Positions 1 through 64,000 of a DNA stretch of 64,000 nt are shown here, piece by piece (position 1 is the stretch's first letter; each line of letters begins with the position of its first letter). The DNA comes from an uncultured Flavobacteriales bacterium. Lineage in GTDB: Bacteria > Bacteroidota > Bacteroidia > CAIKAF01. The position numbers were made by a program, and so were the translations under genes. The stretch is from assembly GCA_903837495.1 (NCBI GenBank), contig CAILUT010000023.1:1-64000 (forward strand), written 5' to 3'. The notes under the pieces are model-generated. The model saw only the letters and a list, made by a program, of their open reading frames with translations, searched no databases and was not told where the DNA came from.

Positions 1-36
1 GGACTGCGGACTACCTGTGAAAGCCCGCAGCCGCCC
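1..36 (+). repeat. Truncated 3' end of the ~145-bp dispersed rod-hairpin repeat (copy A)
   Basis: GGACTGCGGACTACCTGTGAAAGCCCGCAGCCGCCC matches the 3' ends of the other copies; followed by A-rich sequence. Confidence 0.85.
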
Positions 37-61
37 AAAAGAAAATTCCTAAAAAACGAGG

Positions 62-2236
62 TTAAGGAACAATGACCCAGCGGAAACTGTGCACGGTTCC
101 GGCCGATTCAATTTGAACGATGTACAGCCCCGGTTTGGAGTTGTGCAGTTGAATTTCGTTGCCCTGTAGGCTGGCGTAAACTTGCCTACCGTCGCTGTAA
201 AACACCTGAAAACGGGTTGAATTTAGCTGGGGAGCCACGATGCTGCCGCTGCCTTGCCGAGCTGGATTGGGCACAATTTTTATGCCTTGTTCCCAATTGC
301 TTAGCCCCGAACTGGGCAGGTTGTTGATGCTGAAATCGGCGTTCGAGATGTCGTAAAAGATGTTGCCAACGCTTTCGACCATGACCCGCGCTTGGGTAAT
401 AAGCGTGGGTTCGTTCGGGAAAAAAGGCAATACCAAGGTCTCTTGCCCGTCGTTGCCGGTAGCCGAAACCAGCGTGTAGGGATAGGTGTAGCCCCCGTCG
501 GTGGACAGCAAAATGTTGACCTGGCTGCAGTTGACCGGAGTTTGATCGGTATTGGCAACATCCCAAGCGATGGTAACCAGCGAATCGGTTGCCCATTGCA
601 TCTGGTTGGTGTTGGGATTGCTGACCAAAAATGGCCCCGATAGCGCCGTAGCATCGTAGTTTACTTGCTGGTAGCTGACTCCCCCGCCGTTGGGTTGGTT
701 GTCGCGGACCGTAACCCTGAAATCCATGGCACGGGTGTAGGTTGGCAGTTTTTCAAGGGCCGAATTGGCATTGCTCACCACAAAGCTGAGTCGTGGAAAC
801 CAGCGGGTGGGGCTGTTGCTGGGGGGCAAGGACACAAACAGGGGCGGAGTTCCGGTGCTGGGGGTGCTGGCCAGGTCAATGGAACTGCCGCGGTTGTACT
901 GTTCCCAGCAATACGTTAGCGTGTCGCCGTCGGCATCGCTGCCGGCCGCTGTTAGCTTAAAGGGCGTGCCAATGGGGAAAAAGGTTGCTGGGGTTTGTTG
1001 CCCGTTCACGGTGGGAGGCGTGTTGCCGGTGGGCGAGGTGGCCGCGCAGTTGCCCCCGGTACCTTGCAAAAAGGTGAGCATGGTTTGGTAGCTGCGCACG
1101 TGGAAATAATCGTCGGAATTGTTGCTGACGTTGTCGGCATCGCAAATGCCGGCATAGGCCATTATGGTGCTTCCGCTGCCGGGCTCGTAGGCGTTTTGGC
1201 TAGACCTGTTGCCGCTGCAGGAACCCAAGCTGGAGTTAAAGGTGTGGCTGCCGTTGAATTGGTGTCCAATTTCATGGGCCACATAATCGACGTAAAAGGG
1301 GTCGCCAATGGGGTTGTTTAGGCCGGTTACGCCTTGGGCTTTTGAATTGGTGCACACCGAGGCGAGCGAGGCGATGCCGCCGCCACCCGTGCTAAATACA
1401 TGCCCAATGTCGTAGTTGGCCGATCCAATTACGGCATTGACGTTGGATTGGTTTTCGCCCAGCATGGTAAATCCGTCGTTGTTGGTGTAGGGGTCGGTAA
1501 CGGTGCTGGTGTAAATCAGCGTGTCGGTGTTGGGAATCAGCAGCATGCGGACGGCCAAATCGCGTTCGTAAATTCCATTCACTCGATTTATGGCAGTAAC
1601 CATGGCGGCTAAGGCTCCTGTTGGGCCTCCGTGGTAATTGGTGTATTCGGCGGTTGCCGCAAGGGCCAATCGGTAGGTGCGCAGGGTTCCTCCGTTCGGA
1701 TTTGTGGAAAATGGATCAAAAACAGGGTCGTCAATGAGGCCTTCCTGATCTTGCAGTCCACATTCAAACGCGTGTGGGTTGGGCAGGTCGGACTTAAAGT
1801 ATGCCATGTGCCATACGGCATTGGTTGGCGAAACAGGGTCAATGTACCAATCGCCGTTTGGGCTCAACACTTGAACATGAAAACCTTGGGGGGTTTGGTC
1901 GGCCCGAACCACAGCACTGGGCTCGCTTTCCAATCGGCCATACCACGTCGAAATGCCCAGGTCTGCTTGCTTTCGGGCATCGGCCATAACGGCATAAGGC
2001 ATCAGGTTGGCCATAACCCAATTGCCAGAAGGGTGGGGTAGAGGAAGCCGTAGGCTTGAGCTGTTGGTGTTTTCAAGGGGAAGCCTCGCATGTTTCAGAT
2101 GGCTTGCTTGTTGGGGTTTAAGCACCGCGTTTTGCTTCAGCTCAAGGGGGATTTCAGATTTAGCCACAAATTGAAAAGGCGATTGGGCCGAGGCGGTTAA
2201 GGCCGCAAGCAGAAAAAAAGAAAACAGGTGTTTCAT
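62..2236 (-). CDS. Secreted reprolysin-like zinc metalloprotease with T9SS C-terminal sorting domain
   Basis: 724 aa; signal peptide; HEIGHQFNGSH zinc motif; C-terminal 'KIVPNPARQ...GLYIVQIES' sorting-domain pattern. Confidence 0.88.
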   Translation of the reverse strand: MKHLFSFFLLAALTASAQSPFQFVAKSEIPLELKQNAVLKPQQASHLKHARLPLENTNSSSLRLPLPHPSGNWVMANLMPYAVMADARKQADLGISTWYGRLESEPSAVVRADQTPQGFHVQVLSPNGDWYIDPVSPTNAVWHMAYFKSDLPNPHAFECGLQDQEGLIDDPVFDPFSTNPNGGTLRTYRLALAATAEYTNYHGGPTGALAAMVTAINRVNGIYERDLAVRMLLIPNTDTLIYTSTVTDPYTNNDGFTMLGENQSNVNAVIGSANYDIGHVFSTGGGGIASLASVCTNSKAQGVTGLNNPIGDPFYVDYVAHEIGHQFNGSHTFNSSLGSCSGNRSSQNAYEPGSGSTIMAYAGICDADNVSNNSDDYFHVRSYQTMLTFLQGTGGNCAATSPTGNTPPTVNGQQTPATFFPIGTPFKLTAAGSDADGDTLTYCWEQYNRGSSIDLASTPSTGTPPLFVSLPPSNSPTRWFPRLSFVVSNANSALEKLPTYTRAMDFRVTVRDNQPNGGGVSYQQVNYDATALSGPFLVSNPNTNQMQWATDSLVTIAWDVANTDQTPVNCSQVNILLSTDGGYTYPYTLVSATGNDGQETLVLPFFPNEPTLITQARVMVESVGNIFYDISNADFSINNLPSSGLSNWEQGIKIVPNPARQGSGSIVAPQLNSTRFQVFYSDGRQVYASLQGNEIQLHNSKPGLYIVQIESAGTVHSFRWVIVP

Positions 2237-2835
2237 GCGTTGGGTTGAATTGAGGGGTGTTTCATCCAGGCTTGTATGTACTTGCCCAGGATGTCGAATT
2301 CTAGGTTAATGGTATCGCCAATGCTCAGTTGGTGTAAATTGGTGTGGTTCCAGGTGTAGGGAATGATGGCCACCGAGAATTGCCCGGGTTGGCTATCGAC
2401 CACGGTTAGGCTGATTCCGTTCAGGGCAATGGATCCTTTGGGAACGGTTAGGTGGTTTGGCATGGTGTATTGAATGCCGATTAAGAAACTTCCGGCTTGG
2501 TTTTCGATGGATTGAATGGTTCCGGTGCCGTCGATGTGGCCCTGAACGATGTGCCCGTCAAAGCGGCCATGGGCCGGCATGCAGCGTTCAATGTTTAAGG
2601 TATCGCCGACTTTTTTGGATCCCAAATTGGTTTTGATTCGGGTTTCGTAAATGGCGGTTACGGTATAGCTGTTGTCTTGAATTCCATCAACGGTTAAGCA
2701 CACCCCGTCGTGGCTAATGCTTTGGTCAATTTTGAATTCCGATTTTAAAGGGCATGCGAGGCGAAAAGTTATGTTCTCTTCGTTGGGAAGGATTTCCAGA
2801 ATTTCGGCTTGGCTTTCTATGATTCCGGTAAACAT
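2233..2835 (-). CDS. ribE: Riboflavin synthase alpha subunit
   Basis: MFTGIIES start, duplicated lumazine-binding domains (VCLTV...GHIVQGHIDGTG...GSIALNGISLTV). Confidence 0.93.
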   Translation of the reverse strand: MFTGIIESQAEILEILPNEENITFRLACPLKSEFKIDQSISHDGVCLTVDGIQDNSYTVTAIYETRIKTNLGSKKVGDTLNIERCMPAHGRFDGHIVQGHIDGTGTIQSIENQAGSFLIGIQYTMPNHLTVPKGSIALNGISLTVVDSQPGQFSVAIIPYTWNHTNLHQLSIGDTINLEFDILGKYIQAWMKHPSIQPNA

Positions 2836-2930
2836 AAAATCAAGGGTTAAGGCCTTTGGCACACGGCCTTGGCAGAATATAGACTATCTAAACAAGTGAA
2901 AATTTGTTTTGTTGTTCAAAGAAACAAAAA

Positions 2931-2956
2931 AAAAGGCCGAGAAACCTCGGCCTTTT
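2931..2956. terminator. Intrinsic terminator-like hairpin, possibly bidirectional
   Basis: aaaaggccgag-aaac-ctcggcctttt perfect inverted repeat between genes. Confidence 0.75.
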
Positions 2957-2978
2957 CAAGTTTAAAATGCAATTATAA

Positions 2979-4910
2979 TCAATGGCGTACCACCAATCGA
3001 GTGCTCATTTCCATGTTGCCAGAAATCAACCGCACCAAATATAGGCCGTCGGCCCACTGAGCCGTTGGAAGGCTAAGTTGTTGGTCGCCTTGACCAAAAG
3101 TTTGGTCGGTGGTGGCAAAAACGGTCGAGCCCAAGGCATTCACCACTTCAACCCGACCATTGAAATCGGCATTTAGGTTAAAGCGCAGGGTTGCCTGCTG
3201 GTTGGCTGGGTTGGGGTAGGTAACCATGGAGTTTTGACTTACAGGGATAACCTCTTCTACGCCCATGTTTTTTTCTTGGATAAGGATGTTGTCGATAAAC
3301 AGGTTGTCGCCAAAATCAGATACACCACGGAAGCGAATCAGAACATCGCTTAAACCGCCGGCTCCTGCCATAGCGGCAAGTTCGGTTCTCCAATCGGCAG
3401 CAGCAGGAATAAATTGCGATTGGGGGTTGCTAATGGGAGTTGCCGTTTGCAAGGCTGTTCCGGCTTTGTTGTAGAATTCAACCCAAGTGGAACCGCAGTT
3501 GGTAGAATAAGACACGATCAAACGGTCGTTTTCAGGTGTTGCCACGGTGTAGTATGTGTAAGCTTCGTCGAATTTAAGTTCTGGGGTGGTAAAACCAGAA
3601 AGGTCGTAGCGTGCAGTATACAAATTGGCAACGGTTCCAGAAGGCATGTTCCAGAAGAAGCAACGCATGAATTTAGATGCACCGTTGTTGATGGATACCC
3701 AGCCCCAGCCGTTTGCGCCGGGGGTGTTTTCAATGATGTAGCTGCTGGGGAAAACGCTGCCTTCAAAGTCAACGGTGTTTGACATTACGCTGGGTGCTGC
3801 CGACATTTGGAATGTGGCAGATGCTTGGCCAATGGCGTTCGTAGCTCCGTTGTTGTTGATGTTGGTCAACCAAACATTCAAAGCGTGGGCACCACCGCTT
3901 ACGCCGGTAATGGCAGGAATGGAAACGTTGGCCGTTCCGTTGGGAGCAATGTTGCCGGAGAAGGGAAGGGTAGAGGTGCTGCCGTTGTCCACTTGGTAAT
4001 TAACAGTAGCCGAGGTGATGGGGTTGCTGCCGATGTTGCTGATGGTGGCGCTTGCGTTGTTCAAATCGCCGCTGCAATTGATGGCAGGGCTGTTGGTGGT
4101 TACCGCGCTTACAGCAGCGTAGTTTGGAACCGGTATTGGAGCGCTGTAGCCTGCTTGGTACACTTGTTTGCTTGCATTGTTTTGAATAAAAGCAACCACA
4201 GCTACTTCAGGGATTTTGTAGATGTACGAAGGCAAAGGCACGGTCCAAGAATAGGCATCTTGTTGACCTGGCAACCAGTTGCTTGACAGGGTGGTTCCAT
4301 TTGCGTCGGGGTACATTTTGCGTACTACGCCTTTGAACGAAGTTTCGCCGTTTGAACCGGGAGCGGTAGCAAAGGTGATGGTTTTTTCGGTGAGGGCTAC
4401 GTGCAGTTTAACTAGGCCAGACCCAAGCAGCAGCGAGTCGGTGCAGTTGATTGCAACGGAAATCGTTACGCTATCTAGGTTGGGGTGGACGGTGTGGGTT
4501 ACGGTCAAATCGAAAGGAGAGGTAACGGCATAGCGCGAATTGATGGCGTTTTGGCTTAGGTTTGCCAAAGCGCCCGAATAATTGCTGCCGGCGAAGGCGG
4601 TTCCGTCCAAAGCACCCCAGGGCACTCCATTCACTGCATAATAGGAAGTCCGTGCAGAAATATCTCCAGGATTTTGGGCATTCATGGGGTCGGTACCAGG
4701 AAAATTGGTTTGGTATTTAATGGCCACCATTTTAGCCGGATTGTTGGGGGCACTGTTGGTGGCCGTCAACGTGTTGTAGTTGGGATTTTGGCTGGCACAA
4801 GGAGGGCAGCTTGCGTTTGAAAAGCCTTCGGCCAAAACCAAACGTTGGCTCTGACCCATAACCATCATTCCCATGCTAAGGGCCAATGCAGTTGTAACTA
4901 ATAATCTCAT
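2979..4910 (-). CDS. Omp28-like secreted protein (CPPC thioredoxin-like N-terminus) with T9SS sorting domain
   Basis: 643 aa, signal peptide, EGFSNASCPPCASQNP motif, C-terminal 'YPNPANQQATLRF...GLYLVRLISGN'. Confidence 0.8.
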   Translation of the reverse strand: MRLLVTTALALSMGMMVMGQSQRLVLAEGFSNASCPPCASQNPNYNTLTATNSAPNNPAKMVAIKYQTNFPGTDPMNAQNPGDISARTSYYAVNGVPWGALDGTAFAGSNYSGALANLSQNAINSRYAVTSPFDLTVTHTVHPNLDSVTISVAINCTDSLLLGSGLVKLHVALTEKTITFATAPGSNGETSFKGVVRKMYPDANGTTLSSNWLPGQQDAYSWTVPLPSYIYKIPEVAVVAFIQNNASKQVYQAGYSAPIPVPNYAAVSAVTTNSPAINCSGDLNNASATISNIGSNPITSATVNYQVDNGSTSTLPFSGNIAPNGTANVSIPAITGVSGGAHALNVWLTNINNNGATNAIGQASATFQMSAAPSVMSNTVDFEGSVFPSSYIIENTPGANGWGWVSINNGASKFMRCFFWNMPSGTVANLYTARYDLSGFTTPELKFDEAYTYYTVATPENDRLIVSYSTNCGSTWVEFYNKAGTALQTATPISNPQSQFIPAAADWRTELAAMAGAGGLSDVLIRFRGVSDFGDNLFIDNILIQEKNMGVEEVIPVSQNSMVTYPNPANQQATLRFNLNADFNGRVEVVNALGSTVFATTDQTFGQGDQQLSLPTAQWADGLYLVRLISGNMEMSTRLVVRH

Positions 4911-5002
4911 AGGTTTAGGTGTTTCTATTTAGCTTCAATGTTACGGAAAAATAAATTAAACATGAAAGAAAGGGGCCAATTATTTCCGCAATCCCCCAAA
5001 AA

Positions 5003-5749
5003 TCATTTAAACAATTTTTTCATTAGGGGCGTGGCAAAAACAAAATCACGCACTTCCGGTACTTCGGCGGTGATGATGGTATTTGAATCGCCCGTCCAAA
5101 CCACATTTCCTTTGAAAATAAACGCAATGTGGTCGCCAATTTCTAGAACCGAGTTCATGTCGTGGGTATTGACTACGGTTACCGTTTTGTATTCTTGGGT
5201 AATTTCTTGAATTAGGGCATCAATGACCAGCGAGGTTCTGGGGTCTAAGCCCGAGTTGGGTTCGTCGAAGAACAGGTATTTGGGGTTTAGGGCAATGGCA
5301 CGCGCAATGGCGACGCGCTTTTTCATGCCCCCGCTTATTTCCGCGGGGTACTTGGCATGGGCCTGAGGCAAATTGACGCGGTTTAAGCAAAAATTCACCC
5401 GGTCGTCCAGTTCAGATTTCGACATGTTGGTGAACATTCGAAGGGGGAAAGCGACGTTTTCTTCTACGGTCATCGAATCAAACAAGGCTCCACCCTGAAA
5501 AACCATGCCGATTTCTTTCCGAATCGCCATTTTCTCTTCTAAACTGGAGTGGGTAAAAGGCCGCCCCGAATACAGAATCTCTCCCTTGGTGGGTGTTTCT
5601 AAGCCAACAGCGCATTTCATTAAAACCGTTTTTCCGCTTCCAGATTGCCCAATAATTAAATTGGTTTTTCCTTCTTCAAAAGTCAGATTGACGTTGGTCA
5701 AAATTTCTTTGTCTCCGAAGTTTTTATACAATCCTATTATTTCGATCAC
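5003..5749 (-). CDS. MlaF-like ABC transporter ATP-binding protein
   Basis: Walker A GQSGSGKT, signature SGGMKKR, Walker B YLFFDEPNSGLDP; paired with MlaE-type permease. Confidence 0.9.
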   Translation of the reverse strand: MIEIIGLYKNFGDKEILTNVNLTFEEGKTNLIIGQSGSGKTVLMKCAVGLETPTKGEILYSGRPFTHSSLEEKMAIRKEIGMVFQGGALFDSMTVEENVAFPLRMFTNMSKSELDDRVNFCLNRVNLPQAHAKYPAEISGGMKKRVAIARAIALNPKYLFFDEPNSGLDPRTSLVIDALIQEITQEYKTVTVVNTHDMNSVLEIGDHIAFIFKGNVVWTGDSNTIITAEVPEVRDFVFATPLMKKLFK

Positions 5750-6519
5750 AGCAACAGAATTCGGGTTAGAATCAAATTCCAGAACAAGATGGCAATGCTG
5801 GCGTTCACCACAGCTTTGGTGCTGTTTTCGCCCACTTCTCGGCTGCCCCCTTCTACATAGTAGCCGCGGTAGGCACTGATGGAGGTTATAATGAAGGCAA
5901 ATACGATGCTTTTAATGATGGAATACACCACATTAAAGGGCCGAAAATCAAACAGAAGTCCCGTTAGATAGCTGGGCGGGTCTAACATGCCGGTAACCAA
6001 GCAGGCCAAATACCCCCCTAAAACACCCAGAAACATGCTCATTAAGGTCAATATTGGATTGATGAGCAGGGAAGCAGTAATTTTAGGTAGAATTAAATAG
6101 CTTGCCGAATTTACCCCCATGATTTCCAAGGCGTCAATTTGTTCGGTTACACGCATGGTGCCAATTTCTGAGGCAATGCTAGAACCCACCTTGCCCGCCA
6201 GGATCAACGCAACTACGGTCGAAGAAAATTCCAGAAAAACCGATTCCCGAGTGGCATAACCAATGGTTTCGCGGGGAATCAATGGGTTGTCGATGTTGGC
6301 CGCCATCTGAATGGCAATGACGGCACCCATAAACAGCGAAATAATGGCAACAATCCCTATAGAGCCTAGGCCCAATGCCTCTAACTCCCTAAAAAATTGT
6401 TCCCTGAAAAATTTGTTGCGTGCCGGATGTTTGAAGGTTCTAAACACCAACATGCAATACTTGCCGAAATTCTCAAAAAAACTCAAACCGATTTTTTTGC
6501 GAAGGTACGCAATGAACAA
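5746..6519 (-). CDS. MlaE-type ABC transporter permease
   Basis: MlaE family pattern (MGAVIAIQ...EIGTMRVTEQIDALEIMGVNSASYLILPK). Confidence 0.9.
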   Translation of the reverse strand: MFIAYLRKKIGLSFFENFGKYCMLVFRTFKHPARNKFFREQFFRELEALGLGSIGIVAIISLFMGAVIAIQMAANIDNPLIPRETIGYATRESVFLEFSSTVVALILAGKVGSSIASEIGTMRVTEQIDALEIMGVNSASYLILPKITASLLINPILTLMSMFLGVLGGYLACLVTGMLDPPSYLTGLLFDFRPFNVVYSIIKSIVFAFIITSISAYRGYYVEGGSREVGENSTKAVVNASIAILFWNLILTRILLL

Positions 6520-6555
6520 GCTCTTACCTAATTCTTCTGCCGGCCCTCAACCCAT

Positions 6556-7431
6556 TTAGGCAAATGAAGCCCTCTCTTTTATCATGTGCGAAGGCAAGGC
6601 CCCGTGGTATTCAGCATACATTTTTGAAAATTTACTGACGCTGGTGTATCCAATCCGGTAAGCCACCTCTGAAACGTTGTATTTGCCCGAACTTAGATGG
6701 GCTTTTGCCCGGTCTAACCTCAGGTTTAAATAATGCCGATATACCGAAATTCCCATTTCGTGCCGAAAGGCGATTTTTAACTTCGAAACGCTAACGGCCA
6801 AGGTTTTTGCTATGGCGTCCAGGGTTAAAGGCTCCCCTTCTAAATGTTGTTCTATAAGCCGATTCGTCTGCGAAACCAACCATTTGCCTCGACCCATTTC
6901 TACCTTGTACAGCAAATGCTGTACGCCCTCCCATTCGCCAAGCAACACAACAAAAAAGCCATACAGGTCTATTTTGCTGGGTTCAAGCCGCCTTTCCTGA
7001 ATAAGAAGCTGCCCCTGCCGAATCAGCATTGAGGTTGAAATTTGGGCATCGCAATAGGGTAAATACCCGCCGACCGATTTGATTTTTTGTTTTTGTACCG
7101 AATTAAAACGCTGTAGGGTTGAGGTAAGCCAACTGGATTTTCCAATCAACATCAAATGCTGTCCCGCCTTTAAACATCCAGCCCTGTCTCCATCCTGTGT
7201 TTCCTCTGATGTACAATACTGGGTTTGAAGGGTCGAGAGCCCCAATGCTTGATAGCAGGAAATTAAAAAGCTGCCCTCAGGCAGCAACAGCCCCAGGTTG
7301 CCGCTCGCTTCTTCCAACACTTCCAAATGCACAAAATACAGCTGTTCGGTTTCCAATTCGGTGGCTGAAATCAGGTGGAACCCTGCCTGATTGCAAAAAT
7401 TGTGGATTTTTTTTTCAAATATTTGCGGCAT
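6556..7431 (-). CDS. AraC family transcriptional regulator
   Basis: C-terminal double HTH (LAVSVSKLKIAFRHEMGISVYRHYLNLRLDRAKAHL...VAYRIGYTSVSKFSKMYAEYHG). Confidence 0.85.
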   Translation of the reverse strand: MPQIFEKKIHNFCNQAGFHLISATELETEQLYFVHLEVLEEASGNLGLLLPEGSFLISCYQALGLSTLQTQYCTSEETQDGDRAGCLKAGQHLMLIGKSSWLTSTLQRFNSVQKQKIKSVGGYLPYCDAQISTSMLIRQGQLLIQERRLEPSKIDLYGFFVVLLGEWEGVQHLLYKVEMGRGKWLVSQTNRLIEQHLEGEPLTLDAIAKTLAVSVSKLKIAFRHEMGISVYRHYLNLRLDRAKAHLSSGKYNVSEVAYRIGYTSVSKFSKMYAEYHGALPSHMIKERASFA

Positions 7432-7535
7432 GCTTCAACTTCCTTTTTGTTTTTTGGGCACTTTAAATGTAACTCCAGCATCAAAGGGACGGCATTTTAA
7501 TGTTGTATTGAATTCGGTTTTCATCGCATCTTCGT

Positions 7536-8567
7536 TTGTTTTTCCTTTTTCGGGAATCTAAATTCCAAAAAATGGAAAAAGCAGGGATTTTTGATGGCAG
7601 TGTACGGTCAAATGCCCCCGCAAAACACACATGGATTCGAACCGATGGCGACCGACACCTCGGTTTTGGCCACCTACTTCGCTGCCAAGCCTTGTCCGCA
7701 TACCTTCCTGAGTTTACTTTTTTAATTTCAGAATCCTCCACGCCTTTTCTGCCCCAGGGCATTCCCTACCTTAATGTGGGGAGCGATTTCTCGGTGGCTG
7801 AGGCGGAACATTTGTCCAGCCTGATTCAACCCGGCGACCTGTTGGTGGTCGATTCCTACCAGGCAACACCCAATTACGTGCATGCCGCCCGCAGCCTGGG
7901 CCTTAAAACCCTTCAAATCAATGACCTGCCTCAGATGGCCCTTCCTGTAGATGTACTTTTAAACCATTGTCCAGGGCTAAGCCCCGCCGATTTTCCAGCC
8001 AATCCCCACACCGATTATTGGCTTGGATTGGAATACCGTTTGCTTCGCCCCGAATTTCAGCAGCCTTCTGCCCCATTTAACTCCGCACAACCGCCTCATT
8101 TGTTTGTTTGCTTCGGAGGCACCGACGGCGGATCCCTGATCCGCAACGCCTTAGATTGGGCCGCAGGCCTAAGTCCAACGTTCCGGGTTTCTGCCGTTGT
8201 GGCCGATCCCCAATCCCATATTTCCTCTATTTTCCCAGGCTTGACCTTGCATTCCAATCTGAATGCCGCACAAATGAAATCCCTAATAGTCGATTGCACC
8301 TTAGCCTGGGTGCCATCCAGCACCCTAGCTCTAGAATGTTTGGTTGCTGGTTTGCCTATGATCATTGGCATGACGGCCGATAATCAAGCCTTTTTGCACC
8401 GAGGGCTTCAGCAGTTCCCCGCCGTAGCTTCCATCGATTCTTGGCATTCGGTGCACCCACCTGCCCTGATTGAGTTGTCTCAGCAAATGGGCTTGTTAAC
8501 GCCGGGCAAGCGGCCCATTCCCTCAACAAGCCAACTCCCCGCCAAACTTCATACATTGCTTTTTTAG
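7536..8567 (+). CDS. PseG-like glycosyltransferase-fold protein (UDP-sugar hydrolase family)
   Basis: RTDGDRHLGFGHLLRCQALS, LFVCFGGTDGGSLI, ALECLVAGLPMI; true start uncertain (7536 or 7572). Confidence 0.7.
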   Translation: MFFLFRESKFQKMEKAGIFDGSVRSNAPAKHTWIRTDGDRHLGFGHLLRCQALSAYLPEFTFLISESSTPFLPQGIPYLNVGSDFSVAEAEHLSSLIQPGDLLVVDSYQATPNYVHAARSLGLKTLQINDLPQMALPVDVLLNHCPGLSPADFPANPHTDYWLGLEYRLLRPEFQQPSAPFNSAQPPHLFVCFGGTDGGSLIRNALDWAAGLSPTFRVSAVVADPQSHISSIFPGLTLHSNLNAAQMKSLIVDCTLAWVPSSTLALECLVAGLPMIIGMTADNQAFLHRGLQQFPAVASIDSWHSVHPPALIELSQQMGLLTPGKRPIPSTSQLPAKLHTLLF

Positions 8568-8612
8568 AAAATGCCGCTAAGCCGGGTTTGCTAAGGCAGA
8601 ACCTAATGCCGT

Positions 8613-9131
8613 TTACTGAAAATCTCGAAACAATAAACTGGGCTGAACGCCTTTGTTGTTCTGGTATTTTCCGCTGGAATAGGTCTGATAGCTTCCCTCA
8701 ATGCTGTGGTAGAAAATTTGGCAAATTTGAACCCCCGCATAAATGCGTATGGGCTGCACACAAAACATCTCTAGCGTCCAAAATCCCTTAAATCCTACAT
8801 CTCCAAAACCGGCGGTAATGTACACAAACAGCCCCAAACGTCCAATGCTGCTTCGGCCTTCCAGCATGGGAACCAAACCCTGAGTCTCAGTGTACTCCAC
8901 CGTTCTGCCTAAATACAATTTTCCGGTTTCCAACAGCAAGCCTTCTTCTGGAATCTCCAAGGGACTTGCCGTGTTTTCCTCTTTCATGTCCAATGCATGC
9001 CGGTCGTAAATCAACAGGTCTTTATGCAAGGATAGGTTATAGGAATTTGGATTGATTCGATTTGGGTCAAAAGGTTCAATCACAATGTCTTTGCCCTGTC
9101 GGGCCGCTATTTCATTCCCAGAAAGTATCAT
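8613..9131 (-). CDS. dcd: dCTP deaminase
   Basis: NPNSYNLSLH, EGRSSIGRLGLFVYITAGFGDVGFKGFWTLE. Confidence 0.9.
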   Translation of the reverse strand: MILSGNEIAARQGKDIVIEPFDPNRINPNSYNLSLHKDLLIYDRHALDMKEENTASPLEIPEEGLLLETGKLYLGRTVEYTETQGLVPMLEGRSSIGRLGLFVYITAGFGDVGFKGFWTLEMFCVQPIRIYAGVQICQIFYHSIEGSYQTYSSGKYQNNKGVQPSLLFRDFQ

Positions 9132-9178
9132 GAATCCGATTTAATACGAAGGTAGGAATTCCCTGCTATATTTGCGGA

Positions 9179-11623
9179 ATGCAAGGCCCCCGTTTTCTCG
9201 CTCCTGTTTTGTTTTTTCTCTCCGCCGCTGCCGCTTCCGCTCAGCTGCCTAAGGCCTTGTACCTCCAGCCTGTGGATGCTTTTCAGCATGGCCTGCGCCT
9301 GCTGCAGTTAAATGAAAACAAAGAGCTGGAGTTTCGCTTTGCGCCCAGCTCTTTCCCCATTCCCTTGGCTCAACTTTCGGCCGAGCAACCCATTTTGGTA
9401 AGGGCTTTGGGCTACGAAGATCTGCTGATACCCTGGGTGCAGTTGGAATTGGGCGACAGTCTGTTTCAGCTGCGGCGCCTGGGTGTACACCTCAACGATT
9501 TTCCTTTAATCGGCCTTCGTTTGCCTCAGTTTGCTTCGGGCCGGCAAGGTTTACGGCTAGAACGAAAAGCCATAGACGACGCCCAAGCGCCCACCACGGC
9601 CGACCTATTGGAACGAAATGGGGTTTTTGTGCAACGCAGTCAAATGGGTGGGGGCAGCCCCGTTCTTCGGGGATTCGAAGCCAGCCGAATCTTGCTGGTG
9701 GTCGATGGCATTCGCCTAAACCACGCCGCTTTCCGTTCTGGCCATCTTCAGCAAATTATTCGCAACGATGCCATGGCCATGGAATCCATTGATTTGGTTT
9801 TTGGCAGCGGTACCGTGGCATTCGGCAGCGATGCCCTTGGCGGACTGATTCAAATGAATACCCTGCCCCTTTTTTTTACTCAAGATGGCCTTATTTCTGG
9901 CCATGTTCAAGCACGCTTTAGTACGGCTTCTCTGGAGCGAACCCTGCATGCCGATGCTGCTTATTCCCGAAAAAAATGGGCAGGGTTAACCTCTTTTTCG
10001 TTTAGCGACTTTAGCGACCTAAGGCAAGGTGCCCTAACCGACCCACGCGACCCCGGGCGCTGGGATGCACGCTTTTCCGTTCGCCGCATCAACGGAAAAG
10101 ACAGCCTTTTTTTACTTGCCAATCCCAACATCCAAACCAACAGCCGATACGGGCAAATCAATCTGTTGCAAAAAGCCGGGTACCAAGGCAAACACCTGCG
10201 CCACTACCTGAATTTTCAGTATGCCTCTACCCTCTTGGTGCCGCGTTACGACCGATTGTCTGACACCAACTCCCAGGGCCTTCCGCTGTTTGCCCGCTGG
10301 GATTACGGCCCCGAAGAGCAATTGCTCCTGGCCCTGCATACCGAAAAGGTGCAAAAAGGGCGTTTCCAGTGGAGCCAAGCCTTTTCTTGGCAGCAGTTCC
10401 GCGAAAGCCGCATTGTTCGCCGCTTTCAATCCCCTTGGCAACACACTCAAAATGAGTTGATTCAGGTCTGGGGATACAGCTGGCAGGGCAGTTTGGCTCC
10501 CTCCGAATCACAGCTCCGGGCCAAGGGCGATTCTCCCCTTTCCAAAGCAGACCAACCTTGGCTGCGCTTTGGCTTCGATGCCCAATACAATCGAGTCTCC
10601 TCTGCAGCTCAGGCCTTTCAGGTTGACGATTCAACCACGCAAGCCGCCCAAACCCGCTACCCCGACGCAGGCTCATCTCAATTTCAAGCCGGATTTTGGT
10701 CTGAAGTTCAATTGCTGTCCACGGCCCATTCTTTGCTGCAATTTGGAGGCCGGCTTCAAATCAATTCCTTGGCTGCCCAGTTCTCCGACACCCTGTTTTT
10801 CCCCTTTCCTTTTTCCCATATTTCTTACCTGCTCCCAGCGGCCAACGGCAGCCTTACATACACTTGGCAAAAGCTAGCTCACCGCATTCGCAGTTCGTTG
10901 AGCTCCGGATTCCGAGCCCCAAATGTGGACGACATCGCTAAGGTTTTTGATTCCCAGCCCGGCCTGGTCGTGGTTCCCAATCCCAGTCTTGGCCCTGAAT
11001 ACCTGTTCGGGTTTGAAACCGAATACCGCATCAGCACCCAGGGCCAACAGCTCATGCTGCTGGGTTTCTTAAGCCATGCCCCAGGTTTGCTCGCCCTGCA
11101 ACCCGCCCAGTTTTCTGGGCAAGACAGCCTCTTCTATCAAGGGCAGCTCAGTGCTGTGGCCAGCCTTCAAAATGCTGCTTCTGCTTGGATTTGCGGGGCG
11201 CAATTTCGCTACAAAGGCAGCTTAAGCCCCCGCTTGCAGGCCAACGCTATGCTAAACTATACCTATGGCCGCCAATATCTTAACGCGTTTTGGCAGCCCA
11301 TCGACCACATTCCGCCTTTGCATGGGCAACTGGGCATAGAATGGAGCAACAAGCACATCGACTTGGGGCTTCGAGTCGATTTTAGCGGTTGGAAACGGCT
11401 TGAAGATTACGGATTGCTGGGCGAGGACAATCTGCGTTACGCCACGCCCCAGGGCATGCCCGCTTGGTGGTCCATCAACAGCCATTTTCAGTGGAGGCTG
11501 CGCGAAGGTGTAAGCCTACGCCTGCAACTCAACAACATCCTTGACCTGCGCTACCGCGTGTTCAGCAGCGGCATCAGCGCCCCCGGTCGCAATTTCATGG
11601 TGTCGCTGTCCGGCAGTTTTTAA
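9179..11623 (+). CDS. TonB-dependent outer-membrane receptor
   Basis: Plug domain (NGVFVQRSQMGGGSPVLRGFEASRILLVVDGIRLN), beta-barrel, aromatic C-terminal residue. Confidence 0.9.
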   Translation: MQGPRFLAPVLFFLSAAAASAQLPKALYLQPVDAFQHGLRLLQLNENKELEFRFAPSSFPIPLAQLSAEQPILVRALGYEDLLIPWVQLELGDSLFQLRRLGVHLNDFPLIGLRLPQFASGRQGLRLERKAIDDAQAPTTADLLERNGVFVQRSQMGGGSPVLRGFEASRILLVVDGIRLNHAAFRSGHLQQIIRNDAMAMESIDLVFGSGTVAFGSDALGGLIQMNTLPLFFTQDGLISGHVQARFSTASLERTLHADAAYSRKKWAGLTSFSFSDFSDLRQGALTDPRDPGRWDARFSVRRINGKDSLFLLANPNIQTNSRYGQINLLQKAGYQGKHLRHYLNFQYASTLLVPRYDRLSDTNSQGLPLFARWDYGPEEQLLLALHTEKVQKGRFQWSQAFSWQQFRESRIVRRFQSPWQHTQNELIQVWGYSWQGSLAPSESQLRAKGDSPLSKADQPWLRFGFDAQYNRVSSAAQAFQVDDSTTQAAQTRYPDAGSSQFQAGFWSEVQLLSTAHSLLQFGGRLQINSLAAQFSDTLFFPFPFSHISYLLPAANGSLTYTWQKLAHRIRSSLSSGFRAPNVDDIAKVFDSQPGLVVVPNPSLGPEYLFGFETEYRISTQGQQLMLLGFLSHAPGLLALQPAQFSGQDSLFYQGQLSAVASLQNAASAWICGAQFRYKGSLSPRLQANAMLNYTYGRQYLNAFWQPIDHIPPLHGQLGIEWSNKHIDLGLRVDFSGWKRLEDYGLLGEDNLRYATPQGMPAWWSINSHFQWRLREGVSLRLQLNNILDLRYRVFSSGISAPGRNFMVSLSGSF

Positions 11624-11678
11624 GGCTTATCTCGAACTCAAAAGGCCAAGTTCCAGCCCTTTAATTTCATTTTTATTT

Positions 11679-11757
11679 GGGGGCGTGCCGGCCTGCTGCC
11701 GGCACCGGGCTTTCCGCTGCAATGCCCTACGGGCATTTCCACTGCAATCCCTCGCCC
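11679..11757 (-). repeat. Short structured intergenic element related to the dispersed rod repeat
   Basis: Minus strand GGGCGAGGGATTGCAGTGGAAATGCCCGTAGGGCATTGCAGCGGAAAGCCCGGTGCCGGCAGCAGGCCGGCACGCCCC; shares GGGATTG...GGAAAGCCCG signature; nested inverted repeats. Confidence 0.7.
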
Positions 11758-11789
11758 AATCCACGTTCATTCGTTGTTCGTTTTTTTAT

Positions 11790-12302
11790 TTAGCCTTTTT
11801 TGGCCCGCAGCAATTCTTTTTTGACCTGTACCCGAATTCGGTGGTTTATCGATTCTACCTCTATAAAAAAGTAATCCTGCCCCGCTTCTGCCAACCAATG
11901 TCCAGTCATCCCTTTCAAGGGGCCTCCCATCACTTCAACCTGGGTTCCCAAATCAAAGACACCCTGAACCACTTCTACACTCAAGCCCGTTGCCAAAAAC
12001 CGTTCTATGGCTTCAATATCCCGTTCGCCGATGCAGGCAAATTCACCGGCTAATTTTACGGGAGCTACAACCCCCGGATAGCCCACAACCGTAAAAAGCT
12101 GATGCGGCTGGCAATACACAAATAAATACCCGCTAAACAAGGGCAATTCAACCCATTTTTTGCGGTCGCTCCACTGCCTTAACTCCTTTGATATAGGTAA
12201 AAACACCTTAAACCCATCCATTTCAAGCCGAAGCTTGGCTTTTTTTTCAGCCCTAGACCGGCAATAAAATACATGGCACCGTTCTGCACTCATTCCCCCC
12301 AA
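11790..12302 (-). CDS. NusG/UpxY-like transcription antitermination factor
   Basis: NGN-type N-terminus (CHVFYCRSRAEKKAKLRLEMDGFKVFLP...LPLFSGYLFV) plus KOW-like C-terminus. Confidence 0.8.
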   Translation of the reverse strand: MGGMSAERCHVFYCRSRAEKKAKLRLEMDGFKVFLPISKELRQWSDRKKWVELPLFSGYLFVYCQPHQLFTVVGYPGVVAPVKLAGEFACIGERDIEAIERFLATGLSVEVVQGVFDLGTQVEVMGGPLKGMTGHWLAEAGQDYFFIEVESINHRIRVQVKKELLRAKKG

Positions 12303-12314
12303 CCTTGCTGCAAA

Positions 12315-13061
12315 TTAAAAGGGCATAAAACTGAACCCAGCTTGAATCGGAATTACATTGTCCGCATCTAAGCCCGATTCAAAAAATGGCTGCAATCCAT
12401 ACTGAAAATTCAAGGCAAAGCGCCCATACCCAATACGGCCATACACCGAATACCTGAGTTTGTTTATTCCAAACAAATCGTCTCGTTTCATTGCCAAAGT
12501 CTCGTCCAATAGAGATTTCTGCCCTTGGTCGTCGAACAAGTAATTCGGCCCCACATATTTTTCTTTGGAATGCACCACATAACCCACCTTAAACCCTGCG
12601 GTTATTTTAAAGGTGTTTCTTTTTCGGGGATTTAACCGAAACCGCACTTCCAATGGCAATTCCAAAAGGGTGGTTCCCAATTTATACCTGTCCCATTCGC
12701 GGGTTGTGGTATTGTCAGGGTTAATCGTTTTATCAATGGACTGCCAAGCCACAGAATCATTGTTGTTTCGCAGAAACGCATTTGTAAAGATGTTTTCTGT
12801 GCTTAAGCCTAAGCCAAAGCCCAAGGCAAACGGACTTTTACCCAAGGGTTGGTCAAACATCACGGCTACCTCAAAACCTCGAGAAAACGGACTCACCTCA
12901 ACCCGGTCGCCTGCATTCAGCCAGCCATTCCAATTAAAATTCAGAATGATGTAGTCTTGCTTGGCGATTTTGGTTTTGGAACTGTCTTTAGGCAGTCCAA
13001 TCTGTGCGGTTAGACCCGAAGCTAAAATCAACAACGGAAGTAAAAACGGAGCCCTCTTCAT
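12315..13061 (-). CDS. PorT-family outer-membrane beta-barrel protein
   Basis: Signal peptide; barrel pattern (GFGLGLSTENIF...GFKVGYVVHSKEKYVG...YGRIGYGRFALNFQYGLQPFF). Confidence 0.65.
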   Translation of the reverse strand: MKRAPFLLPLLILASGLTAQIGLPKDSSKTKIAKQDYIILNFNWNGWLNAGDRVEVSPFSRGFEVAVMFDQPLGKSPFALGFGLGLSTENIFTNAFLRNNNDSVAWQSIDKTINPDNTTTREWDRYKLGTTLLELPLEVRFRLNPRKRNTFKITAGFKVGYVVHSKEKYVGPNYLFDDQGQKSLLDETLAMKRDDLFGINKLRYSVYGRIGYGRFALNFQYGLQPFFESGLDADNVIPIQAGFSFMPF

Positions 13062-13093
13062 GTGCTTGATTTTGGTTTAAACGAATTTTGATT

Positions 13094-13621
13094 TTATTCC
13101 ATGCCCTGAGGCTTGGCATTGGGGTCAATGCCCAACTTCATTTTTACAAAGGTGCTAATATCTCCGCTCTCCTCGGCAAACAACAGTGCGTTTTTCGAGG
13201 TGTCAAAAACATAGCCCAAGTTTTTTTCCTTTGCCACCACTTTAATGGCACTGTCGGCCTTCATTAACAAGGGTTCAAGCAGCAATTGCTGTTTTTCTGC
13301 CAAATCTTGCTGAAAGGCTTCTTGCGATCGTTGGATTTTTTGTTGATCCTGCACCAGCTCCTCTTCCTTCAATTGCCGAATGGTTTCAGACCATTTGCTG
13401 GCATTGGCTTTGTAGTCGGCCTCCAGTTTCCGGTAACCCTCTGTCATTGTTTTGAACTCTGCGTCCAACTCGGTAGAATAATCGGTTAGTTTTTTTTGAA
13501 CATCTTTCATTTCTGGCATCACATAGATGATTTCCATCGAATTCAAGTACCCAAAATTGGTTTGGGCTTGTAGGGCAAAAGGGCCAACCAGGCAGGTCAT
13601 TAAAGCAAGGTGAAAACGCAT
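13094..13621 (-). CDS. OmpH/Skp-family periplasmic chaperone
   Basis: Signal peptide, NFGYLNSMEIIYVMPEMKDVQKKL, central coiled coil, VFDTS near C-terminus. Confidence 0.85.
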   Translation of the reverse strand: MRFHLALMTCLVGPFALQAQTNFGYLNSMEIIYVMPEMKDVQKKLTDYSTELDAEFKTMTEGYRKLEADYKANASKWSETIRQLKEEELVQDQQKIQRSQEAFQQDLAEKQQLLLEPLLMKADSAIKVVAKEKNLGYVFDTSKNALLFAEESGDISTFVKMKLGIDPNAKPQGME

Positions 13622-13673
13622 AGTCGTTCGAGTTTCAGTTGGTATTACAATAATAGGGCCAAAGGTACACTTT

Positions 13674-14369
13674 TTATTGTGCCTGTGTAAAGATGTTCCA
13701 AGTTGGCGACAGGGGGTAAGGGGCCGAAATGCGCAGTTCGGTTTTGCCCACCGGATGCAAAAGGCTTAAGCTAAATGCATGCAAACCAATGCTTCTGTCT
13801 TTTAAGCCTCGGCGGGCTCCATATTTCACATCGCCAACGATGGGGCAACCGACAGCCGACAACTGGGCCCGAATTTGGTGGTGCCTTCCCGTTTTTAATT
13901 CGACCTCAAGCAGCGACAAAGTTCTGCCCCGCTCCAAGACTCGGTAATCCAATTCCGCTTTTTGCCCCAGTTCGGTTTGCGTATTTTGAACCTTGCTTAG
14001 GTTGGTTTTTCCGCTTCGCACCAACCAGTGGATTAAGGTGGCCTCCGCTGCATCTGGCCCCCCTTCCACCACCGCATGATATATTTTCTTGGGTTCCCGC
14101 TGTTTAAATTGCTCGTTCAAACGCACCAAGGCTTTTGAGGTTCTAGCCATTACCACAACTCCGCTTACAGGTCGGTCTAGCCGGTGGCAAACGCCTAAAA
14201 AAACAGCGCCAGGCTTGCTGTATTTTTCAGCCAAATAGGTTTTCCCCCATGTCTCTAACGAAAACACATCTTGAGAATCCGGTTGAACCAAAACACCCAC
14301 CGGTTTATTGATGGCCAACAAGTGGTTGTCTTCAAACAAGACAGGTAAATCAATACTGCTCTTTGTCAT
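13674..14369 (-). CDS. RluA-family pseudouridine synthase
   Basis: [50 protein letters not shown]. Confidence 0.9.
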
Positions 14370-15165
14370 TCGGAAAAGACCTGGCTTTTACATCGGCAAT
14401 GTACTTGCCTGTGGCTTGAACTATTTCTTCGGCTAGGTTTTGATAGCGCCGCAAAAATCGAGGACTAAATTCTTCGGTTAAGCCCAACATGTCATGGGTA
14501 ACCAAAACCTGCCCATCAACCGCAGCCCCAGCTCCAATCCCTATAACCGGAATTTTTAAGATTTTCGCCGTTTTACCCGCTAAATGCGCAGGCACCTTCT
14601 CTAAAACCATCGCAAAACAGCCCAATTCTTCCAACAACTGAGCATCTTCAATGAGTTTCTGGGCCTCTGTTTCTTCTTTCGCCCGCACACTGTAGGTGCC
14701 AAATTTGTAAATGGATTGCGGAGTTAAACCCAAATGCCCCATCACCGGAATTCCAGCCGCTAAAATACGGGCAATCGATTCAGCCACCTCGCTGCCTCCC
14801 TCCATTTTTACCGCATGAGCCCCCGTTTCTTTCATGATGCGTATGGCCGACCGCAAGGCTTCCGATGAGTTTGCCTGATAAGATCCAAAAGGCAAATCTA
14901 CAACCACCAAGGCACGCGTAGCTCCTCGAACCACCGATGCCGCATGGTAAATCATTTGGTCCAGCGTTATTGGAAGTGTGGTTTCATGGCCTGCCATGAC
15001 GTTTGAAGCAGAATCGCCAACCAGCATTACATCTATACCCGCCCGATCCAACAACCTAGCCATGGTAAAATCATAGGCCGTTAACATGCTGATGGGCTGC
15101 CCTTCGTTCTTCCATTGTTGAAGGGTATGCGTGGTTATTCGTTTTATAGTTTGGTGCACCGACAT
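14350..15165 (-). CDS. panB: 3-methyl-2-oxobutanoate hydroxymethyltransferase
   Basis: [57 protein letters not shown]4-ATG upstream. Confidence 0.95.
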
Positions 15166-15235
15166 TAGGCAAAGGTAGGGGAAAATTGCAGGAGCAGAAA
15201 GGGGTACGTTTTTCTATTCCTTTGCCCATGCCTTA

Positions 15236-15362
15236 GGTAGGTGCGTTGACGCGCTATTGCCCCGATTGGGCCCAGGCGACGAACGCTTTCCCCTGCTGAA
15301 CTCAGACAGAACAGCTAAGGCTCCCCACTCGGATAAAAAATACGTTTTTCAACGCGCCTTCC
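15236..15362 (+). ncRNA. Candidate structured noncoding RNA in the panB/hydrolase intergenic region
   Basis: 14-position closing helix GGTAGGTGCGTTGA (15236-15249) / TCAACGCGCCTTCC (15349-15362) with one mismatch and one GU, internal CCGA-tt-GGG / CCC-ac-TCGG helix, two small internal hairpins; TTTG box at 15221-15224; no long ORF. Strand uncertain. Confidence 0.4.
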
Positions 15363-15551
15363 ACCGCACAGACTTCAGGCTTCAAAACCCGACCTTTTCT
15401 TCGACGCCCCGTAAGTAAGACCGATAATTTGTTTCCCGAGTGAATTTCGAATGCCTGCACGTCCATTTGTACCGCCGGTTCGAAATGGCATTTTTCGGGC
15501 TATTTTTCGTGATGCTGGAATTTTGCTACCTTTCTATTCAAATTTCTATCC

Positions 15552-16427
15552 ATGTTGAATGCCCTTCGCTCTTATTTTGCCCTTTCCAGCTTGGTGTTTA
15601 TGCTGCTGTTCTGTTCCTCTTGCCGGCCAGATTCTTCAACCGGCCAGCCTATGGCCGATACCACTTTGTTGAACATAGCTTATGGAACACACCCCCGTCA
15701 AGTTTATGACCTGCATTTGCCTGCGGGCCGTTCTTCTTCAAGCCCAACGGTAGTCTTAATTCACGGCGGAGCCTGGCAGGCCGGACAAAAAGAGGAAATG
15801 AACAATTGGGTGAATCTGCTCAAAAATAAATGGCCAAAAGCGGCGATTTTGAATTTGAACTACCGACTGGCAAATGCGGCAAATGGCATACATCAGGCCG
15901 AAATTACAAACGACATTTCACAAGCCTTAAATCAGTATTATGCTCGGCGGAACGAATATGTGGTTTCAGGAAAAGTAGGTTTAATGGGGGCAAGTGCCGG
16001 AGGACATTTGGCCATGCTTCAAGCCTATACCCAAAATCAGCAAGGGCAGATTCAATGCGTTTCTAATTTGTTTGGACCAAGCATTCTGAACGATTGGTCT
16101 TGGTACAACAGCAACAACCCCTGGTTGAGTGGGTATGTAGGAGATGTTATTGCATTGTATGCCGGTGCCACCTGGGACACAACCTTGTATAAATCCATTA
16201 GTCCGTATTCCCAAGTATCGGCTGAATCGGTTCCAACCCTCCTTTTTCATGGCAGTTTTGACCCAATTGTTCCTTTATACCAATCCCAATGGATGCATGG
16301 CCGCTTAAATCAATTGGGCGTCCCTTCCGCTTTGCATGAATATCCCGCTTTTCATAGTTTTGATGCCAACCAATCTGCGGATGTGTGTCAAAAAACAGTG
16401 GCTTTTTTTAAGCTCCATTTTCAGTAA
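15552..16427 (+). CDS. Alpha/beta-hydrolase lipoprotein (esterase-like)
   Basis: Lipobox-like CSSC, VVLIHGGAWQAGQKEE, GLMGASAGGHLAM, SFDPIVP, AFHSF. Confidence 0.85.
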   Translation: MLNALRSYFALSSLVFMLLFCSSCRPDSSTGQPMADTTLLNIAYGTHPRQVYDLHLPAGRSSSSPTVVLIHGGAWQAGQKEEMNNWVNLLKNKWPKAAILNLNYRLANAANGIHQAEITNDISQALNQYYARRNEYVVSGKVGLMGASAGGHLAMLQAYTQNQQGQIQCVSNLFGPSILNDWSWYNSNNPWLSGYVGDVIALYAGATWDTTLYKSISPYSQVSAESVPTLLFHGSFDPIVPLYQSQWMHGRLNQLGVPSALHEYPAFHSFDANQSADVCQKTVAFFKLHFQ

Positions 16428-16485
16428 AAACCCCTCCATTCAACCCATAGATGGGAATCCTGTTCTCAATTAATTACATTTGAGC

Positions 16486-16917
16486 ATGGATGAATTTATG
16501 AAACTGGCCATAGAGCAAGCCAGAAAAGGTGCTTCAGAAGGAGGGATTCCGATTGGTTCGGTTTTGGTTCAAGAGGGTAAATGCTTGGGGATGGGCCACA
16601 ACAAGCGGGTGCAAGAAAACAACCCCATATTGCATGGCGAAATGGATTGCTTGAATCAGGTCGGCCGCATGGGTTCTTATAAAAACACCACCATATACTC
16701 CACCCTTATGCCCTGCTACATGTGTGCGGGAACCATTGTTCAATTCAAAATTCCAAGGGTGGTTGTTGGCGAGTCTAGGACTTTTCCGGGGGCAAAAGCC
16801 TTTATGCAAGAACATGGGGTAGAAGTGATTGATTTGGATCTGCCCGAATGCGTTGACATGATGAGCCGCTTTATTGAAGAGAACCCCGAATTGTGGAACG
16901 AAGACATTGGCGACTAA
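16486..16917 (+). CDS. Cytosine/nucleoside deaminase resembling fungal Fcy1-type cytosine deaminase
   Basis: HGEMDCL and PCYMCAGTI zinc motifs; C-terminus FIEENPELWNEDIGD. Confidence 0.8.
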   Translation: MDEFMKLAIEQARKGASEGGIPIGSVLVQEGKCLGMGHNKRVQENNPILHGEMDCLNQVGRMGSYKNTTIYSTLMPCYMCAGTIVQFKIPRVVVGESRTFPGAKAFMQEHGVEVIDLDLPECVDMMSRFIEENPELWNEDIGD

Positions 16918-16928
16918 AACCGAAGCCC

Positions 16929-18860
16929 ATGAAATCCCATCCGTTTCAATTGAGTTCTATGGCCGAATATCGGGCGGCCTGCCAAAGCGCCGATGAAAAT
17001 CCAGCCTCCTTTTGGGCTGAAGTTGCAGATTCTTTTCAATGGATTCAGCCTTGGGAATCGGTGGTTGAGTCCGATTTTGAAGCCGCCCATTTTGCCTGGT
17101 TCAAAGGAGCAAAACTAAACATTACCATCAATGCCTTAGATCGGCATGCCCGAATCCAACCCCAGGCCTTGGCCTTGGCTTGGGAGCCCAACGACCCAAA
17201 CGAACAGGGCCGTCGGTTTAGTTATGCCGAACTACTTCAGCACGTAGAACGTACGGCGGGGATGCTTCGAAGGTTGGGAATAAAAAAAGGCGATACGGTC
17301 GGCATTTATCTTCCCATGGTTCCCGAATTGGTTTTTTCGGTGCTTGCTTGCGCCCGCATTGGGGCTATCCACTCTGTGGTTTTTGGCGGATTTTCCGCTC
17401 AAGCATTGGCCAGCCGCCTCAACGATGCCTCTTGTCGGCTCCTCATTACCGCCGATGAAGCCTTGCGCGGCGCAAAAAAAATAGCGCTGAAGAACATTGC
17501 CGATGAAGCGTTGTTGGCAAGCCCCAGTGTTGAACGCGTGTTGGTTTTCGCTCGAACCGGAGCGAAGGTCAGCATGAAACCGGGGCGAGATCTAGATTGG
17601 GCTGAATCTTGGTCCCATGCCAACAACCCCGCGTTGGGGCATGCAGAAACCATGGACGCCGAGGACCCCTTGTTTATTTTATACACCTCAGGTTCAACCG
17701 GAAAACCGAAAGGAGTGGTGCACACCACCGCAGGGTATATGGTTTGGACAGCCTACACCTTTGTAAACGTGTTCCAATACAAGCCCGGCGAACTGCACTT
17801 TTGCACGGCCGACATTGGTTGGATCACCGGACATTCCTACATTGTGTATGGCCCCTTGCTGGCTGGGGCTTCTACCCTGATGTTTGAAGGCCTGCCGAAT
17901 TGGCCCGATTCAAACCGATGGTGGCAGCTGATTGAAAAATACAAAGCCAACATCTTTTACACCGCACCAACAGCTTTGCGGTCGTTGATGGCCGATAATA
18001 AAGAAGGGCCAATGGAATTCGCCATGAATTCACTCCGGGTGTTGGGCTCCGTAGGGGAGCCCATCAATGCCGAGGCCTGGCACTGGTTTAAAGACAAAGT
18101 AGGCAAAGGACGCTGTGCCTTGACCGATACCTGGTGGCAAACCGAAACCGGCGGAATTATGATTGCGGCCCTTGCTGGTATGGGCTCCGAATTGCCCACC
18201 TATGCAGGACTTCCCTTGCCAGGCATTGTTCCGGTTTTAATGGATGCCAACGGGAATCGGCAACCTGCCGGCGAAGCCGAAGGGAATTTGTGCCTTGAAA
18301 AACCTTGGCCTGGAATGGCAAGAACCGTTTATGGAGACCATGAACGCCTAAGGCAAACGTATTTTTCAATTCACCCTGGATATTATTTTACCGGCGATGG
18401 TTGCTTAAGGTCAAAGGAGGGAATGTACAGAATAACCGGCCGGGTAGACGATGTCCTGAATGTCTCGGGGCATCGCCTAGGAACCGCCGAGCTCGAAAAC
18501 GCCATAAATGCCCACAGCTGCGTCAGCGAAAGTGCCGTGGTTGGATATCCTCATTCCATTAAAGGCCAGGGCATTTGTGCCTTTGTTGTAGCAGATTTTG
18601 GCAATAGGCCGGTGTTTGAACGAAACAAGGAGGTGTTAGACCTGGTTGGTAAAATTATTGGTCCCATTGCTCGGCCCGATTTGTTGGTGTTTGTTCCAGG
18701 TTTGCCCAAAACCCGAAGCGGGAAAATTATGCGCCGAATTTTGCGAAAAATTGCCGAGGAGCAGTCCGATTCTATGGGCGACATAAGTACCTTGCTGGAG
18801 CCAGATCTGGTGCCCATTTTGCAAACGGCCTTCTTGAATGAAAAAAAAGGCGGGGATTAG
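16929..18860 (+). CDS. acs: Acetyl-CoA synthetase-family acyl-CoA ligase
   Basis: YTSGSTGKPKGVVHTTAGYMV, DTWWQTETGG, TGRVDDVLNVSGHRLGTAE, KTRSGKIMRRILR. Confidence 0.9.
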   Translation: MKSHPFQLSSMAEYRAACQSADENPASFWAEVADSFQWIQPWESVVESDFEAAHFAWFKGAKLNITINALDRHARIQPQALALAWEPNDPNEQGRRFSYAELLQHVERTAGMLRRLGIKKGDTVGIYLPMVPELVFSVLACARIGAIHSVVFGGFSAQALASRLNDASCRLLITADEALRGAKKIALKNIADEALLASPSVERVLVFARTGAKVSMKPGRDLDWAESWSHANNPALGHAETMDAEDPLFILYTSGSTGKPKGVVHTTAGYMVWTAYTFVNVFQYKPGELHFCTADIGWITGHSYIVYGPLLAGASTLMFEGLPNWPDSNRWWQLIEKYKANIFYTAPTALRSLMADNKEGPMEFAMNSLRVLGSVGEPINAEAWHWFKDKVGKGRCALTDTWWQTETGGIMIAALAGMGSELPTYAGLPLPGIVPVLMDANGNRQPAGEAEGNLCLEKPWPGMARTVYGDHERLRQTYFSIHPGYYFTGDGCLRSKEGMYRITGRVDDVLNVSGHRLGTAELENAINAHSCVSESAVVGYPHSIKGQGICAFVVADFGNRPVFERNKEVLDLVGKIIGPIARPDLLVFVPGLPKTRSGKIMRRILRKIAEEQSDSMGDISTLLEPDLVPILQTAFLNEKKGGD

Positions 18861-19618
18861 GAAGGCAAACTAAAGACCTTTTGCAGGTCAAACCGCTTTT
18901 GTTCCCCATGCCGCAGGTAGCCAAGCTGGTTTGTTTCTAACTGTGTTCGTCCCACCTTAAAAGGGCCTGGATTGTAGTGGGTGTGACCAAAAAGCCAAAA
19001 TGCAGGTTCATGCTCTAAAATAAAATCCGACAACTCGGTTCCAAAAGCCTGATTAACCGGATCGTTTTGAAAGGAAGGGTTGTAGTGGTGAAAGGTTGGA
19101 GCATGGTGGGTAACAATGCCCGTGGGCATTGATTTTTTCTCCAATTCCTCACGTAAAAAACGCAAATCTGCCCGATGCAAGGCGGTGAATTGCTCTGGAG
19201 TGAACCCTTCTCTTCCATACCGGACCACATGAAAATCACTGAGCCGATGTTGAATCAGAAGTCTAAATTTAGGCTGAATGTTTGACCACAAGGTGCACAG
19301 CAGCAGCTTATACCCATTAAGCTCTAAACTATGTTGGTTGCACAAAAGCACATTCGGGCGAATAAATTCCTGAAACGCCCCGCTGCGCGCACTGGCATCG
19401 TCAAAGTAATATTCGTGGTTGCCAGGAATCCAATAAACCTGCTCGAACTCGCCCGAAATCGAATCAAAAAACCAATTAAAATGGTGCATTTGCGGAAAAG
19501 GAAGGATGTCGCCCCCAAGGATTAGAACGGGGCTGCTGGCCCGAATGGGATTTTGCCGCAGGAATGCTGCATTTTCTGGAAATTCCAGGTGCAAATCAGA
19601 ACAAAATTGAAACAGCAT
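18857..19618 (-). CDS. Metallophosphoesterase (calcineurin-like)
   Basis: SDLHLEFPE, LGGDILPF, GNHEYYFD, VTHHAPTF, FGHTHY. Confidence 0.85.
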   Translation of the reverse strand: MLFQFCSDLHLEFPENAAFLRQNPIRASSPVLILGGDILPFPQMHHFNWFFDSISGEFEQVYWIPGNHEYYFDDASARSGAFQEFIRPNVLLCNQHSLELNGYKLLLCTLWSNIQPKFRLLIQHRLSDFHVVRYGREGFTPEQFTALHRADLRFLREELEKKSMPTGIVTHHAPTFHHYNPSFQNDPVNQAFGTELSDFILEHEPAFWLFGHTHYNPGPFKVGRTQLETNQLGYLRHGEQKRFDLQKVFSLPS

Positions 19619-19684
19619 GCCCAAAGGTACGCATGTGGCGGCATCATTCTAAACCGCTTTGTACCTTTGTAGCTAGAAAAAAGT

Positions 19685-20009
19685 ATGGTTCGACCTGTAA
19701 AATCGTTTTTTGCTCCCTTTTTCAACGATGCGGAATTGGCTATTGTGGCAATTACCTTGGTGGTTCTGGTATCGGGGAACTGTTTTTTACCATTGGCAAG
19801 AAGGTTGGTCTTGGATTGACAGCTTTTATTTCTGTTCTATGACAATGACCACCGTAGGGTATGGAGATTTTTCGCCCAGCACAGAGGCCAGCAAATTGTT
19901 CACCGTTGCCTATGCCATCAGCAGCATTGGGCTTTTTATTGCCTTTGCCTCCAAAATTGCCGCCATTCACATTCGAGAAACCCTGCGGCACCGACGAATT
20001 AAAAAGTAA
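19685..20009 (+). pseudogene. Two-TM potassium channel (TVGYGDF filter) interrupted by an apparent 1-nt frameshift
   Basis: Frame from 19685 gives MVRPVKSFFAPFFNDAELAIVAITLVVLVSG; the other frame continues TVFYHWQEGWSWIDSFYFCSMTMTTVGYGDFSPSTEASKLFTVAYAISSIGLFIAF; removing one nt between ~19774 and 19788 joins them. Confidence 0.7.
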
Positions 20010-20119
20010 GTCTGGACTTAGCTTGACGGGCCTTTCTATCTGCCAAATGTTAAAATTAATTTGCCAGGCACATTCTTTTTATTGCTTTTCCTACTTTTGA
20101 TAAACTAAAATCCCTTTTT

Positions 20120-20335
20120 ATGAAAAAGTTTTTAATCCTAGGCGGCATCGCCTCCATGTTTGTTCTGGCTTCTTGCAGCAGTTCAGAAAAGTGTTTGACT
20201 TGCACTGGCTTGGCCAGCAGTGCGAATGCGTGCGAAAACGACACCATTGTAACCAACAACGGTACTTGGGAACAGTATGTAGCTGCAGCGAACTTCGGCG
20301 CTTCATTTTTGGACGAAACTTGCTCAGAAAATTAA
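20120..20335 (+). CDS. Small Cys-containing lipoprotein (71 aa)
   Basis: MKKFLILGGIASMFVLASCSSSEKC lipobox; TACTTTTG box at 20092-20099; terminator directly downstream. Confidence 0.8.
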   Translation: MKKFLILGGIASMFVLASCSSSEKCLTCTGLASSANACENDTIVTNNGTWEQYVAAANFGASFLDETCSEN

Positions 20336-20353
20336 GTTGCTGTAATGCATTTT

Positions 20354-20377
20354 AAAGGGGCTTCGGCCCCTTTTTTT
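20354..20377 (+). terminator. Intrinsic terminator
   Basis: aaaggggcttcggccccttttttt hairpin with T-run. Confidence 0.9.
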
Positions 20378-20483
20378 ATGCCCTTTTCGTAATCGACCTT
20401 AAAGTTTGCCTGGCAAGCTATCTGGAACGGATTTCGTGTTTCCCTTTTTATTATGTTTGCACCCATAATCTAAAACCCATTTT

Positions 20484-20756
20484 ATGAAAAAGTTACTCGT
20501 TTTATCTGCACTTGTTGGTGCTTTCGCGTTCTCTTCTTGCGCTTCTTGCGACGAGACTCAAGCTGCTCAAGATTTGGCAACTGCTTCAACTGCTTATTCT
20601 AATGCTTTTGGCACTATGGATTGCGCTGCTATCAATACTGCTTGGGGTAATTACTCCACCGCTTTTAACAATTTGTGCGATAGCCAAAAAGGTTCTACTG
20701 ATTGGGCAGCCATCGAAGCTGCTCACAACAACGCCATTGAGGCTTTAGGCTGTTAA
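20484..20756 (+). CDS. Small Cys-containing lipoprotein (90 aa)
   Basis: MKKLLVLSALVGAFAFSSCASCDE lipobox; TATGTTTG box at 20452-20459; own terminator. Confidence 0.8.
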   Translation: MKKLLVLSALVGAFAFSSCASCDETQAAQDLATASTAYSNAFGTMDCAAINTAWGNYSTAFNNLCDSQKGSTDWAAIEAAHNNAIEALGC

Positions 20757-20774
20757 TTTTACAGTTTTTTATCC

Positions 20775-20799
20775 AAAAGGGGCTTCGGCCCCTTTTTTT
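20775..20799 (+). terminator. Intrinsic terminator, nearly identical to 20354-20377
   Basis: aaaaggggcttcggccccttttttt. Confidence 0.9.
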
Positions 20800-20903
20800 A
20801 TGCCCTTTCCTCAGCAGAAATCGGCCTTAGCCCAACATTAAATCGAATTTGGTTTGTTCTTCCCTACCTGTTTTTCAAGTACCTTTCCTAAAACAACCGT
20901 TCC

Positions 20904-22160
20904 ATGAGAAAGGCGAACTTCAATCTGCTTCTGCTCTTCGTTTTTTTGATGCCTCTTCTCCTTTTGGCTCAGGCTCCCCAACCCACCGACAGCATTTGCC
21001 CCATTCCGTTGTACACCGGCAGTTTTTACAGCTCCGGAATTCCCGAAGGCCAGCAAGCCCCAGATTTTACTGTTTTCAATTCCAATGGACAGCCTTTTAA
21101 CTTGGCCTCGGCTTTTCAATTGGGAAAGCCGGTTTTACTGATTAACGGCTCGCTTACCTGCCCCGTTTTTCGGAATAAAATTGCCACCATCAATCAGATT
21201 CAAGCCCAATACGGCAGCGCCATTGCCACCGCAGTTGTTTTGACGGTCGAGGCCCACCCCACAGGCATTTCGCCCTATTTTGGCTATGTCAACATTACCG
21301 GCCAAAACCAACAGGAAGGGATTTTGTTTCCCCAACCCCAAACCTATGGGCAGCGTCTTGGGTTGTCGGATACCTTGCAGCAGCGCTATTCCATTTCCGT
21401 GCCGGTTTTTGTTGATTTGCCCTGCAATTCTTGGTGGAGAACCTATGGCCCTGCCCCCAACAACGCCTATTTGATTCGGCCCAACGGTGAAGTATTTAGC
21501 AAACACGGTTGGTTTGACCGAGCTCCCGACCGGATTTTTTGCGACATCGATAGCCTGTTGGGCAGCAGTTCCGGCCTATGCCAACCCGCCCAAGGCACCG
21601 GCAGTTTTCAGGCTAATGTGCTGAATGCCAACAGCTATGGATTCCCGGGCTCTACCCTGTTCAATTATGTGGACCTGATCAATGCGGGGTCCGTTCCGGT
21701 TGAGATTCTCATAATGACCTTAGAAGAGCAGCTGCCCGACACCACTTGGCAAACGGCGTATTGCGCCGATATTTGCTACAGTCCGGGCGTAGATTCCATT
21801 GTGTTGTGGTTGGCCGGCAACGACACCCTGCATTTTAGCTTGGATTTTTTCACCGGGCCAAGCCCTGCTTTGGGAAAAAGCAAAATAGGGTTCCGAAACC
21901 AGCAAAACGTTCAAAATAAATTTTCTTTTTGGCTCGAGGCATCCACTTTTTCCAGCGGTCTTTCTGCTTGGGCCCTTGCCGAAACCACTTTGCAAATAAA
22001 GGCGGGAAGTCCTTGGTCGTTGAAACCAAAGGAGCAGGTTCGGGGACTTTTTGATCTGCAGGGCCGGTGCTTGCCCAAGCAGGGGTTCGCGCCCGAAATT
22101 CCGGGGTTTTATTTTTTGCATACCAATTTGGGCAGGCAACGAATTTGGGTGCGGGAGTAG
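20904..22160 (+). CDS. Secreted redoxin-domain protein with iodothyronine deiodinase-like thioredoxin fold
   Basis: QAPDFTVFNSNGQPFNLASAFQLGKPVLLINGSLTCPVFR...VLTVEAHPTG...VPVFVDLPCNSWWRTYGPAPNNAYLIRPNGEVFSKHGWFD. Confidence 0.7.
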   Translation: MRKANFNLLLLFVFLMPLLLLAQAPQPTDSICPIPLYTGSFYSSGIPEGQQAPDFTVFNSNGQPFNLASAFQLGKPVLLINGSLTCPVFRNKIATINQIQAQYGSAIATAVVLTVEAHPTGISPYFGYVNITGQNQQEGILFPQPQTYGQRLGLSDTLQQRYSISVPVFVDLPCNSWWRTYGPAPNNAYLIRPNGEVFSKHGWFDRAPDRIFCDIDSLLGSSSGLCQPAQGTGSFQANVLNANSYGFPGSTLFNYVDLINAGSVPVEILIMTLEEQLPDTTWQTAYCADICYSPGVDSIVLWLAGNDTLHFSLDFFTGPSPALGKSKIGFRNQQNVQNKFSFWLEASTFSSGLSAWALAETTLQIKAGSPWSLKPKEQVRGLFDLQGRCLPKQGFAPEIPGFYFLHTNLGRQRIWVRE

Positions 22161-22239
22161 TTTTTTTGAAAATCCCTAAAGGGCATTTGAACGAATGCGC
22201 ATTTTCTCCACACAATTATAGCCAACTCCCCCCCGCCGC

Positions 22240-22385
22240 CTGCGGCAGGGATTGACGGGGCTACCCCGCAAGGGTGCCGAAGCCTGGCCCGCTAGGTGCG
22301 GAGGCGACTTTAGGAGCCCCCGCAAACCAGCTGGGCCAGCTTTCGGCAACCGCGGAGTATGCCCGGAAAGCCCGGCTGCCGCCCC
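22240..22385 (+). repeat. Dispersed rod-hairpin repeat, copy B
   Basis: CTGCGGCAGGGATTGA...GCGGAGGCGACTTTAGGAGCCCCCGC...GGAAAGCCCGGCTGCCGCCCC. Confidence 0.9.
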
Positions 22386-22497
22386 AATAAATAATTTTAA
22401 ACATGCATGCCAAGGGGCTATAAATCCCGCACAAAATCAACAATGAAAAATCCGGATCTGCGGGCACACGCCTTTAAAACCCAGCTAAAATCGGCCT

Positions 22498-24087
22498 TTA
22501 TGCCTTTTTTACCAGCCGCCGCCGCACCAAAAACGTCAGCAGCAGCAAGCCCGAAATCCACGCCGAAAACCGCCCCAACCAATCGCCATATACCACATAC
22601 GGAGTGATGTGCTCGTTCAAGCGTATTTCCCCTTGCACCACCCCGCGGGTTTCGTAGGCCAGGGGCTGCTCCACATCGCCGCGCTGGTTAATGAAACAAG
22701 AAATCCCCGTGTTGGCCGAGCGGGCCACAGCCCTTCGCGTTTCAATGGCGCGCAGCCGAGCATACGCCAGCAGTTGCCTGTGCCCAGGGGTGTTCCCCCA
22801 CCAAGCATCGTTCGTAATTATTCCAAAATGGGTGGCCCCATTCCGCACAAACTCCGCACAAAACTCGCCAAAAACCGATTCATAGCAAACGACCGGCGCG
22901 GTCCTTAAATCCGTTCGTGCCGAGTGCAGCAGCACTGTGCGCTCCCGCTGTGTGCCCATGTCGCCCATTAGGCCTTGAATGCTGCTGAACAGCTTGTCTT
23001 GCAACGGCTTTAAAACCGAAGCAAAGGGCAGTTTTTCCACTCCGGGAACCAGTTTTGATTTGTGGTACAACCCATAGCTTTGGTCGGGGTTCAATAGTAT
23101 GGCGCTGTTGTGGTCGTCAATCCAAGCTCCATTTGGTCCGGGACTCGCGCTGCTGGGCACCGATTTTAGGTTGGCGGGCAGCCAGTCAACGCAATAAATT
23201 CCAGTAAGTACGGCTGTTTTTCCGTTTTGGGTTAAGGCGCGAAAGGGAGTTAAGGGGCCTTCGGCCTCTATTTTGTCCGACCAAATGGGCTGAGGCACCG
23301 CCGTTTCAGGGAACAAGATTAAATCTACCTCGGCCAAGGGTTCCGCCAAATCGATCATGGTTTTAATTTGCTGGGCCGAAGAGCCCCTAAATTTCTCGGT
23401 ATAGGGGTCAAAATTGGGCTGTACGCAGCCCATCCGGGCTTTGCTTCCTTGTTCTTCGTACGCTGCATAGCGCAGCAGCGAGGCGCTGCTGGGCAGCAGC
23501 AGCCACAAAACAGGAAAGGCGAGTGCTTTCACCTGTACGCGTCGCCCATTTCTCCACCATTCCCACAGGGCCAAATTCCCCACCAACACCCACAAAGTGC
23601 CGCCCAGAACTCCAGTAATTTCGTACCATTGCACCAGCCCATACCAGCCGGCAAAGCCATTTCCCAGCTGCAGCCAGGGCCAGGTCAGGTCCCAATTCAA
23701 ATGCAGGTATTCAAAGGCCAGCCAAAAAAGCAGCAGGGCCAGGTAGCCCCGTTGCCGCCCAAATTGCTGCCCCACTTGTTCGGCCAGCCACCAAACCAGG
23801 GCCATAAACAGGGCATTGCACAGAATGGCCATCACCGCTCCACCGGCGGTAGAATTCCATATCCACCATGTAGTCAGTGCGTTAAAGCTTAGAAATCCGG
23901 CCCAGGCATGCAAAAAAATCCGCATTCCCTTCTTGGGTCGGCTGTCGTTTCGCACCGATTCGTTCAGCCAAAGCAGGGGAATTAGGCCCAAGAACAGCAG
24001 CAGGGGCAGCCCGCGTTCTGGCCAAGCGGCGCCCAGTAAAATGCCTGAGAGCAAAGGCATCAGAGCGACAACCAAGGTTTTTTTCAT
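22498..24087 (-). CDS. lnt: Apolipoprotein N-acyltransferase
   Basis: N-terminal TM segments, nitrilase-like domain (LILFPETAVP, YHKSKLVPGVE, VVCYESVFGEF, AYARLRAIETRRAVARSANTGIS). Confidence 0.92.
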   Translation of the reverse strand: MKKTLVVALMPLLSGILLGAAWPERGLPLLLFLGLIPLLWLNESVRNDSRPKKGMRIFLHAWAGFLSFNALTTWWIWNSTAGGAVMAILCNALFMALVWWLAEQVGQQFGRQRGYLALLLFWLAFEYLHLNWDLTWPWLQLGNGFAGWYGLVQWYEITGVLGGTLWVLVGNLALWEWWRNGRRVQVKALAFPVLWLLLPSSASLLRYAAYEEQGSKARMGCVQPNFDPYTEKFRGSSAQQIKTMIDLAEPLAEVDLILFPETAVPQPIWSDKIEAEGPLTPFRALTQNGKTAVLTGIYCVDWLPANLKSVPSSASPGPNGAWIDDHNSAILLNPDQSYGLYHKSKLVPGVEKLPFASVLKPLQDKLFSSIQGLMGDMGTQRERTVLLHSARTDLRTAPVVCYESVFGEFCAEFVRNGATHFGIITNDAWWGNTPGHRQLLAYARLRAIETRRAVARSANTGISCFINQRGDVEQPLAYETRGVVQGEIRLNEHITPYVVYGDWLGRFSAWISGLLLLTFLVRRRLVKKA

Positions 24088-24179
24088 GGCTTAAAGGTAA
24101 AAAAATGCCCTCAGTGGCCCTAAAAATCTCGGTTAACAAATCGGGAATGCGAATGGGCCGTGGAATGTTTGGTTTTATA

Positions 24180-24323
24180 GGGCGGCAGCCGGGCTTTCGG
24201 CGGTAGTCCGCGGTCCTTAGCCTTGGGCCCAGCGGCTTTGCGGGGGCTCCTGAGGTCGCCTCCGCAGCACGCGGGCCCATGGCTTCGGCCCTTGCGGGCT
24301 ACCTGCCTCAATCCCTGCCGCGG
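24180..24323 (-). repeat. Dispersed rod-hairpin repeat, copy E
   Basis: Reverse complement CCGCGGCAGGGATTGAGGCAGGTAGCCCGC...GCGGAGGCGACCTCAGGAGCCCCCGC...CTACCGCCGAAAGCCCGGCTGCCGCCC. Confidence 0.9.
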
Positions 24324-24344
24324 GCCAACTCAAAAGCAAAACGC

Positions 24345-25973
24345 CTAGGTTTGAATAATCCCCGGATTAAATTCCCGAAGCCTAGGCGCCTGATTTGCGG
24401 CTTGCAAACCTGCCGAAATATAGGTTCGGGTTTGGGCTGGATCAATGATTTCGTCAACCCACAACCGAGCCGCCGCATAATAAGGGCTTGTTTGTGCATC
24501 GTACCTTTGGGTGATTTTGTTCAGCAATTCGGCTTCGGCCTCGGCGCTGGGTTCTTCGCCCCGGGCTTTCAGGGTGGCGGTTTGAATTTGCAGCAAGGTT
24601 TTGGCTGCTTGTGCCCCGCCCATTACGGCGATGCGTGCCGATGGCCAGGCAAAAATGAAACGGGGATCGTAGGCTTTGCCGCACATGGCGTAGTTTCCGG
24701 CCCCGTACGAATTTCCAATTACCACGGTGATTTTGGGCACCACGGAGTTCGATACGGCATTCACCATTTTGGCCCCGTCTTTAATGATGCCGCCGTGCTC
24801 CGAACGGCTGCCCACCATAAATCCGGTTACGTCGTGCAAAAACACCAAGGGGATGTGTTTTTGGTTGCAGTTCATGATAAATCGGGCGGCTTTATCGGCG
24901 CTGTCTGAATATATAACGCCCCCAAACTGCATTTCTCCTTTTTTGTTTTTTACCACCAAACGTTGGTTGGCCACAATGCCCACGGCCCAGCCGTCAATGC
25001 GGGCATAGGCGCAAACCAGGGTTTTGCCGTACCCGGCCTTGTATTCCTGAAATTCGCCGTCGTCGCACAGGCACTGCAGCAGGTCGCGCATGTCGTAGGG
25101 TTGGTCGCGGTTTTCGGGCAGCAATCCATATACATCGGTGCTGGGGCGGGCGGGCGGCTTAGCGGCCACTCGGTCGTATCCTGCATCTTGGGTTTTGCCC
25201 AGTTTATCAACGATGTATCGAATGCGTTTCAGGCAATCGGCATCGTCTTCGCAGGCATAATCGGCAACGCCTGAAATTTCAGAGTGGGTTAGGGCTCCGC
25301 CCAGGGTTTCGTTGTCCACATCTTCGCCTATGGCGGCCTTTACCAAATACGAACCGGCCAAAAAGATGGAGCCGGTTTTTTTAACAATCAGGGCCTCGTC
25401 GCTTAAAATGGGCAAATAGGCCCCGCCGGCAACACAAGGCCCCATAACGGCGGCAATTTGGGTTATTCCCATCGACGACATAATGGAATTGTTCCGAAAG
25501 ATGCGGCCAAAATGCTCTTTATCGGCAAACACTTCGTCTTGCCTGGGCAAATACACCCCGGCGCTGTCCACCAAATACACGATGGGCAAGCGGTTTTCCA
25601 TGGAAATTTCTTGGGCCCTTAGGTTTTTTTTTGCTGTGATTGGAAACCAGGCTCCGGCCTTTACGGTGGCATCGTTGGCCACCAACAGGCATTGCCTTCC
25701 GCTAACCGTTGCCAGTCCCATTATCACTCCACCCGCAGGACAGCCCCCCTCGTCGGGGTACATGTCTTCGCCGGCAAACAAGCCCAATTCTAAAAAGTCT
25801 GTTCCTTTGTCTTTCAAAAAATCAATCCGCTCGCGCGCCGTCATTTTTCCTTGACTCCGATGTTTTTCCTGTTTGGCTTTTCCGCCACCCAGGTACACTT
25901 TTTCTGCCTTGGTTTTTAGGTCTGACAACAGCAACCGCTGTGCGTCTTCGTTTTTATTAAACTTAAGGTCCAT
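24345..25973 (-). CDS. Acyl-CoA carboxylase carboxyltransferase (beta) subunit
   Basis: MTARERIDFLKDKGTDFLELG, DSAGVYLPRQDEVF, IPLVFLHDVTGFMVG, GAGNYAMCGKAYDPRFIFAWPSARIAVMGGAQAAKTL. Confidence 0.93.
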   Translation of the reverse strand: MDLKFNKNEDAQRLLLSDLKTKAEKVYLGGGKAKQEKHRSQGKMTARERIDFLKDKGTDFLELGLFAGEDMYPDEGGCPAGGVIMGLATVSGRQCLLVANDATVKAGAWFPITAKKNLRAQEISMENRLPIVYLVDSAGVYLPRQDEVFADKEHFGRIFRNNSIMSSMGITQIAAVMGPCVAGGAYLPILSDEALIVKKTGSIFLAGSYLVKAAIGEDVDNETLGGALTHSEISGVADYACEDDADCLKRIRYIVDKLGKTQDAGYDRVAAKPPARPSTDVYGLLPENRDQPYDMRDLLQCLCDDGEFQEYKAGYGKTLVCAYARIDGWAVGIVANQRLVVKNKKGEMQFGGVIYSDSADKAARFIMNCNQKHIPLVFLHDVTGFMVGSRSEHGGIIKDGAKMVNAVSNSVVPKITVVIGNSYGAGNYAMCGKAYDPRFIFAWPSARIAVMGGAQAAKTLLQIQTATLKARGEEPSAEAEAELLNKITQRYDAQTSPYYAAARLWVDEIIDPAQTRTYISAGLQAANQAPRLREFNPGIIQT

Positions 25974-26182
25974 TTCCTGAAAATTCTTGGGTAAAGATAG
26001 CGGTTGGGTTTTGTTTTTGGGTTTCTGTGTTCCCCAATTCTAGATTTCGATTCTGATTTTTTTAGGCCGAACTTGGATGGCCTGGGGCTCATTTCTTGGT
26101 TTTAAAGAACAATGAAAAAAAGGGCTTTTTCTTTGCCCTGCTCTGTCCATCAAATTACGCCATAGACTGCTACCTTTGTGGC

Positions 26183-28246
26183 ATGTCGAAACCCATAACC
26201 ATTACGGCGGCCTTGCCTTACGCCAATGGCCCTTTGCACATTGGGCATTTGGCCGGTGCTTATTTGCCCGCCGATATTTTTGCTCGATACCAACGCCTGC
26301 ACAATCAAGATGTTGCGTTTATTTGCGGTTCCGACGAACACGGCGCTGCCATTACCCTGCGCGCCCGCAAGGAAGGCATTAGCCCCAAAGAAATTATCGA
26401 TACCTACCATGAATTAAACCGAAAGGCCTTTGAGGATTTCGGTATTTCCTTTGACATTTACCACCGCACCTCTGATTCCCTACACCAAGAAACGGCCCAG
26501 GCCTTTTTTTTGAATTTGTTGGAAAAAGAAGCGTTGGAATTAAGGGAGTCGGAACAGTTCTACGATGAACAGTTTCAGCAGTTTTTGGCAGACCGATACA
26601 TTACAGGGGCTTGCCCCAAATGCAAAATGGCAGGAGCCTACGGAGACCAATGCGAAAAGTGCGGAAGTTCGTTGAATCCCGATGACCTGATTGATCCCAA
26701 ATCGACCTTGTCGGGAAGTACGCCGGTAAAGCGGAAAACCAGCCATTGGTATTTGCCCATGCAAAACCACCAAGAATGGCTGCAGCAATGGCTTAGTACG
26801 GGTCGGTTTGATGGCATGGCTTTCCCCATTACCGAACATCAGCCCAGTACATGGAAGGCCAATGTAATGGGGCAGTGTACGTCTTGGCTTCAAGATGGAC
26901 TAAAACCCCGGGCCATGACCCGCGATTTGGATTGGGGCGTTCCTGTGCCCCTTCCCAATTCGGAAGGCAAGGTGTTGTATGTTTGGCTTGATGCCCCAAT
27001 TGGGTACATATCGGCCACCAAAGCTTGGGCCGAACAAACGGGAAAATCTTGGCAACGGTACTGGGCCGAACCCGATGCCCGGCTGATTCATTTTATTGGG
27101 AAAGACAACATTGTTTTTCATTGCTTGATTTTCCCCATTTTGCTCAAAAGCCACGGCGGCTTTGTGCTGCCCGAAAATGTGCCGGCCAACGAATTTTTGA
27201 ACTTGGAGGGCCAAAAGATATCCACCAGCCGTAACCATGCTGTGTGGCTGCACGAGTACCTGCAGGATTTTCCCGGCAAACGCGACGAATTGCGCTATGT
27301 GTTGTGCTCCATTGCCCCTGAAACCGGCGACAGTGAATTTACCTGGAAAGATTTTCAAACCCGGGTGAACAGCGAATTGGTGGCCGTATTGGGCAATCTG
27401 GTAAACCGGGTTATGGTGCTGCACCATACATACTTTCAAGGAAAATGCACGCGTGCTTCCGGCTGCCTCAGTGCTGAACTTCAGGCTTCGGTTGAACGCA
27501 TGTACGGCGAACTTCAAAACCACGTTGAGGCCTACCGTTTTCGCAGTGGCTTGCAGTCGGTAATGGAGCTGGCAAGGGAAGGAAACCGGCATTTAACCCA
27601 ATGCGAACCGTGGAAAACCATAAAAACCAACCCAGAGCAAGCCCAAGCCGATTTGGAAGACATGCTGTGGATGTTGGCCCATTTGGCCTGCGGACTCCAG
27701 CCTTTTTTGCCCGACACCGCCCAAAAGATGTTGCACATGCTGAATTTGCCTGCTCAATTGGCATGGCAAGATGAAATTCAGTGGAACGCCGGCCATGCCT
27801 TAAACCCAACCCAAATGCTGTTTGAAAAAATAGAAGACGCCGACATGGAAAAACAAAGAGAGAAATTAAATCCGCCAGCGGCAGAACAAACAGCTGGGCC
27901 TTCTTTGGAGGCGGCACAAGCCCCCATCTCATTTCAGGATTTTAGCCGCTGCGACATTCGGGTGGCCACTGTTCTTTCGGCAGAACCCGTTGAAGGCGCC
28001 AACCGTTTGTTGAAATTAACCGTAGATACCGGCATCGATACCCGTACGGTGGTGAGTGGAATTGCCGAACACTACTCCCCAGAATCTGTGGTGGGACGAA
28101 AAGTGTGCCTCTTGGTTAATCTGGAACCGCGAAAACTGCGCGGGGTAGAGAGTCAGGGAATGGTATTGATGGCCCAGGATTTGGAAGGGCGTTTGCATTT
28201 TGTGGCTCCGCCCGAGGGGGTGAACAATGGAGCCCAGGTGAAATAA
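26183..28246 (+). CDS. metG: Methionyl-tRNA synthetase with C-terminal EMAP/Trbp111-type domain
   Basis: ALPYANGPLHIGHLAGAYLPADI, KISTSRNHAVW, C-terminal FSRCDIRVATVLSAEPVEGANRLLKL; TACCTTTG-N4-ATG at 26171-26185. Confidence 0.95.
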   Translation: MSKPITITAALPYANGPLHIGHLAGAYLPADIFARYQRLHNQDVAFICGSDEHGAAITLRARKEGISPKEIIDTYHELNRKAFEDFGISFDIYHRTSDSLHQETAQAFFLNLLEKEALELRESEQFYDEQFQQFLADRYITGACPKCKMAGAYGDQCEKCGSSLNPDDLIDPKSTLSGSTPVKRKTSHWYLPMQNHQEWLQQWLSTGRFDGMAFPITEHQPSTWKANVMGQCTSWLQDGLKPRAMTRDLDWGVPVPLPNSEGKVLYVWLDAPIGYISATKAWAEQTGKSWQRYWAEPDARLIHFIGKDNIVFHCLIFPILLKSHGGFVLPENVPANEFLNLEGQKISTSRNHAVWLHEYLQDFPGKRDELRYVLCSIAPETGDSEFTWKDFQTRVNSELVAVLGNLVNRVMVLHHTYFQGKCTRASGCLSAELQASVERMYGELQNHVEAYRFRSGLQSVMELAREGNRHLTQCEPWKTIKTNPEQAQADLEDMLWMLAHLACGLQPFLPDTAQKMLHMLNLPAQLAWQDEIQWNAGHALNPTQMLFEKIEDADMEKQREKLNPPAAEQTAGPSLEAAQAPISFQDFSRCDIRVATVLSAEPVEGANRLLKLTVDTGIDTRTVVSGIAEHYSPESVVGRKVCLLVNLEPRKLRGVESQGMVLMAQDLEGRLHFVAPPEGVNNGAQVK

Positions 28247-28248
28247 GC

Positions 28249-29571
28249 ATGGCAGGTACGGAAAAGTCCGGTCCGCTTTCGATTCAGCTTCCTGAATTTT
28301 GGCCCAAGTTTGAACAGGCCGCTGCGCAGGAATCGCATGTGGCGGTATTTTACGATCAGGGTTTTGCGCCCGATTCCATTGCAGGGCTGTACAGGCCGCC
28401 CTTGCTTTCTATGGTTTTGGCTTGGGGGGCCGAAGCGGTTTATTTGGGAGGAGGCGAACCGAATCCCTTTGGGCAGAAAGACGCTCTTGATGCCTGGCTG
28501 GGTGCCTGGAGTTACGATTCGGGTTGGGCCGCCGCTATGCCCCAAAAATCCCCGTTTGAATGGGCAGCAGAAGGGGGAGTTTCCTTTTTTAAACCCCGAA
28601 ACCTGCTGTACTTTAATGGTACAAATTGGACATTTCGGGGCGAAGCCCAGGCCTTGGTTCAATCCTGGTTGCAGCAGTCTGCTTGGAAACCGCAGACGCT
28701 TTCGGTGGAAAAAACCAAGGTGAAAGCCCGCTGGCGGTTTTCGAGGTCGGCCTATTTGCAAAAGGCCGAAACCCTGCTGCGCCATATTCAGCGGGGAGAC
28801 ATCTATGAAGTGAATTTTTGCAACTGCCTGGAATTGGAATCCGAACTTGCACATCCCTTTCAGGAATGGAAGCGATTGATGGCCGCCTCGCCCATGCCTT
28901 TTGCCTGTTACCTTAAAACGCCTCAGCTGGAATTGCTGTCGGCCAGTCCAGAACGGTTTTTGGCCTGCCAAGGCAGCACCCTGTTTTCTCAACCCATGAA
29001 AGGGACTCGGCCCCGGGGCAAAACCATAGAGGAAGACTTGGCCGCCGCTCGCCACTTAGAAACCGATGCCAAAGAGCGGTCAGAAAACATCATGATTTGC
29101 GATTTGGTGCGCAACGATTTGAGCAAAGTGGCGGAACGCGGCAGCGTGGTGGTGAAAGACTTATGCCAGGTGTTGCCCTTTAAAACCGTACATCAAATGA
29201 TTTCAACGGTGGAGTGTAGGGTAAGACCAGAGATTTCATTGCAGCAGATTTGGGAAGCCGCCTTTCCGATGGGAAGCATGACCGGGGCCCCCAAGGTGCG
29301 GGCCATGGAATTGATTGCCGAGCAAGAAGAACAGCCCCGCGGATATTTTTCGGGCAGCGCAGCGTATTGGATTCCGGGGCTTGGATTTGAAAGCACCGTG
29401 TTGATTCGGAGTTTGATGCGAAGGGCGGGAGGTCATTGGCAAATTGGGGTGGGTTCGGCCCTAACTGCCGTTTGCAATCCCCAGGAAGAATGGGAAGAAT
29501 GCCAATGGAAAATTGCCCCCTTTGCCCAGATTTTCAACCTTGAACTTATGGACAATGCAGAACCGGTTTAA
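28249..29571 (+). CDS. pabB: Aminodeoxychorismate synthase component I-like (chorismate-binding)
   Basis: GDIYEVNFCN, SASPERFLAC, MKGTRPRGKT, SENIMICDLVRNDLSKVA, PMGSMTGAPKVRAMELIAE. Confidence 0.9.
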   Translation: MAGTEKSGPLSIQLPEFWPKFEQAAAQESHVAVFYDQGFAPDSIAGLYRPPLLSMVLAWGAEAVYLGGGEPNPFGQKDALDAWLGAWSYDSGWAAAMPQKSPFEWAAEGGVSFFKPRNLLYFNGTNWTFRGEAQALVQSWLQQSAWKPQTLSVEKTKVKARWRFSRSAYLQKAETLLRHIQRGDIYEVNFCNCLELESELAHPFQEWKRLMAASPMPFACYLKTPQLELLSASPERFLACQGSTLFSQPMKGTRPRGKTIEEDLAAARHLETDAKERSENIMICDLVRNDLSKVAERGSVVVKDLCQVLPFKTVHQMISTVECRVRPEISLQQIWEAAFPMGSMTGAPKVRAMELIAEQEEQPRGYFSGSAAYWIPGLGFESTVLIRSLMRRAGGHWQIGVGSALTAVCNPQEEWEECQWKIAPFAQIFNLELMDNAEPV

Positions 29572-30871
29572 TGACTTTGTGCGTCGGCATGGAATGCCCG
29601 AGCCCCCGGCCGCCTTGCTGTTGCTGGTTAGCGGCGGAGTCGATTCCATGGTCTTGCTGCATCTGTTGCAGCAGGCAGGGTATGCAGTAAAATGCCTGCA
29701 CGTCAATTATGGATTGCGTGGGCAGGCCTCAGACCTTGATCAGCAGCTCATCGAACAGGTATGCCAAGAACTCCAAATGCCCTTGCAGGTTTGGCGTTGC
29801 GGCCCCGAAGAACTCAAAGGCAACATACAGCTAAAGGCCCGAGAAATACGGTATGGGTTGGCGGAAAAATATGTTCAGGAATGGGATTGTGAGGCCATTG
29901 CCACGGCTCACCACTTGGACGATTCATTGGAAACCTTTTGGTTGAATTTGGTGAGGGGAACCGGCATAGACGGCATAAAAGGAATTTCGCCCTTTTTTGC
30001 CGGCAAGATGCGCCCTTTGTTGTGGGCCAGGGCTGAGGAAATCAGAGCCTTTGCCGAAGAGCAGGGAATACCTTGGCGGGAAGACGAAAGCAATGCCCAG
30101 GATGCCTACCGAAGGAATGTGCTGCGCCACCATGTTTTGCCTCAGCTAAAATCATGGAATCCCAAATGGGAGGAAGGGTTTGCCCAAACCTTAGAAAAAC
30201 TGCAAACCACTGCCGACATGCAGCGGGTGCATTTGAACCGACTTCGGCAACAGCTGTTGCACGAAGACGAAACCACTGGAGAATGGAAAATATCGGTTTT
30301 GGAGCTTGCCGGTTCTGGAATCAATGCCATTGCTTTTGCTTGGTTGTTGGCACCCTATGGGTTTTCAGAAGCCCAGGGCCGTCAGGTTTTTGCCTTGCTT
30401 GAAGGCGAAAATGGAAAGCGGATTGTAGGAGCAGGCCATACGGCCTATTTAAACATGCCATTTATATTTATTCGGGAGCAAGCAGAACCGGAATTGCCCG
30501 AATGGAAGTGCAGCGTTCGGCAGCTTATGCAAGGGCAGTGTGCTTGGGTGAAAGCAACGGAATGTGAACAGGGGCGTTTAGAAGAGAACCCCTTGTTGTG
30601 TTCGGTTTGGGTGGAAGACGGGGATGCGGAAATGGAAATTCGGCCCTGGAGGTCGGGCGATAAAATTCCATTTGGCAAGGGAAGTAAGAAGGTAAGCGAT
30701 GTATTGAACGAAGCTGGGGTATTGGTGTTGGACAAGCCGCAGCGGTATGTGGTTGCCTTGAATGGAATTGTGCTGTGGGTGCTGGGCTTGCGCAAAGCGC
30801 CTTGTAGGGAGTCGAACAAGGGTATTTGCTTGGAATTGCGTTGGGAAGGGCCCTTGGATTTGCGGGATTGA
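29555..30871 (+). CDS. tilS: tRNA(Ile)-lysidine synthase
   Basis: LLVSGGVDSMVLLHLL PP-loop, HVNYGLRGQASD, TAHHLDDSLETFWLNLVRGTGI; overlaps end of pabB. Confidence 0.93.
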   Translation: MQNRFNDFVRRHGMPEPPAALLLLVSGGVDSMVLLHLLQQAGYAVKCLHVNYGLRGQASDLDQQLIEQVCQELQMPLQVWRCGPEELKGNIQLKAREIRYGLAEKYVQEWDCEAIATAHHLDDSLETFWLNLVRGTGIDGIKGISPFFAGKMRPLLWARAEEIRAFAEEQGIPWREDESNAQDAYRRNVLRHHVLPQLKSWNPKWEEGFAQTLEKLQTTADMQRVHLNRLRQQLLHEDETTGEWKISVLELAGSGINAIAFAWLLAPYGFSEAQGRQVFALLEGENGKRIVGAGHTAYLNMPFIFIREQAEPELPEWKCSVRQLMQGQCAWVKATECEQGRLEENPLLCSVWVEDGDAEMEIRPWRSGDKIPFGKGSKKVSDVLNEAGVLVLDKPQRYVVALNGIVLWVLGLRKAPCRESNKGICLELRWEGPLDLRD

Positions 30872-30910
30872 GTTCATCTAATTTGGCGCGGTTTTATTCA
30901 GGGTTAGGCC

Positions 30911-31053
30911 CTGCGGCAGGGATTGAGCCGGGTAGCCCACAGGCAACGGCCGCTGTGCCCGCGCGGCGCGGAGGCGACTTTAGGAGCCCCCGCAAGCCCG
31001 CTGGGCACAACGGCTGTGGCCGAGGACTACCGGCGAAAGCCCGGCTGCCGCCC
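30911..31053 (+). repeat. Dispersed rod-hairpin repeat, copy C
   Basis: CTGCGGCAGGGATTGAGCCGGGTAG...GCGGAGGCGACTTTAGGAGCCCCCGC...CTACCGGCGAAAGCCCGGCTGCCGCCC then T+8A. Confidence 0.92.
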
Positions 31054-31090
31054 TAAAAAAAACAGATTGCAAAACACCTAATCTGTCCAT

Positions 31091-31558
31091 TTAATTGAAC
31101 TCCCAGCGGCGGCTTTCCATTTTTATAAAACGGCGGGTAACTTCGCGGTCGGTGCCGGGCTTTAAATCCGAAAAAATCAACTTCATTTTTCGGATTCCGT
31201 CTTTTTCAAGGGCAATTATGCCGGGTTGCCGAGCGGGTTCGGCCTGAAAATAAATGCCGCTGGCCCTTTTTCGGCCCGAATAGCTGCTTTGAACTGCGTT
31301 TTTGGGCGGAGTGTACAAGCAAGTGAGCTGCCCGTTGCGTTCGATCAACAGCCAGCGCTCCTGCATTTTGGCAGTCTGATACCGCAATATGCCCTCTAAA
31401 CTGCCGTCTTGCAACCGGCTCCAAACAAATACCTGAGAAGGGTCGGTTTCGTTTTTCCAACTTCCTTGCAACCAATACAAGGTGCGGATGGTTTGGTTGG
31501 GAACCTGAGCCTGAAGTTTTAGGCCAAACACGCATATAAAAACGAGCAGGGTTCTCAT
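31091..31558 (-). CDS. Secreted hypothetical protein
   Basis: Signal peptide MRTLLVFICVFGLKLQAQ; TLYWLQGSWKNETDPSQVFVWSRLQDGSLEG. Confidence 0.7.
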   Translation of the reverse strand: MRTLLVFICVFGLKLQAQVPNQTIRTLYWLQGSWKNETDPSQVFVWSRLQDGSLEGILRYQTAKMQERWLLIERNGQLTCLYTPPKNAVQSSYSGRKRASGIYFQAEPARQPGIIALEKDGIRKMKLIFSDLKPGTDREVTRRFIKMESRRWEFN

Positions 31559-32496
31559 GGGGTTTCGGATGAAATCCAATCGGCCAAAACCCCCTCTTTC
31601 AGCGAAATGCGGGTGCAGTGGGCCGTTGGAATTTGAAGCGCATCCAGAACAAAATGCACTTGCAAGATGGAGGCCAAGAACATGGGCGCGCGAAATTCAA
31701 GCATGCCGGGAATGGAAAGCCGTTCGGCCAAGCTGCTGGGAATTAGGCGTTCTGTCCAGTACTGAAGCATTTCAGCCGATAGGCTGTGGTAGCTGTAATT
31801 CAACAAAGGCTGGCCTTGATTTCGAAAGGCTTGCATTTGAACCAAGGTATCGAAAAAGCCGCTGCTGCCCACCAGAAATTGGGGCCGATGGTTTTGTAAA
31901 ACCGAAAGCATAGGCTGCAGTTGGTGTTGAAGCCAATCGAAGGTGCTTTGTACTTGTTGTGGAAGCAAGGGGTCGTGCAGGGCCAGTACTTCTTGCAGGC
32001 GGGTGGCTCCAATGGGAAAGCTCCACAAGCCTAAGAGGCCGTTGCCGTTAAAGGCAATAAATTCGGTTGAGGCTCCGCCCACGTCCATGATGAGACCTGT
32101 TTCGCTGCCGAAATTCAGATGGGCCTGAACGCCCTTGAAAATAAATTCGGCCTCGCGTTCGCCGGAAATGACCTGAATGGGTATGCCTGAGGTTTGGCTT
32201 ATGCGTTGGGCAACTTCGGTTCCATTTTTGGCATAGCGAAGGGCGGCGGTGGCTACGCCTTTCCATTTTGTGGGGCCGAAGCTTTGGGCCAAGTCCATAA
32301 ATTCCGATAAGGCTTGAATGGCCCGGGCTTCGGCTTCGGGAAGAATAAAACCTTTTTCGTGGCTTCCTTTGCCAAGCATAACGGGGCGGCGGTCTTGGGC
32401 CAAAATTTCGAGTTGGCCATGGTTGAATTTGGCCAACAGCAGGTTAAAGGTGTTGGAACCTACGTCAACAATGCCATAGAGCGGGGTTGAGTTCAT
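31555..32496 (-). CDS. Exopolyphosphatase/GppA-family phosphatase
   Basis: YGIVDVGSNTFNLLLAKF, GLIMDVGGASTEFIAF, VGSSGFFDTL. Confidence 0.85.
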   Translation of the reverse strand: MNSTPLYGIVDVGSNTFNLLLAKFNHGQLEILAQDRRPVMLGKGSHEKGFILPEAEARAIQALSEFMDLAQSFGPTKWKGVATAALRYAKNGTEVAQRISQTSGIPIQVISGEREAEFIFKGVQAHLNFGSETGLIMDVGGASTEFIAFNGNGLLGLWSFPIGATRLQEVLALHDPLLPQQVQSTFDWLQHQLQPMLSVLQNHRPQFLVGSSGFFDTLVQMQAFRNQGQPLLNYSYHSLSAEMLQYWTERLIPSSLAERLSIPGMLEFRAPMFLASILQVHFVLDALQIPTAHCTRISLKEGVLADWISSETP

Positions 32497-33812
32497 GCGT
32501 TTCCTTTGTAAAAAAGCCATTTCACCAACTCACGGTAGCTGGCTTTTTTGCCGTACATCAGAATGCCTGTTCGGTAAATTCGGCCGGCCATCCAGGTGGA
32601 CAACACAAAGGTAATCACCAAGAGGCCCATAGATAGGGCAACCTGCCAGGCCGGCGGATTAAACGCAATGCGGCTCATCATCACAATGGGGCTGGTGAGG
32701 GGGAAAATCGAGAAAAAGGTAGCCCAAGGTCCGTCGGGGTTTTTAATGATGTTCATGCTAATGACCAAAGAAAAGGCCAGGGGCAAGGAAACGGGGAGCA
32801 TAAATTGTTGGGTGTCGGTTTCGGCATCGACCGCGGCACCAATGGCGGCAAGCAGAGAACTGTAGAGCAGGTAGCCCCCTAAAAAGAAGAAAACAAAAGA
32901 ACCCAGAATAACGAACCAATTTATGCCGGCAATCATGCCTAGCACCTCGCCGGTATTGATTCCGCCCACTTCGGCTTGGGTTTGAAGGCTGCCTTGACGG
33001 GCTTGTTCAAGGGCGTCTGGGGCCATGATTCCACCTACAATGGCCATAGCAAGTCCAGAGAGCAGGGCCCAAATCACAAATTGGGTAAGTCCGACCAAGG
33101 CGATGCCCAGAATTTTTCCCATCATGAGTTGGAAGGGTTTTACAGAAGAGATAATGATTTCCACAATTCGGCTGGTTTTTTCTTCGAGAACGCCGCGCAT
33201 CACCATAACGCCGTACAAGAAAATGAACATATAGATTAAGAAACCCGAACCGAGGCCTAGGGCGGTACGGAGAAGGCTGTCGTCCGATTGCAGGCTGCCG
33301 CTTTCTTTGAGCTTTCGAATGGGCATGTCTATGCGTTTGCGGATTTCGTCGAAGGTAGATTGGGGAATGTCGAAAAAGGCCAGCTTTCGTTTTTCTAGGA
33401 CTTGTTCGACTGCCGAAGAAATTCCGGATCGGCTTTCAAGGGAAGGGGGTGTTTTGTAGCCTAGGTAAATGGAAGAGGGGTTTTCGAAGGCCCTAAGGGG
33501 AAAAACCAAAACCGCATCCACATCTTCGCGTTGGTAAAGCGCATCGGTAAAGGCCGTTAAGTTTCCGGGAAGTCCTGTTTCAAAAACAATGCCTGGGCCT
33601 GCTTTTGAGGCCAGCTCTTCGGCCATGCCATCGGGGGTTTCATCTAAGACCAGCACCCGGTAGGTGGGGGTTTCTTCGGCCATGGAAACCCAAATCAAGA
33701 AACCATAAAAAATGGCAACCAGCAAGGGGCCCAGCAGCGTCATCACCACAAAGGATTTTTTCCGTACTCGGGTCCAGTATTCCCGTTGAACAATCAATAA
33801 AATGGTATTCAT
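32493..33812 (-). CDS. ABC transporter permease (NatB/DUF-type ABC-2 exporter)
   Basis: IVQREYWTRVRKKSFVVMTLLGPL, VLEEKTSRIVEIIISSVKPFQLMMGKILGIALVGLTQF. Confidence 0.88.
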   Translation of the reverse strand: MNTILLIVQREYWTRVRKKSFVVMTLLGPLLVAIFYGFLIWVSMAEETPTYRVLVLDETPDGMAEELASKAGPGIVFETGLPGNLTAFTDALYQREDVDAVLVFPLRAFENPSSIYLGYKTPPSLESRSGISSAVEQVLEKRKLAFFDIPQSTFDEIRKRIDMPIRKLKESGSLQSDDSLLRTALGLGSGFLIYMFIFLYGVMVMRGVLEEKTSRIVEIIISSVKPFQLMMGKILGIALVGLTQFVIWALLSGLAMAIVGGIMAPDALEQARQGSLQTQAEVGGINTGEVLGMIAGINWFVILGSFVFFFLGGYLLYSSLLAAIGAAVDAETDTQQFMLPVSLPLAFSLVISMNIIKNPDGPWATFFSIFPLTSPIVMMSRIAFNPPAWQVALSMGLLVITFVLSTWMAGRIYRTGILMYGKKASYRELVKWLFYKGNA

Positions 33813-34750
33813 GCGTTGGGCAAATCGGTTACAGTTTCAACAAAAATGCGGTCCATTCCCGGCAAAAGTTCTCGGAATTCCACCAGATTTCCCAGTTTTA
33901 GCAAGCCGTTTAGGGTGGATTTCAGGGAATCGGTATTGGGGAGTTGGAATTCCAATTGGGTGAATCCACTGGCCCATTCGAGTTTGGTAGGGGCTAGTTC
34001 TTGCCTTAGGGTTTGAACTTGGGCATTAAATTCAGATTCGGGCATTTCTAAAACCACCCGATACTCGTTTTTACGAAAACGGTTTTTGATGTCGGTTAAA
34101 GAACCACTCAGGTACACCTTAGATTTGTGGAGCAGGGCAATGGAATGGCAAAGGGCCTCGACCGATTCCATGCGGTGGGTGGAAAGAAGAATGGTGGTTC
34201 CGCTGTCGCGAAGGCGTAGAATTTCATCGCGAATCAGGGCGGCATTGACCGGGTCGAAGCCAGAGAAAGGCTCATCGAGAATCAACACATCGGGTTCGTG
34301 CAAAACGGTAACGATAAACTGTACTTTTTGCTGCATGCCTTTTGAGAGTTCCTCGACCTTTTTGTTCCACCAAGGATTCAGGTCAAAGCGCTCGAACCAC
34401 ATTTTTAGCCGGGATTTGGCTTCGGCGGTTGAAAGGCCTTTTAATCGGGCCAGGTACAGCGCCTGTTCGCCCACATTCATTTTTCGATACAAGCCTCGTT
34501 CTTCGGGCAGGTATCCGATGCGGGAAATGTGAATGGGAGCCAAGGGGGCGCCAAACAGCAAAACCTGCCCGGAGTCGGGAGCGGTAATTTGATTGATGAT
34601 TCGGATTAGAGATGTTTTTCCGGCTCCATTGGGCCCCAGCAAACCAAAAATCTGCCCTTGGGGTACTTCAATAGAAACATCGTTTAAGGCGGTGTGGGCC
34701 GCGTAGCGCTTGGTCAAATTCCGGATGTCAATCGCAAGGGTTGTTTCCAT
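33809..34750 (-). CDS. ABC transporter ATP-binding protein
   Basis: LLGPNGAGKTSL, LSKGMQQKVQF, VLILDEPFSGFDP; start METTLAID set by TACCTTTA box. Confidence 0.92.
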   Translation of the reverse strand: METTLAIDIRNLTKRYAAHTALNDVSIEVPQGQIFGLLGPNGAGKTSLIRIINQITAPDSGQVLLFGAPLAPIHISRIGYLPEERGLYRKMNVGEQALYLARLKGLSTAEAKSRLKMWFERFDLNPWWNKKVEELSKGMQQKVQFIVTVLHEPDVLILDEPFSGFDPVNAALIRDEILRLRDSGTTILLSTHRMESVEALCHSIALLHKSKVYLSGSLTDIKNRFRKNEYRVVLEMPESEFNAQVQTLRQELAPTKLEWASGFTQLEFQLPNTDSLKSTLNGLLKLGNLVEFRELLPGMDRIFVETVTDLPNA

Positions 34751-34873
34751 AGCGTTAAAGGTAACCAATGGGGGTGGATATTCAGGAATGGGGAAAGGAC
34801 AAAAAACCTTGAAAAAATCTAAAACGAACGAAACAAAGGGCCCTTGTTTCTTGTTTAAAAAGAAAAGTGTACC

Positions 34874-35518
34874 ATGAAAAAGAAAGCGGCTGCATCGGCG
34901 AGCTTTGAAGAGAGCTACCTAAGTTTTTTTGGCGAACATTACCGCCGCCCCGAAAATGTGCTTGAATTCATAAAATACTGCGGCCGGTCTGAAGCCGATT
35001 TTTATGCCAAGCACAATTCCATAGCGCATTTAGAAGAACAGGTTTGGGTAAGCATGGCCGACCGCTTGATTGAGCGGCTGTCGGAAGATGAAACCTATTT
35101 GGCCTATTCGGTGCGTGAAAAAACCTTGGCCTTTTTCTTTGGCTTTTTTGAAGAGGTATTGAAGAATCGAACCTTTGTATTGTACTCGGCGGGAGACCTG
35201 AAAAATCCAGCGCTGCTTCGGTTTAAGCGGTTTAAGGATGCATTGACCGAGTATTTTGAGGCTTTGGCCATGGCGGCCATGGAATCTAAGGAGTTGTCGA
35301 GCCGAGGGAATTTAACCCGTTGGTATGCCAAAGGGGCTTTGGCCCAGTTCCTGTTTTTGCTGAATTTTTGGAAAAACGATTCCAGCCAAGGATTTGAAGC
35401 CACCGACGAAGCCATTGAGCGCAGCGTAAATTTAATTTTCGACCTAGCCGGCATGAATGCGTTGGAGTCGGGATTGGGATTTGCTCGCTTCTTATTTAGG
35501 CATACTGCAAAAGCATGA
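34874..35518 (+). CDS. TetR-family-like transcriptional regulator
   Basis: 214 aa, all-alpha; DUF5923/TetR_C-like pattern; precedes ABC1 kinase with 4-nt overlap. Confidence 0.55.
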   Translation: MKKKAAASASFEESYLSFFGEHYRRPENVLEFIKYCGRSEADFYAKHNSIAHLEEQVWVSMADRLIERLSEDETYLAYSVREKTLAFFFGFFEEVLKNRTFVLYSAGDLKNPALLRFKRFKDALTEYFEALAMAAMESKELSSRGNLTRWYAKGALAQFLFLLNFWKNDSSQGFEATDEAIERSVNLIFDLAGMNALESGLGFARFLFRHTAKA

Positions 35519-36840
35519 AAGAACAGAACAGCATTCCCGTAGGTAAAGTAGCTAGAGCGGGTCGTTTTGCCGGGGCCGGGGTAAAGGTAGGGGCCAATTA
35601 CGTAACGTATTTTGCCAAGAAAATGGTGAATCCAGATACAGAACGTTCTGGGCTAGACAAGGCCAATGCCCGCGACATTTACGATGCCTTAAGCAATTTG
35701 AAAGGAAGTGCCTTGAAAATGGCACAAATGCTGGCCAGCGACCAAAATTTGATGCCGGTCGAATATGTAAACGCTTTTCGTCCTTCTCAACACAAAGCCC
35801 CCCCTTTATCGGGTCCCTTGATTGTTCAGGTGTTTAAGAAAAGCATGGGGGTTTCGCCTCAGCAGTTGTTTGATACCTTCAATGCCAACGCCGTGAATGC
35901 AGCCTCCATTGGTCAGGTGCATAAAGCAACCAAGAATGGAAAGAATTTAGCGGTGAAAATTCAATATCCAGGCATTGCCGATGCCATTTCATCGGATTTG
36001 CAGTTGGTCAAGCCTTTTGCAATTCGCCTGTTGAATGTAAAAGAAAGCGATGTGCGGCCCTATTTTGAAGAGGTAGAATCTAAGTTAAAAGAAGAGGCCG
36101 ATTATGTTCAAGAATTGAATGGGGCAGAACGCATCATACAAGGCTGCAGCAGTTTGACCGATTTGGTCTTTCCTGGGTATTATCCCGAATGGTCGTCGAA
36201 CCGCATACTAACCATGGATTGGATTGAAGGAGTTCCGTTGGTGGAATGGGCTCAAGAAGAGCAGCCTCAGGAATTGCGCGATAGAATAGGGCAGGCCATG
36301 TGGGATTTTTATGACCACCAGATGCATCGGCTTCGCTGGATTCATGCCGACCCGCATCCGGGCAACTTTTTGGTTGCCCCCGATGGGCGTTTGGCCGTGG
36401 TGGATTTTGGCTGCACCAAATCGATACCCGAAGATTTTTATCACGCTTATTTTGCCATGTTGAATCCCGACAACATGCAGGACGACACGGCCATGGAACA
36501 AACCCTGTATGGGTTGCATATTTTGAACGAGGGCAGCAAACCAGAAGAGCGCCAATTTTTTATTGAATCCTTTAGATCCTTGGCGGGCCTTTTGCGCAGG
36601 CCTTTTGATGCCCATGAATTTGATTTTGGGGACCGGCAGTATTTCAAGGACATAACGGCTTTGGGCGAATCCTTAAGTAAAAACCCCAATTCTACCCGCT
36701 TTGGCGGAGCGCGGGGTTCCAAGCATATTTTATTTGTAAATCGAGCCTACTTCGGTTTATTCAACACCTTGAACCTGATTAAAGCAAGGGTAAGAACGGG
36801 CATGCCTGAACTGGTTGAAACGGCCCCCTTGTTGGGCTAA
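35515..36840 (+). CDS. ABC1/AarF (UbiB-like) atypical kinase
   Basis: LKGSALKMAQMLASD, ASIGQVHKATKNGKNLAVKIQYPGI, HADPHPGNFLV, VVDFGCTKSIP. Confidence 0.93.
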   Translation: MKEQNSIPVGKVARAGRFAGAGVKVGANYVTYFAKKMVNPDTERSGLDKANARDIYDALSNLKGSALKMAQMLASDQNLMPVEYVNAFRPSQHKAPPLSGPLIVQVFKKSMGVSPQQLFDTFNANAVNAASIGQVHKATKNGKNLAVKIQYPGIADAISSDLQLVKPFAIRLLNVKESDVRPYFEEVESKLKEEADYVQELNGAERIIQGCSSLTDLVFPGYYPEWSSNRILTMDWIEGVPLVEWAQEEQPQELRDRIGQAMWDFYDHQMHRLRWIHADPHPGNFLVAPDGRLAVVDFGCTKSIPEDFYHAYFAMLNPDNMQDDTAMEQTLYGLHILNEGSKPEERQFFIESFRSLAGLLRRPFDAHEFDFGDRQYFKDITALGESLSKNPNSTRFGGARGSKHILFVNRAYFGLFNTLNLIKARVRTGMPELVETAPLLG

Positions 36841-36915
36841 GCCCTTTCATATTTAGATGTTGATAACATCCTGTGGGGGCGGATTGCAGCGGAACCGAAA
36901 TGTGTATCTTTGAGT

Positions 36916-37227
36916 ATGAAATGGAAATTCTGGAAACGGTATCCGATCCTTGGCAATCGCTATATGTTGGCAGGGCTTACGTTTGCCATCTATTTGTCCT
37001 TTTTTGATGCCAACAGCCTGTTGAATATAGTTTCGTTGAAGGCCAAAGAAAAGGCCTTAGAAAAGGATGAGAAATATTATCGAGTACGGATTGCCGACAC
37101 CAAACAGCGTTTGGAGGAGCTCACATCCAGCACCGACAACCTAGAGAAATTCGCCCGTGAAATCCACCACATGAAGCGTCCCGGGGAATCTGTTTATGTA
37201 TTGGTTGACCGGGCCGAGTTGGAATGA
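36916..37227 (+). CDS. FtsB/DivIC-family septum formation protein
   Basis: One TM (NRYMLAGLTFAIYLSFFDANSLL) then coiled coil, LEKFAREIHHMKRPGESVYVL; TATCTTTG-N3-ATG. Confidence 0.85.
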   Translation: MKWKFWKRYPILGNRYMLAGLTFAIYLSFFDANSLLNIVSLKAKEKALEKDEKYYRVRIADTKQRLEELTSSTDNLEKFAREIHHMKRPGESVYVLVDRAELE

Positions 37228-37260
37228 TGCTGCTTTGGGTGCAGGCTTAATTTGAATGCA

Positions 37261-37857
37261 ATGAAAGCGATTCGGCTTTTCTGGATTTCTCTGTTTCTAT
37301 TTACACCTGTGCATTTCTTGCCGGCTCAAACGCTAACCTATACTGTGGAATTGCTGGGCATGCATACGGGCGATATGGTTTTGAATAAATTTTCAACCGG
37401 GCAGGGCGTATTGCGGTTTACCATGCACACCTCGGCCGATGTAAACTATTTGTTTGGGCGAATCACGGCCAGCTTTGATTCGGATATACGCTATAAAGAC
37501 GGGCGTATTTATTTTGCTCAAGCAAAAAACGTACGCAACGGGGAAAAGGGGCGGTTTTCGGAGTTGCGGTGTTCCGCTTCGGGTTGCGAGGTAGAGACCA
37601 ACCGGGGCAAGGCAACCCTTCGCACGAATCCGAGTTGGTGCATAGCTCGCTTGTTTTTTGAAGAGCCGACGAAAGAAACCGAGGTGTATTCTGAAGATTG
37701 GGGGCAGATTTTGACCTTGAAAAAGATAGGGGCAGGTCGGTATCAGGTAAACATACCTGGCGATAAGCCCAATGAGTATCGGTATGAATCGGGCCGAATG
37801 GTAGAGCTTATTACCCATACCTCAATTGGCAAGGCCCGTGTTTTATTGAAGCGATAG
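37261..37857 (+). CDS. DUF3108-like secreted protein
   Basis: Signal peptide; LTYTVELLGMHTGDMVL...TASFDSDIRYKDGRIYFAQAKNVRNGEKG pattern. Confidence 0.55.
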   Translation: MKAIRLFWISLFLFTPVHFLPAQTLTYTVELLGMHTGDMVLNKFSTGQGVLRFTMHTSADVNYLFGRITASFDSDIRYKDGRIYFAQAKNVRNGEKGRFSELRCSASGCEVETNRGKATLRTNPSWCIARLFFEEPTKETEVYSEDWGQILTLKKIGAGRYQVNIPGDKPNEYRYESGRMVELITHTSIGKARVLLKR

Positions 37858-37865
37858 GGGAATTG

Positions 37866-38699
37866 CTAAAAAATACGTGCTTTTAGCAGGGCAAGGATAA
37901 GCCCCGGAAGGCAGAGGGACCATTCAATGGCAGAACGTGTTTTCCAGCCTGTGAATATATGGGGTTTCAAAAAGAACAAGCCTTGAAGGGTCCAAGGTGC
38001 CAAGCCCACCCAAAACACCTTGGGATCTGTTTTTGGAGCCAGCACAGCGGTTCCCAGCCACAGGGCAGAGCAGACACCAAAAACAATGGAAAATAGCATT
38101 GTAGGCTGTTTTTGAAGGCAAGTGCTGTTGTTTTCTAGGTCATCTTCCTGTGCATCGAGTTTTGCCAACAATAAAATGCTTTGAAGCACCAACAGGCTAA
38201 TTCCAAATAAAAAGAGGGCATCGGGCAAAGGTTGATTTTGGCTCCAAACGAAAGGCAAGGCCACCCCAAAGGTATAGCCGGGTGGAAGGAAAAATTCCTT
38301 GTACCCTTGCAGTCTTTTTAATGGGGGCAACAGGCCAATGCCAAAGTAGCATAGAATTAGAAACAGGGTGATTGCCAAGAACAAGCCAGAAGTTCGGCTA
38401 AGCAGAGGCATAAAAGGGATGTACAGGCCAGCAGAACAGAGCAATGCAAAGGCACCTAAGCCCCAAAATCCCTTTCGGTTTTTGAAATGGGTTTTGCGGC
38501 GAAAACCGAGCGAAGGCAGCCGTTCGGCATCAAATGCATGGTCGAACAGATATATTGCCCACACAAAAAAGCCCAAGGAAAAAATCAGGGGCCCGTTTAA
38601 AGGAGCGTTGTGGGCAAAAAAAACCCAGGCCGACATGGCCATAGCGGCCAGAACAACATCCAGACTATAAACGTGCAACAGCTGAAGGATGCGGCTCAA
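37866..38699 (-). CDS. UbiA-like polytopic membrane protein
   Basis: About 8 TM segments; YLFDHAFDAER acidic motif, LLPPLKRLQGYKEFFLPPGYTFG. Confidence 0.45.
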   Translation of the reverse strand: MSRILQLLHVYSLDVVLAAMAMSAWVFFAHNAPLNGPLIFSLGFFVWAIYLFDHAFDAERLPSLGFRRKTHFKNRKGFWGLGAFALLCSAGLYIPFMPLLSRTSGLFLAITLFLILCYFGIGLLPPLKRLQGYKEFFLPPGYTFGVALPFVWSQNQPLPDALFLFGISLLVLQSILLLAKLDAQEDDLENNSTCLQKQPTMLFSIVFGVCSALWLGTAVLAPKTDPKVFWVGLAPWTLQGLFFLKPHIFTGWKTRSAIEWSLCLPGLILALLKARIF

Positions 38700-38703
38700 A
38701 AGG

Positions 38704-40248
38704 TCAAATCAATTGTTGCAGCAAACTGCTCATGTCTAGACGTTCGTGGAGCAGGAGCTTAAGGTCGTTGATGGCAATGCGTTCTTGGTTCATGCTGTCG
38801 CGGTCGCGCAGGGTTACCATGCCGTCGTCTAAGCTTTGGTGGTCGATGGTAATGCAATAGGGCGTGCCAATGGCATCTTGGCGGCGGTAGCGCTTGCCAA
38901 TGGCGTCTTTTTCGTCGTATTGACAGGTAAAATCTAAGCGAAGGGCATTAAAAATGGACATAGCCAGTTCAGGTAGGCCGTCTTTTTTTACTAGGGGTAA
39001 AATGCCCAGTTTTACAGGAGCCAGGCAGCGGGGTATGGCCAATACCGTACGCAGGCTTCCGTCTTCGAGTTGTTCTTCCTTGTATGAGGCCGACAAAACA
39101 GCTAGGAACATGCGGTCAAGGCCAATGGCTGTTTCAACCACATAGGGGATGTAACTTTCCTGAAGTTCGGGATCAAAATACTGCAGCTTTCGGCCTGAAA
39201 AAGATTCATGGGCTTTCAGGTCAAAATCGGTTCGGCTGTGGATGCCTTCGAGTTCTTTGAAGCCCATAGGGAAATTAAATTCAATATCGGTAGCGGCGTT
39301 GGCGTAATGTGCCAGTTTAATGTGGTCGTGGAAGCGGTAGTTTGAATCGCCCAAGCCGAGTATTGCATGCCATTTTATTCGGAAGGCCTTCCAGTATTCA
39401 AACCACTCCATTTCGGTACCAGGCCTTACGAAGAACTGCATTTCCATTTGTTCAAATTCCCGCATGCGGAAAATGAATTGCCGGGCAATGATTTCATTTC
39501 GGAAAGCTTTGCCAATTTGAGCAATTCCAAAGGGGATTTTCATGCGGGCTGATTTCTGAACATTCAGAAAATTAACATAGCTGCCTTGAGCGGTTTCGGG
39601 CCGCAGATAAATCGTAGATGCTTCGCCCGAAACCGAGCCCAGTTCGGTGGCAAACATCAAATTGAATTGCCGCACTTCGGTCCAGTTTTTTGAACCCGAC
39701 AAGGGGCATACTACACCCAGGTCCACAATCAAATTGCGCAGGGCTTCCAGATTCCCTTCCTCTAAAGCCGATTTCATGCGTGTGCGAACCTGCTTCATTT
39801 CTTCGGCATACCCCAATACCCTAGGGTTGGTTTTTAAATACATGTCTCGGTCAAAACTCTCGCCAAACCGCTGGGCGGCTTTTTCAATCTCTTTTTCAAT
39901 TTTTAACCTCAATTTCTCGATGTGTTCTTCAATGAGCACATCGGCCCGGTACCGCTTTTTCGAATCTTTGTTGTCGATAAGCGGGTCGTTGAAGGCATCT
40001 ACGTGGCCCGATGCTTTCCAGGTGGTGGGGTGCATAAAAATCGCCGAATCCAATCCCACCAAATTGCTGTGAATCTGAACCATGGCTTTCCACCAATACG
40101 CTTTGATGTTGTTTTTTAAATCAACCCCATACGGCCCGTAATCGTAGGTCGCACTTAATCCATCGTAAATTTCAGAGGAAGGGAATACAAAACCGTATTC
40201 TTTCGAGTGCGAAACAAGGGATTTTAAAACGTCTTCAGAACTTGACAT
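38704..40248 (-). CDS. glyS: Glycyl-tRNA synthetase (class II, eukaryote-like)
   Basis: GFVFPSSEIYDGLSATYDYGPYG, PETAQGSYVNFLNV, FRMREFEQMEMQFFV. Confidence 0.95.
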   Translation of the reverse strand: MSSSEDVLKSLVSHSKEYGFVFPSSEIYDGLSATYDYGPYGVDLKNNIKAYWWKAMVQIHSNLVGLDSAIFMHPTTWKASGHVDAFNDPLIDNKDSKKRYRADVLIEEHIEKLRLKIEKEIEKAAQRFGESFDRDMYLKTNPRVLGYAEEMKQVRTRMKSALEEGNLEALRNLIVDLGVVCPLSGSKNWTEVRQFNLMFATELGSVSGEASTIYLRPETAQGSYVNFLNVQKSARMKIPFGIAQIGKAFRNEIIARQFIFRMREFEQMEMQFFVRPGTEMEWFEYWKAFRIKWHAILGLGDSNYRFHDHIKLAHYANAATDIEFNFPMGFKELEGIHSRTDFDLKAHESFSGRKLQYFDPELQESYIPYVVETAIGLDRMFLAVLSASYKEEQLEDGSLRTVLAIPRCLAPVKLGILPLVKKDGLPELAMSIFNALRLDFTCQYDEKDAIGKRYRRQDAIGTPYCITIDHQSLDDGMVTLRDRDSMNQERIAINDLKLLLHERLDMSSLLQQLI

Positions 40249-40331
40249 ACCGGCTTTTATTTGGGGCAAAGGTATATGAAATGAAGCAGATTGAACCTGA
40301 AAAATTGCGGGGTATGGATTACCTTTGAAGC

Positions 40332-40904
40332 ATGCGGGTGGTTATTTTTGCATCGGGAACTGGCAGCAATGCCGAAACTTTGTTGGATTGGTCCATAAAA
40401 ACGAGCGACTTTCAGGTGCTGGCCGTTTTTTGCAATCGGCCCGATGCGGGAGTGATTCAACGCTGCGCACACCGGGGCCTGCCCTGCATTCTTTTTACCA
40501 AATCAGATATGAACACGGAGGGGCGTTTGAAAGAGTGGGTAATGGCTTTTGAACCCGACTTGATTGTTCTTGCTGGCTTTTTGTGGAAGTTTCCCGATGA
40601 TTTAATTCAGGCCGTTCGTGGAAAAGCGATAAATCTGCACCCCGCTTTGCTGCCCAAATACGGAGGCAAAGGCATGTTTGGAATGCATGTGCATGAGGCC
40701 GTTTGCGCCTCAACCGACGTGCATTCTGGAATCAGCATTCATTGGGTCAATGAAGAGTACGACTCGGGGGCCGTGTTGTTTCAGTTTTCCCTTCCGGTGC
40801 CCGAAGGCCGAAATCCGATGGAATTGGCCCAGGGCATTCACGAACTTGAACATTATTGGCTGCCCAGGGTGGTTTCCTTCTTGAGTGTAAAAGCCCGGCG
40901 CTAA
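40332..40904 (+). CDS. purN: Phosphoribosylglycinamide formyltransferase
   Basis: IFASGTGSNAETLLDW, INLHPALLPKYGGKGMFG, IHWVNEEYDSG. Confidence 0.95.
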   Translation: MRVVIFASGTGSNAETLLDWSIKTSDFQVLAVFCNRPDAGVIQRCAHRGLPCILFTKSDMNTEGRLKEWVMAFEPDLIVLAGFLWKFPDDLIQAVRGKAINLHPALLPKYGGKGMFGMHVHEAVCASTDVHSGISIHWVNEEYDSGAVLFQFSLPVPEGRNPMELAQGIHELEHYWLPRVVSFLSVKARR

Positions 40905-40994
40905 AATTTACTGTAAGTTAATTTCGGCTTTACCTAAAGTTTGCTGAAGTTTTTTTACATTTAAAGTGAATTTTGCTCACCGTCAACGTGTTTC

Positions 40995-41480
40995 ATGTTT
41001 GCACCGCCCTACTTGCATTATCCAGAAACAAATTCCAGCCATTTTGTGCTGAGACGTCCGGGCATTGCTGATGCAAAGGCTTTGTTTTTCTTTGAAGGAA
41101 TTGGAGCGGAGCGGTTTCATGACGAGCAGTCGGCCAGGGCATCCATACACACTATGATTCGAAATTACCAGTTGGGCTTGGCGATTCATTGGTTGGTGTA
41201 TAGCCGTTCTGGATTGAATTTGCTGGGTGGATTTTACTTAGATGGGGATTTTGGTTCTGGGAAATGCAATTTGGTGGTTGATTTTTGGAATTCCATTTCC
41301 GATGAAACCCAAGCCTTGGAGTTGATGAATTTGGTAAAAAAGATGTGTTTTCAGCATTTGCAGATGCACTTAATAGTTCTGAACTCAGATTTACCGAACG
41401 ATTGGCGGGAGGCTTTAGGAAAAATAGCAGGTTTTGAGCCAATCAACCCAAAATTGGGCCTTCCTGTGTGGGTAAAATAA
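40995..41480 (+). CDS. GNAT-like N-acetyltransferase
   Basis: FVLRRPGIADAKALFFFEGI...LNLLGGFYLDGD pattern. Confidence 0.6.
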   Translation: MFAPPYLHYPETNSSHFVLRRPGIADAKALFFFEGIGAERFHDEQSARASIHTMIRNYQLGLAIHWLVYSRSGLNLLGGFYLDGDFGSGKCNLVVDFWNSISDETQALELMNLVKKMCFQHLQMHLIVLNSDLPNDWREALGKIAGFEPINPKLGLPVWVK

Positions 41481-41527
41481 GCTGGAGCAAGGCTTCCTCC
41501 ATTCGGTTTTATATCTTGCAGGCTCAA

Positions 41528-41932
41528 ATGAGACCTATTGTTGTTTTAATGTCTTTCTTTTTGTGGATTCATGGGTTTGGGCAAATTCCCCAATCCCTGA
41601 AGGGCATTTGGCGGCAACCAGAGCGGGGGTTAACTCTGCAATTGGAGCAACATGGTCAGTATGTGTTTGGCAAGGTTATCGGCATTGGAAGGCAAAAACG
41701 GTTGGGAGCTTTGACGTTTGATTCGGGAGTCAAACCCGGTCATTTTGCCTTGACAGAATTGAGGTTTATTCGCCCAGGCATTTGGCTGGGCCGTTGGAAT
41801 TCGGGAGGAAACCAAGGCGAGGGCAAGCGTATTTTATTGAAAAGCCTGTCGCCAGATTGCTGGCAGCTGTATTTCAAGGGCGGCCCATGCTGGTTTAAAA
41901 TAAAAGAGGGGAAGTTCGTTCCAGAAAAATAG
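41528..41932 (+). CDS. DUF2147-like secreted protein
   Basis: Signal peptide; SLKGIWRQPERGLTLQLEQHGQYVFGKVIGIG. Confidence 0.55.
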   Translation: MRPIVVLMSFFLWIHGFGQIPQSLKGIWRQPERGLTLQLEQHGQYVFGKVIGIGRQKRLGALTFDSGVKPGHFALTELRFIRPGIWLGRWNSGGNQGEGKRILLKSLSPDCWQLYFKGGPCWFKIKEGKFVPEK

Positions 41933-41952
41933 GCTTTTATGCCTTGGTTTTT

Positions 41953-42258
41953 TCACCAAATTGCCTGTGCCTCAACCAACACCAAGTTCATTTTTTCTGG
42001 ATGCGAAAAATAATACCGGTAGCTTCTATTGAATTCGGCCGTGTCGGTTTGAAGCCTAAATAAGGCATCAGCTGTCCATTTTTCAGGTTGTTTTTGGTAG
42101 CTGACGGGCAGGGCTTGTTGTTTTTGGGCAGCCTCAATAAGGCACAATTCAACCAAGGCTTGAGCGAACTTGTTGGGCGGGAGTATTCCCTCATTTTCTT
42201 TTTCGGACAACTGGCAGCCAAAGCTGCAGCACAGAACGAATAGCTTCCAGGGTTTCAA
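41953..42258 (-). CDS. DUF4296-like small lipoprotein
   Basis: Lipobox LCCSFGC; PPNKFAQALVELCLIEAA; overlaps next gene by 4 nt. Confidence 0.55.
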   Translation of the reverse strand: MKPWKLFVLCCSFGCQLSEKENEGILPPNKFAQALVELCLIEAAQKQQALPVSYQKQPEKWTADALFRLQTDTAEFNRSYRYYFSHPEKMNLVLVEAQAIW

Positions 42259-43154
42259 TACAAAGAAATTTTTTGAGTTCCGCTGAATTGACCATCGATG
42301 TAAATTTCAATGGAATAGGTTCCAGCCGGGAACACATCTTGTTGCCAAACGATTTGTTTTTCAAGGGCTTCCCCAGCAAAAACGAAATCCACTTTTTTGC
42401 TGAACGGCAACTCTTGGCCTTGGGCGGTTTTAAATTTTTCAATCCCCAAGCCGGCGTCGGCCATTACAAACCCTTCCGGATTTAGCAGTCGAATGTACGC
42501 TTGATGTGGCCCTTGGGCGGCTACGCTGTTTTGGCTTAGGGTAAAAGAAATGGAAATACGGTCGGTTTTTTTGGCTTTGTCGGTGTTTTTTTCTTTTCCA
42601 TTGGCCCGCAGTTCTACCGCTTGCAGTTGAATGGATTGAATGCGCAGCTGGGCAGCGATTTCGACTTTGGTTCGCAGCGATTCGTTGTTTTCTCGGGTTT
42701 GGTCTAAGGCCACAGTGAGTTCGGTGTTTTCATACCGAAGTTTCTTGTTTTCTTCCTCTAGGGCCTCAAGGCGTTTTAGGTAGTCGTTTTTGGTTTTTTG
42801 TAGTTCAGCATACCTCAATTTCAACACCTGATAATCTTGGTTGGAGGCGATGAGGCCTGCGATTTGTTTTTTCTGTTCTTCTATTTTCTGGGTGGCTTCG
42901 GCCAGCAATGAATCCAGCGCCTTGCCTCGGCCTTTGAATTGTTCCAAATCGGCCAGAGCGATGTCCACCTCTTTTTGCAGATCTGCTTTTCGTTCGGCTA
43001 AGGTATCAACCTGCTGATTCATGACCAGAATCTGGGTGGTTTGGTTGGAGCTTCGAAGCAATAAATATCCATTTAGAGCCAGCGAACACAACAGCAATAC
43101 CGCTAAAACCAATGAAATCGATTTGTTTTTTTTGTGTGTATTTTCAGCACTCAT
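42255..43154 (-). CDS. Membrane-anchored coiled-coil protein
   Basis: N-terminal TM, long coiled coil, C-terminal beta domain; TACCTTTG-N4-ATG. Confidence 0.75.
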   Translation of the reverse strand: MSAENTHKKNKSISLVLAVLLLCSLALNGYLLLRSSNQTTQILVMNQQVDTLAERKADLQKEVDIALADLEQFKGRGKALDSLLAEATQKIEEQKKQIAGLIASNQDYQVLKLRYAELQKTKNDYLKRLEALEEENKKLRYENTELTVALDQTRENNESLRTKVEIAAQLRIQSIQLQAVELRANGKEKNTDKAKKTDRISISFTLSQNSVAAQGPHQAYIRLLNPEGFVMADAGLGIEKFKTAQGQELPFSKKVDFVFAGEALEKQIVWQQDVFPAGTYSIEIYIDGQFSGTQKISLY

Positions 43155-43189
43155 ACCACAAAGGTAAACAAGGAGAATGGAAACTTAGT

Positions 43190-44266
43190 TTAGGGGTTTT
43201 TCAACCCGCTGCCGGTTAAGGGGATTAGGGTGTTTTGAGGGCAACCGGCGGCTTTCCAGGCCGCCAGAGCCACGGCCGAGGTGAATTCCGTGTACCAGCC
43301 TTGGCGGAACAGAGCTGTTGCGGCGGTTTGGATGTCTGATTCAGAAACCGCCAGGATGCGGCCCCCGGTTTTTTTGATGGCGGTTTCTATTTGCTTCAAT
43401 CGGGGCGGATTTCCGATGGCAATTCCGGGTGCCAGCGAAGGGCTGGGCTGAACAGGTTTGCCTAGGGTTAAAGGAGAACAAGCCAGCGTTTGAGCGGCCG
43501 ACAGCCGAACGGGCGAGGGCAAGCAGCCTGCGCCTTGCATTTCCTGTAGGGCCAAGTAGCATCCCAACAACAGCGTTCCGTTGCCTACCGGAAATAGGAT
43601 TTCTTCGGGCCAGCGGGCCTGACCCTGTTCAACTTGGTCCAGCAATTCCCACAAAAAGGTTTTGGTGCCGTGCAAAAACAGGGGGTTCCAAACGTGGCTG
43701 GCCAGATATCCTTGGTCGGTTTGGGCCATCAAGGCCTGGGTAACCGCTTCTCGGTTGCCGGGTACAAACTGAATCTCGGCCCCATAGCTTTGCAGTTGTT
43801 TTCGCTTTGAGGGGGACAAGTCGGCGGGCACAAAAATGCGGCAAGGAATTCCAAGTCTGGCCGAGTAGGCGGCCACCGAAATGCCGGCATTCCCTGAGGA
43901 GTCCTGCAAAAGCAGGTTGGGCCGAACCGCTTGAACATGCTGCATGATGGCCACCGTGCCCCGGTCTTTGTACGAGCCTGTGGGCATTAGAAAATCGAGT
44001 TTAAGCTGAACGTGCTGATTGTCGAACACCGCCTGTTCTACTGGGGTATTGGGCTCGCCCAGGCCAATCCAGTTTTCAGCCTCGGCAAAAGGAAGCAGCG
44101 GTGCATACCGGCGGATGCCGCTGTATTTTGAAAAGGAAGGCCGCTGCTGAAACTGCAGCTCCAGCCAATGGCAGGGCGATGCCGGAAGGTCCAATCGGCC
44201 GGGGGCGCTTAGGGGGGTAGAATCCGGAAAGGAAATCCAACGGTGGGCTAGGTTCACGGGGTCCAT
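43190..44266 (-). CDS. PLP-dependent threonine synthase-like enzyme
   Basis: LKLDFLMPTGSYKDRGTVAIM lysine motif, QDSSGNAGISVAAYSARLGIPCRIFVP. Confidence 0.8.
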   Translation of the reverse strand: MDPVNLAHRWISFPDSTPLSAPGRLDLPASPCHWLELQFQQRPSFSKYSGIRRYAPLLPFAEAENWIGLGEPNTPVEQAVFDNQHVQLKLDFLMPTGSYKDRGTVAIMQHVQAVRPNLLLQDSSGNAGISVAAYSARLGIPCRIFVPADLSPSKRKQLQSYGAEIQFVPGNREAVTQALMAQTDQGYLASHVWNPLFLHGTKTFLWELLDQVEQGQARWPEEILFPVGNGTLLLGCYLALQEMQGAGCLPSPVRLSAAQTLACSPLTLGKPVQPSPSLAPGIAIGNPPRLKQIETAIKKTGGRILAVSESDIQTAATALFRQGWYTEFTSAVALAAWKAAGCPQNTLIPLTGSGLKNP

Positions 44267-45312
44267 TTTTCCATGGTAAACGAAAACGTTGAGCCTTTTC
44301 CGGGCAGGGAACGCACATTGATGGTTTGGTTGTGGGCCTCGACCAGGTGTTTTACAATGCTTAGGCCTAGGCCGCTGCCGCCTTGGTTTCGGCTTCGGCT
44401 TCGGTCCACCCGGTAAAACCGTTCAAACAAACGGTTCAGGTGTTCCTCCGAAATTCCAGGTCCATCGTCGCTGACTTCAATCAGCATGCGGTCGTCCATG
44501 TCGTAAAACGAAACCTTGGTTTGGCCATGGTCGTTTCCGTATGAAATGGAATTTGCCAGCAGGTTGGTTAAAATTTGACGCAGGGCATTGCGGTCGGCCC
44601 GAACCCACAACGCCGTTGAATAGCTGTCTTTAAATTGCAAGCGCACCCCTCTGTTTCGAGCTTTCATTTCGAGCAATTCAAAAAGTTCTCCGGTTAAGGC
44701 GACCAAGTCTAGTTTTTCCATGTCCATTTGCACCCGGCCCGATTCCAGTTTGTGAATGGTATCTAGGTCTTCAATCAGCGCAATCATGCGTTCTACGTTT
44801 TTCTCTGCGTTTTGCAGGTACTTTTCGGCTATATCGGTGTCGTAGAGTCCCCCATCAACAAGGGTAGATAAATACCCTTGGATGTTAAAGATGGGGGTTT
44901 TAAGTTCATGGGAAAGGTTGCCAATGAAATCCCGGCGGTAGGCTTCCATTTTTTGCAGTTCTTCCATTTCGTATTTTTGGCGTTTAGCCCATTGAAGCAC
45001 TTCCGCGTTCACCTCGCCAATCACGTCGCCGCCCGAACGAATCCGGTTTTTCAGATTGCTGCCTGGGGTTTTTGATTTGAGCTGGTGAATGGTTTTGTAC
45101 ACCAGTTTTATTTTTCGGTACAGAAATTTTTCGAGGATAAACTGCACCAGGGCGTACAGAGCCAGTCCCATGGTGATGCAAATCAGAGCGGGCCAATACC
45201 AGGGGCCAGAAATGGGAGCTAGCCAGGCAAGGATTAGCAGCATGCAAGCCAACATGGCCGACCCGGCCAAGGCCACGTATAAGGCCAATTGCCGCGGGGA
45301 GGCATTTTTCAT
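44254..45312 (-). CDS. PhoR-like sensor histidine kinase
   Basis: FIGNLSHELKTPIFNIQGYL, NLLANSISYG, EVSDDGPGISEEHLNRLFERFYRVD, GSGLGLSIVKHLVE. Confidence 0.92.
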   Translation of the reverse strand: MKNASPRQLALYVALAGSAMLACMLLILAWLAPISGPWYWPALICITMGLALYALVQFILEKFLYRKIKLVYKTIHQLKSKTPGSNLKNRIRSGGDVIGEVNAEVLQWAKRQKYEMEELQKMEAYRRDFIGNLSHELKTPIFNIQGYLSTLVDGGLYDTDIAEKYLQNAEKNVERMIALIEDLDTIHKLESGRVQMDMEKLDLVALTGELFELLEMKARNRGVRLQFKDSYSTALWVRADRNALRQILTNLLANSISYGNDHGQTKVSFYDMDDRMLIEVSDDGPGISEEHLNRLFERFYRVDRSRSRNQGGSGLGLSIVKHLVEAHNQTINVRSLPGKGSTFSFTMEKWTP

Positions 45313-45334
45313 GCGTTAAAAGTACGCAGAAGCT

Positions 45335-46021
45335 TTAAAACTCGAATTTATAGCCCACCCCTTTAACGGTGCGGATGTAATCGTCGCCGAGTTTTTCGCG
45401 CAGCTTGCGGATGTGAACATCGATGGTGCGGTCGCCAACCACCACGTCTTCGCCCCAAACCAACTTCAAAATTTTATCGCGGCTAAATACCTTGCCGGGT
45501 TTTGAAGCCAACAAAAACAGCAATTCAAATTCTTTTTTGGGCAGCTGTTGAACCTGTTGGTCTTTTTCGACGGTGTAGGATTCGCGGTTTATGATTAAAC
45601 TGCCAATCACCAAGCGTTCGGCTGTTAGGCTGTCGTCGGGATTCTGAATTCGGCGCAGCAAGGCCGCTACTCGCGAGGTTAGAACCCGGGGTTTAATGGG
45701 CTTGGTTATGTAGTCGTCGGCACCGGCATCAAATCCAGCAATCTGTGAATAATCTTCGCCCCGGGCAGTTAAAAAAGCAACCAAAGTATGGGCCAGCGAT
45801 TCATGGCTGCGAATCATTCGGCAGGTTTCAATCCCGTCCATGTCGGGCATCATAACATCTAAAAGAATCAAATGGGGCTTAAATTCCAATGCCTTAGTAA
45901 GGGCCGAGCGGCCGTTTGCACAAACCTCGACCTCGTAGCCTTCGCGACGCAAGTTAAATCCAATGAAATCTAAGATGTCAGGCTCATCGTCAACCAACAA
46001 AATGCGTAGAGAATCGCTCAT
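45335..46021 (-). CDS. PhoB/OmpR-family response regulator
   Basis: Receiver (ILLVDDEPDILD, LILLDVMMPDMDG) and winged helix (VFSRDKILKLVWGEDVVVGDRTIDVHIRKLREKLG). Confidence 0.93.
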   Translation of the reverse strand: MSDSLRILLVDDEPDILDFIGFNLRREGYEVEVCANGRSALTKALEFKPHLILLDVMMPDMDGIETCRMIRSHESLAHTLVAFLTARGEDYSQIAGFDAGADDYITKPIKPRVLTSRVAALLRRIQNPDDSLTAERLVIGSLIINRESYTVEKDQQVQQLPKKEFELLFLLASKPGKVFSRDKILKLVWGEDVVVGDRTIDVHIRKLREKLGDDYIRTVKGVGYKFEF

Positions 46022-46079
46022 GAACAAAAAATTTTCAACAAAGGAACAGAAGACAGGTTAAGCAAAGATTAAATCTAAT

Positions 46080-46313
46080 TTAATAAAGAACCAAGATTCG
46101 GAATTGCTTGGATTCAAAATTTAATATAGACAACACCCCATTTTCATATTCCAATGTACGGAATTCAATCCAAGCAGGGGGCAAAATCCAGCCCAATTGC
46201 AGCTCCCTTTTTTGGCTTTTGATGCGGCCAAATCCTTGGGTTTTTTTAAGTGCCGATGCGTCAGACCAAACAACGGGCTGAAAACCATAGGTTTGCCCTA
46301 AAAATATGAACAT
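46080..46313 (-). CDS. Possible small hypothetical protein (77 aa)
   Basis: Non-overlapping ORF with a TATTTTTG box upstream on the minus strand. Confidence 0.3.
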   Translation of the reverse strand: MFIFLGQTYGFQPVVWSDASALKKTQGFGRIKSQKRELQLGWILPPAWIEFRTLEYENGVLSILNFESKQFRILVLY

Positions 46314-46358
46314 AAAAAAGTTGATAATTACCTATTGCAAAAATAGATTCCTTTGCTC

Positions 46359-46366
46359 TAAATTTG
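46359..46366 (+). promoter_or_regulatory. Bacteroidota -7 box (TAAATTTG), with TTG 21 nt upstream
   Basis: TTG at 46335-46337, N21, TAAATTTG, upstream of 46393 ORF. Confidence 0.6.
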
Positions 46367-46392
46367 CAGAAATACTAGAAACCTAATCTACT

Positions 46393-46608
46393 ATGAATGT
46401 CCAATTAACTCGCATTGACACGCCTTATTCGTTCCAAACCCAGGAACGTATTCCGCACCTTGCCGGAAAACAAAATTCAACAGACGCAGACGATGCGTTT
46501 TTTGAAGAGGAGGAAGACGACGATTTGGACGGCGATTTGGACTTTTTGGACGACGACGACGACGACGAGGATTTTGACGATTTTGGCGGAGAAGACGATT
46601 TCTATTGA
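46393..46608 (+). CDS. Small protein with strongly acidic Asp/Glu C-terminal tail (71 aa)
   Basis: MNVQLTRIDTPYSFQTQERIPHLAGKQNSTDADDAFFEEEEDDDLDGDLDFLDDDDDDEDFDDFGGEDDFY; promoter upstream. Confidence 0.65.
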   Translation: MNVQLTRIDTPYSFQTQERIPHLAGKQNSTDADDAFFEEEEDDDLDGDLDFLDDDDDDEDFDDFGGEDDFY

Positions 46609-46733
46609 TGGAATGGGTTGGGCCTTTTTAAAAGGGCGCTAAACATCTTTTTTGAATGTCCAGGAAATAGGGCTTTGAAAATCCCATTGGGATGCATTTT
46701 TTTTAGGTTTGCAGGCGTTTTTTGTGGAGCTGG

Positions 46734-46879
46734 CTGCGGGCGGGATTGAGCTAGGTAGCCCGCAATGCCGGCTTGGTTGCTGCCCCTGTGCTGCGCAGGC
46801 GACCTTGGGAGCCCGCGCAAAGCCAGAGGGCAGCCCAAGGCGGCAGCGGACTACCTGCGAAAGCCCGAAAACCCGCCCC
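46734..46879 (+). repeat. Dispersed rod-hairpin repeat, copy D
   Basis: CTGCGGGCGGGATTGAGCTAGGTAG...GCGCAGGCGACCTTGGGAGCCCGCGC...CTACCTGCGAAAGCCCGAAAACCCGCCCC. Confidence 0.9.
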
Positions 46880-46945
46880 AATCAAAAAACACCCCAGCTG
46901 CATGCATTTCTATATCTTTGCTTTACAAAATAAATCGTACACATT

Positions 46946-48847
46946 ATGATTCACCTAGATGAAAAGGATGAGTTAGCCGGAGGATCACAGCCCATTGCCG
47001 CGTCGGAACCTGCTGATAATGCCGCCAACATGCCCACTGTTGCTGATGATTTGGGTGAGGTCGAAGAACTGGAAATTGAACTGGAAAATGCCGAATCGGA
47101 AGACGAGGCCGATATTCAAACGGAAGACGAAGATTTTTCGGGGAAAGCTCCCGAATTGGTGTATTCCTGGCTGAAAACCCATCAGGATGAAACCCAACTC
47201 TGGCAGCACCGCCGAGCCTATCAGCCCCTGCGCCTGCGCGTGAACGAACTTTTTGAGGAAGATCGACAGCAAAAATTAAGGTCGTTTATGGCCTTAGACG
47301 AGGTTGAAGAGGCCGATTTTGTGTACGAACCCGCCGATATCTTAAAGGAACTTCGAAAATTGTCCAAACAATTTGGCGAGGCCTTGAACCGCATTCGAAA
47401 GCAAACCGAAAACGAACTGAACGCCAATTTGCTGGCTAAAAAAGATTTGCTGGACGAATTGCGGGCGGTAATCAGCGACGAATCCGACATCAAAAAAGCC
47501 ATTCAAAAGTTCCGCGTGCTGTTGAAACGCTGGAAAGAAATTGGCAGCATTCCCAGCCGTGAGGCCGATGAGGTGTACAAAAACTACCGGCATTTCAATA
47601 AAATGTTCTTTGATTTTCTGCGCATCAACCATGAATTGTCCCAAATGGACATTCAAAAGGTGCAGCAATTGCGCGAGGAACTCATTCAGCAAGCCGAGCG
47701 GTTGGCCGATGAACCTTCAATAAACCAAAGCCTGCAACGTCTGTTGACCTTGCGGAAAGACTGGCGCGAGGCCGGATACCTGCCCGACGACCTAGACCAA
47801 GCGCTCTTTGAACGGTTTAAAACCGCTTGCGATGCCGTTTACGCCCGCCGGGACGCCCACCACAAAGAACAAGACGAAATCCGCGCCGCCCATTTGCTGG
47901 CCAAAACCGCCCTGCTTGAACAGGTTAAATCGCTCGCAATACAGGAGTACAGCAGCCTGAACGATTGGAAAAAGGCCGAAGAACAATTCCAACTGCTGGA
48001 CGCCGATTGGAGGAAAATAGGGCCCGTGCCACGGGCACAAAGCAATTCCATTTGGGCCGAGTTTCTGGAAGCCAAAAAACAGTTCTTTAAGCAACGAAAC
48101 CGAATATACAAGGAACAGCAAGCCCGATATGCCGAAGGACTCAAGGCCAAAATGGCCCTGATTGAAGAGGCCGAAGCCCTGAAAGACAGCACGCAGTGGA
48201 AGGAAACCATCGAGAAAATTAAGGCCCTGCAACAACGATGGAAAGCCAGTCCGCCCGTTGACCGCAAGCGCTCCGATGCCCTGTGGAGCCGCTTTCGGGC
48301 TGCCTGCGACGCTTTTTTTGAGGCCAAGAAAGGCTACTTCGACGGGCAATCGGACCGCGAACAGGCTCATTTGCAGCAAAAACAGGCTCTGCTTGCCGAA
48401 CTGCAAGCCAGCAGCCCAGAATCTGAGCTGGACGGGCAGGCCCTGCTCTCCGAACTTCAGAAAAAATGGGAGGCCATTGGCTACGTGCCCTTGAACGAAA
48501 AAAAGAACATCGAAACCGAGTGGGAAACCGCCGTTGCGGCCTTGCGGCAGCGGCTGGGAATTGACCCCGAACGGCAAGCAAAAATGGCCTACAAAGAAAA
48601 GCTGGAGGCCATGGACGACAAAAAATTGCTCGACGAACGCCGCTTTTTGGGTGGCAAATCCAAGCAAATTCAAGACGAAATTATTCAAATTGAAAACAGC
48701 TTGGAACGCTTTATCAACGCCAAAGGCAATGAATCGTTTTTGAAGCCCCACAAACTGCGCATTCAGCGCTTACGCACAGAACATGAGGGCGTTGAGTCGC
48801 GCCGTCAGCAAATTAAAGTGCTGGTAAAACAACGCGGGTTGAACTAA
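46946..48847 (+). CDS. DUF349 repeat protein
   Basis: 633 aa, repeated ~70-aa W-K-IG-VPR units (LLKRWKEIGSIPSREADEVYKNYRHFNKMFFDF; DWRKIGPVPRAQSNSIWAEFLEAKKQFF). Confidence 0.85.
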   Translation: MIHLDEKDELAGGSQPIAASEPADNAANMPTVADDLGEVEELEIELENAESEDEADIQTEDEDFSGKAPELVYSWLKTHQDETQLWQHRRAYQPLRLRVNELFEEDRQQKLRSFMALDEVEEADFVYEPADILKELRKLSKQFGEALNRIRKQTENELNANLLAKKDLLDELRAVISDESDIKKAIQKFRVLLKRWKEIGSIPSREADEVYKNYRHFNKMFFDFLRINHELSQMDIQKVQQLREELIQQAERLADEPSINQSLQRLLTLRKDWREAGYLPDDLDQALFERFKTACDAVYARRDAHHKEQDEIRAAHLLAKTALLEQVKSLAIQEYSSLNDWKKAEEQFQLLDADWRKIGPVPRAQSNSIWAEFLEAKKQFFKQRNRIYKEQQARYAEGLKAKMALIEEAEALKDSTQWKETIEKIKALQQRWKASPPVDRKRSDALWSRFRAACDAFFEAKKGYFDGQSDREQAHLQQKQALLAELQASSPESELDGQALLSELQKKWEAIGYVPLNEKKNIETEWETAVAALRQRLGIDPERQAKMAYKEKLEAMDDKKLLDERRFLGGKSKQIQDEIIQIENSLERFINAKGNESFLKPHKLRIQRLRTEHEGVESRRQQIKVLVKQRGLN

Positions 48848-48898
48848 TTTCTCCCCCGATTTCCAGAGGTGGAACTCTGGTTTTTGGTTTTGGTTTTT

Positions 48899-49043
48899 GG
48901 GCGGTGGCCGGGCTTTCGCCGGTAGTCCGCTGCGCAACCTGTTTGCCCCAGCGGCTTTACGCGGGCTCCCAAGGTCGCCTGCGCAGCACGCGGGGCAATG
49001 CAGGTTTCGCCTTGCGGGCAACCGGGCTCAATCCCTACCGCAG
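48899..49043 (-). repeat. Dispersed rod-hairpin repeat, copy F
   Basis: Reverse complement CTGCGGTAGGGATTGAGCCCGGTTG...GCGCAGGCGACCTTGGGAGCCCGCGT...CTACCGGCGAAAGCCCGGCCACCGCCC. Confidence 0.9.
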
Positions 49044-49286
49044 CCCCCCTCAATCTTAAAACCACATTTAATAATCCTGCGGGGTTCCCCTGCAAAAAAA
49101 ATTGGCCGCCTGCCCTTTTTTGCTTGCCTGCATTGAATTCGGTCGTGCATGCATTTCCAAAATCCCATCGAAAAAATGGGATAGGCTTTCCTAAATAAAA
49201 TGCAGCAAACGGACCGCGCAAAAAACCCAGCACCAACAAAACTCCGAATTCCTGCCGAAAAGCAGCCCCATTAGGCCCAAACCCTT

Positions 49287-50213
49287 TTACACTCCCTTAA
49301 CCTCGGTCTTTTCTATGCCTTCATTTCCCAAAACCATTCCCGATGTCTTTTCCCGCCCATGCATCACCACATTCATGTATGGCAGCGCAATTTCAATGCC
49401 TTCTTGATCAAAACGCAGTTTAATCAGCTTGTTCATGTCCATCAGGTACTCGAAACTTTTCCGCGAGTCTGCCGCCGAAATGTAGGCCCGAATCATCATG
49501 CCTGAACTGCTTAAATTTCGGCAAAAAATATCCAGCTTAGGTTTCCCCTCTTCGATTTCTTCTTCCGTTCGAATGTCCACAAACAAAGGATGTTTAACGG
49601 CCTCCTCTTCAATAATCGCCATCGCTTTTACCAAATCGGCAGAATAGGGTAGGGTTACCTCAAAAAACCGAATCATGGCGTCTTCGTTCATGCTTCGGTT
49701 GATGATGATTTGGGTGGAAATTTCGGTGTTGGGAATTACCACCCTTTTTAATTCGTAATTCCGAATCACCGTATGCCTCAAAGTGATGTCTTCAACGGTT
49801 CCTTTGTAATTTTCGTTGGTTCCCACCTCAATAATATCCCCAATGCGAAAGGGCTTGAACGCCACAATCATGATGCCGTTTATGATGTTCGAAAACGCGG
49901 TTTGGCTCGCAAAACCAATAATGGCCGCCAATATACCCGCCCCAGCAAACAAGGTTACCGCTACCTGCCGAAACCCCGGAATAACAAACACAATGTTAAA
50001 GGCAGCCCCAATAAATATGATAAAGGTTAAGGCGTTTTTTAGAAAATTGTAGGCCGTGGGGTCCACATTGATGCGGGCCGATTCCCGTTTCAAATACGAA
50101 CCCAAGGTGTACCGCATTATTTTGTTGATGGCCACGGCAAGGGCCACAATCACCGCCACTTTAATCACCGCCTTGTAGGGTTCCAGCGTAGCTAAAAGAC
50201 TCTCTGAAATCAT
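49287..50213 (-). CDS. MscS-family small-conductance mechanosensitive channel
   Basis: AGILAAIIGFASQTAFSNIINGIMIVAFKPFRIGDIIEVG, VVIPNTEISTQIIINRS. Confidence 0.92.
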   Translation of the reverse strand: MISESLLATLEPYKAVIKVAVIVALAVAINKIMRYTLGSYLKRESARINVDPTAYNFLKNALTFIIFIGAAFNIVFVIPGFRQVAVTLFAGAGILAAIIGFASQTAFSNIINGIMIVAFKPFRIGDIIEVGTNENYKGTVEDITLRHTVIRNYELKRVVIPNTEISTQIIINRSMNEDAMIRFFEVTLPYSADLVKAMAIIEEEAVKHPLFVDIRTEEEIEEGKPKLDIFCRNLSSSGMMIRAYISAADSRKSFEYLMDMNKLIKLRFDQEGIEIALPYMNVVMHGREKTSGMVLGNEGIEKTEVKGV

Positions 50214-50296
50214 GGCAGCAAAGGTAGGCAATAGCTCCGACAGTTGGCTTGGGCCTTGGGTTAAAATACGTCAAGAAAGGCCGAGGGTTCTTGAAT

Positions 50297-51049
50297 TCAG
50301 CTTTTGTTCAGCCGCCGAAGCCGCCTGTATTTTTCCCCTGCCTCCCAAGCGTTGATGCCCGCGATCTGCCATCCGGCCTGCCCATCTAAAAATCCACCCA
50401 ACCAAATGTAATCTCGAACCCAACGAATGCCGGCATGCAGGTACGGACGAAAAACCGATGCGGTCTTCCCCTGGCTTTTCATGGCTTGGGCCGCTATGCC
50501 CGCAAATCGATCGGCCTGCTGCCGGTGTTCCTTTGCTCCCTTAAACGAAAAATGAAGTATATGCCCTTTTAGCCACTGTTCCGAGTCTTTTTCCCTGCAC
50601 TCCCAGCGGTCGTGCGGATTGGTGCCCGTCCATCTCCCCGCCTGTTTCTTCCAAAGCCTCAGTTTTCGGTCCGGATACCAAGCCCCATGTCGAATAGGCT
50701 GCTCTCCGTAGTGGTTCAGCCGCCTCCAACCGTAAGCCGCTTTCTTCGCAGCCTGCTGTTTCAAGGCGGCTATTTCGGTGCGTGCCTCGGCATCCAGGCG
50801 CTCGTCGGCGTCCAACGACAGCACCCAGTCGTGTTGAGCCAGCTGAGCCGCGGCGTTTTTTTGTTCTATGTGGCCCTTAAAGGGCCTGTGCACCACCCGG
50901 GCACCCAACGATTCGGCCAGAGCCTGCGTTCCGTCGGTTGAACCTGAATCCACCACCAGCATTTCGTCGGCCAAACCGGCCACCGATTTCAGGCAATCGC
51001 CCAGTTTTTCGGCCTCGTTCAGGGTGATGACAACCAGGCTGATGTGCAT
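50297..51049 (-). CDS. Family 2 glycosyltransferase (WaaE/KdtX-like)
   Basis: ISLVVITLNEAEKLGDCLKSV, MLVVDSGSTDGT, WVLSLDADERLD. Confidence 0.9.
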   Translation of the reverse strand: MHISLVVITLNEAEKLGDCLKSVAGLADEMLVVDSGSTDGTQALAESLGARVVHRPFKGHIEQKNAAAQLAQHDWVLSLDADERLDAEARTEIAALKQQAAKKAAYGWRRLNHYGEQPIRHGAWYPDRKLRLWKKQAGRWTGTNPHDRWECREKDSEQWLKGHILHFSFKGAKEHRQQADRFAGIAAQAMKSQGKTASVFRPYLHAGIRWVRDYIWLGGFLDGQAGWQIAGINAWEAGEKYRRLRRLNKS

Positions 51050-52116
51050 TACCGGGCAGCTAAGCGGTGGGCTATTTCCATGACCGAAACGGCCAGATCG
51101 CTAAAATAAACAGCCGCCGGGTTGGAATCATCTAAGGCGGCGGGCAGGCCCCGGTCGCCCGACTCCCGTATGCCTTGAACCAAAGGTATTTGAGCCAAGA
51201 GCGGAATGTTCAGCTCGGCGGCCAACTTGGCCGCACCGCCTTCTCCAAAAATAAAGTACTTGTTTTCTGGAAGTTCTAGGGGAGTAAACCAGGCCATGTT
51301 TTCCACCAGGCCCAAAACCGGCACCTGAATGTTGGGCATTTGAAACATGGCTACGCCTTTTCGTGCATCGGCCAGGGCCACTTCTTGGGGAGTGCTAACA
51401 ACAATCACGCCCGAGAGCGGCAGCAGTTGAACCAGGCTTAAATGAATGTCGCCGGTGCCCGGCGGCAAATCCAGAATCAAAAAATCCAGTTCGCCCCAGG
51501 CGGCCTCGGTAATCATTTGAGTCAGGGCTTTGCTGGCCATGGGGCCTCTCCAGGCAACCGCTTGGTCGTCGCCGGCAAAAAAGCCAATGCTCAGCATTTT
51601 TATTCCGTAGTTTTCAACGGGTTCAATCAAAGAACGGCCTTGCTCGTCTTGAACCAGATTTGGCCGCACGTATTTGGTGTCCAGCATGAGCGGCACGGAT
51701 GGGCCGTAAATATCGGCATCTAAAATGCCCACCCTGCTGCCAAGTCGGCTCAGCGCCGCCGCTAGGTTTACCGCCACGGTCGATTTCCCCACTCCGCCTT
51801 TGCCTGAGGCCACGGCAATAACGCGCTTTACTCCGGGCAGCACCTTGCGTTCCTGGGCTCGGGCTTGGGAGTTCACCAAAAAATGGACTTGCAGCTGCAC
51901 CGAATCGGGTCGGAAAGGACTCAGAGCCTTGGAAATATCGGCCTCAATTTTCTTTTTAACGTGCAGGGCCGGGTTGGTAATTTCAAGGTCAATGGCCCAG
52001 TGGCTTTCGGTGGCATCGATGCGTTTTACCCGTCCGGCCTCCACCAAGTTTTTACCGGTGGCGGGGTCCAAAACCCCCATTAAGGCTTGTTCAATTTGAA
52101 TGTGTCGTTCGTTCAT
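51049..52116 (-). CDS. mrp: Mrp/NBP35-family iron-sulfur carrier P-loop ATPase
   Basis: VIAVASGKGGVGKSTVAVNLA, DADIYGPSVP, LDFLILDLPPGTGDIHLSL. Confidence 0.93.
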   Translation of the reverse strand: MNERHIQIEQALMGVLDPATGKNLVEAGRVKRIDATESHWAIDLEITNPALHVKKKIEADISKALSPFRPDSVQLQVHFLVNSQARAQERKVLPGVKRVIAVASGKGGVGKSTVAVNLAAALSRLGSRVGILDADIYGPSVPLMLDTKYVRPNLVQDEQGRSLIEPVENYGIKMLSIGFFAGDDQAVAWRGPMASKALTQMITEAAWGELDFLILDLPPGTGDIHLSLVQLLPLSGVIVVSTPQEVALADARKGVAMFQMPNIQVPVLGLVENMAWFTPLELPENKYFIFGEGGAAKLAAELNIPLLAQIPLVQGIRESGDRGLPAALDDSNPAAVYFSDLAVSVMEIAHRLAAR

Positions 52117-52442
52117 AGCATAAGTTCAACGGATGGATCCCAAAAGAGTTTATTAAAACCGACAATGCAATGGTCTTTAACCAAAATGCCTTCGGCGTTC
52201 AGCAGCGCTTCCATGGCTCCGGGGCCCTCAAAATGGTGTTGGCCCGACAGCATGCCCGTTCGGTTTACCACGCGGTGGGCGGGCACGGGCGGTTGCACTT
52301 GGTGCGAGGCATTCATGGCCCAGCCAACGGTGCGGGCCGACTTCCCACTGCCCAAATACCGGGCAATGGCCCCGTAGCTGCTTACTCGGCCGGGCGGAAT
52401 CTGCCGCACCACCTGATGCACCAAATCAAAAAAATCATTCAA
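52113..52442 (-). CDS. Alkyltransferase-like (ATL) MGMT-domain protein lacking the acceptor Cys (PAHRV)
   Basis: QVVRQIPPGRVSSYGAIARYLGSGKSARTVGWAM...PVPAHRVVNRTGMLSG; probable TTG start overlaps trmB stop. Confidence 0.8.
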   Translation of the reverse strand: MNDFFDLVHQVVRQIPPGRVSSYGAIARYLGSGKSARTVGWAMNASHQVQPPVPAHRVVNRTGMLSGQHHFEGPGAMEALLNAEGILVKDHCIVGFNKLFWDPSVELML

Positions 52443-53118
52443 GGGGTTCGGTTCCAAGTTCAAAACAAAGGTAGTGAATGCGGCGGCCTTGTTCCAGCCA
52501 CATCGATTCATAAAAGGTGCGAATGCCCAATTCGGGGTGGTTTGGCCAGGCGGCATGCACATCGCGGAATTGGTGGAGAATGGGGAGATTTTGTTCTTGA
52601 ACCACTTGCAGGCTGTAGTCAAAAAGCTCGGGCGAATCCGTTTTCAGGTGAATTAAGGTCGAGGGCTTCATGCACCGGCGGTAGGTGGACAAAAATCGGG
52701 GCGAGGTCAGCCTTTTCATTGCCTTGCTGTCGCGCAGTTGGGGGTCGGGAAACACAATCCAGACCTGATCAATCTGGTCTTGCAGGGTAAAAAGTCGGTG
52801 CAGTTGACCAATGTGTTGCCGCACAAAAGCCACGTGTTTCCAATTTTTTTCTTGTGCGGTCAGGGCTCCACGCCAAAGTCGGGCGCCTTTCACGTCCATG
52901 CCCACAAAATTCCGTTCGGGGTACAGCTCGGCCAGGCCCACCGAGTATTCGCCACGGCCGCAAGCCAATTCCAGGGTAATGGGGTTTTGATTTCCAAAAA
53001 AATCCGTCCATTTCCCTTTCAGAGGAAACGAATCCGTGTTTATTTCATCAAAAGTAGGCTGAAACACATGCTCGAAGGTCGCATTTTCAGCAAACCGCTT
53101 TAATTTATTTTTACCCAT
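52435..53118 (-). CDS. trmB: tRNA (guanine-N7-)-methyltransferase
   Basis: LELACGRGEYSVGLAELYPERNFVGMDVKGARLW, FPDPQLRDSKAMKRLTSPRFL, HLKTDSPELFDYS. Confidence 0.93.
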   Translation of the reverse strand: MGKNKLKRFAENATFEHVFQPTFDEINTDSFPLKGKWTDFFGNQNPITLELACGRGEYSVGLAELYPERNFVGMDVKGARLWRGALTAQEKNWKHVAFVRQHIGQLHRLFTLQDQIDQVWIVFPDPQLRDSKAMKRLTSPRFLSTYRRCMKPSTLIHLKTDSPELFDYSLQVVQEQNLPILHQFRDVHAAWPNHPELGIRTFYESMWLEQGRRIHYLCFELGTEPLE

Positions 53119-53217
53119 ACGGGGGCAAAGATAGGCTGCTTCGGCAAAAAAAGGGGCTTTGAGGAAGGGTTCGGGCATTAGAAAAAAGCAAATCCAATTT
53201 CAGGGGTATTTTTTAGT

Positions 53218-53362
53218 GGGGCGGCTGCGGGCTTTCACCGGTTGTCCGCGGTTGTCGGGGGCTTCCCCAGCGGGCTTGCGGGGGCTCCCAAGGTCGCCTC
53301 CGCGCCTCGCGGGGCAGTCCCCGGCAGCCTTGCGGGCAACCCGGTTCAATCCCTGCCGCGGG
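53218..53362 (-). repeat. Dispersed rod-hairpin repeat, copy G
   Basis: Reverse complement CCGCGGCAGGGATTGAACCGGGTTG...GCGGAGGCGACCTTGGGAGCCCCCGC...CAACCGGTGAAAGCCCGCAGCCGCCCC. Confidence 0.92.
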
Positions 53363-53812
53363 CGGGGTACTGCCCTTGGCCACAAAAACATCTAAAACTG
53401 ATCAAGACCGAATGCGAACAGGCTCAGGGACTTAATCTAAGCTGCTGAAAATTATGTGCAGCCAAATCCGTTAAATATCAAGGGGTTGTGGTAAAAAGGT
53501 TGCGGTTGAACAGAAAAATGTTGTAGGCTTCCCTTAAATTGGACAGGTTGAAATCAAATTTTCCACCTTTTTTAGCTGCGATTTGGCGCAAGGAGTTTTC
53601 ACCACTTTTTATCTGGCTTGCTTTTTGATTTTATAAAGATCAAATTGGCATAGAACCAGCTAGCTTTAATTGCCAGGATCTCAAGGCCCCCAATCAATTT
53701 CGGTTAATTTAGGCAGACAAGGCGGCTGTAAATTATTGTTGACCTTATGCTTGAATATTAAGTAAGCTTTTCTTTACTTTGCTGTGGAGGCAAAAGCCAT
53801 TGATGTTCAAAA

Positions 53813-53998
53813 ATGAAATGCTCAGCGTTAATGAAAATTCTAAAGAAGAACGGTTGGTTTGCAATTTCTCAGAAAGGGTCTCATGTAAAGATGATGCATG
53901 CAGAGAGGCATAACGTATTAATTGTACCTAATCATGGAAGTGCGGAAGTCGGAAAAGGCTTGGAAAGGAAGATTCTCAAAGATGCTGGTATCAAATAA
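53813..53998 (+). CDS. hicA: HicA-family mRNA interferase toxin
   Basis: LMKILKKNGWFAISQKGSHVKMMHAERHNVLIVPNHGSAEVGKGLERKILKDAGI. Confidence 0.9.
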   Translation: MKCSALMKILKKNGWFAISQKGSHVKMMHAERHNVLIVPNHGSAEVGKGLERKILKDAGIK

Positions 53999-54016
53999 TT
54001 CCAATTTCTTGAAATC

Positions 54017-54406
54017 ATGAAACTTAAAAAGAAATTCAAATTTATTGTTGAGAAAACGGAAACAGGATTTTCAGCCTTTTCAGAGGATACGCCTGTTTAC
54101 ACAACCGGTAAAAACATAACGGAACTTCAAAACAACATTGTTGAGGCAATCGAACTTGCTTTTGATGCAACTCAACCCAAGTTTAGCAAGGAAAATGTGG
54201 AACTTGAAATGGATTTAAAACAATTCTTCAGCTATTACAAGGTCTTAAACTCAAGATACTTGGCCGAAAGAATTGGAATGAATCCAACCTTGTTCTCACA
54301 ATATGTGAATGGCCATAAAAAACCTTCTGCAAAACAAACAATAAGAATTCTTAATGGGTTGAATGAGATTGGTCGCGAGTTGGCAAACCTACAATTCACA
54401 GGATAA
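54017..54406 (+). CDS. hicB: HicB-family antitoxin with C-terminal HTH
   Basis: FIVEKTETGFSAFSEDTPVYTTGKNITELQNNIVEAIELAF, HTH LAERIGMNPTLFSQYVNGHKKPSAKQTIRIL; adjacent to hicA. Confidence 0.88.
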   Translation: MKLKKKFKFIVEKTETGFSAFSEDTPVYTTGKNITELQNNIVEAIELAFDATQPKFSKENVELEMDLKQFFSYYKVLNSRYLAERIGMNPTLFSQYVNGHKKPSAKQTIRILNGLNEIGRELANLQFTG

Positions 54407-54616
54407 TTCATAAATACCATACAGCCCAGCCTATTGACAGCCAATCTTTACAGCTGCCTTTTTTTCGGAACGATTCTGTGCGTAGTATTCATGCAACTTT
54501 TTACTTGTTTTGCCCTAATGCGGTTAAAAAGGTAATTTAGAGCGGCAAATGGCATTGAAATCGAATTGTTAGACGAACTGACGGTATAGGGCATTATATT
54601 AAACCACCATAGCTAC

Positions 54617-55492
54617 ATGCAGCAACGTTCCATACGCATCAATAAATTTATTAGCGAAAGCGGTTTTTGTTCCCGGCGCGAAGCCGACCGTTTTATTGAA
54701 AGAGGCGTTGTATTCATAAACGAACGCAAAGCCAATACCGGCGATCAGGTGAAGGCGGGCGACAGGGTTCGGGTGAACGGACAAAAACTGGAACCCTTCC
54801 AAGGCGAAGACATTGTTTTTATTGCATTGAATAAACCGGTGGGTATAACCTCAACAACCGAAGACAATGTGCGCAACAACATTGTGGAATTTGTGAACCA
54901 CAGCAAACGTGTTTTTCCCATTGGTCGTTTGGATAAAGAATCGCAGGGGCTCATATTTTTGACCAACAATGGCGATTTGGTGAACAAGATTCTGCGGGCA
55001 GGAAACAACCACCAAAAGGAATACGTTGTAACGGTGAACAAGCCTTTAACCCAAAGTGTGATCACCGCTATGGCGAATGGCGTTCCTATGCTTGGCGTTA
55101 CAACCAAAAAATGTAAGGTGGTGCAGGAAGGAGTAAATTCGTTTCGAATTGTTTTGATTCAAGGGCTAAACCGGCAGATTCGCAGGATGTGCGAGCATTT
55201 CGGTTATGAGGTAACTAAGCTGGAGCGGGTTCGCATTATGAATGTTGATTTGAAAGGTTTGCCGGTGGGCGATTGGAGAGATTTAACGGAAAGCGAAATG
55301 AAGGTCATGTACAGCATGCTGGAAGAATCATCAGGGGTAGTTGAAACAAAACCAAAGTCCAAGCAACCCGCTAAAAAAGGCAAACCCTCGAACCTCAAAA
55401 CACCCGGCTCAAAAAAATCCATGCCGGGTCATTCATCCAATTTTAACCGGAACACAAAGGGCAAAGCCCCACGCAGATCAGGTAGGAGCTGA
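54617..55492 (+). CDS. RluB/RluF-type 23S rRNA pseudouridine synthase
   Basis: S4 domain ([24 protein letters not shown]), [39 protein letters not shown]. Confidence 0.9.
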
Positions 55493-55651
55493 AACAGCCC
55501 AGACGTGTGGTGTTTTTCAGAAAAGGTATCCGTGTAAACCCCCAAATCAAATTCAACACCGCATTAACCTTTAATTAAAGGATGTGCTTCCATTCGGCTT
55601 GCTCCCTGCCACTTTGGGCTTTTTGTTACCTTTGTGCATAGTTGTTTTTCC

Positions 55652-58069
55652 ATGCAAGACGTTCCATTAAGCACACGCCCTTTAGACACCGACCGGATAT
55701 CGTTTGAGGATTTTCGCGCCGAGGTGTTGCACGATTACCGCATAGCACACGAAAGCCGTCAAACCAGTTTGTTGGGTCGGCGTGAGGTGTTGACCGGCAA
55801 AGCCAAGTTTGGCATTTTTGGCGACGGCAAAGAATTGCCTCAAATCGCCATGGCCAAGGTGTTTAAACCCGGTGATTTTCGTTCCGGATATTACCGCGAC
55901 CAAACCTTTATGATGGCCGCGGGGCTGCTCACCGTTCGTCAGTTTTTTGCTCAACTGTATGCCCACACCGACATTGAAGCCGAACCCATGACCGGCGGAC
56001 GCCAAATGAACGGGCATTACGCCACCCGTTGGATAGATGGAAACGGAAACTGGCAATCGCAAACCAATCAAAAAAATTCTTCGGCCGATATTTCTCCCAC
56101 CGCCGGGCAAATGCCCCGGCTGCTTGGCCTGGCCTTGGCCTCGAAGGTGTACCGCAATCAACCCGAATTGCATCACCTCAGCTCATTCTCGCATCAGGGA
56201 AATGAAGTTGCCTTTGGCAGCATTGGCGATGCATCGACCTCCGAAGGCTTGTTCTGGGAAACCATGAATGCCGCCGCCGTTATGCAAGTCCCTATGGCCA
56301 TTTCAGTATGGGACGATGGCTACGGCATTTCGGTACCCAAGGAATTTCAAACCACCAAAGGCTCTATTTCTAAAGCCCTTGCGGGTTTTGAAAAAAACGA
56401 GGACGGACCAGGATTTGCCATAAAACGGGCTAGAGCCTGGAATTATCCAGAATTAATCGAGGCCTACCAAACGGGAGTGGCCATGTGCCGGCAAGACCAT
56501 TTGCCGGTTTTATTCCACATTGAAGAGTGTACCCAACCGCAAGGCCATTCCACCAGCGGAAGCCATGAACGCTACAAGGACAAAAAACGCCTGCAATGGG
56601 AAGAAAAGTACGATGGCTTGCGCCAGTTTGTAAAATGGATTGTGAAAAATGGATTGGCTACCGAAGAAGAATTGCTCGCGATAGAAGAAGCCGCCATTCA
56701 ACATGTGAAGGAGGAGAAAAATGCCGCTTGGCAGGCTTATCAAAATGAAATTACAGCCGAGCAGCAGGCTTTAATTGGACTTATTCGGGAGCTACACAAT
56801 CCAGATGCACAGGCTCAGGAATGGATTCGGCAAATTGAAACCGCAGGTTCCCCAATGCGCAAAGATTTGTTGGGCCCAGCCCGCCGGTTGGCAACCCACC
56901 TTCGCTTGCAACACCATGAATTTTATCCCCGCCTAAAAGCCTGGCTCGTGGAACAGCAGCTCATCAATCATGGGCGGTACAGCGATTCTTTGTACGACGA
57001 ATCCCTGAACAGCCCCCTGCGCGTAGAAATGGTGGAACCCGTTTATACCGCAGATTCAGCCATGGTGGATGGACGCATTGTGCTAAGGGATAATTTTGAT
57101 GCCATTTTAGAGAAGGACCCTCGCTTTGTGGCTTTTGGTGAAGACGTTGGAAAAATTGGAGGAGTGAACCAAACCTTTGAGGGACTGCAAGATAAATTTG
57201 GCCCAGGTCGGGTTTTCGATACCGGAATACGCGAGGCTACCATTGCTGGTCAAGGCATTGGAATGGCCATGCGCGGCCTTAGACCCTACGCCGAAATTCA
57301 ATACTTAGATTACCTGCTCTATTGCCTTCAAATTTTAAGCGACGACGCCTCAACCGTGCAGTACCGTACCAAAGGCGGTCAAAAGGCTCCCGTTATCATC
57401 GGAACGCGGGGGCATAGATTAGAGGGCATTTGGCATTCGGGTTCCCCAATGGGGGCCATTGTGCACAGCGTTCGCGGCATGCATGTGTGCGTGCCGCGCA
57501 ACATGGTACAAGCCGCAGGAATGTACAACACCCTTTTTAAAGGCGAAGATCCGGCCATTGTGGTTGAACCCTTAAATGGTTACCGTTTAAAGGAGCGCCG
57601 TCCGGATAACATGGGTGAATTTACCGTGCCTTTAGGTGAACCTGAAATTTTGCGTCAAGGCGAAACCATCTCTTTGGTAACCTATGGCTCCATGTGTAGG
57701 ATTGCTCTGGAAGCCGCTGAACTATTGAGCGGTATGGGCATAGATGCGGAAGTGGTTGACGTACAAACACTGCTTCCTTTTGACATCAATCATAAAACGG
57801 TAGCGTCTTTGCAGAAAACCGGCCGAGTGGTATTTATGGACGAAGACGTACCGGGAGGAGCTTCGGCCTACATGATGCAGCAGGTTTTAGAGGTTCAGGG
57901 CGGATATCGATACCTGGATGTAGCTCCTGCCACCCTAAGTGCAAAGGCACATCGCCCAGCTTATGGAACCGATGGAGATTATTTTTCAAAACCGGGAGTG
58001 GAAGATGTGGTAGAAAAGGTGCTGTTTATGATGCACGAGGTGAATCCACGCAAGTTCCCTGCCGAATAA
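55652..58069 (+). CDS. Fused alpha/beta E1 component of 2-oxoacid (branched-chain) dehydrogenase
   Basis: N-terminal E1-alpha half (HQGNEVAFGSIGDASTSEGLFWETMNAA), C-terminal E1-beta half (FGEDVGKIGGVNQTFEGLQDKFG...DTGIREATIAGQGIGMAMRGLRPYAEIQYLDY). Confidence 0.9.
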   Translation: MQDVPLSTRPLDTDRISFEDFRAEVLHDYRIAHESRQTSLLGRREVLTGKAKFGIFGDGKELPQIAMAKVFKPGDFRSGYYRDQTFMMAAGLLTVRQFFAQLYAHTDIEAEPMTGGRQMNGHYATRWIDGNGNWQSQTNQKNSSADISPTAGQMPRLLGLALASKVYRNQPELHHLSSFSHQGNEVAFGSIGDASTSEGLFWETMNAAAVMQVPMAISVWDDGYGISVPKEFQTTKGSISKALAGFEKNEDGPGFAIKRARAWNYPELIEAYQTGVAMCRQDHLPVLFHIEECTQPQGHSTSGSHERYKDKKRLQWEEKYDGLRQFVKWIVKNGLATEEELLAIEEAAIQHVKEEKNAAWQAYQNEITAEQQALIGLIRELHNPDAQAQEWIRQIETAGSPMRKDLLGPARRLATHLRLQHHEFYPRLKAWLVEQQLINHGRYSDSLYDESLNSPLRVEMVEPVYTADSAMVDGRIVLRDNFDAILEKDPRFVAFGEDVGKIGGVNQTFEGLQDKFGPGRVFDTGIREATIAGQGIGMAMRGLRPYAEIQYLDYLLYCLQILSDDASTVQYRTKGGQKAPVIIGTRGHRLEGIWHSGSPMGAIVHSVRGMHVCVPRNMVQAAGMYNTLFKGEDPAIVVEPLNGYRLKERRPDNMGEFTVPLGEPEILRQGETISLVTYGSMCRIALEAAELLSGMGIDAEVVDVQTLLPFDINHKTVASLQKTGRVVFMDEDVPGGASAYMMQQVLEVQGGYRYLDVAPATLSAKAHRPAYGTDGDYFSKPGVEDVVEKVLFMMHEVNPRKFPAE

Positions 58070-58074
58070 TTCCT

Positions 58075-58887
58075 ATGTCTAAAACGACCGAATCGGGTTC
58101 GGGTCGGCGGGGATTGGAAACCTGGTCAACCTTAGATTTGCTTCAGGGCATCAACGCCGAAGACAAAAAGGTGGCCGAAGCGGTCGAAAAGGCCATTCCA
58201 GCCATGATTCCATTGGCCGATGCTTTTGCGGAATGCCTGAAAAACAACCGCCGTGTATTTTATATTGGGGCGGGAACCAGCGGTAGGCTAGGGGTGGTGG
58301 ATGCCTCAGAATTGCCTCCCACCTATGGAATTGAATTCGACAGGGTGGTTGGAATTATGGCGGGTGGCGATGGGGCCATTCGCAAGGCCGTTGAATTTGC
58401 CGAGGACAATGTGGAACAGGCCTGGAAAGATTTGTTGGCCCAAGGAGCAGGTTCTGGCGATTTGGTGATTGGCATTGCGGCTTCGGGTTCAACGCCTTAT
58501 GTTGTGTCGGGCATTGAGCGGGCACGAAAAGAAGGGCTCCGGACCGGAGGCATAACCATGAACCAAGGCTCTGCCTTGGCCAAAGCCGCCGAATTCCCAG
58601 TTGAAATTGTGGTTGGCCCCGAATTTGTGCGGGGCAGCACTCGAATGAAATCGGGAACAGCCCAAAAGCTGGCTTTGAACATGCTAAGTACCGCCGCCAT
58701 GATTCGCTTGGGTCGGGTAAAGGACGAAAAAATGGTGGACATGCAACTGACCAACCATAAATTGTGGCAGCGTGCGGTCGATATGGTCATTGAAGAAACG
58801 GGCGTTGCACCCGAGGTAGCCCGTAAAGCCTTAGAGAAATGGGCTAGTGTTCGCAAAGCGGTTGAAGGCTTGAGGCAAGGCCTATAG
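58075..58887 (+). CDS. murQ: N-acetylmuramic acid 6-phosphate etherase
   Basis: RVFYIGAGTSGRLGVVDASELPPTYG, MAGGDGAIRKAVE, IAASGSTPYVVSGIERA, MKSGTAQKLALNMLSTAAMIRLG. Confidence 0.95.
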   Translation: MSKTTESGSGRRGLETWSTLDLLQGINAEDKKVAEAVEKAIPAMIPLADAFAECLKNNRRVFYIGAGTSGRLGVVDASELPPTYGIEFDRVVGIMAGGDGAIRKAVEFAEDNVEQAWKDLLAQGAGSGDLVIGIAASGSTPYVVSGIERARKEGLRTGGITMNQGSALAKAAEFPVEIVVGPEFVRGSTRMKSGTAQKLALNMLSTAAMIRLGRVKDEKMVDMQLTNHKLWQRAVDMVIEETGVAPEVARKALEKWASVRKAVEGLRQGL

Positions 58888-58908
58888 GTGCCAATTCAAG
58901 CTGCTTTT

Positions 58909-60483
58909 TTAATAGGTAATGACGATTTGCCCATTCCCATTGCGAATACCCGTTTGCATGGACGCATTGCTAAGGTTGCCCGTGTAGCCGGAGCCGCCAC
59001 CGCCAGAGGATGCAATGTTTGTTCCTGAGGACTGGTATCCTCCGCCCCCGCCGCCATAATAGCCTGCACCGCCCCCACCCCCAGTGGAGTCGCCACCGGG
59101 AAATCCAGCGCCGCCCTGCCCAAGTGTTCCAGCCGAGCCGGTTTGATTCCCGACTCCGCCATTTCCCCCGGCATTCTGTGTGCCTGCACCACCTCCGGTT
59201 GCTGTTCCACTGCCATTTGAGACAGTTCCTGCACTAGTCCCTGAGTTTCCACCGCCTTGTCCCGGACTTGTGGAACTGAAATTGCCTGAATACAAGGTGC
59301 AGGAGCCTCCGCCGCCGCCAGCAACAATGACTCGATCGGAAAGAGATTGACCGCCCACCCGAACGTCGCTGCCTCCACCACCCCCACCGCTGGCTGGGTA
59401 TCCGGAGGTTTGTCCGGAGCCGCCGCCGTTCCAGCCGCCGCTTGGATTTCCTCCTTGGCCGCCCACATACAGGTATAAAACCTGCCCGGGGCTTACGGAC
59501 AAATCACCTTTGGAATATCCTCCAGCTGCTCCAGTGGATGTTGAGCTGCCGCCTTGAGCTCCCAAGCATTCCAATGTTACGCTGCTAACGCAGGTTGCGG
59601 GTACGGTCCAGCTTTGCTGTCCGCCCGTGTACGAAAAGGCAACTTGATTTTGCCCGGGTGCTGGGCAATTGGTCACGGTTACCGATTGGGTTGAGCTGTC
59701 GGTGCATCCATTTTGGTCAGCAACCACCAGCTTTACGGAATTGCTGCCCGTGGCAGAATAGGTTACGCTTGGATTTGCGGAGCTCGATGTATTGGGAGTT
59801 CCGTTTTGGAAGGTCCAGGCATATTGCAGGCCTTGGCTGTTTGCAGTAAAGGTGGCGGCTTGGTTGGTAATGGGTTGAGCGGGATTAACAGTAAAACCCG
59901 GATTTGGGTTTGCTGCCAGGTAATTTATAGAAAGGGCAGAAGCCGTTCCGCAGTAATTAGAAGCCACAACGGAAAGGGTCCCTGGACCAGAACTAAAGTC
60001 AACCGTTATTAAGGTATCTCCTTGGCCAGATTGCACCGTAGCTCCGCCGGTTGCCGACCAAGTGTAGGTTGAAGCACCCGGAACGGGGGCAACATGGTAT
60101 TGCACCGCTGATTGTTGGGCACATACTTGGGTTGGGCCTAGAATGCTTTGGGGAGCCGGCGGAGGAGCGGAACAGCTGCACGAAAAGGCTTTCCATCCTG
60201 ATGCGTGGTACACTTCCATGCATTCGTTGCTGCTGTTGTAAATCATGAGGCCAGGGCTGGGGCTAAGAATGGCGTTGCGTTGGGCGGTGCTCAATCGGGG
60301 CAATAAAAGTCCGCCGGTGGTGGATTTCACTTCAAGCGTTGCTGAGGGGTCTGCCGGCGTATTGGAACCGATGGTAACGCCTTGAGCGGTTGAGGTTGTT
60401 GAGAAATATAGAAATAAAGCAATCAGATAAAACCCGGAGATTCGGAAGCCGTTGGAAATGAGCGAAGTTGGAAGGCCTTTCAT
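58909..60483 (-). CDS. Secreted PKD-domain protein with C-terminal ALK/LTK-type glycine-rich domain
   Basis: MKGLPTSLISN start; PKD-like YAWTFQNGTPNTSSSANPSVTYSATGSNSVKLVVADQNGC; Gly-rich YVGGQGGNPSGGWNGGGSGQTSGYPASGGGGGGSDVR...GYTGNLSN...NGQIVITY. Confidence 0.7.
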   Translation of the reverse strand: MKGLPTSLISNGFRISGFYLIALFLYFSTTSTAQGVTIGSNTPADPSATLEVKSTTGGLLLPRLSTAQRNAILSPSPGLMIYNSSNECMEVYHASGWKAFSCSCSAPPPAPQSILGPTQVCAQQSAVQYHVAPVPGASTYTWSATGGATVQSGQGDTLITVDFSSGPGTLSVVASNYCGTASALSINYLAANPNPGFTVNPAQPITNQAATFTANSQGLQYAWTFQNGTPNTSSSANPSVTYSATGSNSVKLVVADQNGCTDSSTQSVTVTNCPAPGQNQVAFSYTGGQQSWTVPATCVSSVTLECLGAQGGSSTSTGAAGGYSKGDLSVSPGQVLYLYVGGQGGNPSGGWNGGGSGQTSGYPASGGGGGGSDVRVGGQSLSDRVIVAGGGGGSCTLYSGNFSSTSPGQGGGNSGTSAGTVSNGSGTATGGGAGTQNAGGNGGVGNQTGSAGTLGQGGAGFPGGDSTGGGGGAGYYGGGGGGYQSSGTNIASSGGGGSGYTGNLSNASMQTGIRNGNGQIVITY

Positions 60484-60552
60484 AGAAATGGGTGCGAAAT
60501 AAGGGTTGAAGATACACAGAAAGGGATTTAGAACATCGCCTAAGGCTTGAGT

Positions 60553-60696
60553 TTGCGGCAGGGATGGAAGTAGGTAGCCCGCATAGGTGGAACCGTAGGC
60601 GGCGCGCGGCGTAGGGGGCGACCTTGGGAGCCACCCGGAGCCCGCTGCCGGCACGGTTGCACCTGCGGACTACCACTGACAGCCCGTTTGCCGCCC
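60553..60696 (+). repeat. Dispersed rod-hairpin repeat, copy H (diverged)
   Basis: TTGCGGCAGGGATGGAAGTAGGTAGCCCGC...GGGGGCGACCTTGGGAGCCACCC...CTACCACTGACAGCCCGTTTGCCGCCC then 7A. Confidence 0.88.
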
Positions 60697-60703
60697 AAAA
60701 AAA

Positions 60704-62068
60704 TCAGATAAATAAACCGTACATCAAACGGCCGATCGAGAAATACAGAAGCAGGCCAATAATGTCGTTCATGGTGGTGATAAAAGGGCCGGTGGCAAGG
60801 GCCGGGTCCACTTTGAATCGGTTTAGGGTGAGGGGGATGAAGGTTCCCAGAACAGAAGAACAGACAATAACGGCAACCATGGCTGTGCTAACGGTGAGTG
60901 CCAGTTCTGCGGATTCTCGGCTAAAAAAGAAGCTGTAGAGCAAAATAACGGTGGCGCAAACAAGTCCGTTAATCATACCAATGCTGAGCTCTTTTAAAAA
61001 TTTGGTCCACAATCGACCTTGTTGAAGGCTTCCGCTGGCAATGCCTTGAACCACGATGGCCGAACTTTGTACTCCTGCATTTCCGCCCATAGCAGCAACC
61101 AGTGGGATAAAAAAGGCCATTTCGGGATGAAGTTGGATTTCATTTTCGTAGCGCCCAATCACCTGAGCTCCCATGATGCCACCAAACAAACCAACCAGCA
61201 ACCAGGGCAAACGGGCTCGGGTTAAAATGGCAATGCTGTCATCGGCTTCAACGTCTTCAGAAAGGCCGGCTTGAAGTTGGTAATCTTTTTCGGCCTCTTC
61301 TTGAATCACATCTAGGACGTCGTCGATGGTGATTCGGCCAACAAGAGTAAGGTTGGCATCAACCACAGGAATAGCGACCAGGTCGTATTTTTGCATGGTT
61401 TGAGCCACTTTTTCTTTGCTTGTATGGACATCGACGTACACTACTTCGTCTAAAATGATGTCGCTTAGGGGTTGGCTATCGGGGGCAAGCAATATGCGTT
61501 TTAGGGGTAAAATGCCTTTCAGAAGCCCATCGGAATTCACAACATAAACGGTGTACACATTGTCGATGTCTTGGGCCTGCCTGCGGATTTCATGAAAAAT
61601 GGTGTTTCGGTCCCAAGCTTCATTGATCCGAACCATTTCTTTGGCCATAAGTCCGCCCGCAGAATCCTCGTCGTATTGAAGGAGGTCTTCGATGTTGGAA
61701 GCGAGTTCTCGGTTTGGAATTTCGGCTAAGATTTCGCGTTGCCGTTTTTCGGGCAGGTCGGCCAGAATATCTGCGGCGTCGTCGGAATCAATGTGTTCGC
61801 TAAATTGTTCTGCAATTTCTCGCGAGGAGATGCGTTTCAGGAATTTTTCCCTGAAGTCTTCATCCAGTTCAGTCAAGACATCGGCGGCCAGGCTGTGTTC
61901 AAGCTGATGGTAGAGCAACAGGGCCAGGTGGGGGGGCAGGTCTTCCATGATGCTGGCCAGGTCGCTGGGGTGAAGCCCCCCAATGCATTGCAATAGGGCC
62001 TCAGAGCGGCCTGCTTGAAGTGCGTTCGAGAGATTTTCCAGGAAATCGGGCGTCAGTTCCATGCGCAT
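60704..62068 (-). CDS. mgtE: MgtE-family magnesium transporter
   Basis: Helical N domain, CBS pair, DSAGGLMAKEMV, FIPLVAAMGGNAGVQSSAIVVQGIA. Confidence 0.95.
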   Translation of the reverse strand: MRMELTPDFLENLSNALQAGRSEALLQCIGGLHPSDLASIMEDLPPHLALLLYHQLEHSLAADVLTELDEDFREKFLKRISSREIAEQFSEHIDSDDAADILADLPEKRQREILAEIPNRELASNIEDLLQYDEDSAGGLMAKEMVRINEAWDRNTIFHEIRRQAQDIDNVYTVYVVNSDGLLKGILPLKRILLAPDSQPLSDIILDEVVYVDVHTSKEKVAQTMQKYDLVAIPVVDANLTLVGRITIDDVLDVIQEEAEKDYQLQAGLSEDVEADDSIAILTRARLPWLLVGLFGGIMGAQVIGRYENEIQLHPEMAFFIPLVAAMGGNAGVQSSAIVVQGIASGSLQQGRLWTKFLKELSIGMINGLVCATVILLYSFFFSRESAELALTVSTAMVAVIVCSSVLGTFIPLTLNRFKVDPALATGPFITTMNDIIGLLLYFSIGRLMYGLFI

Positions 62069-62072
62069 TGGA

Positions 62073-62849
62073 TTAAGATGTCATAGCCCGAGCGGCGTCC
62101 ATGAATTGGCTTACAGAAATTTGTTCGGCCCTTAAGCTTAAAAAAGCAGGGGGCATGGCATTTAGGGCCAAAGGTAGGCCTGCCAATGCGTTTTTCAAAG
62201 TTTTTCTACGCTGGTTAAAGGCGGTTTTGACCAAGAGTCGAAATTGTTCCAGCGGCAAATTGGCCAGTTCTTGTTCTGGCCTTCGGATCAAACGAATCAC
62301 GGCCGAATCCACCTTAGGAGGGGGATTAAAGGCTTCTGGGGGAAGCGTAAACAGCAATTCGGTGTGATAAAAGGCTTGGGTTAGAACAGAGGTAATGCCA
62401 TAGGTTTTTGAGCCGTGTGCGGCACAAATGCGTTGGGCTACTTCTTTTTGAAACATCCCTACCATCACAGGGAATTGGGCTTGGTGCTGAAGAAGTTTAA
62501 AGACAATTTCGGTTGAAATGTTGTAGGGGAAATTCCCCACCAATGCCAGGGGTTTTTCTGTGGGCAGTTCTTGTTTAAGAAAATCACCAAAAAGCCAATG
62601 GATGGGTTTTTGGGCAAAGGTTTGGGTTAATCTTTCTTGTAAATCGCTGTCAATTTCAGAAACATACAGCGTTCGATTTAATTCGAGCAAAGCCGAGGTT
62701 AAAGCTCCATCGCCGGGGCCTACCTCCCAAATATCCCCCAATGGCCAGGCATGGGCAAGGGCCAAGGTTGTTTTTTGAATGGCCGATTTATCGAGCAAAA
62801 AATGCTGCCCAAACTGTTTTTTGTGCTGGTAAATCTTTTGAGTTGACAT
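62073..62849 (-). CDS. rsmA: 16S rRNA (adenine1518/1519-N6) dimethyltransferase
   Basis: KKQFGQHFLLDKSAI, WEVGPGDGALTSALLE, LVGNFPYNISTEIVFKLL, FNPPPKVDSAVIRL. Confidence 0.95.
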   Translation of the reverse strand: MSTQKIYQHKKQFGQHFLLDKSAIQKTTLALAHAWPLGDIWEVGPGDGALTSALLELNRTLYVSEIDSDLQERLTQTFAQKPIHWLFGDFLKQELPTEKPLALVGNFPYNISTEIVFKLLQHQAQFPVMVGMFQKEVAQRICAAHGSKTYGITSVLTQAFYHTELLFTLPPEAFNPPPKVDSAVIRLIRRPEQELANLPLEQFRLLVKTAFNQRRKTLKNALAGLPLALNAMPPAFLSLRAEQISVSQFMDAARAMTS

Positions 62850-63057
62850 GTGGTGCGAAGGTAGGGAATCCGAAGGCAATCCCTACCTTTGTTCTGTTCG
62901 TTGATCGATATGACCCAATTGCACTTAAAAAACAATCCGTGTTTCTGCCGCATCGTTGGCTCAGCGCCCTTTCAGGCTGCTGTTGTAATTTGTGCCGCTT
63001 GCGGAAACACCTTCATAGTATAGGTTTGATAACGCTGCTGAAAACCATAAATTAAAG

Positions 63058-63903
63058 ATGGAAGTAAAACAACTTCAGGAAATTTGCACTCAAGTGCGTC
63101 GAGATATTGTTCGCATGGTGCATGGAGTCCAGTCGGGGCATCCGGGCGGCTCCTTGGGTTGCACCGAATTTTTGGTCGGCCTTTATTTTAATCGGCTTCG
63201 GCATCGTTCGCCTGTTTTTACCATGGACGGACAGGGAGAGGACTTGTTTTTTCTGTCGAACGGCCATATTTCGCCGGTTTTTTATTCGGTCCTTGCTCGT
63301 TCCGGATATTTTGAAGAGGCCGAATTGGGAACCTTCCGAAAAATAAATTCGCGTTTGCAGGGGCACCCAACAACGGCCGAACACCTGCCGGGGGTGCGCA
63401 TTGCCTCGGGCTCATTGGGCCAAGGTTTAAGCGTAGGAATTGGGGCCGCTTTAGCAAAAAAGCAAAACGGAGACCCCTATTTGGTGTACACCTTGCATGG
63501 AGATGGAGAGCTGCAAGAAGGTCAAATATGGGAGGCTCTCATGTTTGCCGCTGCAAATCAAGTGGATAATTTAATTGCTACGGTGGATTGGAATGGACAG
63601 CAGATCGATGGGTCGACCGAACAGGTGTGCGATTTGGGTGATTTGCCCGCAAAGTTCCAAGCCTTTGGCTGGGAAATTGTGCATGTAGAGCAGGGAAATT
63701 CGATGGAATCTGTGCTAAACGGATTGGAAGAAGCCGTATCAAAAACAGGTCAGGGGAAGCCGGTAGTAATTTTATTGAAAACCACCATGGGGCATGGGGT
63801 TGATTTTATGATGGGCAGCCATGCCTGGCATGGAATCGCTCCCAACGACGAGCAATTGGCCCTGGCCTTGGCTCAAAATCCAGAAACCTTGGAAGATTAT
63901 TAA
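63058..63903 (+). CDS. Transketolase, N-terminal subunit
   Basis: SGHPGGSLGCTEFLVGLYF, DGQGEDLFFLSNGHISPVFYSVL, GSLGQGLSVGIGAALA, HGDGELQEGQIWEALMFAA. Confidence 0.93.
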   Translation: MEVKQLQEICTQVRRDIVRMVHGVQSGHPGGSLGCTEFLVGLYFNRLRHRSPVFTMDGQGEDLFFLSNGHISPVFYSVLARSGYFEEAELGTFRKINSRLQGHPTTAEHLPGVRIASGSLGQGLSVGIGAALAKKQNGDPYLVYTLHGDGELQEGQIWEALMFAAANQVDNLIATVDWNGQQIDGSTEQVCDLGDLPAKFQAFGWEIVHVEQGNSMESVLNGLEEAVSKTGQGKPVVILLKTTMGHGVDFMMGSHAWHGIAPNDEQLALALAQNPETLEDY

Positions 63904-63907
63904 CCTT

Positions 63908-64000
63908 ATGAGCAGCATTTTAGCGCAATTTCCTTTCACGGAAAAAAAAGATACCCGTTCTGGATTTGGAGCGGCCTTGACTTTATTGGGGCAGACCAAT
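63908..64000 (+). CDS. Transketolase, C-terminal subunit (partial at window edge)
   Basis: ATG 5 nt after N-terminal subunit stop; MSSILAQFPFTEKKDTRSGFGAALTLLGQT. Confidence 0.75.
   Translation, partial: MSSILAQFPFTEKKDTRSGFGAALTLLGQTN

Follow-up and report, generated by a model that had tools for sequence, protein, structure and literature searches.

ERIC and bcr1-type repeats are intergenic imperfect palindromes of similar length to the element described here, with copies that carry compensating changes, and the attC sites of integrons are imperfect hairpins formed by a single strand, in which the bulges are conserved, the tip varies and recognition goes by structure. The former belong to phyla other than that of the element, and the surroundings of its copies showed no cassette array or integrase context. 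REPs measure 21-65 nt, carry a 5' GT[AG]G foot and occur with a RAYT (TnpA-REP) (PMC6006769). As a high-copy extragenic imperfect palindrome with inverted close pairs and a position at gene 3' ends, the element resembles REPs, BIMEs and REPINs, but it is a rod of 145 nt rather than a 21-65 nt hairpin on a GT[AG]G foot (its GTAG lies within a helix and is replaced in relatives), its genome has no RAYT, and the RAYTs of its congeners go with other REPs. By this analogy, we favour the view that it may work like a REP or BIME, though it belongs to neither.

The Flavo-1 RNA motif (RF01705), described by Weinberg et al. 2010 (PMC2864571), has a gathering threshold of 42 bits. It shares with the element a basal architecture of 3 bp, one bulge, 2 bp, a GA tandem and a further stem, as well as a variable inner rod and a dispersed distribution in Bacteroidota; sequence models link the two through intermediates, and an A-rich 3' tail is common to the element and most Flavo-1 loci. 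The two differ in length (about 145 nt for the element, 76 for Flavo-1), in the second hairpin found 3' of many short Flavo-1 forms, which has shrunk to a few bases in the long element, and in copy number, the element reaching about 175 copies per genome, unlike Flavo-1.

The rod and its fixed unpaired features

The window is a stretch of 64,000 nt from the start of a contig (C23; CAILUT010000023.1 of assembly GCA_903837495.1) of an uncultured aquatic Flavobacteriales bacterium (genome G000). Its features are given below with their state in the sister species (G005) and in genomes G002 and G003; R2 is a model built from congeners G001 and G004 only.

1 to 36, + strand: copy A, 3' end of the element, matching the 3' arm (R2 14.7 bits, model positions 112-148)
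11698 to 11761, - strand: short Flavo-1-like hairpin, absent from the first-pass annotation (RF01705 28.1 bits, below threshold; R2 16.5 bits)
22240 to 22385, + strand: copy B, in a convergent gap, orthologous in G005, none found in the G002 gap
24180 to 24323, - strand: copy C, orthologous in G005, a copy in G002 too
30911 to 31053, + strand: copy D, in a convergent gap, orthologous in G005, site empty in G002 and G003
46734 to 46879, + strand: copy E, with the same outer helix and a different inner core in G005 (core swap), in G002 and G003 too
48899 to 49043, - strand: copy F, in a convergent gap, orthologous in G005, site empty in G002 and G003
53218 to 53362, - strand: copy G, orthologous in G005
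60553 to 60696, + strand: copy H, orthologous in G005, facing stop codon 7 nt from its 3' end

The first-pass annotation had proposed seven full copies of one long imperfect hairpin; all seven are present, with coordinates that shift by at most 1 nt, and they share one imperfect rod with an RNA minimum free energy of -75 to -91 kcal/mol. It had also read positions 1-36 as a truncated copy, which is not a biological truncation, because base 1 of the window is base 1 of contig C23, whose start cuts the copy; contig ends fall inside a copy at several contigs. An RNAalifold alignment of the seven copies gave 51 pairs, 26 of which had changed at both positions at least once. R2 detects 7/7 full copies at 110-127 bits, and since this model was derived from congeners, the structure is no artefact of the training set. 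Among individual copies, B belongs to a subfamily of about 20 copies that are 93-97% identical, and the basal stem of H carries TG/CA in place of TT/AA, with the tandem G-A retained. The short hairpin at 11698-11761 is followed by a second hairpin and then by a CGCCCCCAAAT tail.

Strong covariation between copies, claimed from the window, is borne out in the sister species, where 82 copies have standard pairs in 94.5% of cells (71.0 +/- 0.5% when shuffled) and show 805 both-side changes as against 206 +/- 13, counts that are inflated by divergent inheritance within subfamilies. None of 500 shuffles reached any of these measures, and when partners were slid by 1-3 columns the both-side changes fell to 98-176. 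The alternative pairings originally listed as evidence do covary, but they are not all independent events, because the copies form subfamilies.

The outer and tip features hardly vary across 142 distinct copies, and the middle helix is variable yet complementary. Unpaired positions are fixed at both ends of the rod, as GGG-A-TT-GA opposite GA-AA-G-CCC at the base and as GGC-GA-C-NTTN-G-GA-GCC at the tip; the two end bases of the tip loop covary (CTTG in 58 copies, TTTA in 53 and GTTA in 9). Both motifs are kept in at least 95% of 125 copies, in every gene context. The element is an imperfect rod of about 145 nt, in which Watson-Crick pairing is maintained through sequence change.

Copy number, spread and relation to Flavo-1

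The high genome-wide copy number that had been extrapolated from the window, with its implication that copies are not confined there, agrees with the genome itself: a core pattern searched with up to 3 mismatches gave 175 matches in 2.51 Mb (2 for a reversed-pattern control), and R1, a covariance model made from the seven full window copies, found at least 150 copies in the same 2.51-Mb genome. Some pairs of copies are 93-97% identical and mark out subfamilies. All five congeners searched carry many copies (45-53 of the 53 candidates scored); in the class at large, where 8 candidates were scored in each genome, R1 has matches in at least 23 out of 396, and these include shorter forms of 70-105 nt. 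A phage origin was rejected, since neither the viral contigs nor the phage records searched held a match to the element.

The statement that the element corresponds to no named Rfam family stands in the formal sense, in that no copy in the window reaches an Rfam threshold, and fails in that intermediates chain the element to Flavo-1. On long forms the RF01705 model stays far under its threshold (21.2 bits for one long copy), and because the long copies score below it, the element is not a member of Flavo-1 by Rfam's own rule. The same model gives 26-40 bits on the short forms found by R1 and 25-29 bits on short hairpins of the element's own genome, including the one in the window. Of 40 relatives, 8 have Flavo-1 matches that exceed the threshold, and one locus, L260, passes the Flavo-1 model at 55 bits and is detected by R2 as well (E 9e-4). 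Homology through intermediates is therefore supported by both the R1 short forms and a locus recognized by both models. In addition, the basal bulged stem with its GA tandem that characterizes Flavo-1 is present in the alignments of the long element, in at least 95% of the 125 copies. We conclude, from sequence comparison, that the element is a long-rod, genus-level relative of Flavo-1.

Orthologous sites and the question of mobility

Each of the seven full window copies has a counterpart in the orthologous gap of G005, and across the sampled stretches an ortholog exists for 41 of the copies that could be placed by their flanks, clear absences being few. In 40 ortholog pairs the median identity is 95%, as against 62-69% in the flanks (random 42%); in 17 window genes, identity at four-fold synonymous sites is 68%. 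The ortholog is nearer than any paralog in 28 of 39 copies, so concerted evolution is not mainly responsible. Within the 40 pairs we counted 18 compensatory double changes that restore Watson-Crick pairing, GC to CG among them. Selection on the hairpin structure, as first suggested from the window, is supported by the covariation, by these compensatory changes and by the low rate of change at orthologous sites. Inner cores are occasionally exchanged between copies: at a minority of loci the core does not resemble that of the ortholog, copy E being the clearest case. At one G005 site the 3' arm alone is left, identical over about 40 nt.

The swapped cores bear on whether the covariation could be a by-product of DNA metabolism, made without function by arm-to-arm correction of palindromes and by conversion between copies. 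As the middle of the hairpin is contiguous, one conversion tract alters both arms; the core of E, which differs between G000 and G005 inside a conserved outer helix, and similar loci would fit such a process, as would compensatory changes that include GC to CG. Arm correction would, however, remove the bulges and G-A tandems, whereas these are present in almost every copy and in other families as well, and the process leaves unexplained both the 95% identity at orthologous sites and orthologs that are closer than paralogs. We regard this account as highly improbable.

A non-autonomous mobile element, whose fold is only a transposase recognition site (cf. REPs/RAYT and IS200/IS605 ends) and whose transposase has possibly since been lost, would suit the high copy number and subfamily bursts, the lineage-specific sites (D and F empty in G002 and G003, where E is occupied, and no copy found at B in G002), the BIME-like head-to-head pairs, and the copies that adjoin some RAYT loci in G001 and G004. 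Mobilization of the RAYT/REP kind was tested because in genome G029 a Y1_Tnp gene has a Flavo-1 match 176 bp away, and it was not supported. Scanning of 42 Y1_Tnp loci, ten of which were read by eye, found other REPs flanking the genes read, those of the congeners' Y1_Tnp genes being roughly 20 nt; the other scanned loci were without the element apart from a few bystander copies, and among 20 weaker Y1 loci a copy was in reach at only one. Searches for Y1_Tnp (RAYT) gave 0 matches in G000 and in its sister G005, and none in the Flavo-1-rich genomes G024 and G030; the elements are plentiful in genomes without this gene. No autonomous version with a gene between two halves was found in about 2.5 Mb of sequence. 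Of the MITE hallmarks, terminal inverted repeats with target-site duplications, the element has a terminal helix, and the flanks of copies gave no clear signal of duplications, the empty sites being too diverged for the junctions to be read. Moreover, about 254 kb of synteny between G001 and G004 contains one polymorphic copy, and the conservation at fixed sites goes beyond the needs of a recognition site alone. On this evidence, mobility as the sole reason for the fold appears unlikely.

Placement at gene ends and strand of action

The copies are intergenic and oriented with respect to the genes around them. Measured from the 3' end, the facing stop codon is a median of 28 nt away, whereas a stop on the 5' side has a median distance of 174 nt; in convergent gaps it is the 3' end that lies nearer in 35 cases out of 41. 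In the sampled stretches copies occupy 27 of 60 convergent gaps, compared with 46 of 288 where the genes are codirectional and 7 of 56 where they diverge, these context counts covering 125-142 of the 175 copies and coming from stretches chosen for holding copies. The 3' tail is A-rich, with a run of at least 5 A within 14 nt in 60% of copies and in 5% of background windows, and is also seen at many Flavo-1-type loci of other families. All 9 pairs closer than 400 bp are arranged head-to-head (chance 4e-6 if the four arrangements are equally likely), as are close pairs in G001, G002, G004 and G005, an arrangement that would follow from a constant orientation relative to gene ends. No significant bias to the leading (G-rich) strand was detected (44 vs 32). 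An intrinsic terminator was rejected, because the A/T runs flank the hairpin on the sides opposite to those that a terminator requires.

Placement near stop codons, together with the strong covariation, a tip similar to stable RNA tetraloops and the filing of Flavo-1 in Rfam as 'Gene; sRNA', is what would be expected of an element acting at the RNA level, either as a structured small RNA or as a 3'-UTR hairpin involved in protecting or processing mRNAs whose ends lie next to it. Against this, G-U makes up about 1% of pairs overall and is about as rare as A-C (77 vs 67), and single changes between orthologs comprise 11 G-U and 9 A-C. The unpaired motifs are equally kept in copies with and against the neighboring genes, and the ratio of G-U to A-C does not flip between these two groups. 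Upstream flanks were not conserved in the ortholog comparison, and a promoter of its own was rejected, the exact box TAnnTTTG not being enriched (3 vs 2.4) and a weak excess appearing only at one mismatch (46 vs 33). In a transcript map of F. psychrophilum, moreover, Flavo-1 matches are reported in sense and antisense orientation to transcribed regions without distinction, with many outside them, and show no consistent sense relation (PMC9723704). Action at the RNA level therefore seems rather unlikely to us; the low G-U, the independence of gene direction, the unconserved upstream flanks, the lack of exact-promoter enrichment and the transcript map indirectly favor action as DNA, on the + strand.

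Within the inner rod alone, G-U is commoner than A-C (roughly 50 vs 17 cells), an excess that speaks for RNA and weighs against the DNA reading, since some RNA-level constraint would give it too.

Our leading explanation, which we put forward tentatively and at a little under an even chance, is that this long-rod relative of Flavo-1, present between genes in high copy number, has a + strand which a protein recognizes as folded DNA at gene 3' ends, in a manner like that of REPs and BIMEs. The + strand would fold when single-stranded or when extruded as a cruciform, and the protein would recognize the tandem G-A, the bulge and the tip features of the folded strand. That copies lie at gene 3' ends, and most of all where genes converge, suggests a role of the REP/BIME type, which may be protein docking or the control of topology where transcription stops. 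The copies were probably multiplied in bursts, with selection retaining them afterwards. Hairpin DNA of this length is expected to be deletion-prone, yet the copies are stable, an observation that goes against the folded-DNA reading.

A broader form of this proposal, possible though doubtful in our estimation, is that Flavo-1 and its long-rod relative are not small RNAs, and would instead constitute a Bacteroidota-wide class of DNA hairpins set in constant orientation to gene 3' ends, recognized by a putative structure-specific protein and under strong per-site selection. With sister species at useful distances and about 175 well-conserved long copies per genome, this genus makes the nature of Flavo-1 testable, and per-site selection, polarity towards gene ends and the strand of action can all be measured in it. 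Flavo-1 has been without a known function since its description in 2010; if the element acts as DNA, a family filed under small RNAs would need reclassifying, and a protein partner would have to be sought.

Orientation of close copy pairs

Head-to-head was the sole orientation among close pairs of copies, with a spacing of 47-50 nt in several; the set comprised six other pairs and those in three stretches of sequence:

L102:8677-9040, close head-to-head copy pair
L109:1501-1838, close head-to-head copy pair
L120:1501-1837, close head-to-head copy pair

RAYT loci and unrelated elements

Three of the four independent RAYT loci in the congeners G001 and G004 had Flavo-1-type copies at most ~420 bp away (L339, L340, L342, L343, L344), even though these RAYTs have REPs of their own. 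Arrays of short REPs, each gene-specific in sequence, e.g. GCTCCTACGGAGC and GACCCCTTCGGGGTC, border the Y1_Tnp genes of congeners and relatives (L338-L346, L351).

An unrelated MITE-like element (~160-220 bp, ends GAGACCGTTGACGCGTTG) was polymorphic between G001 and G004 in syntenic stretches, e.g. the L153/L164-L168 and L169-L176 regions. Two SAM-I/IV riboswitches lay 1.4 kb apart in L096, and two 33-nt terminator-like hairpins of the same sequence lay 422 bp apart in the window:

L096:1846-1940, first SAM-I/IV riboswitch
L096:3257-3351, second SAM-I/IV riboswitch
window 20354-20386, terminator-like hairpin, 33 nt
window 20776-20808, terminator-like hairpin, 33 nt

Short Flavo-1-like hairpins

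One short relative was found in the window; after it come another hairpin, GTGCCGGC/GCCGGCAC, then a CGCCCCCAAATAAA tail:

window 11698-11761, minus strand, Flavo-1-like short hairpin (RF01705, 28.1 bits, below threshold)

The first-pass search with R1, the covariance model of the seven full window copies, returned ~1,300-3,500 candidates per genome in family f9 (G023, G162, G234, G388), the highest among the genomes listed, and short Flavo-1-like hairpins may be very abundant in these four genomes.
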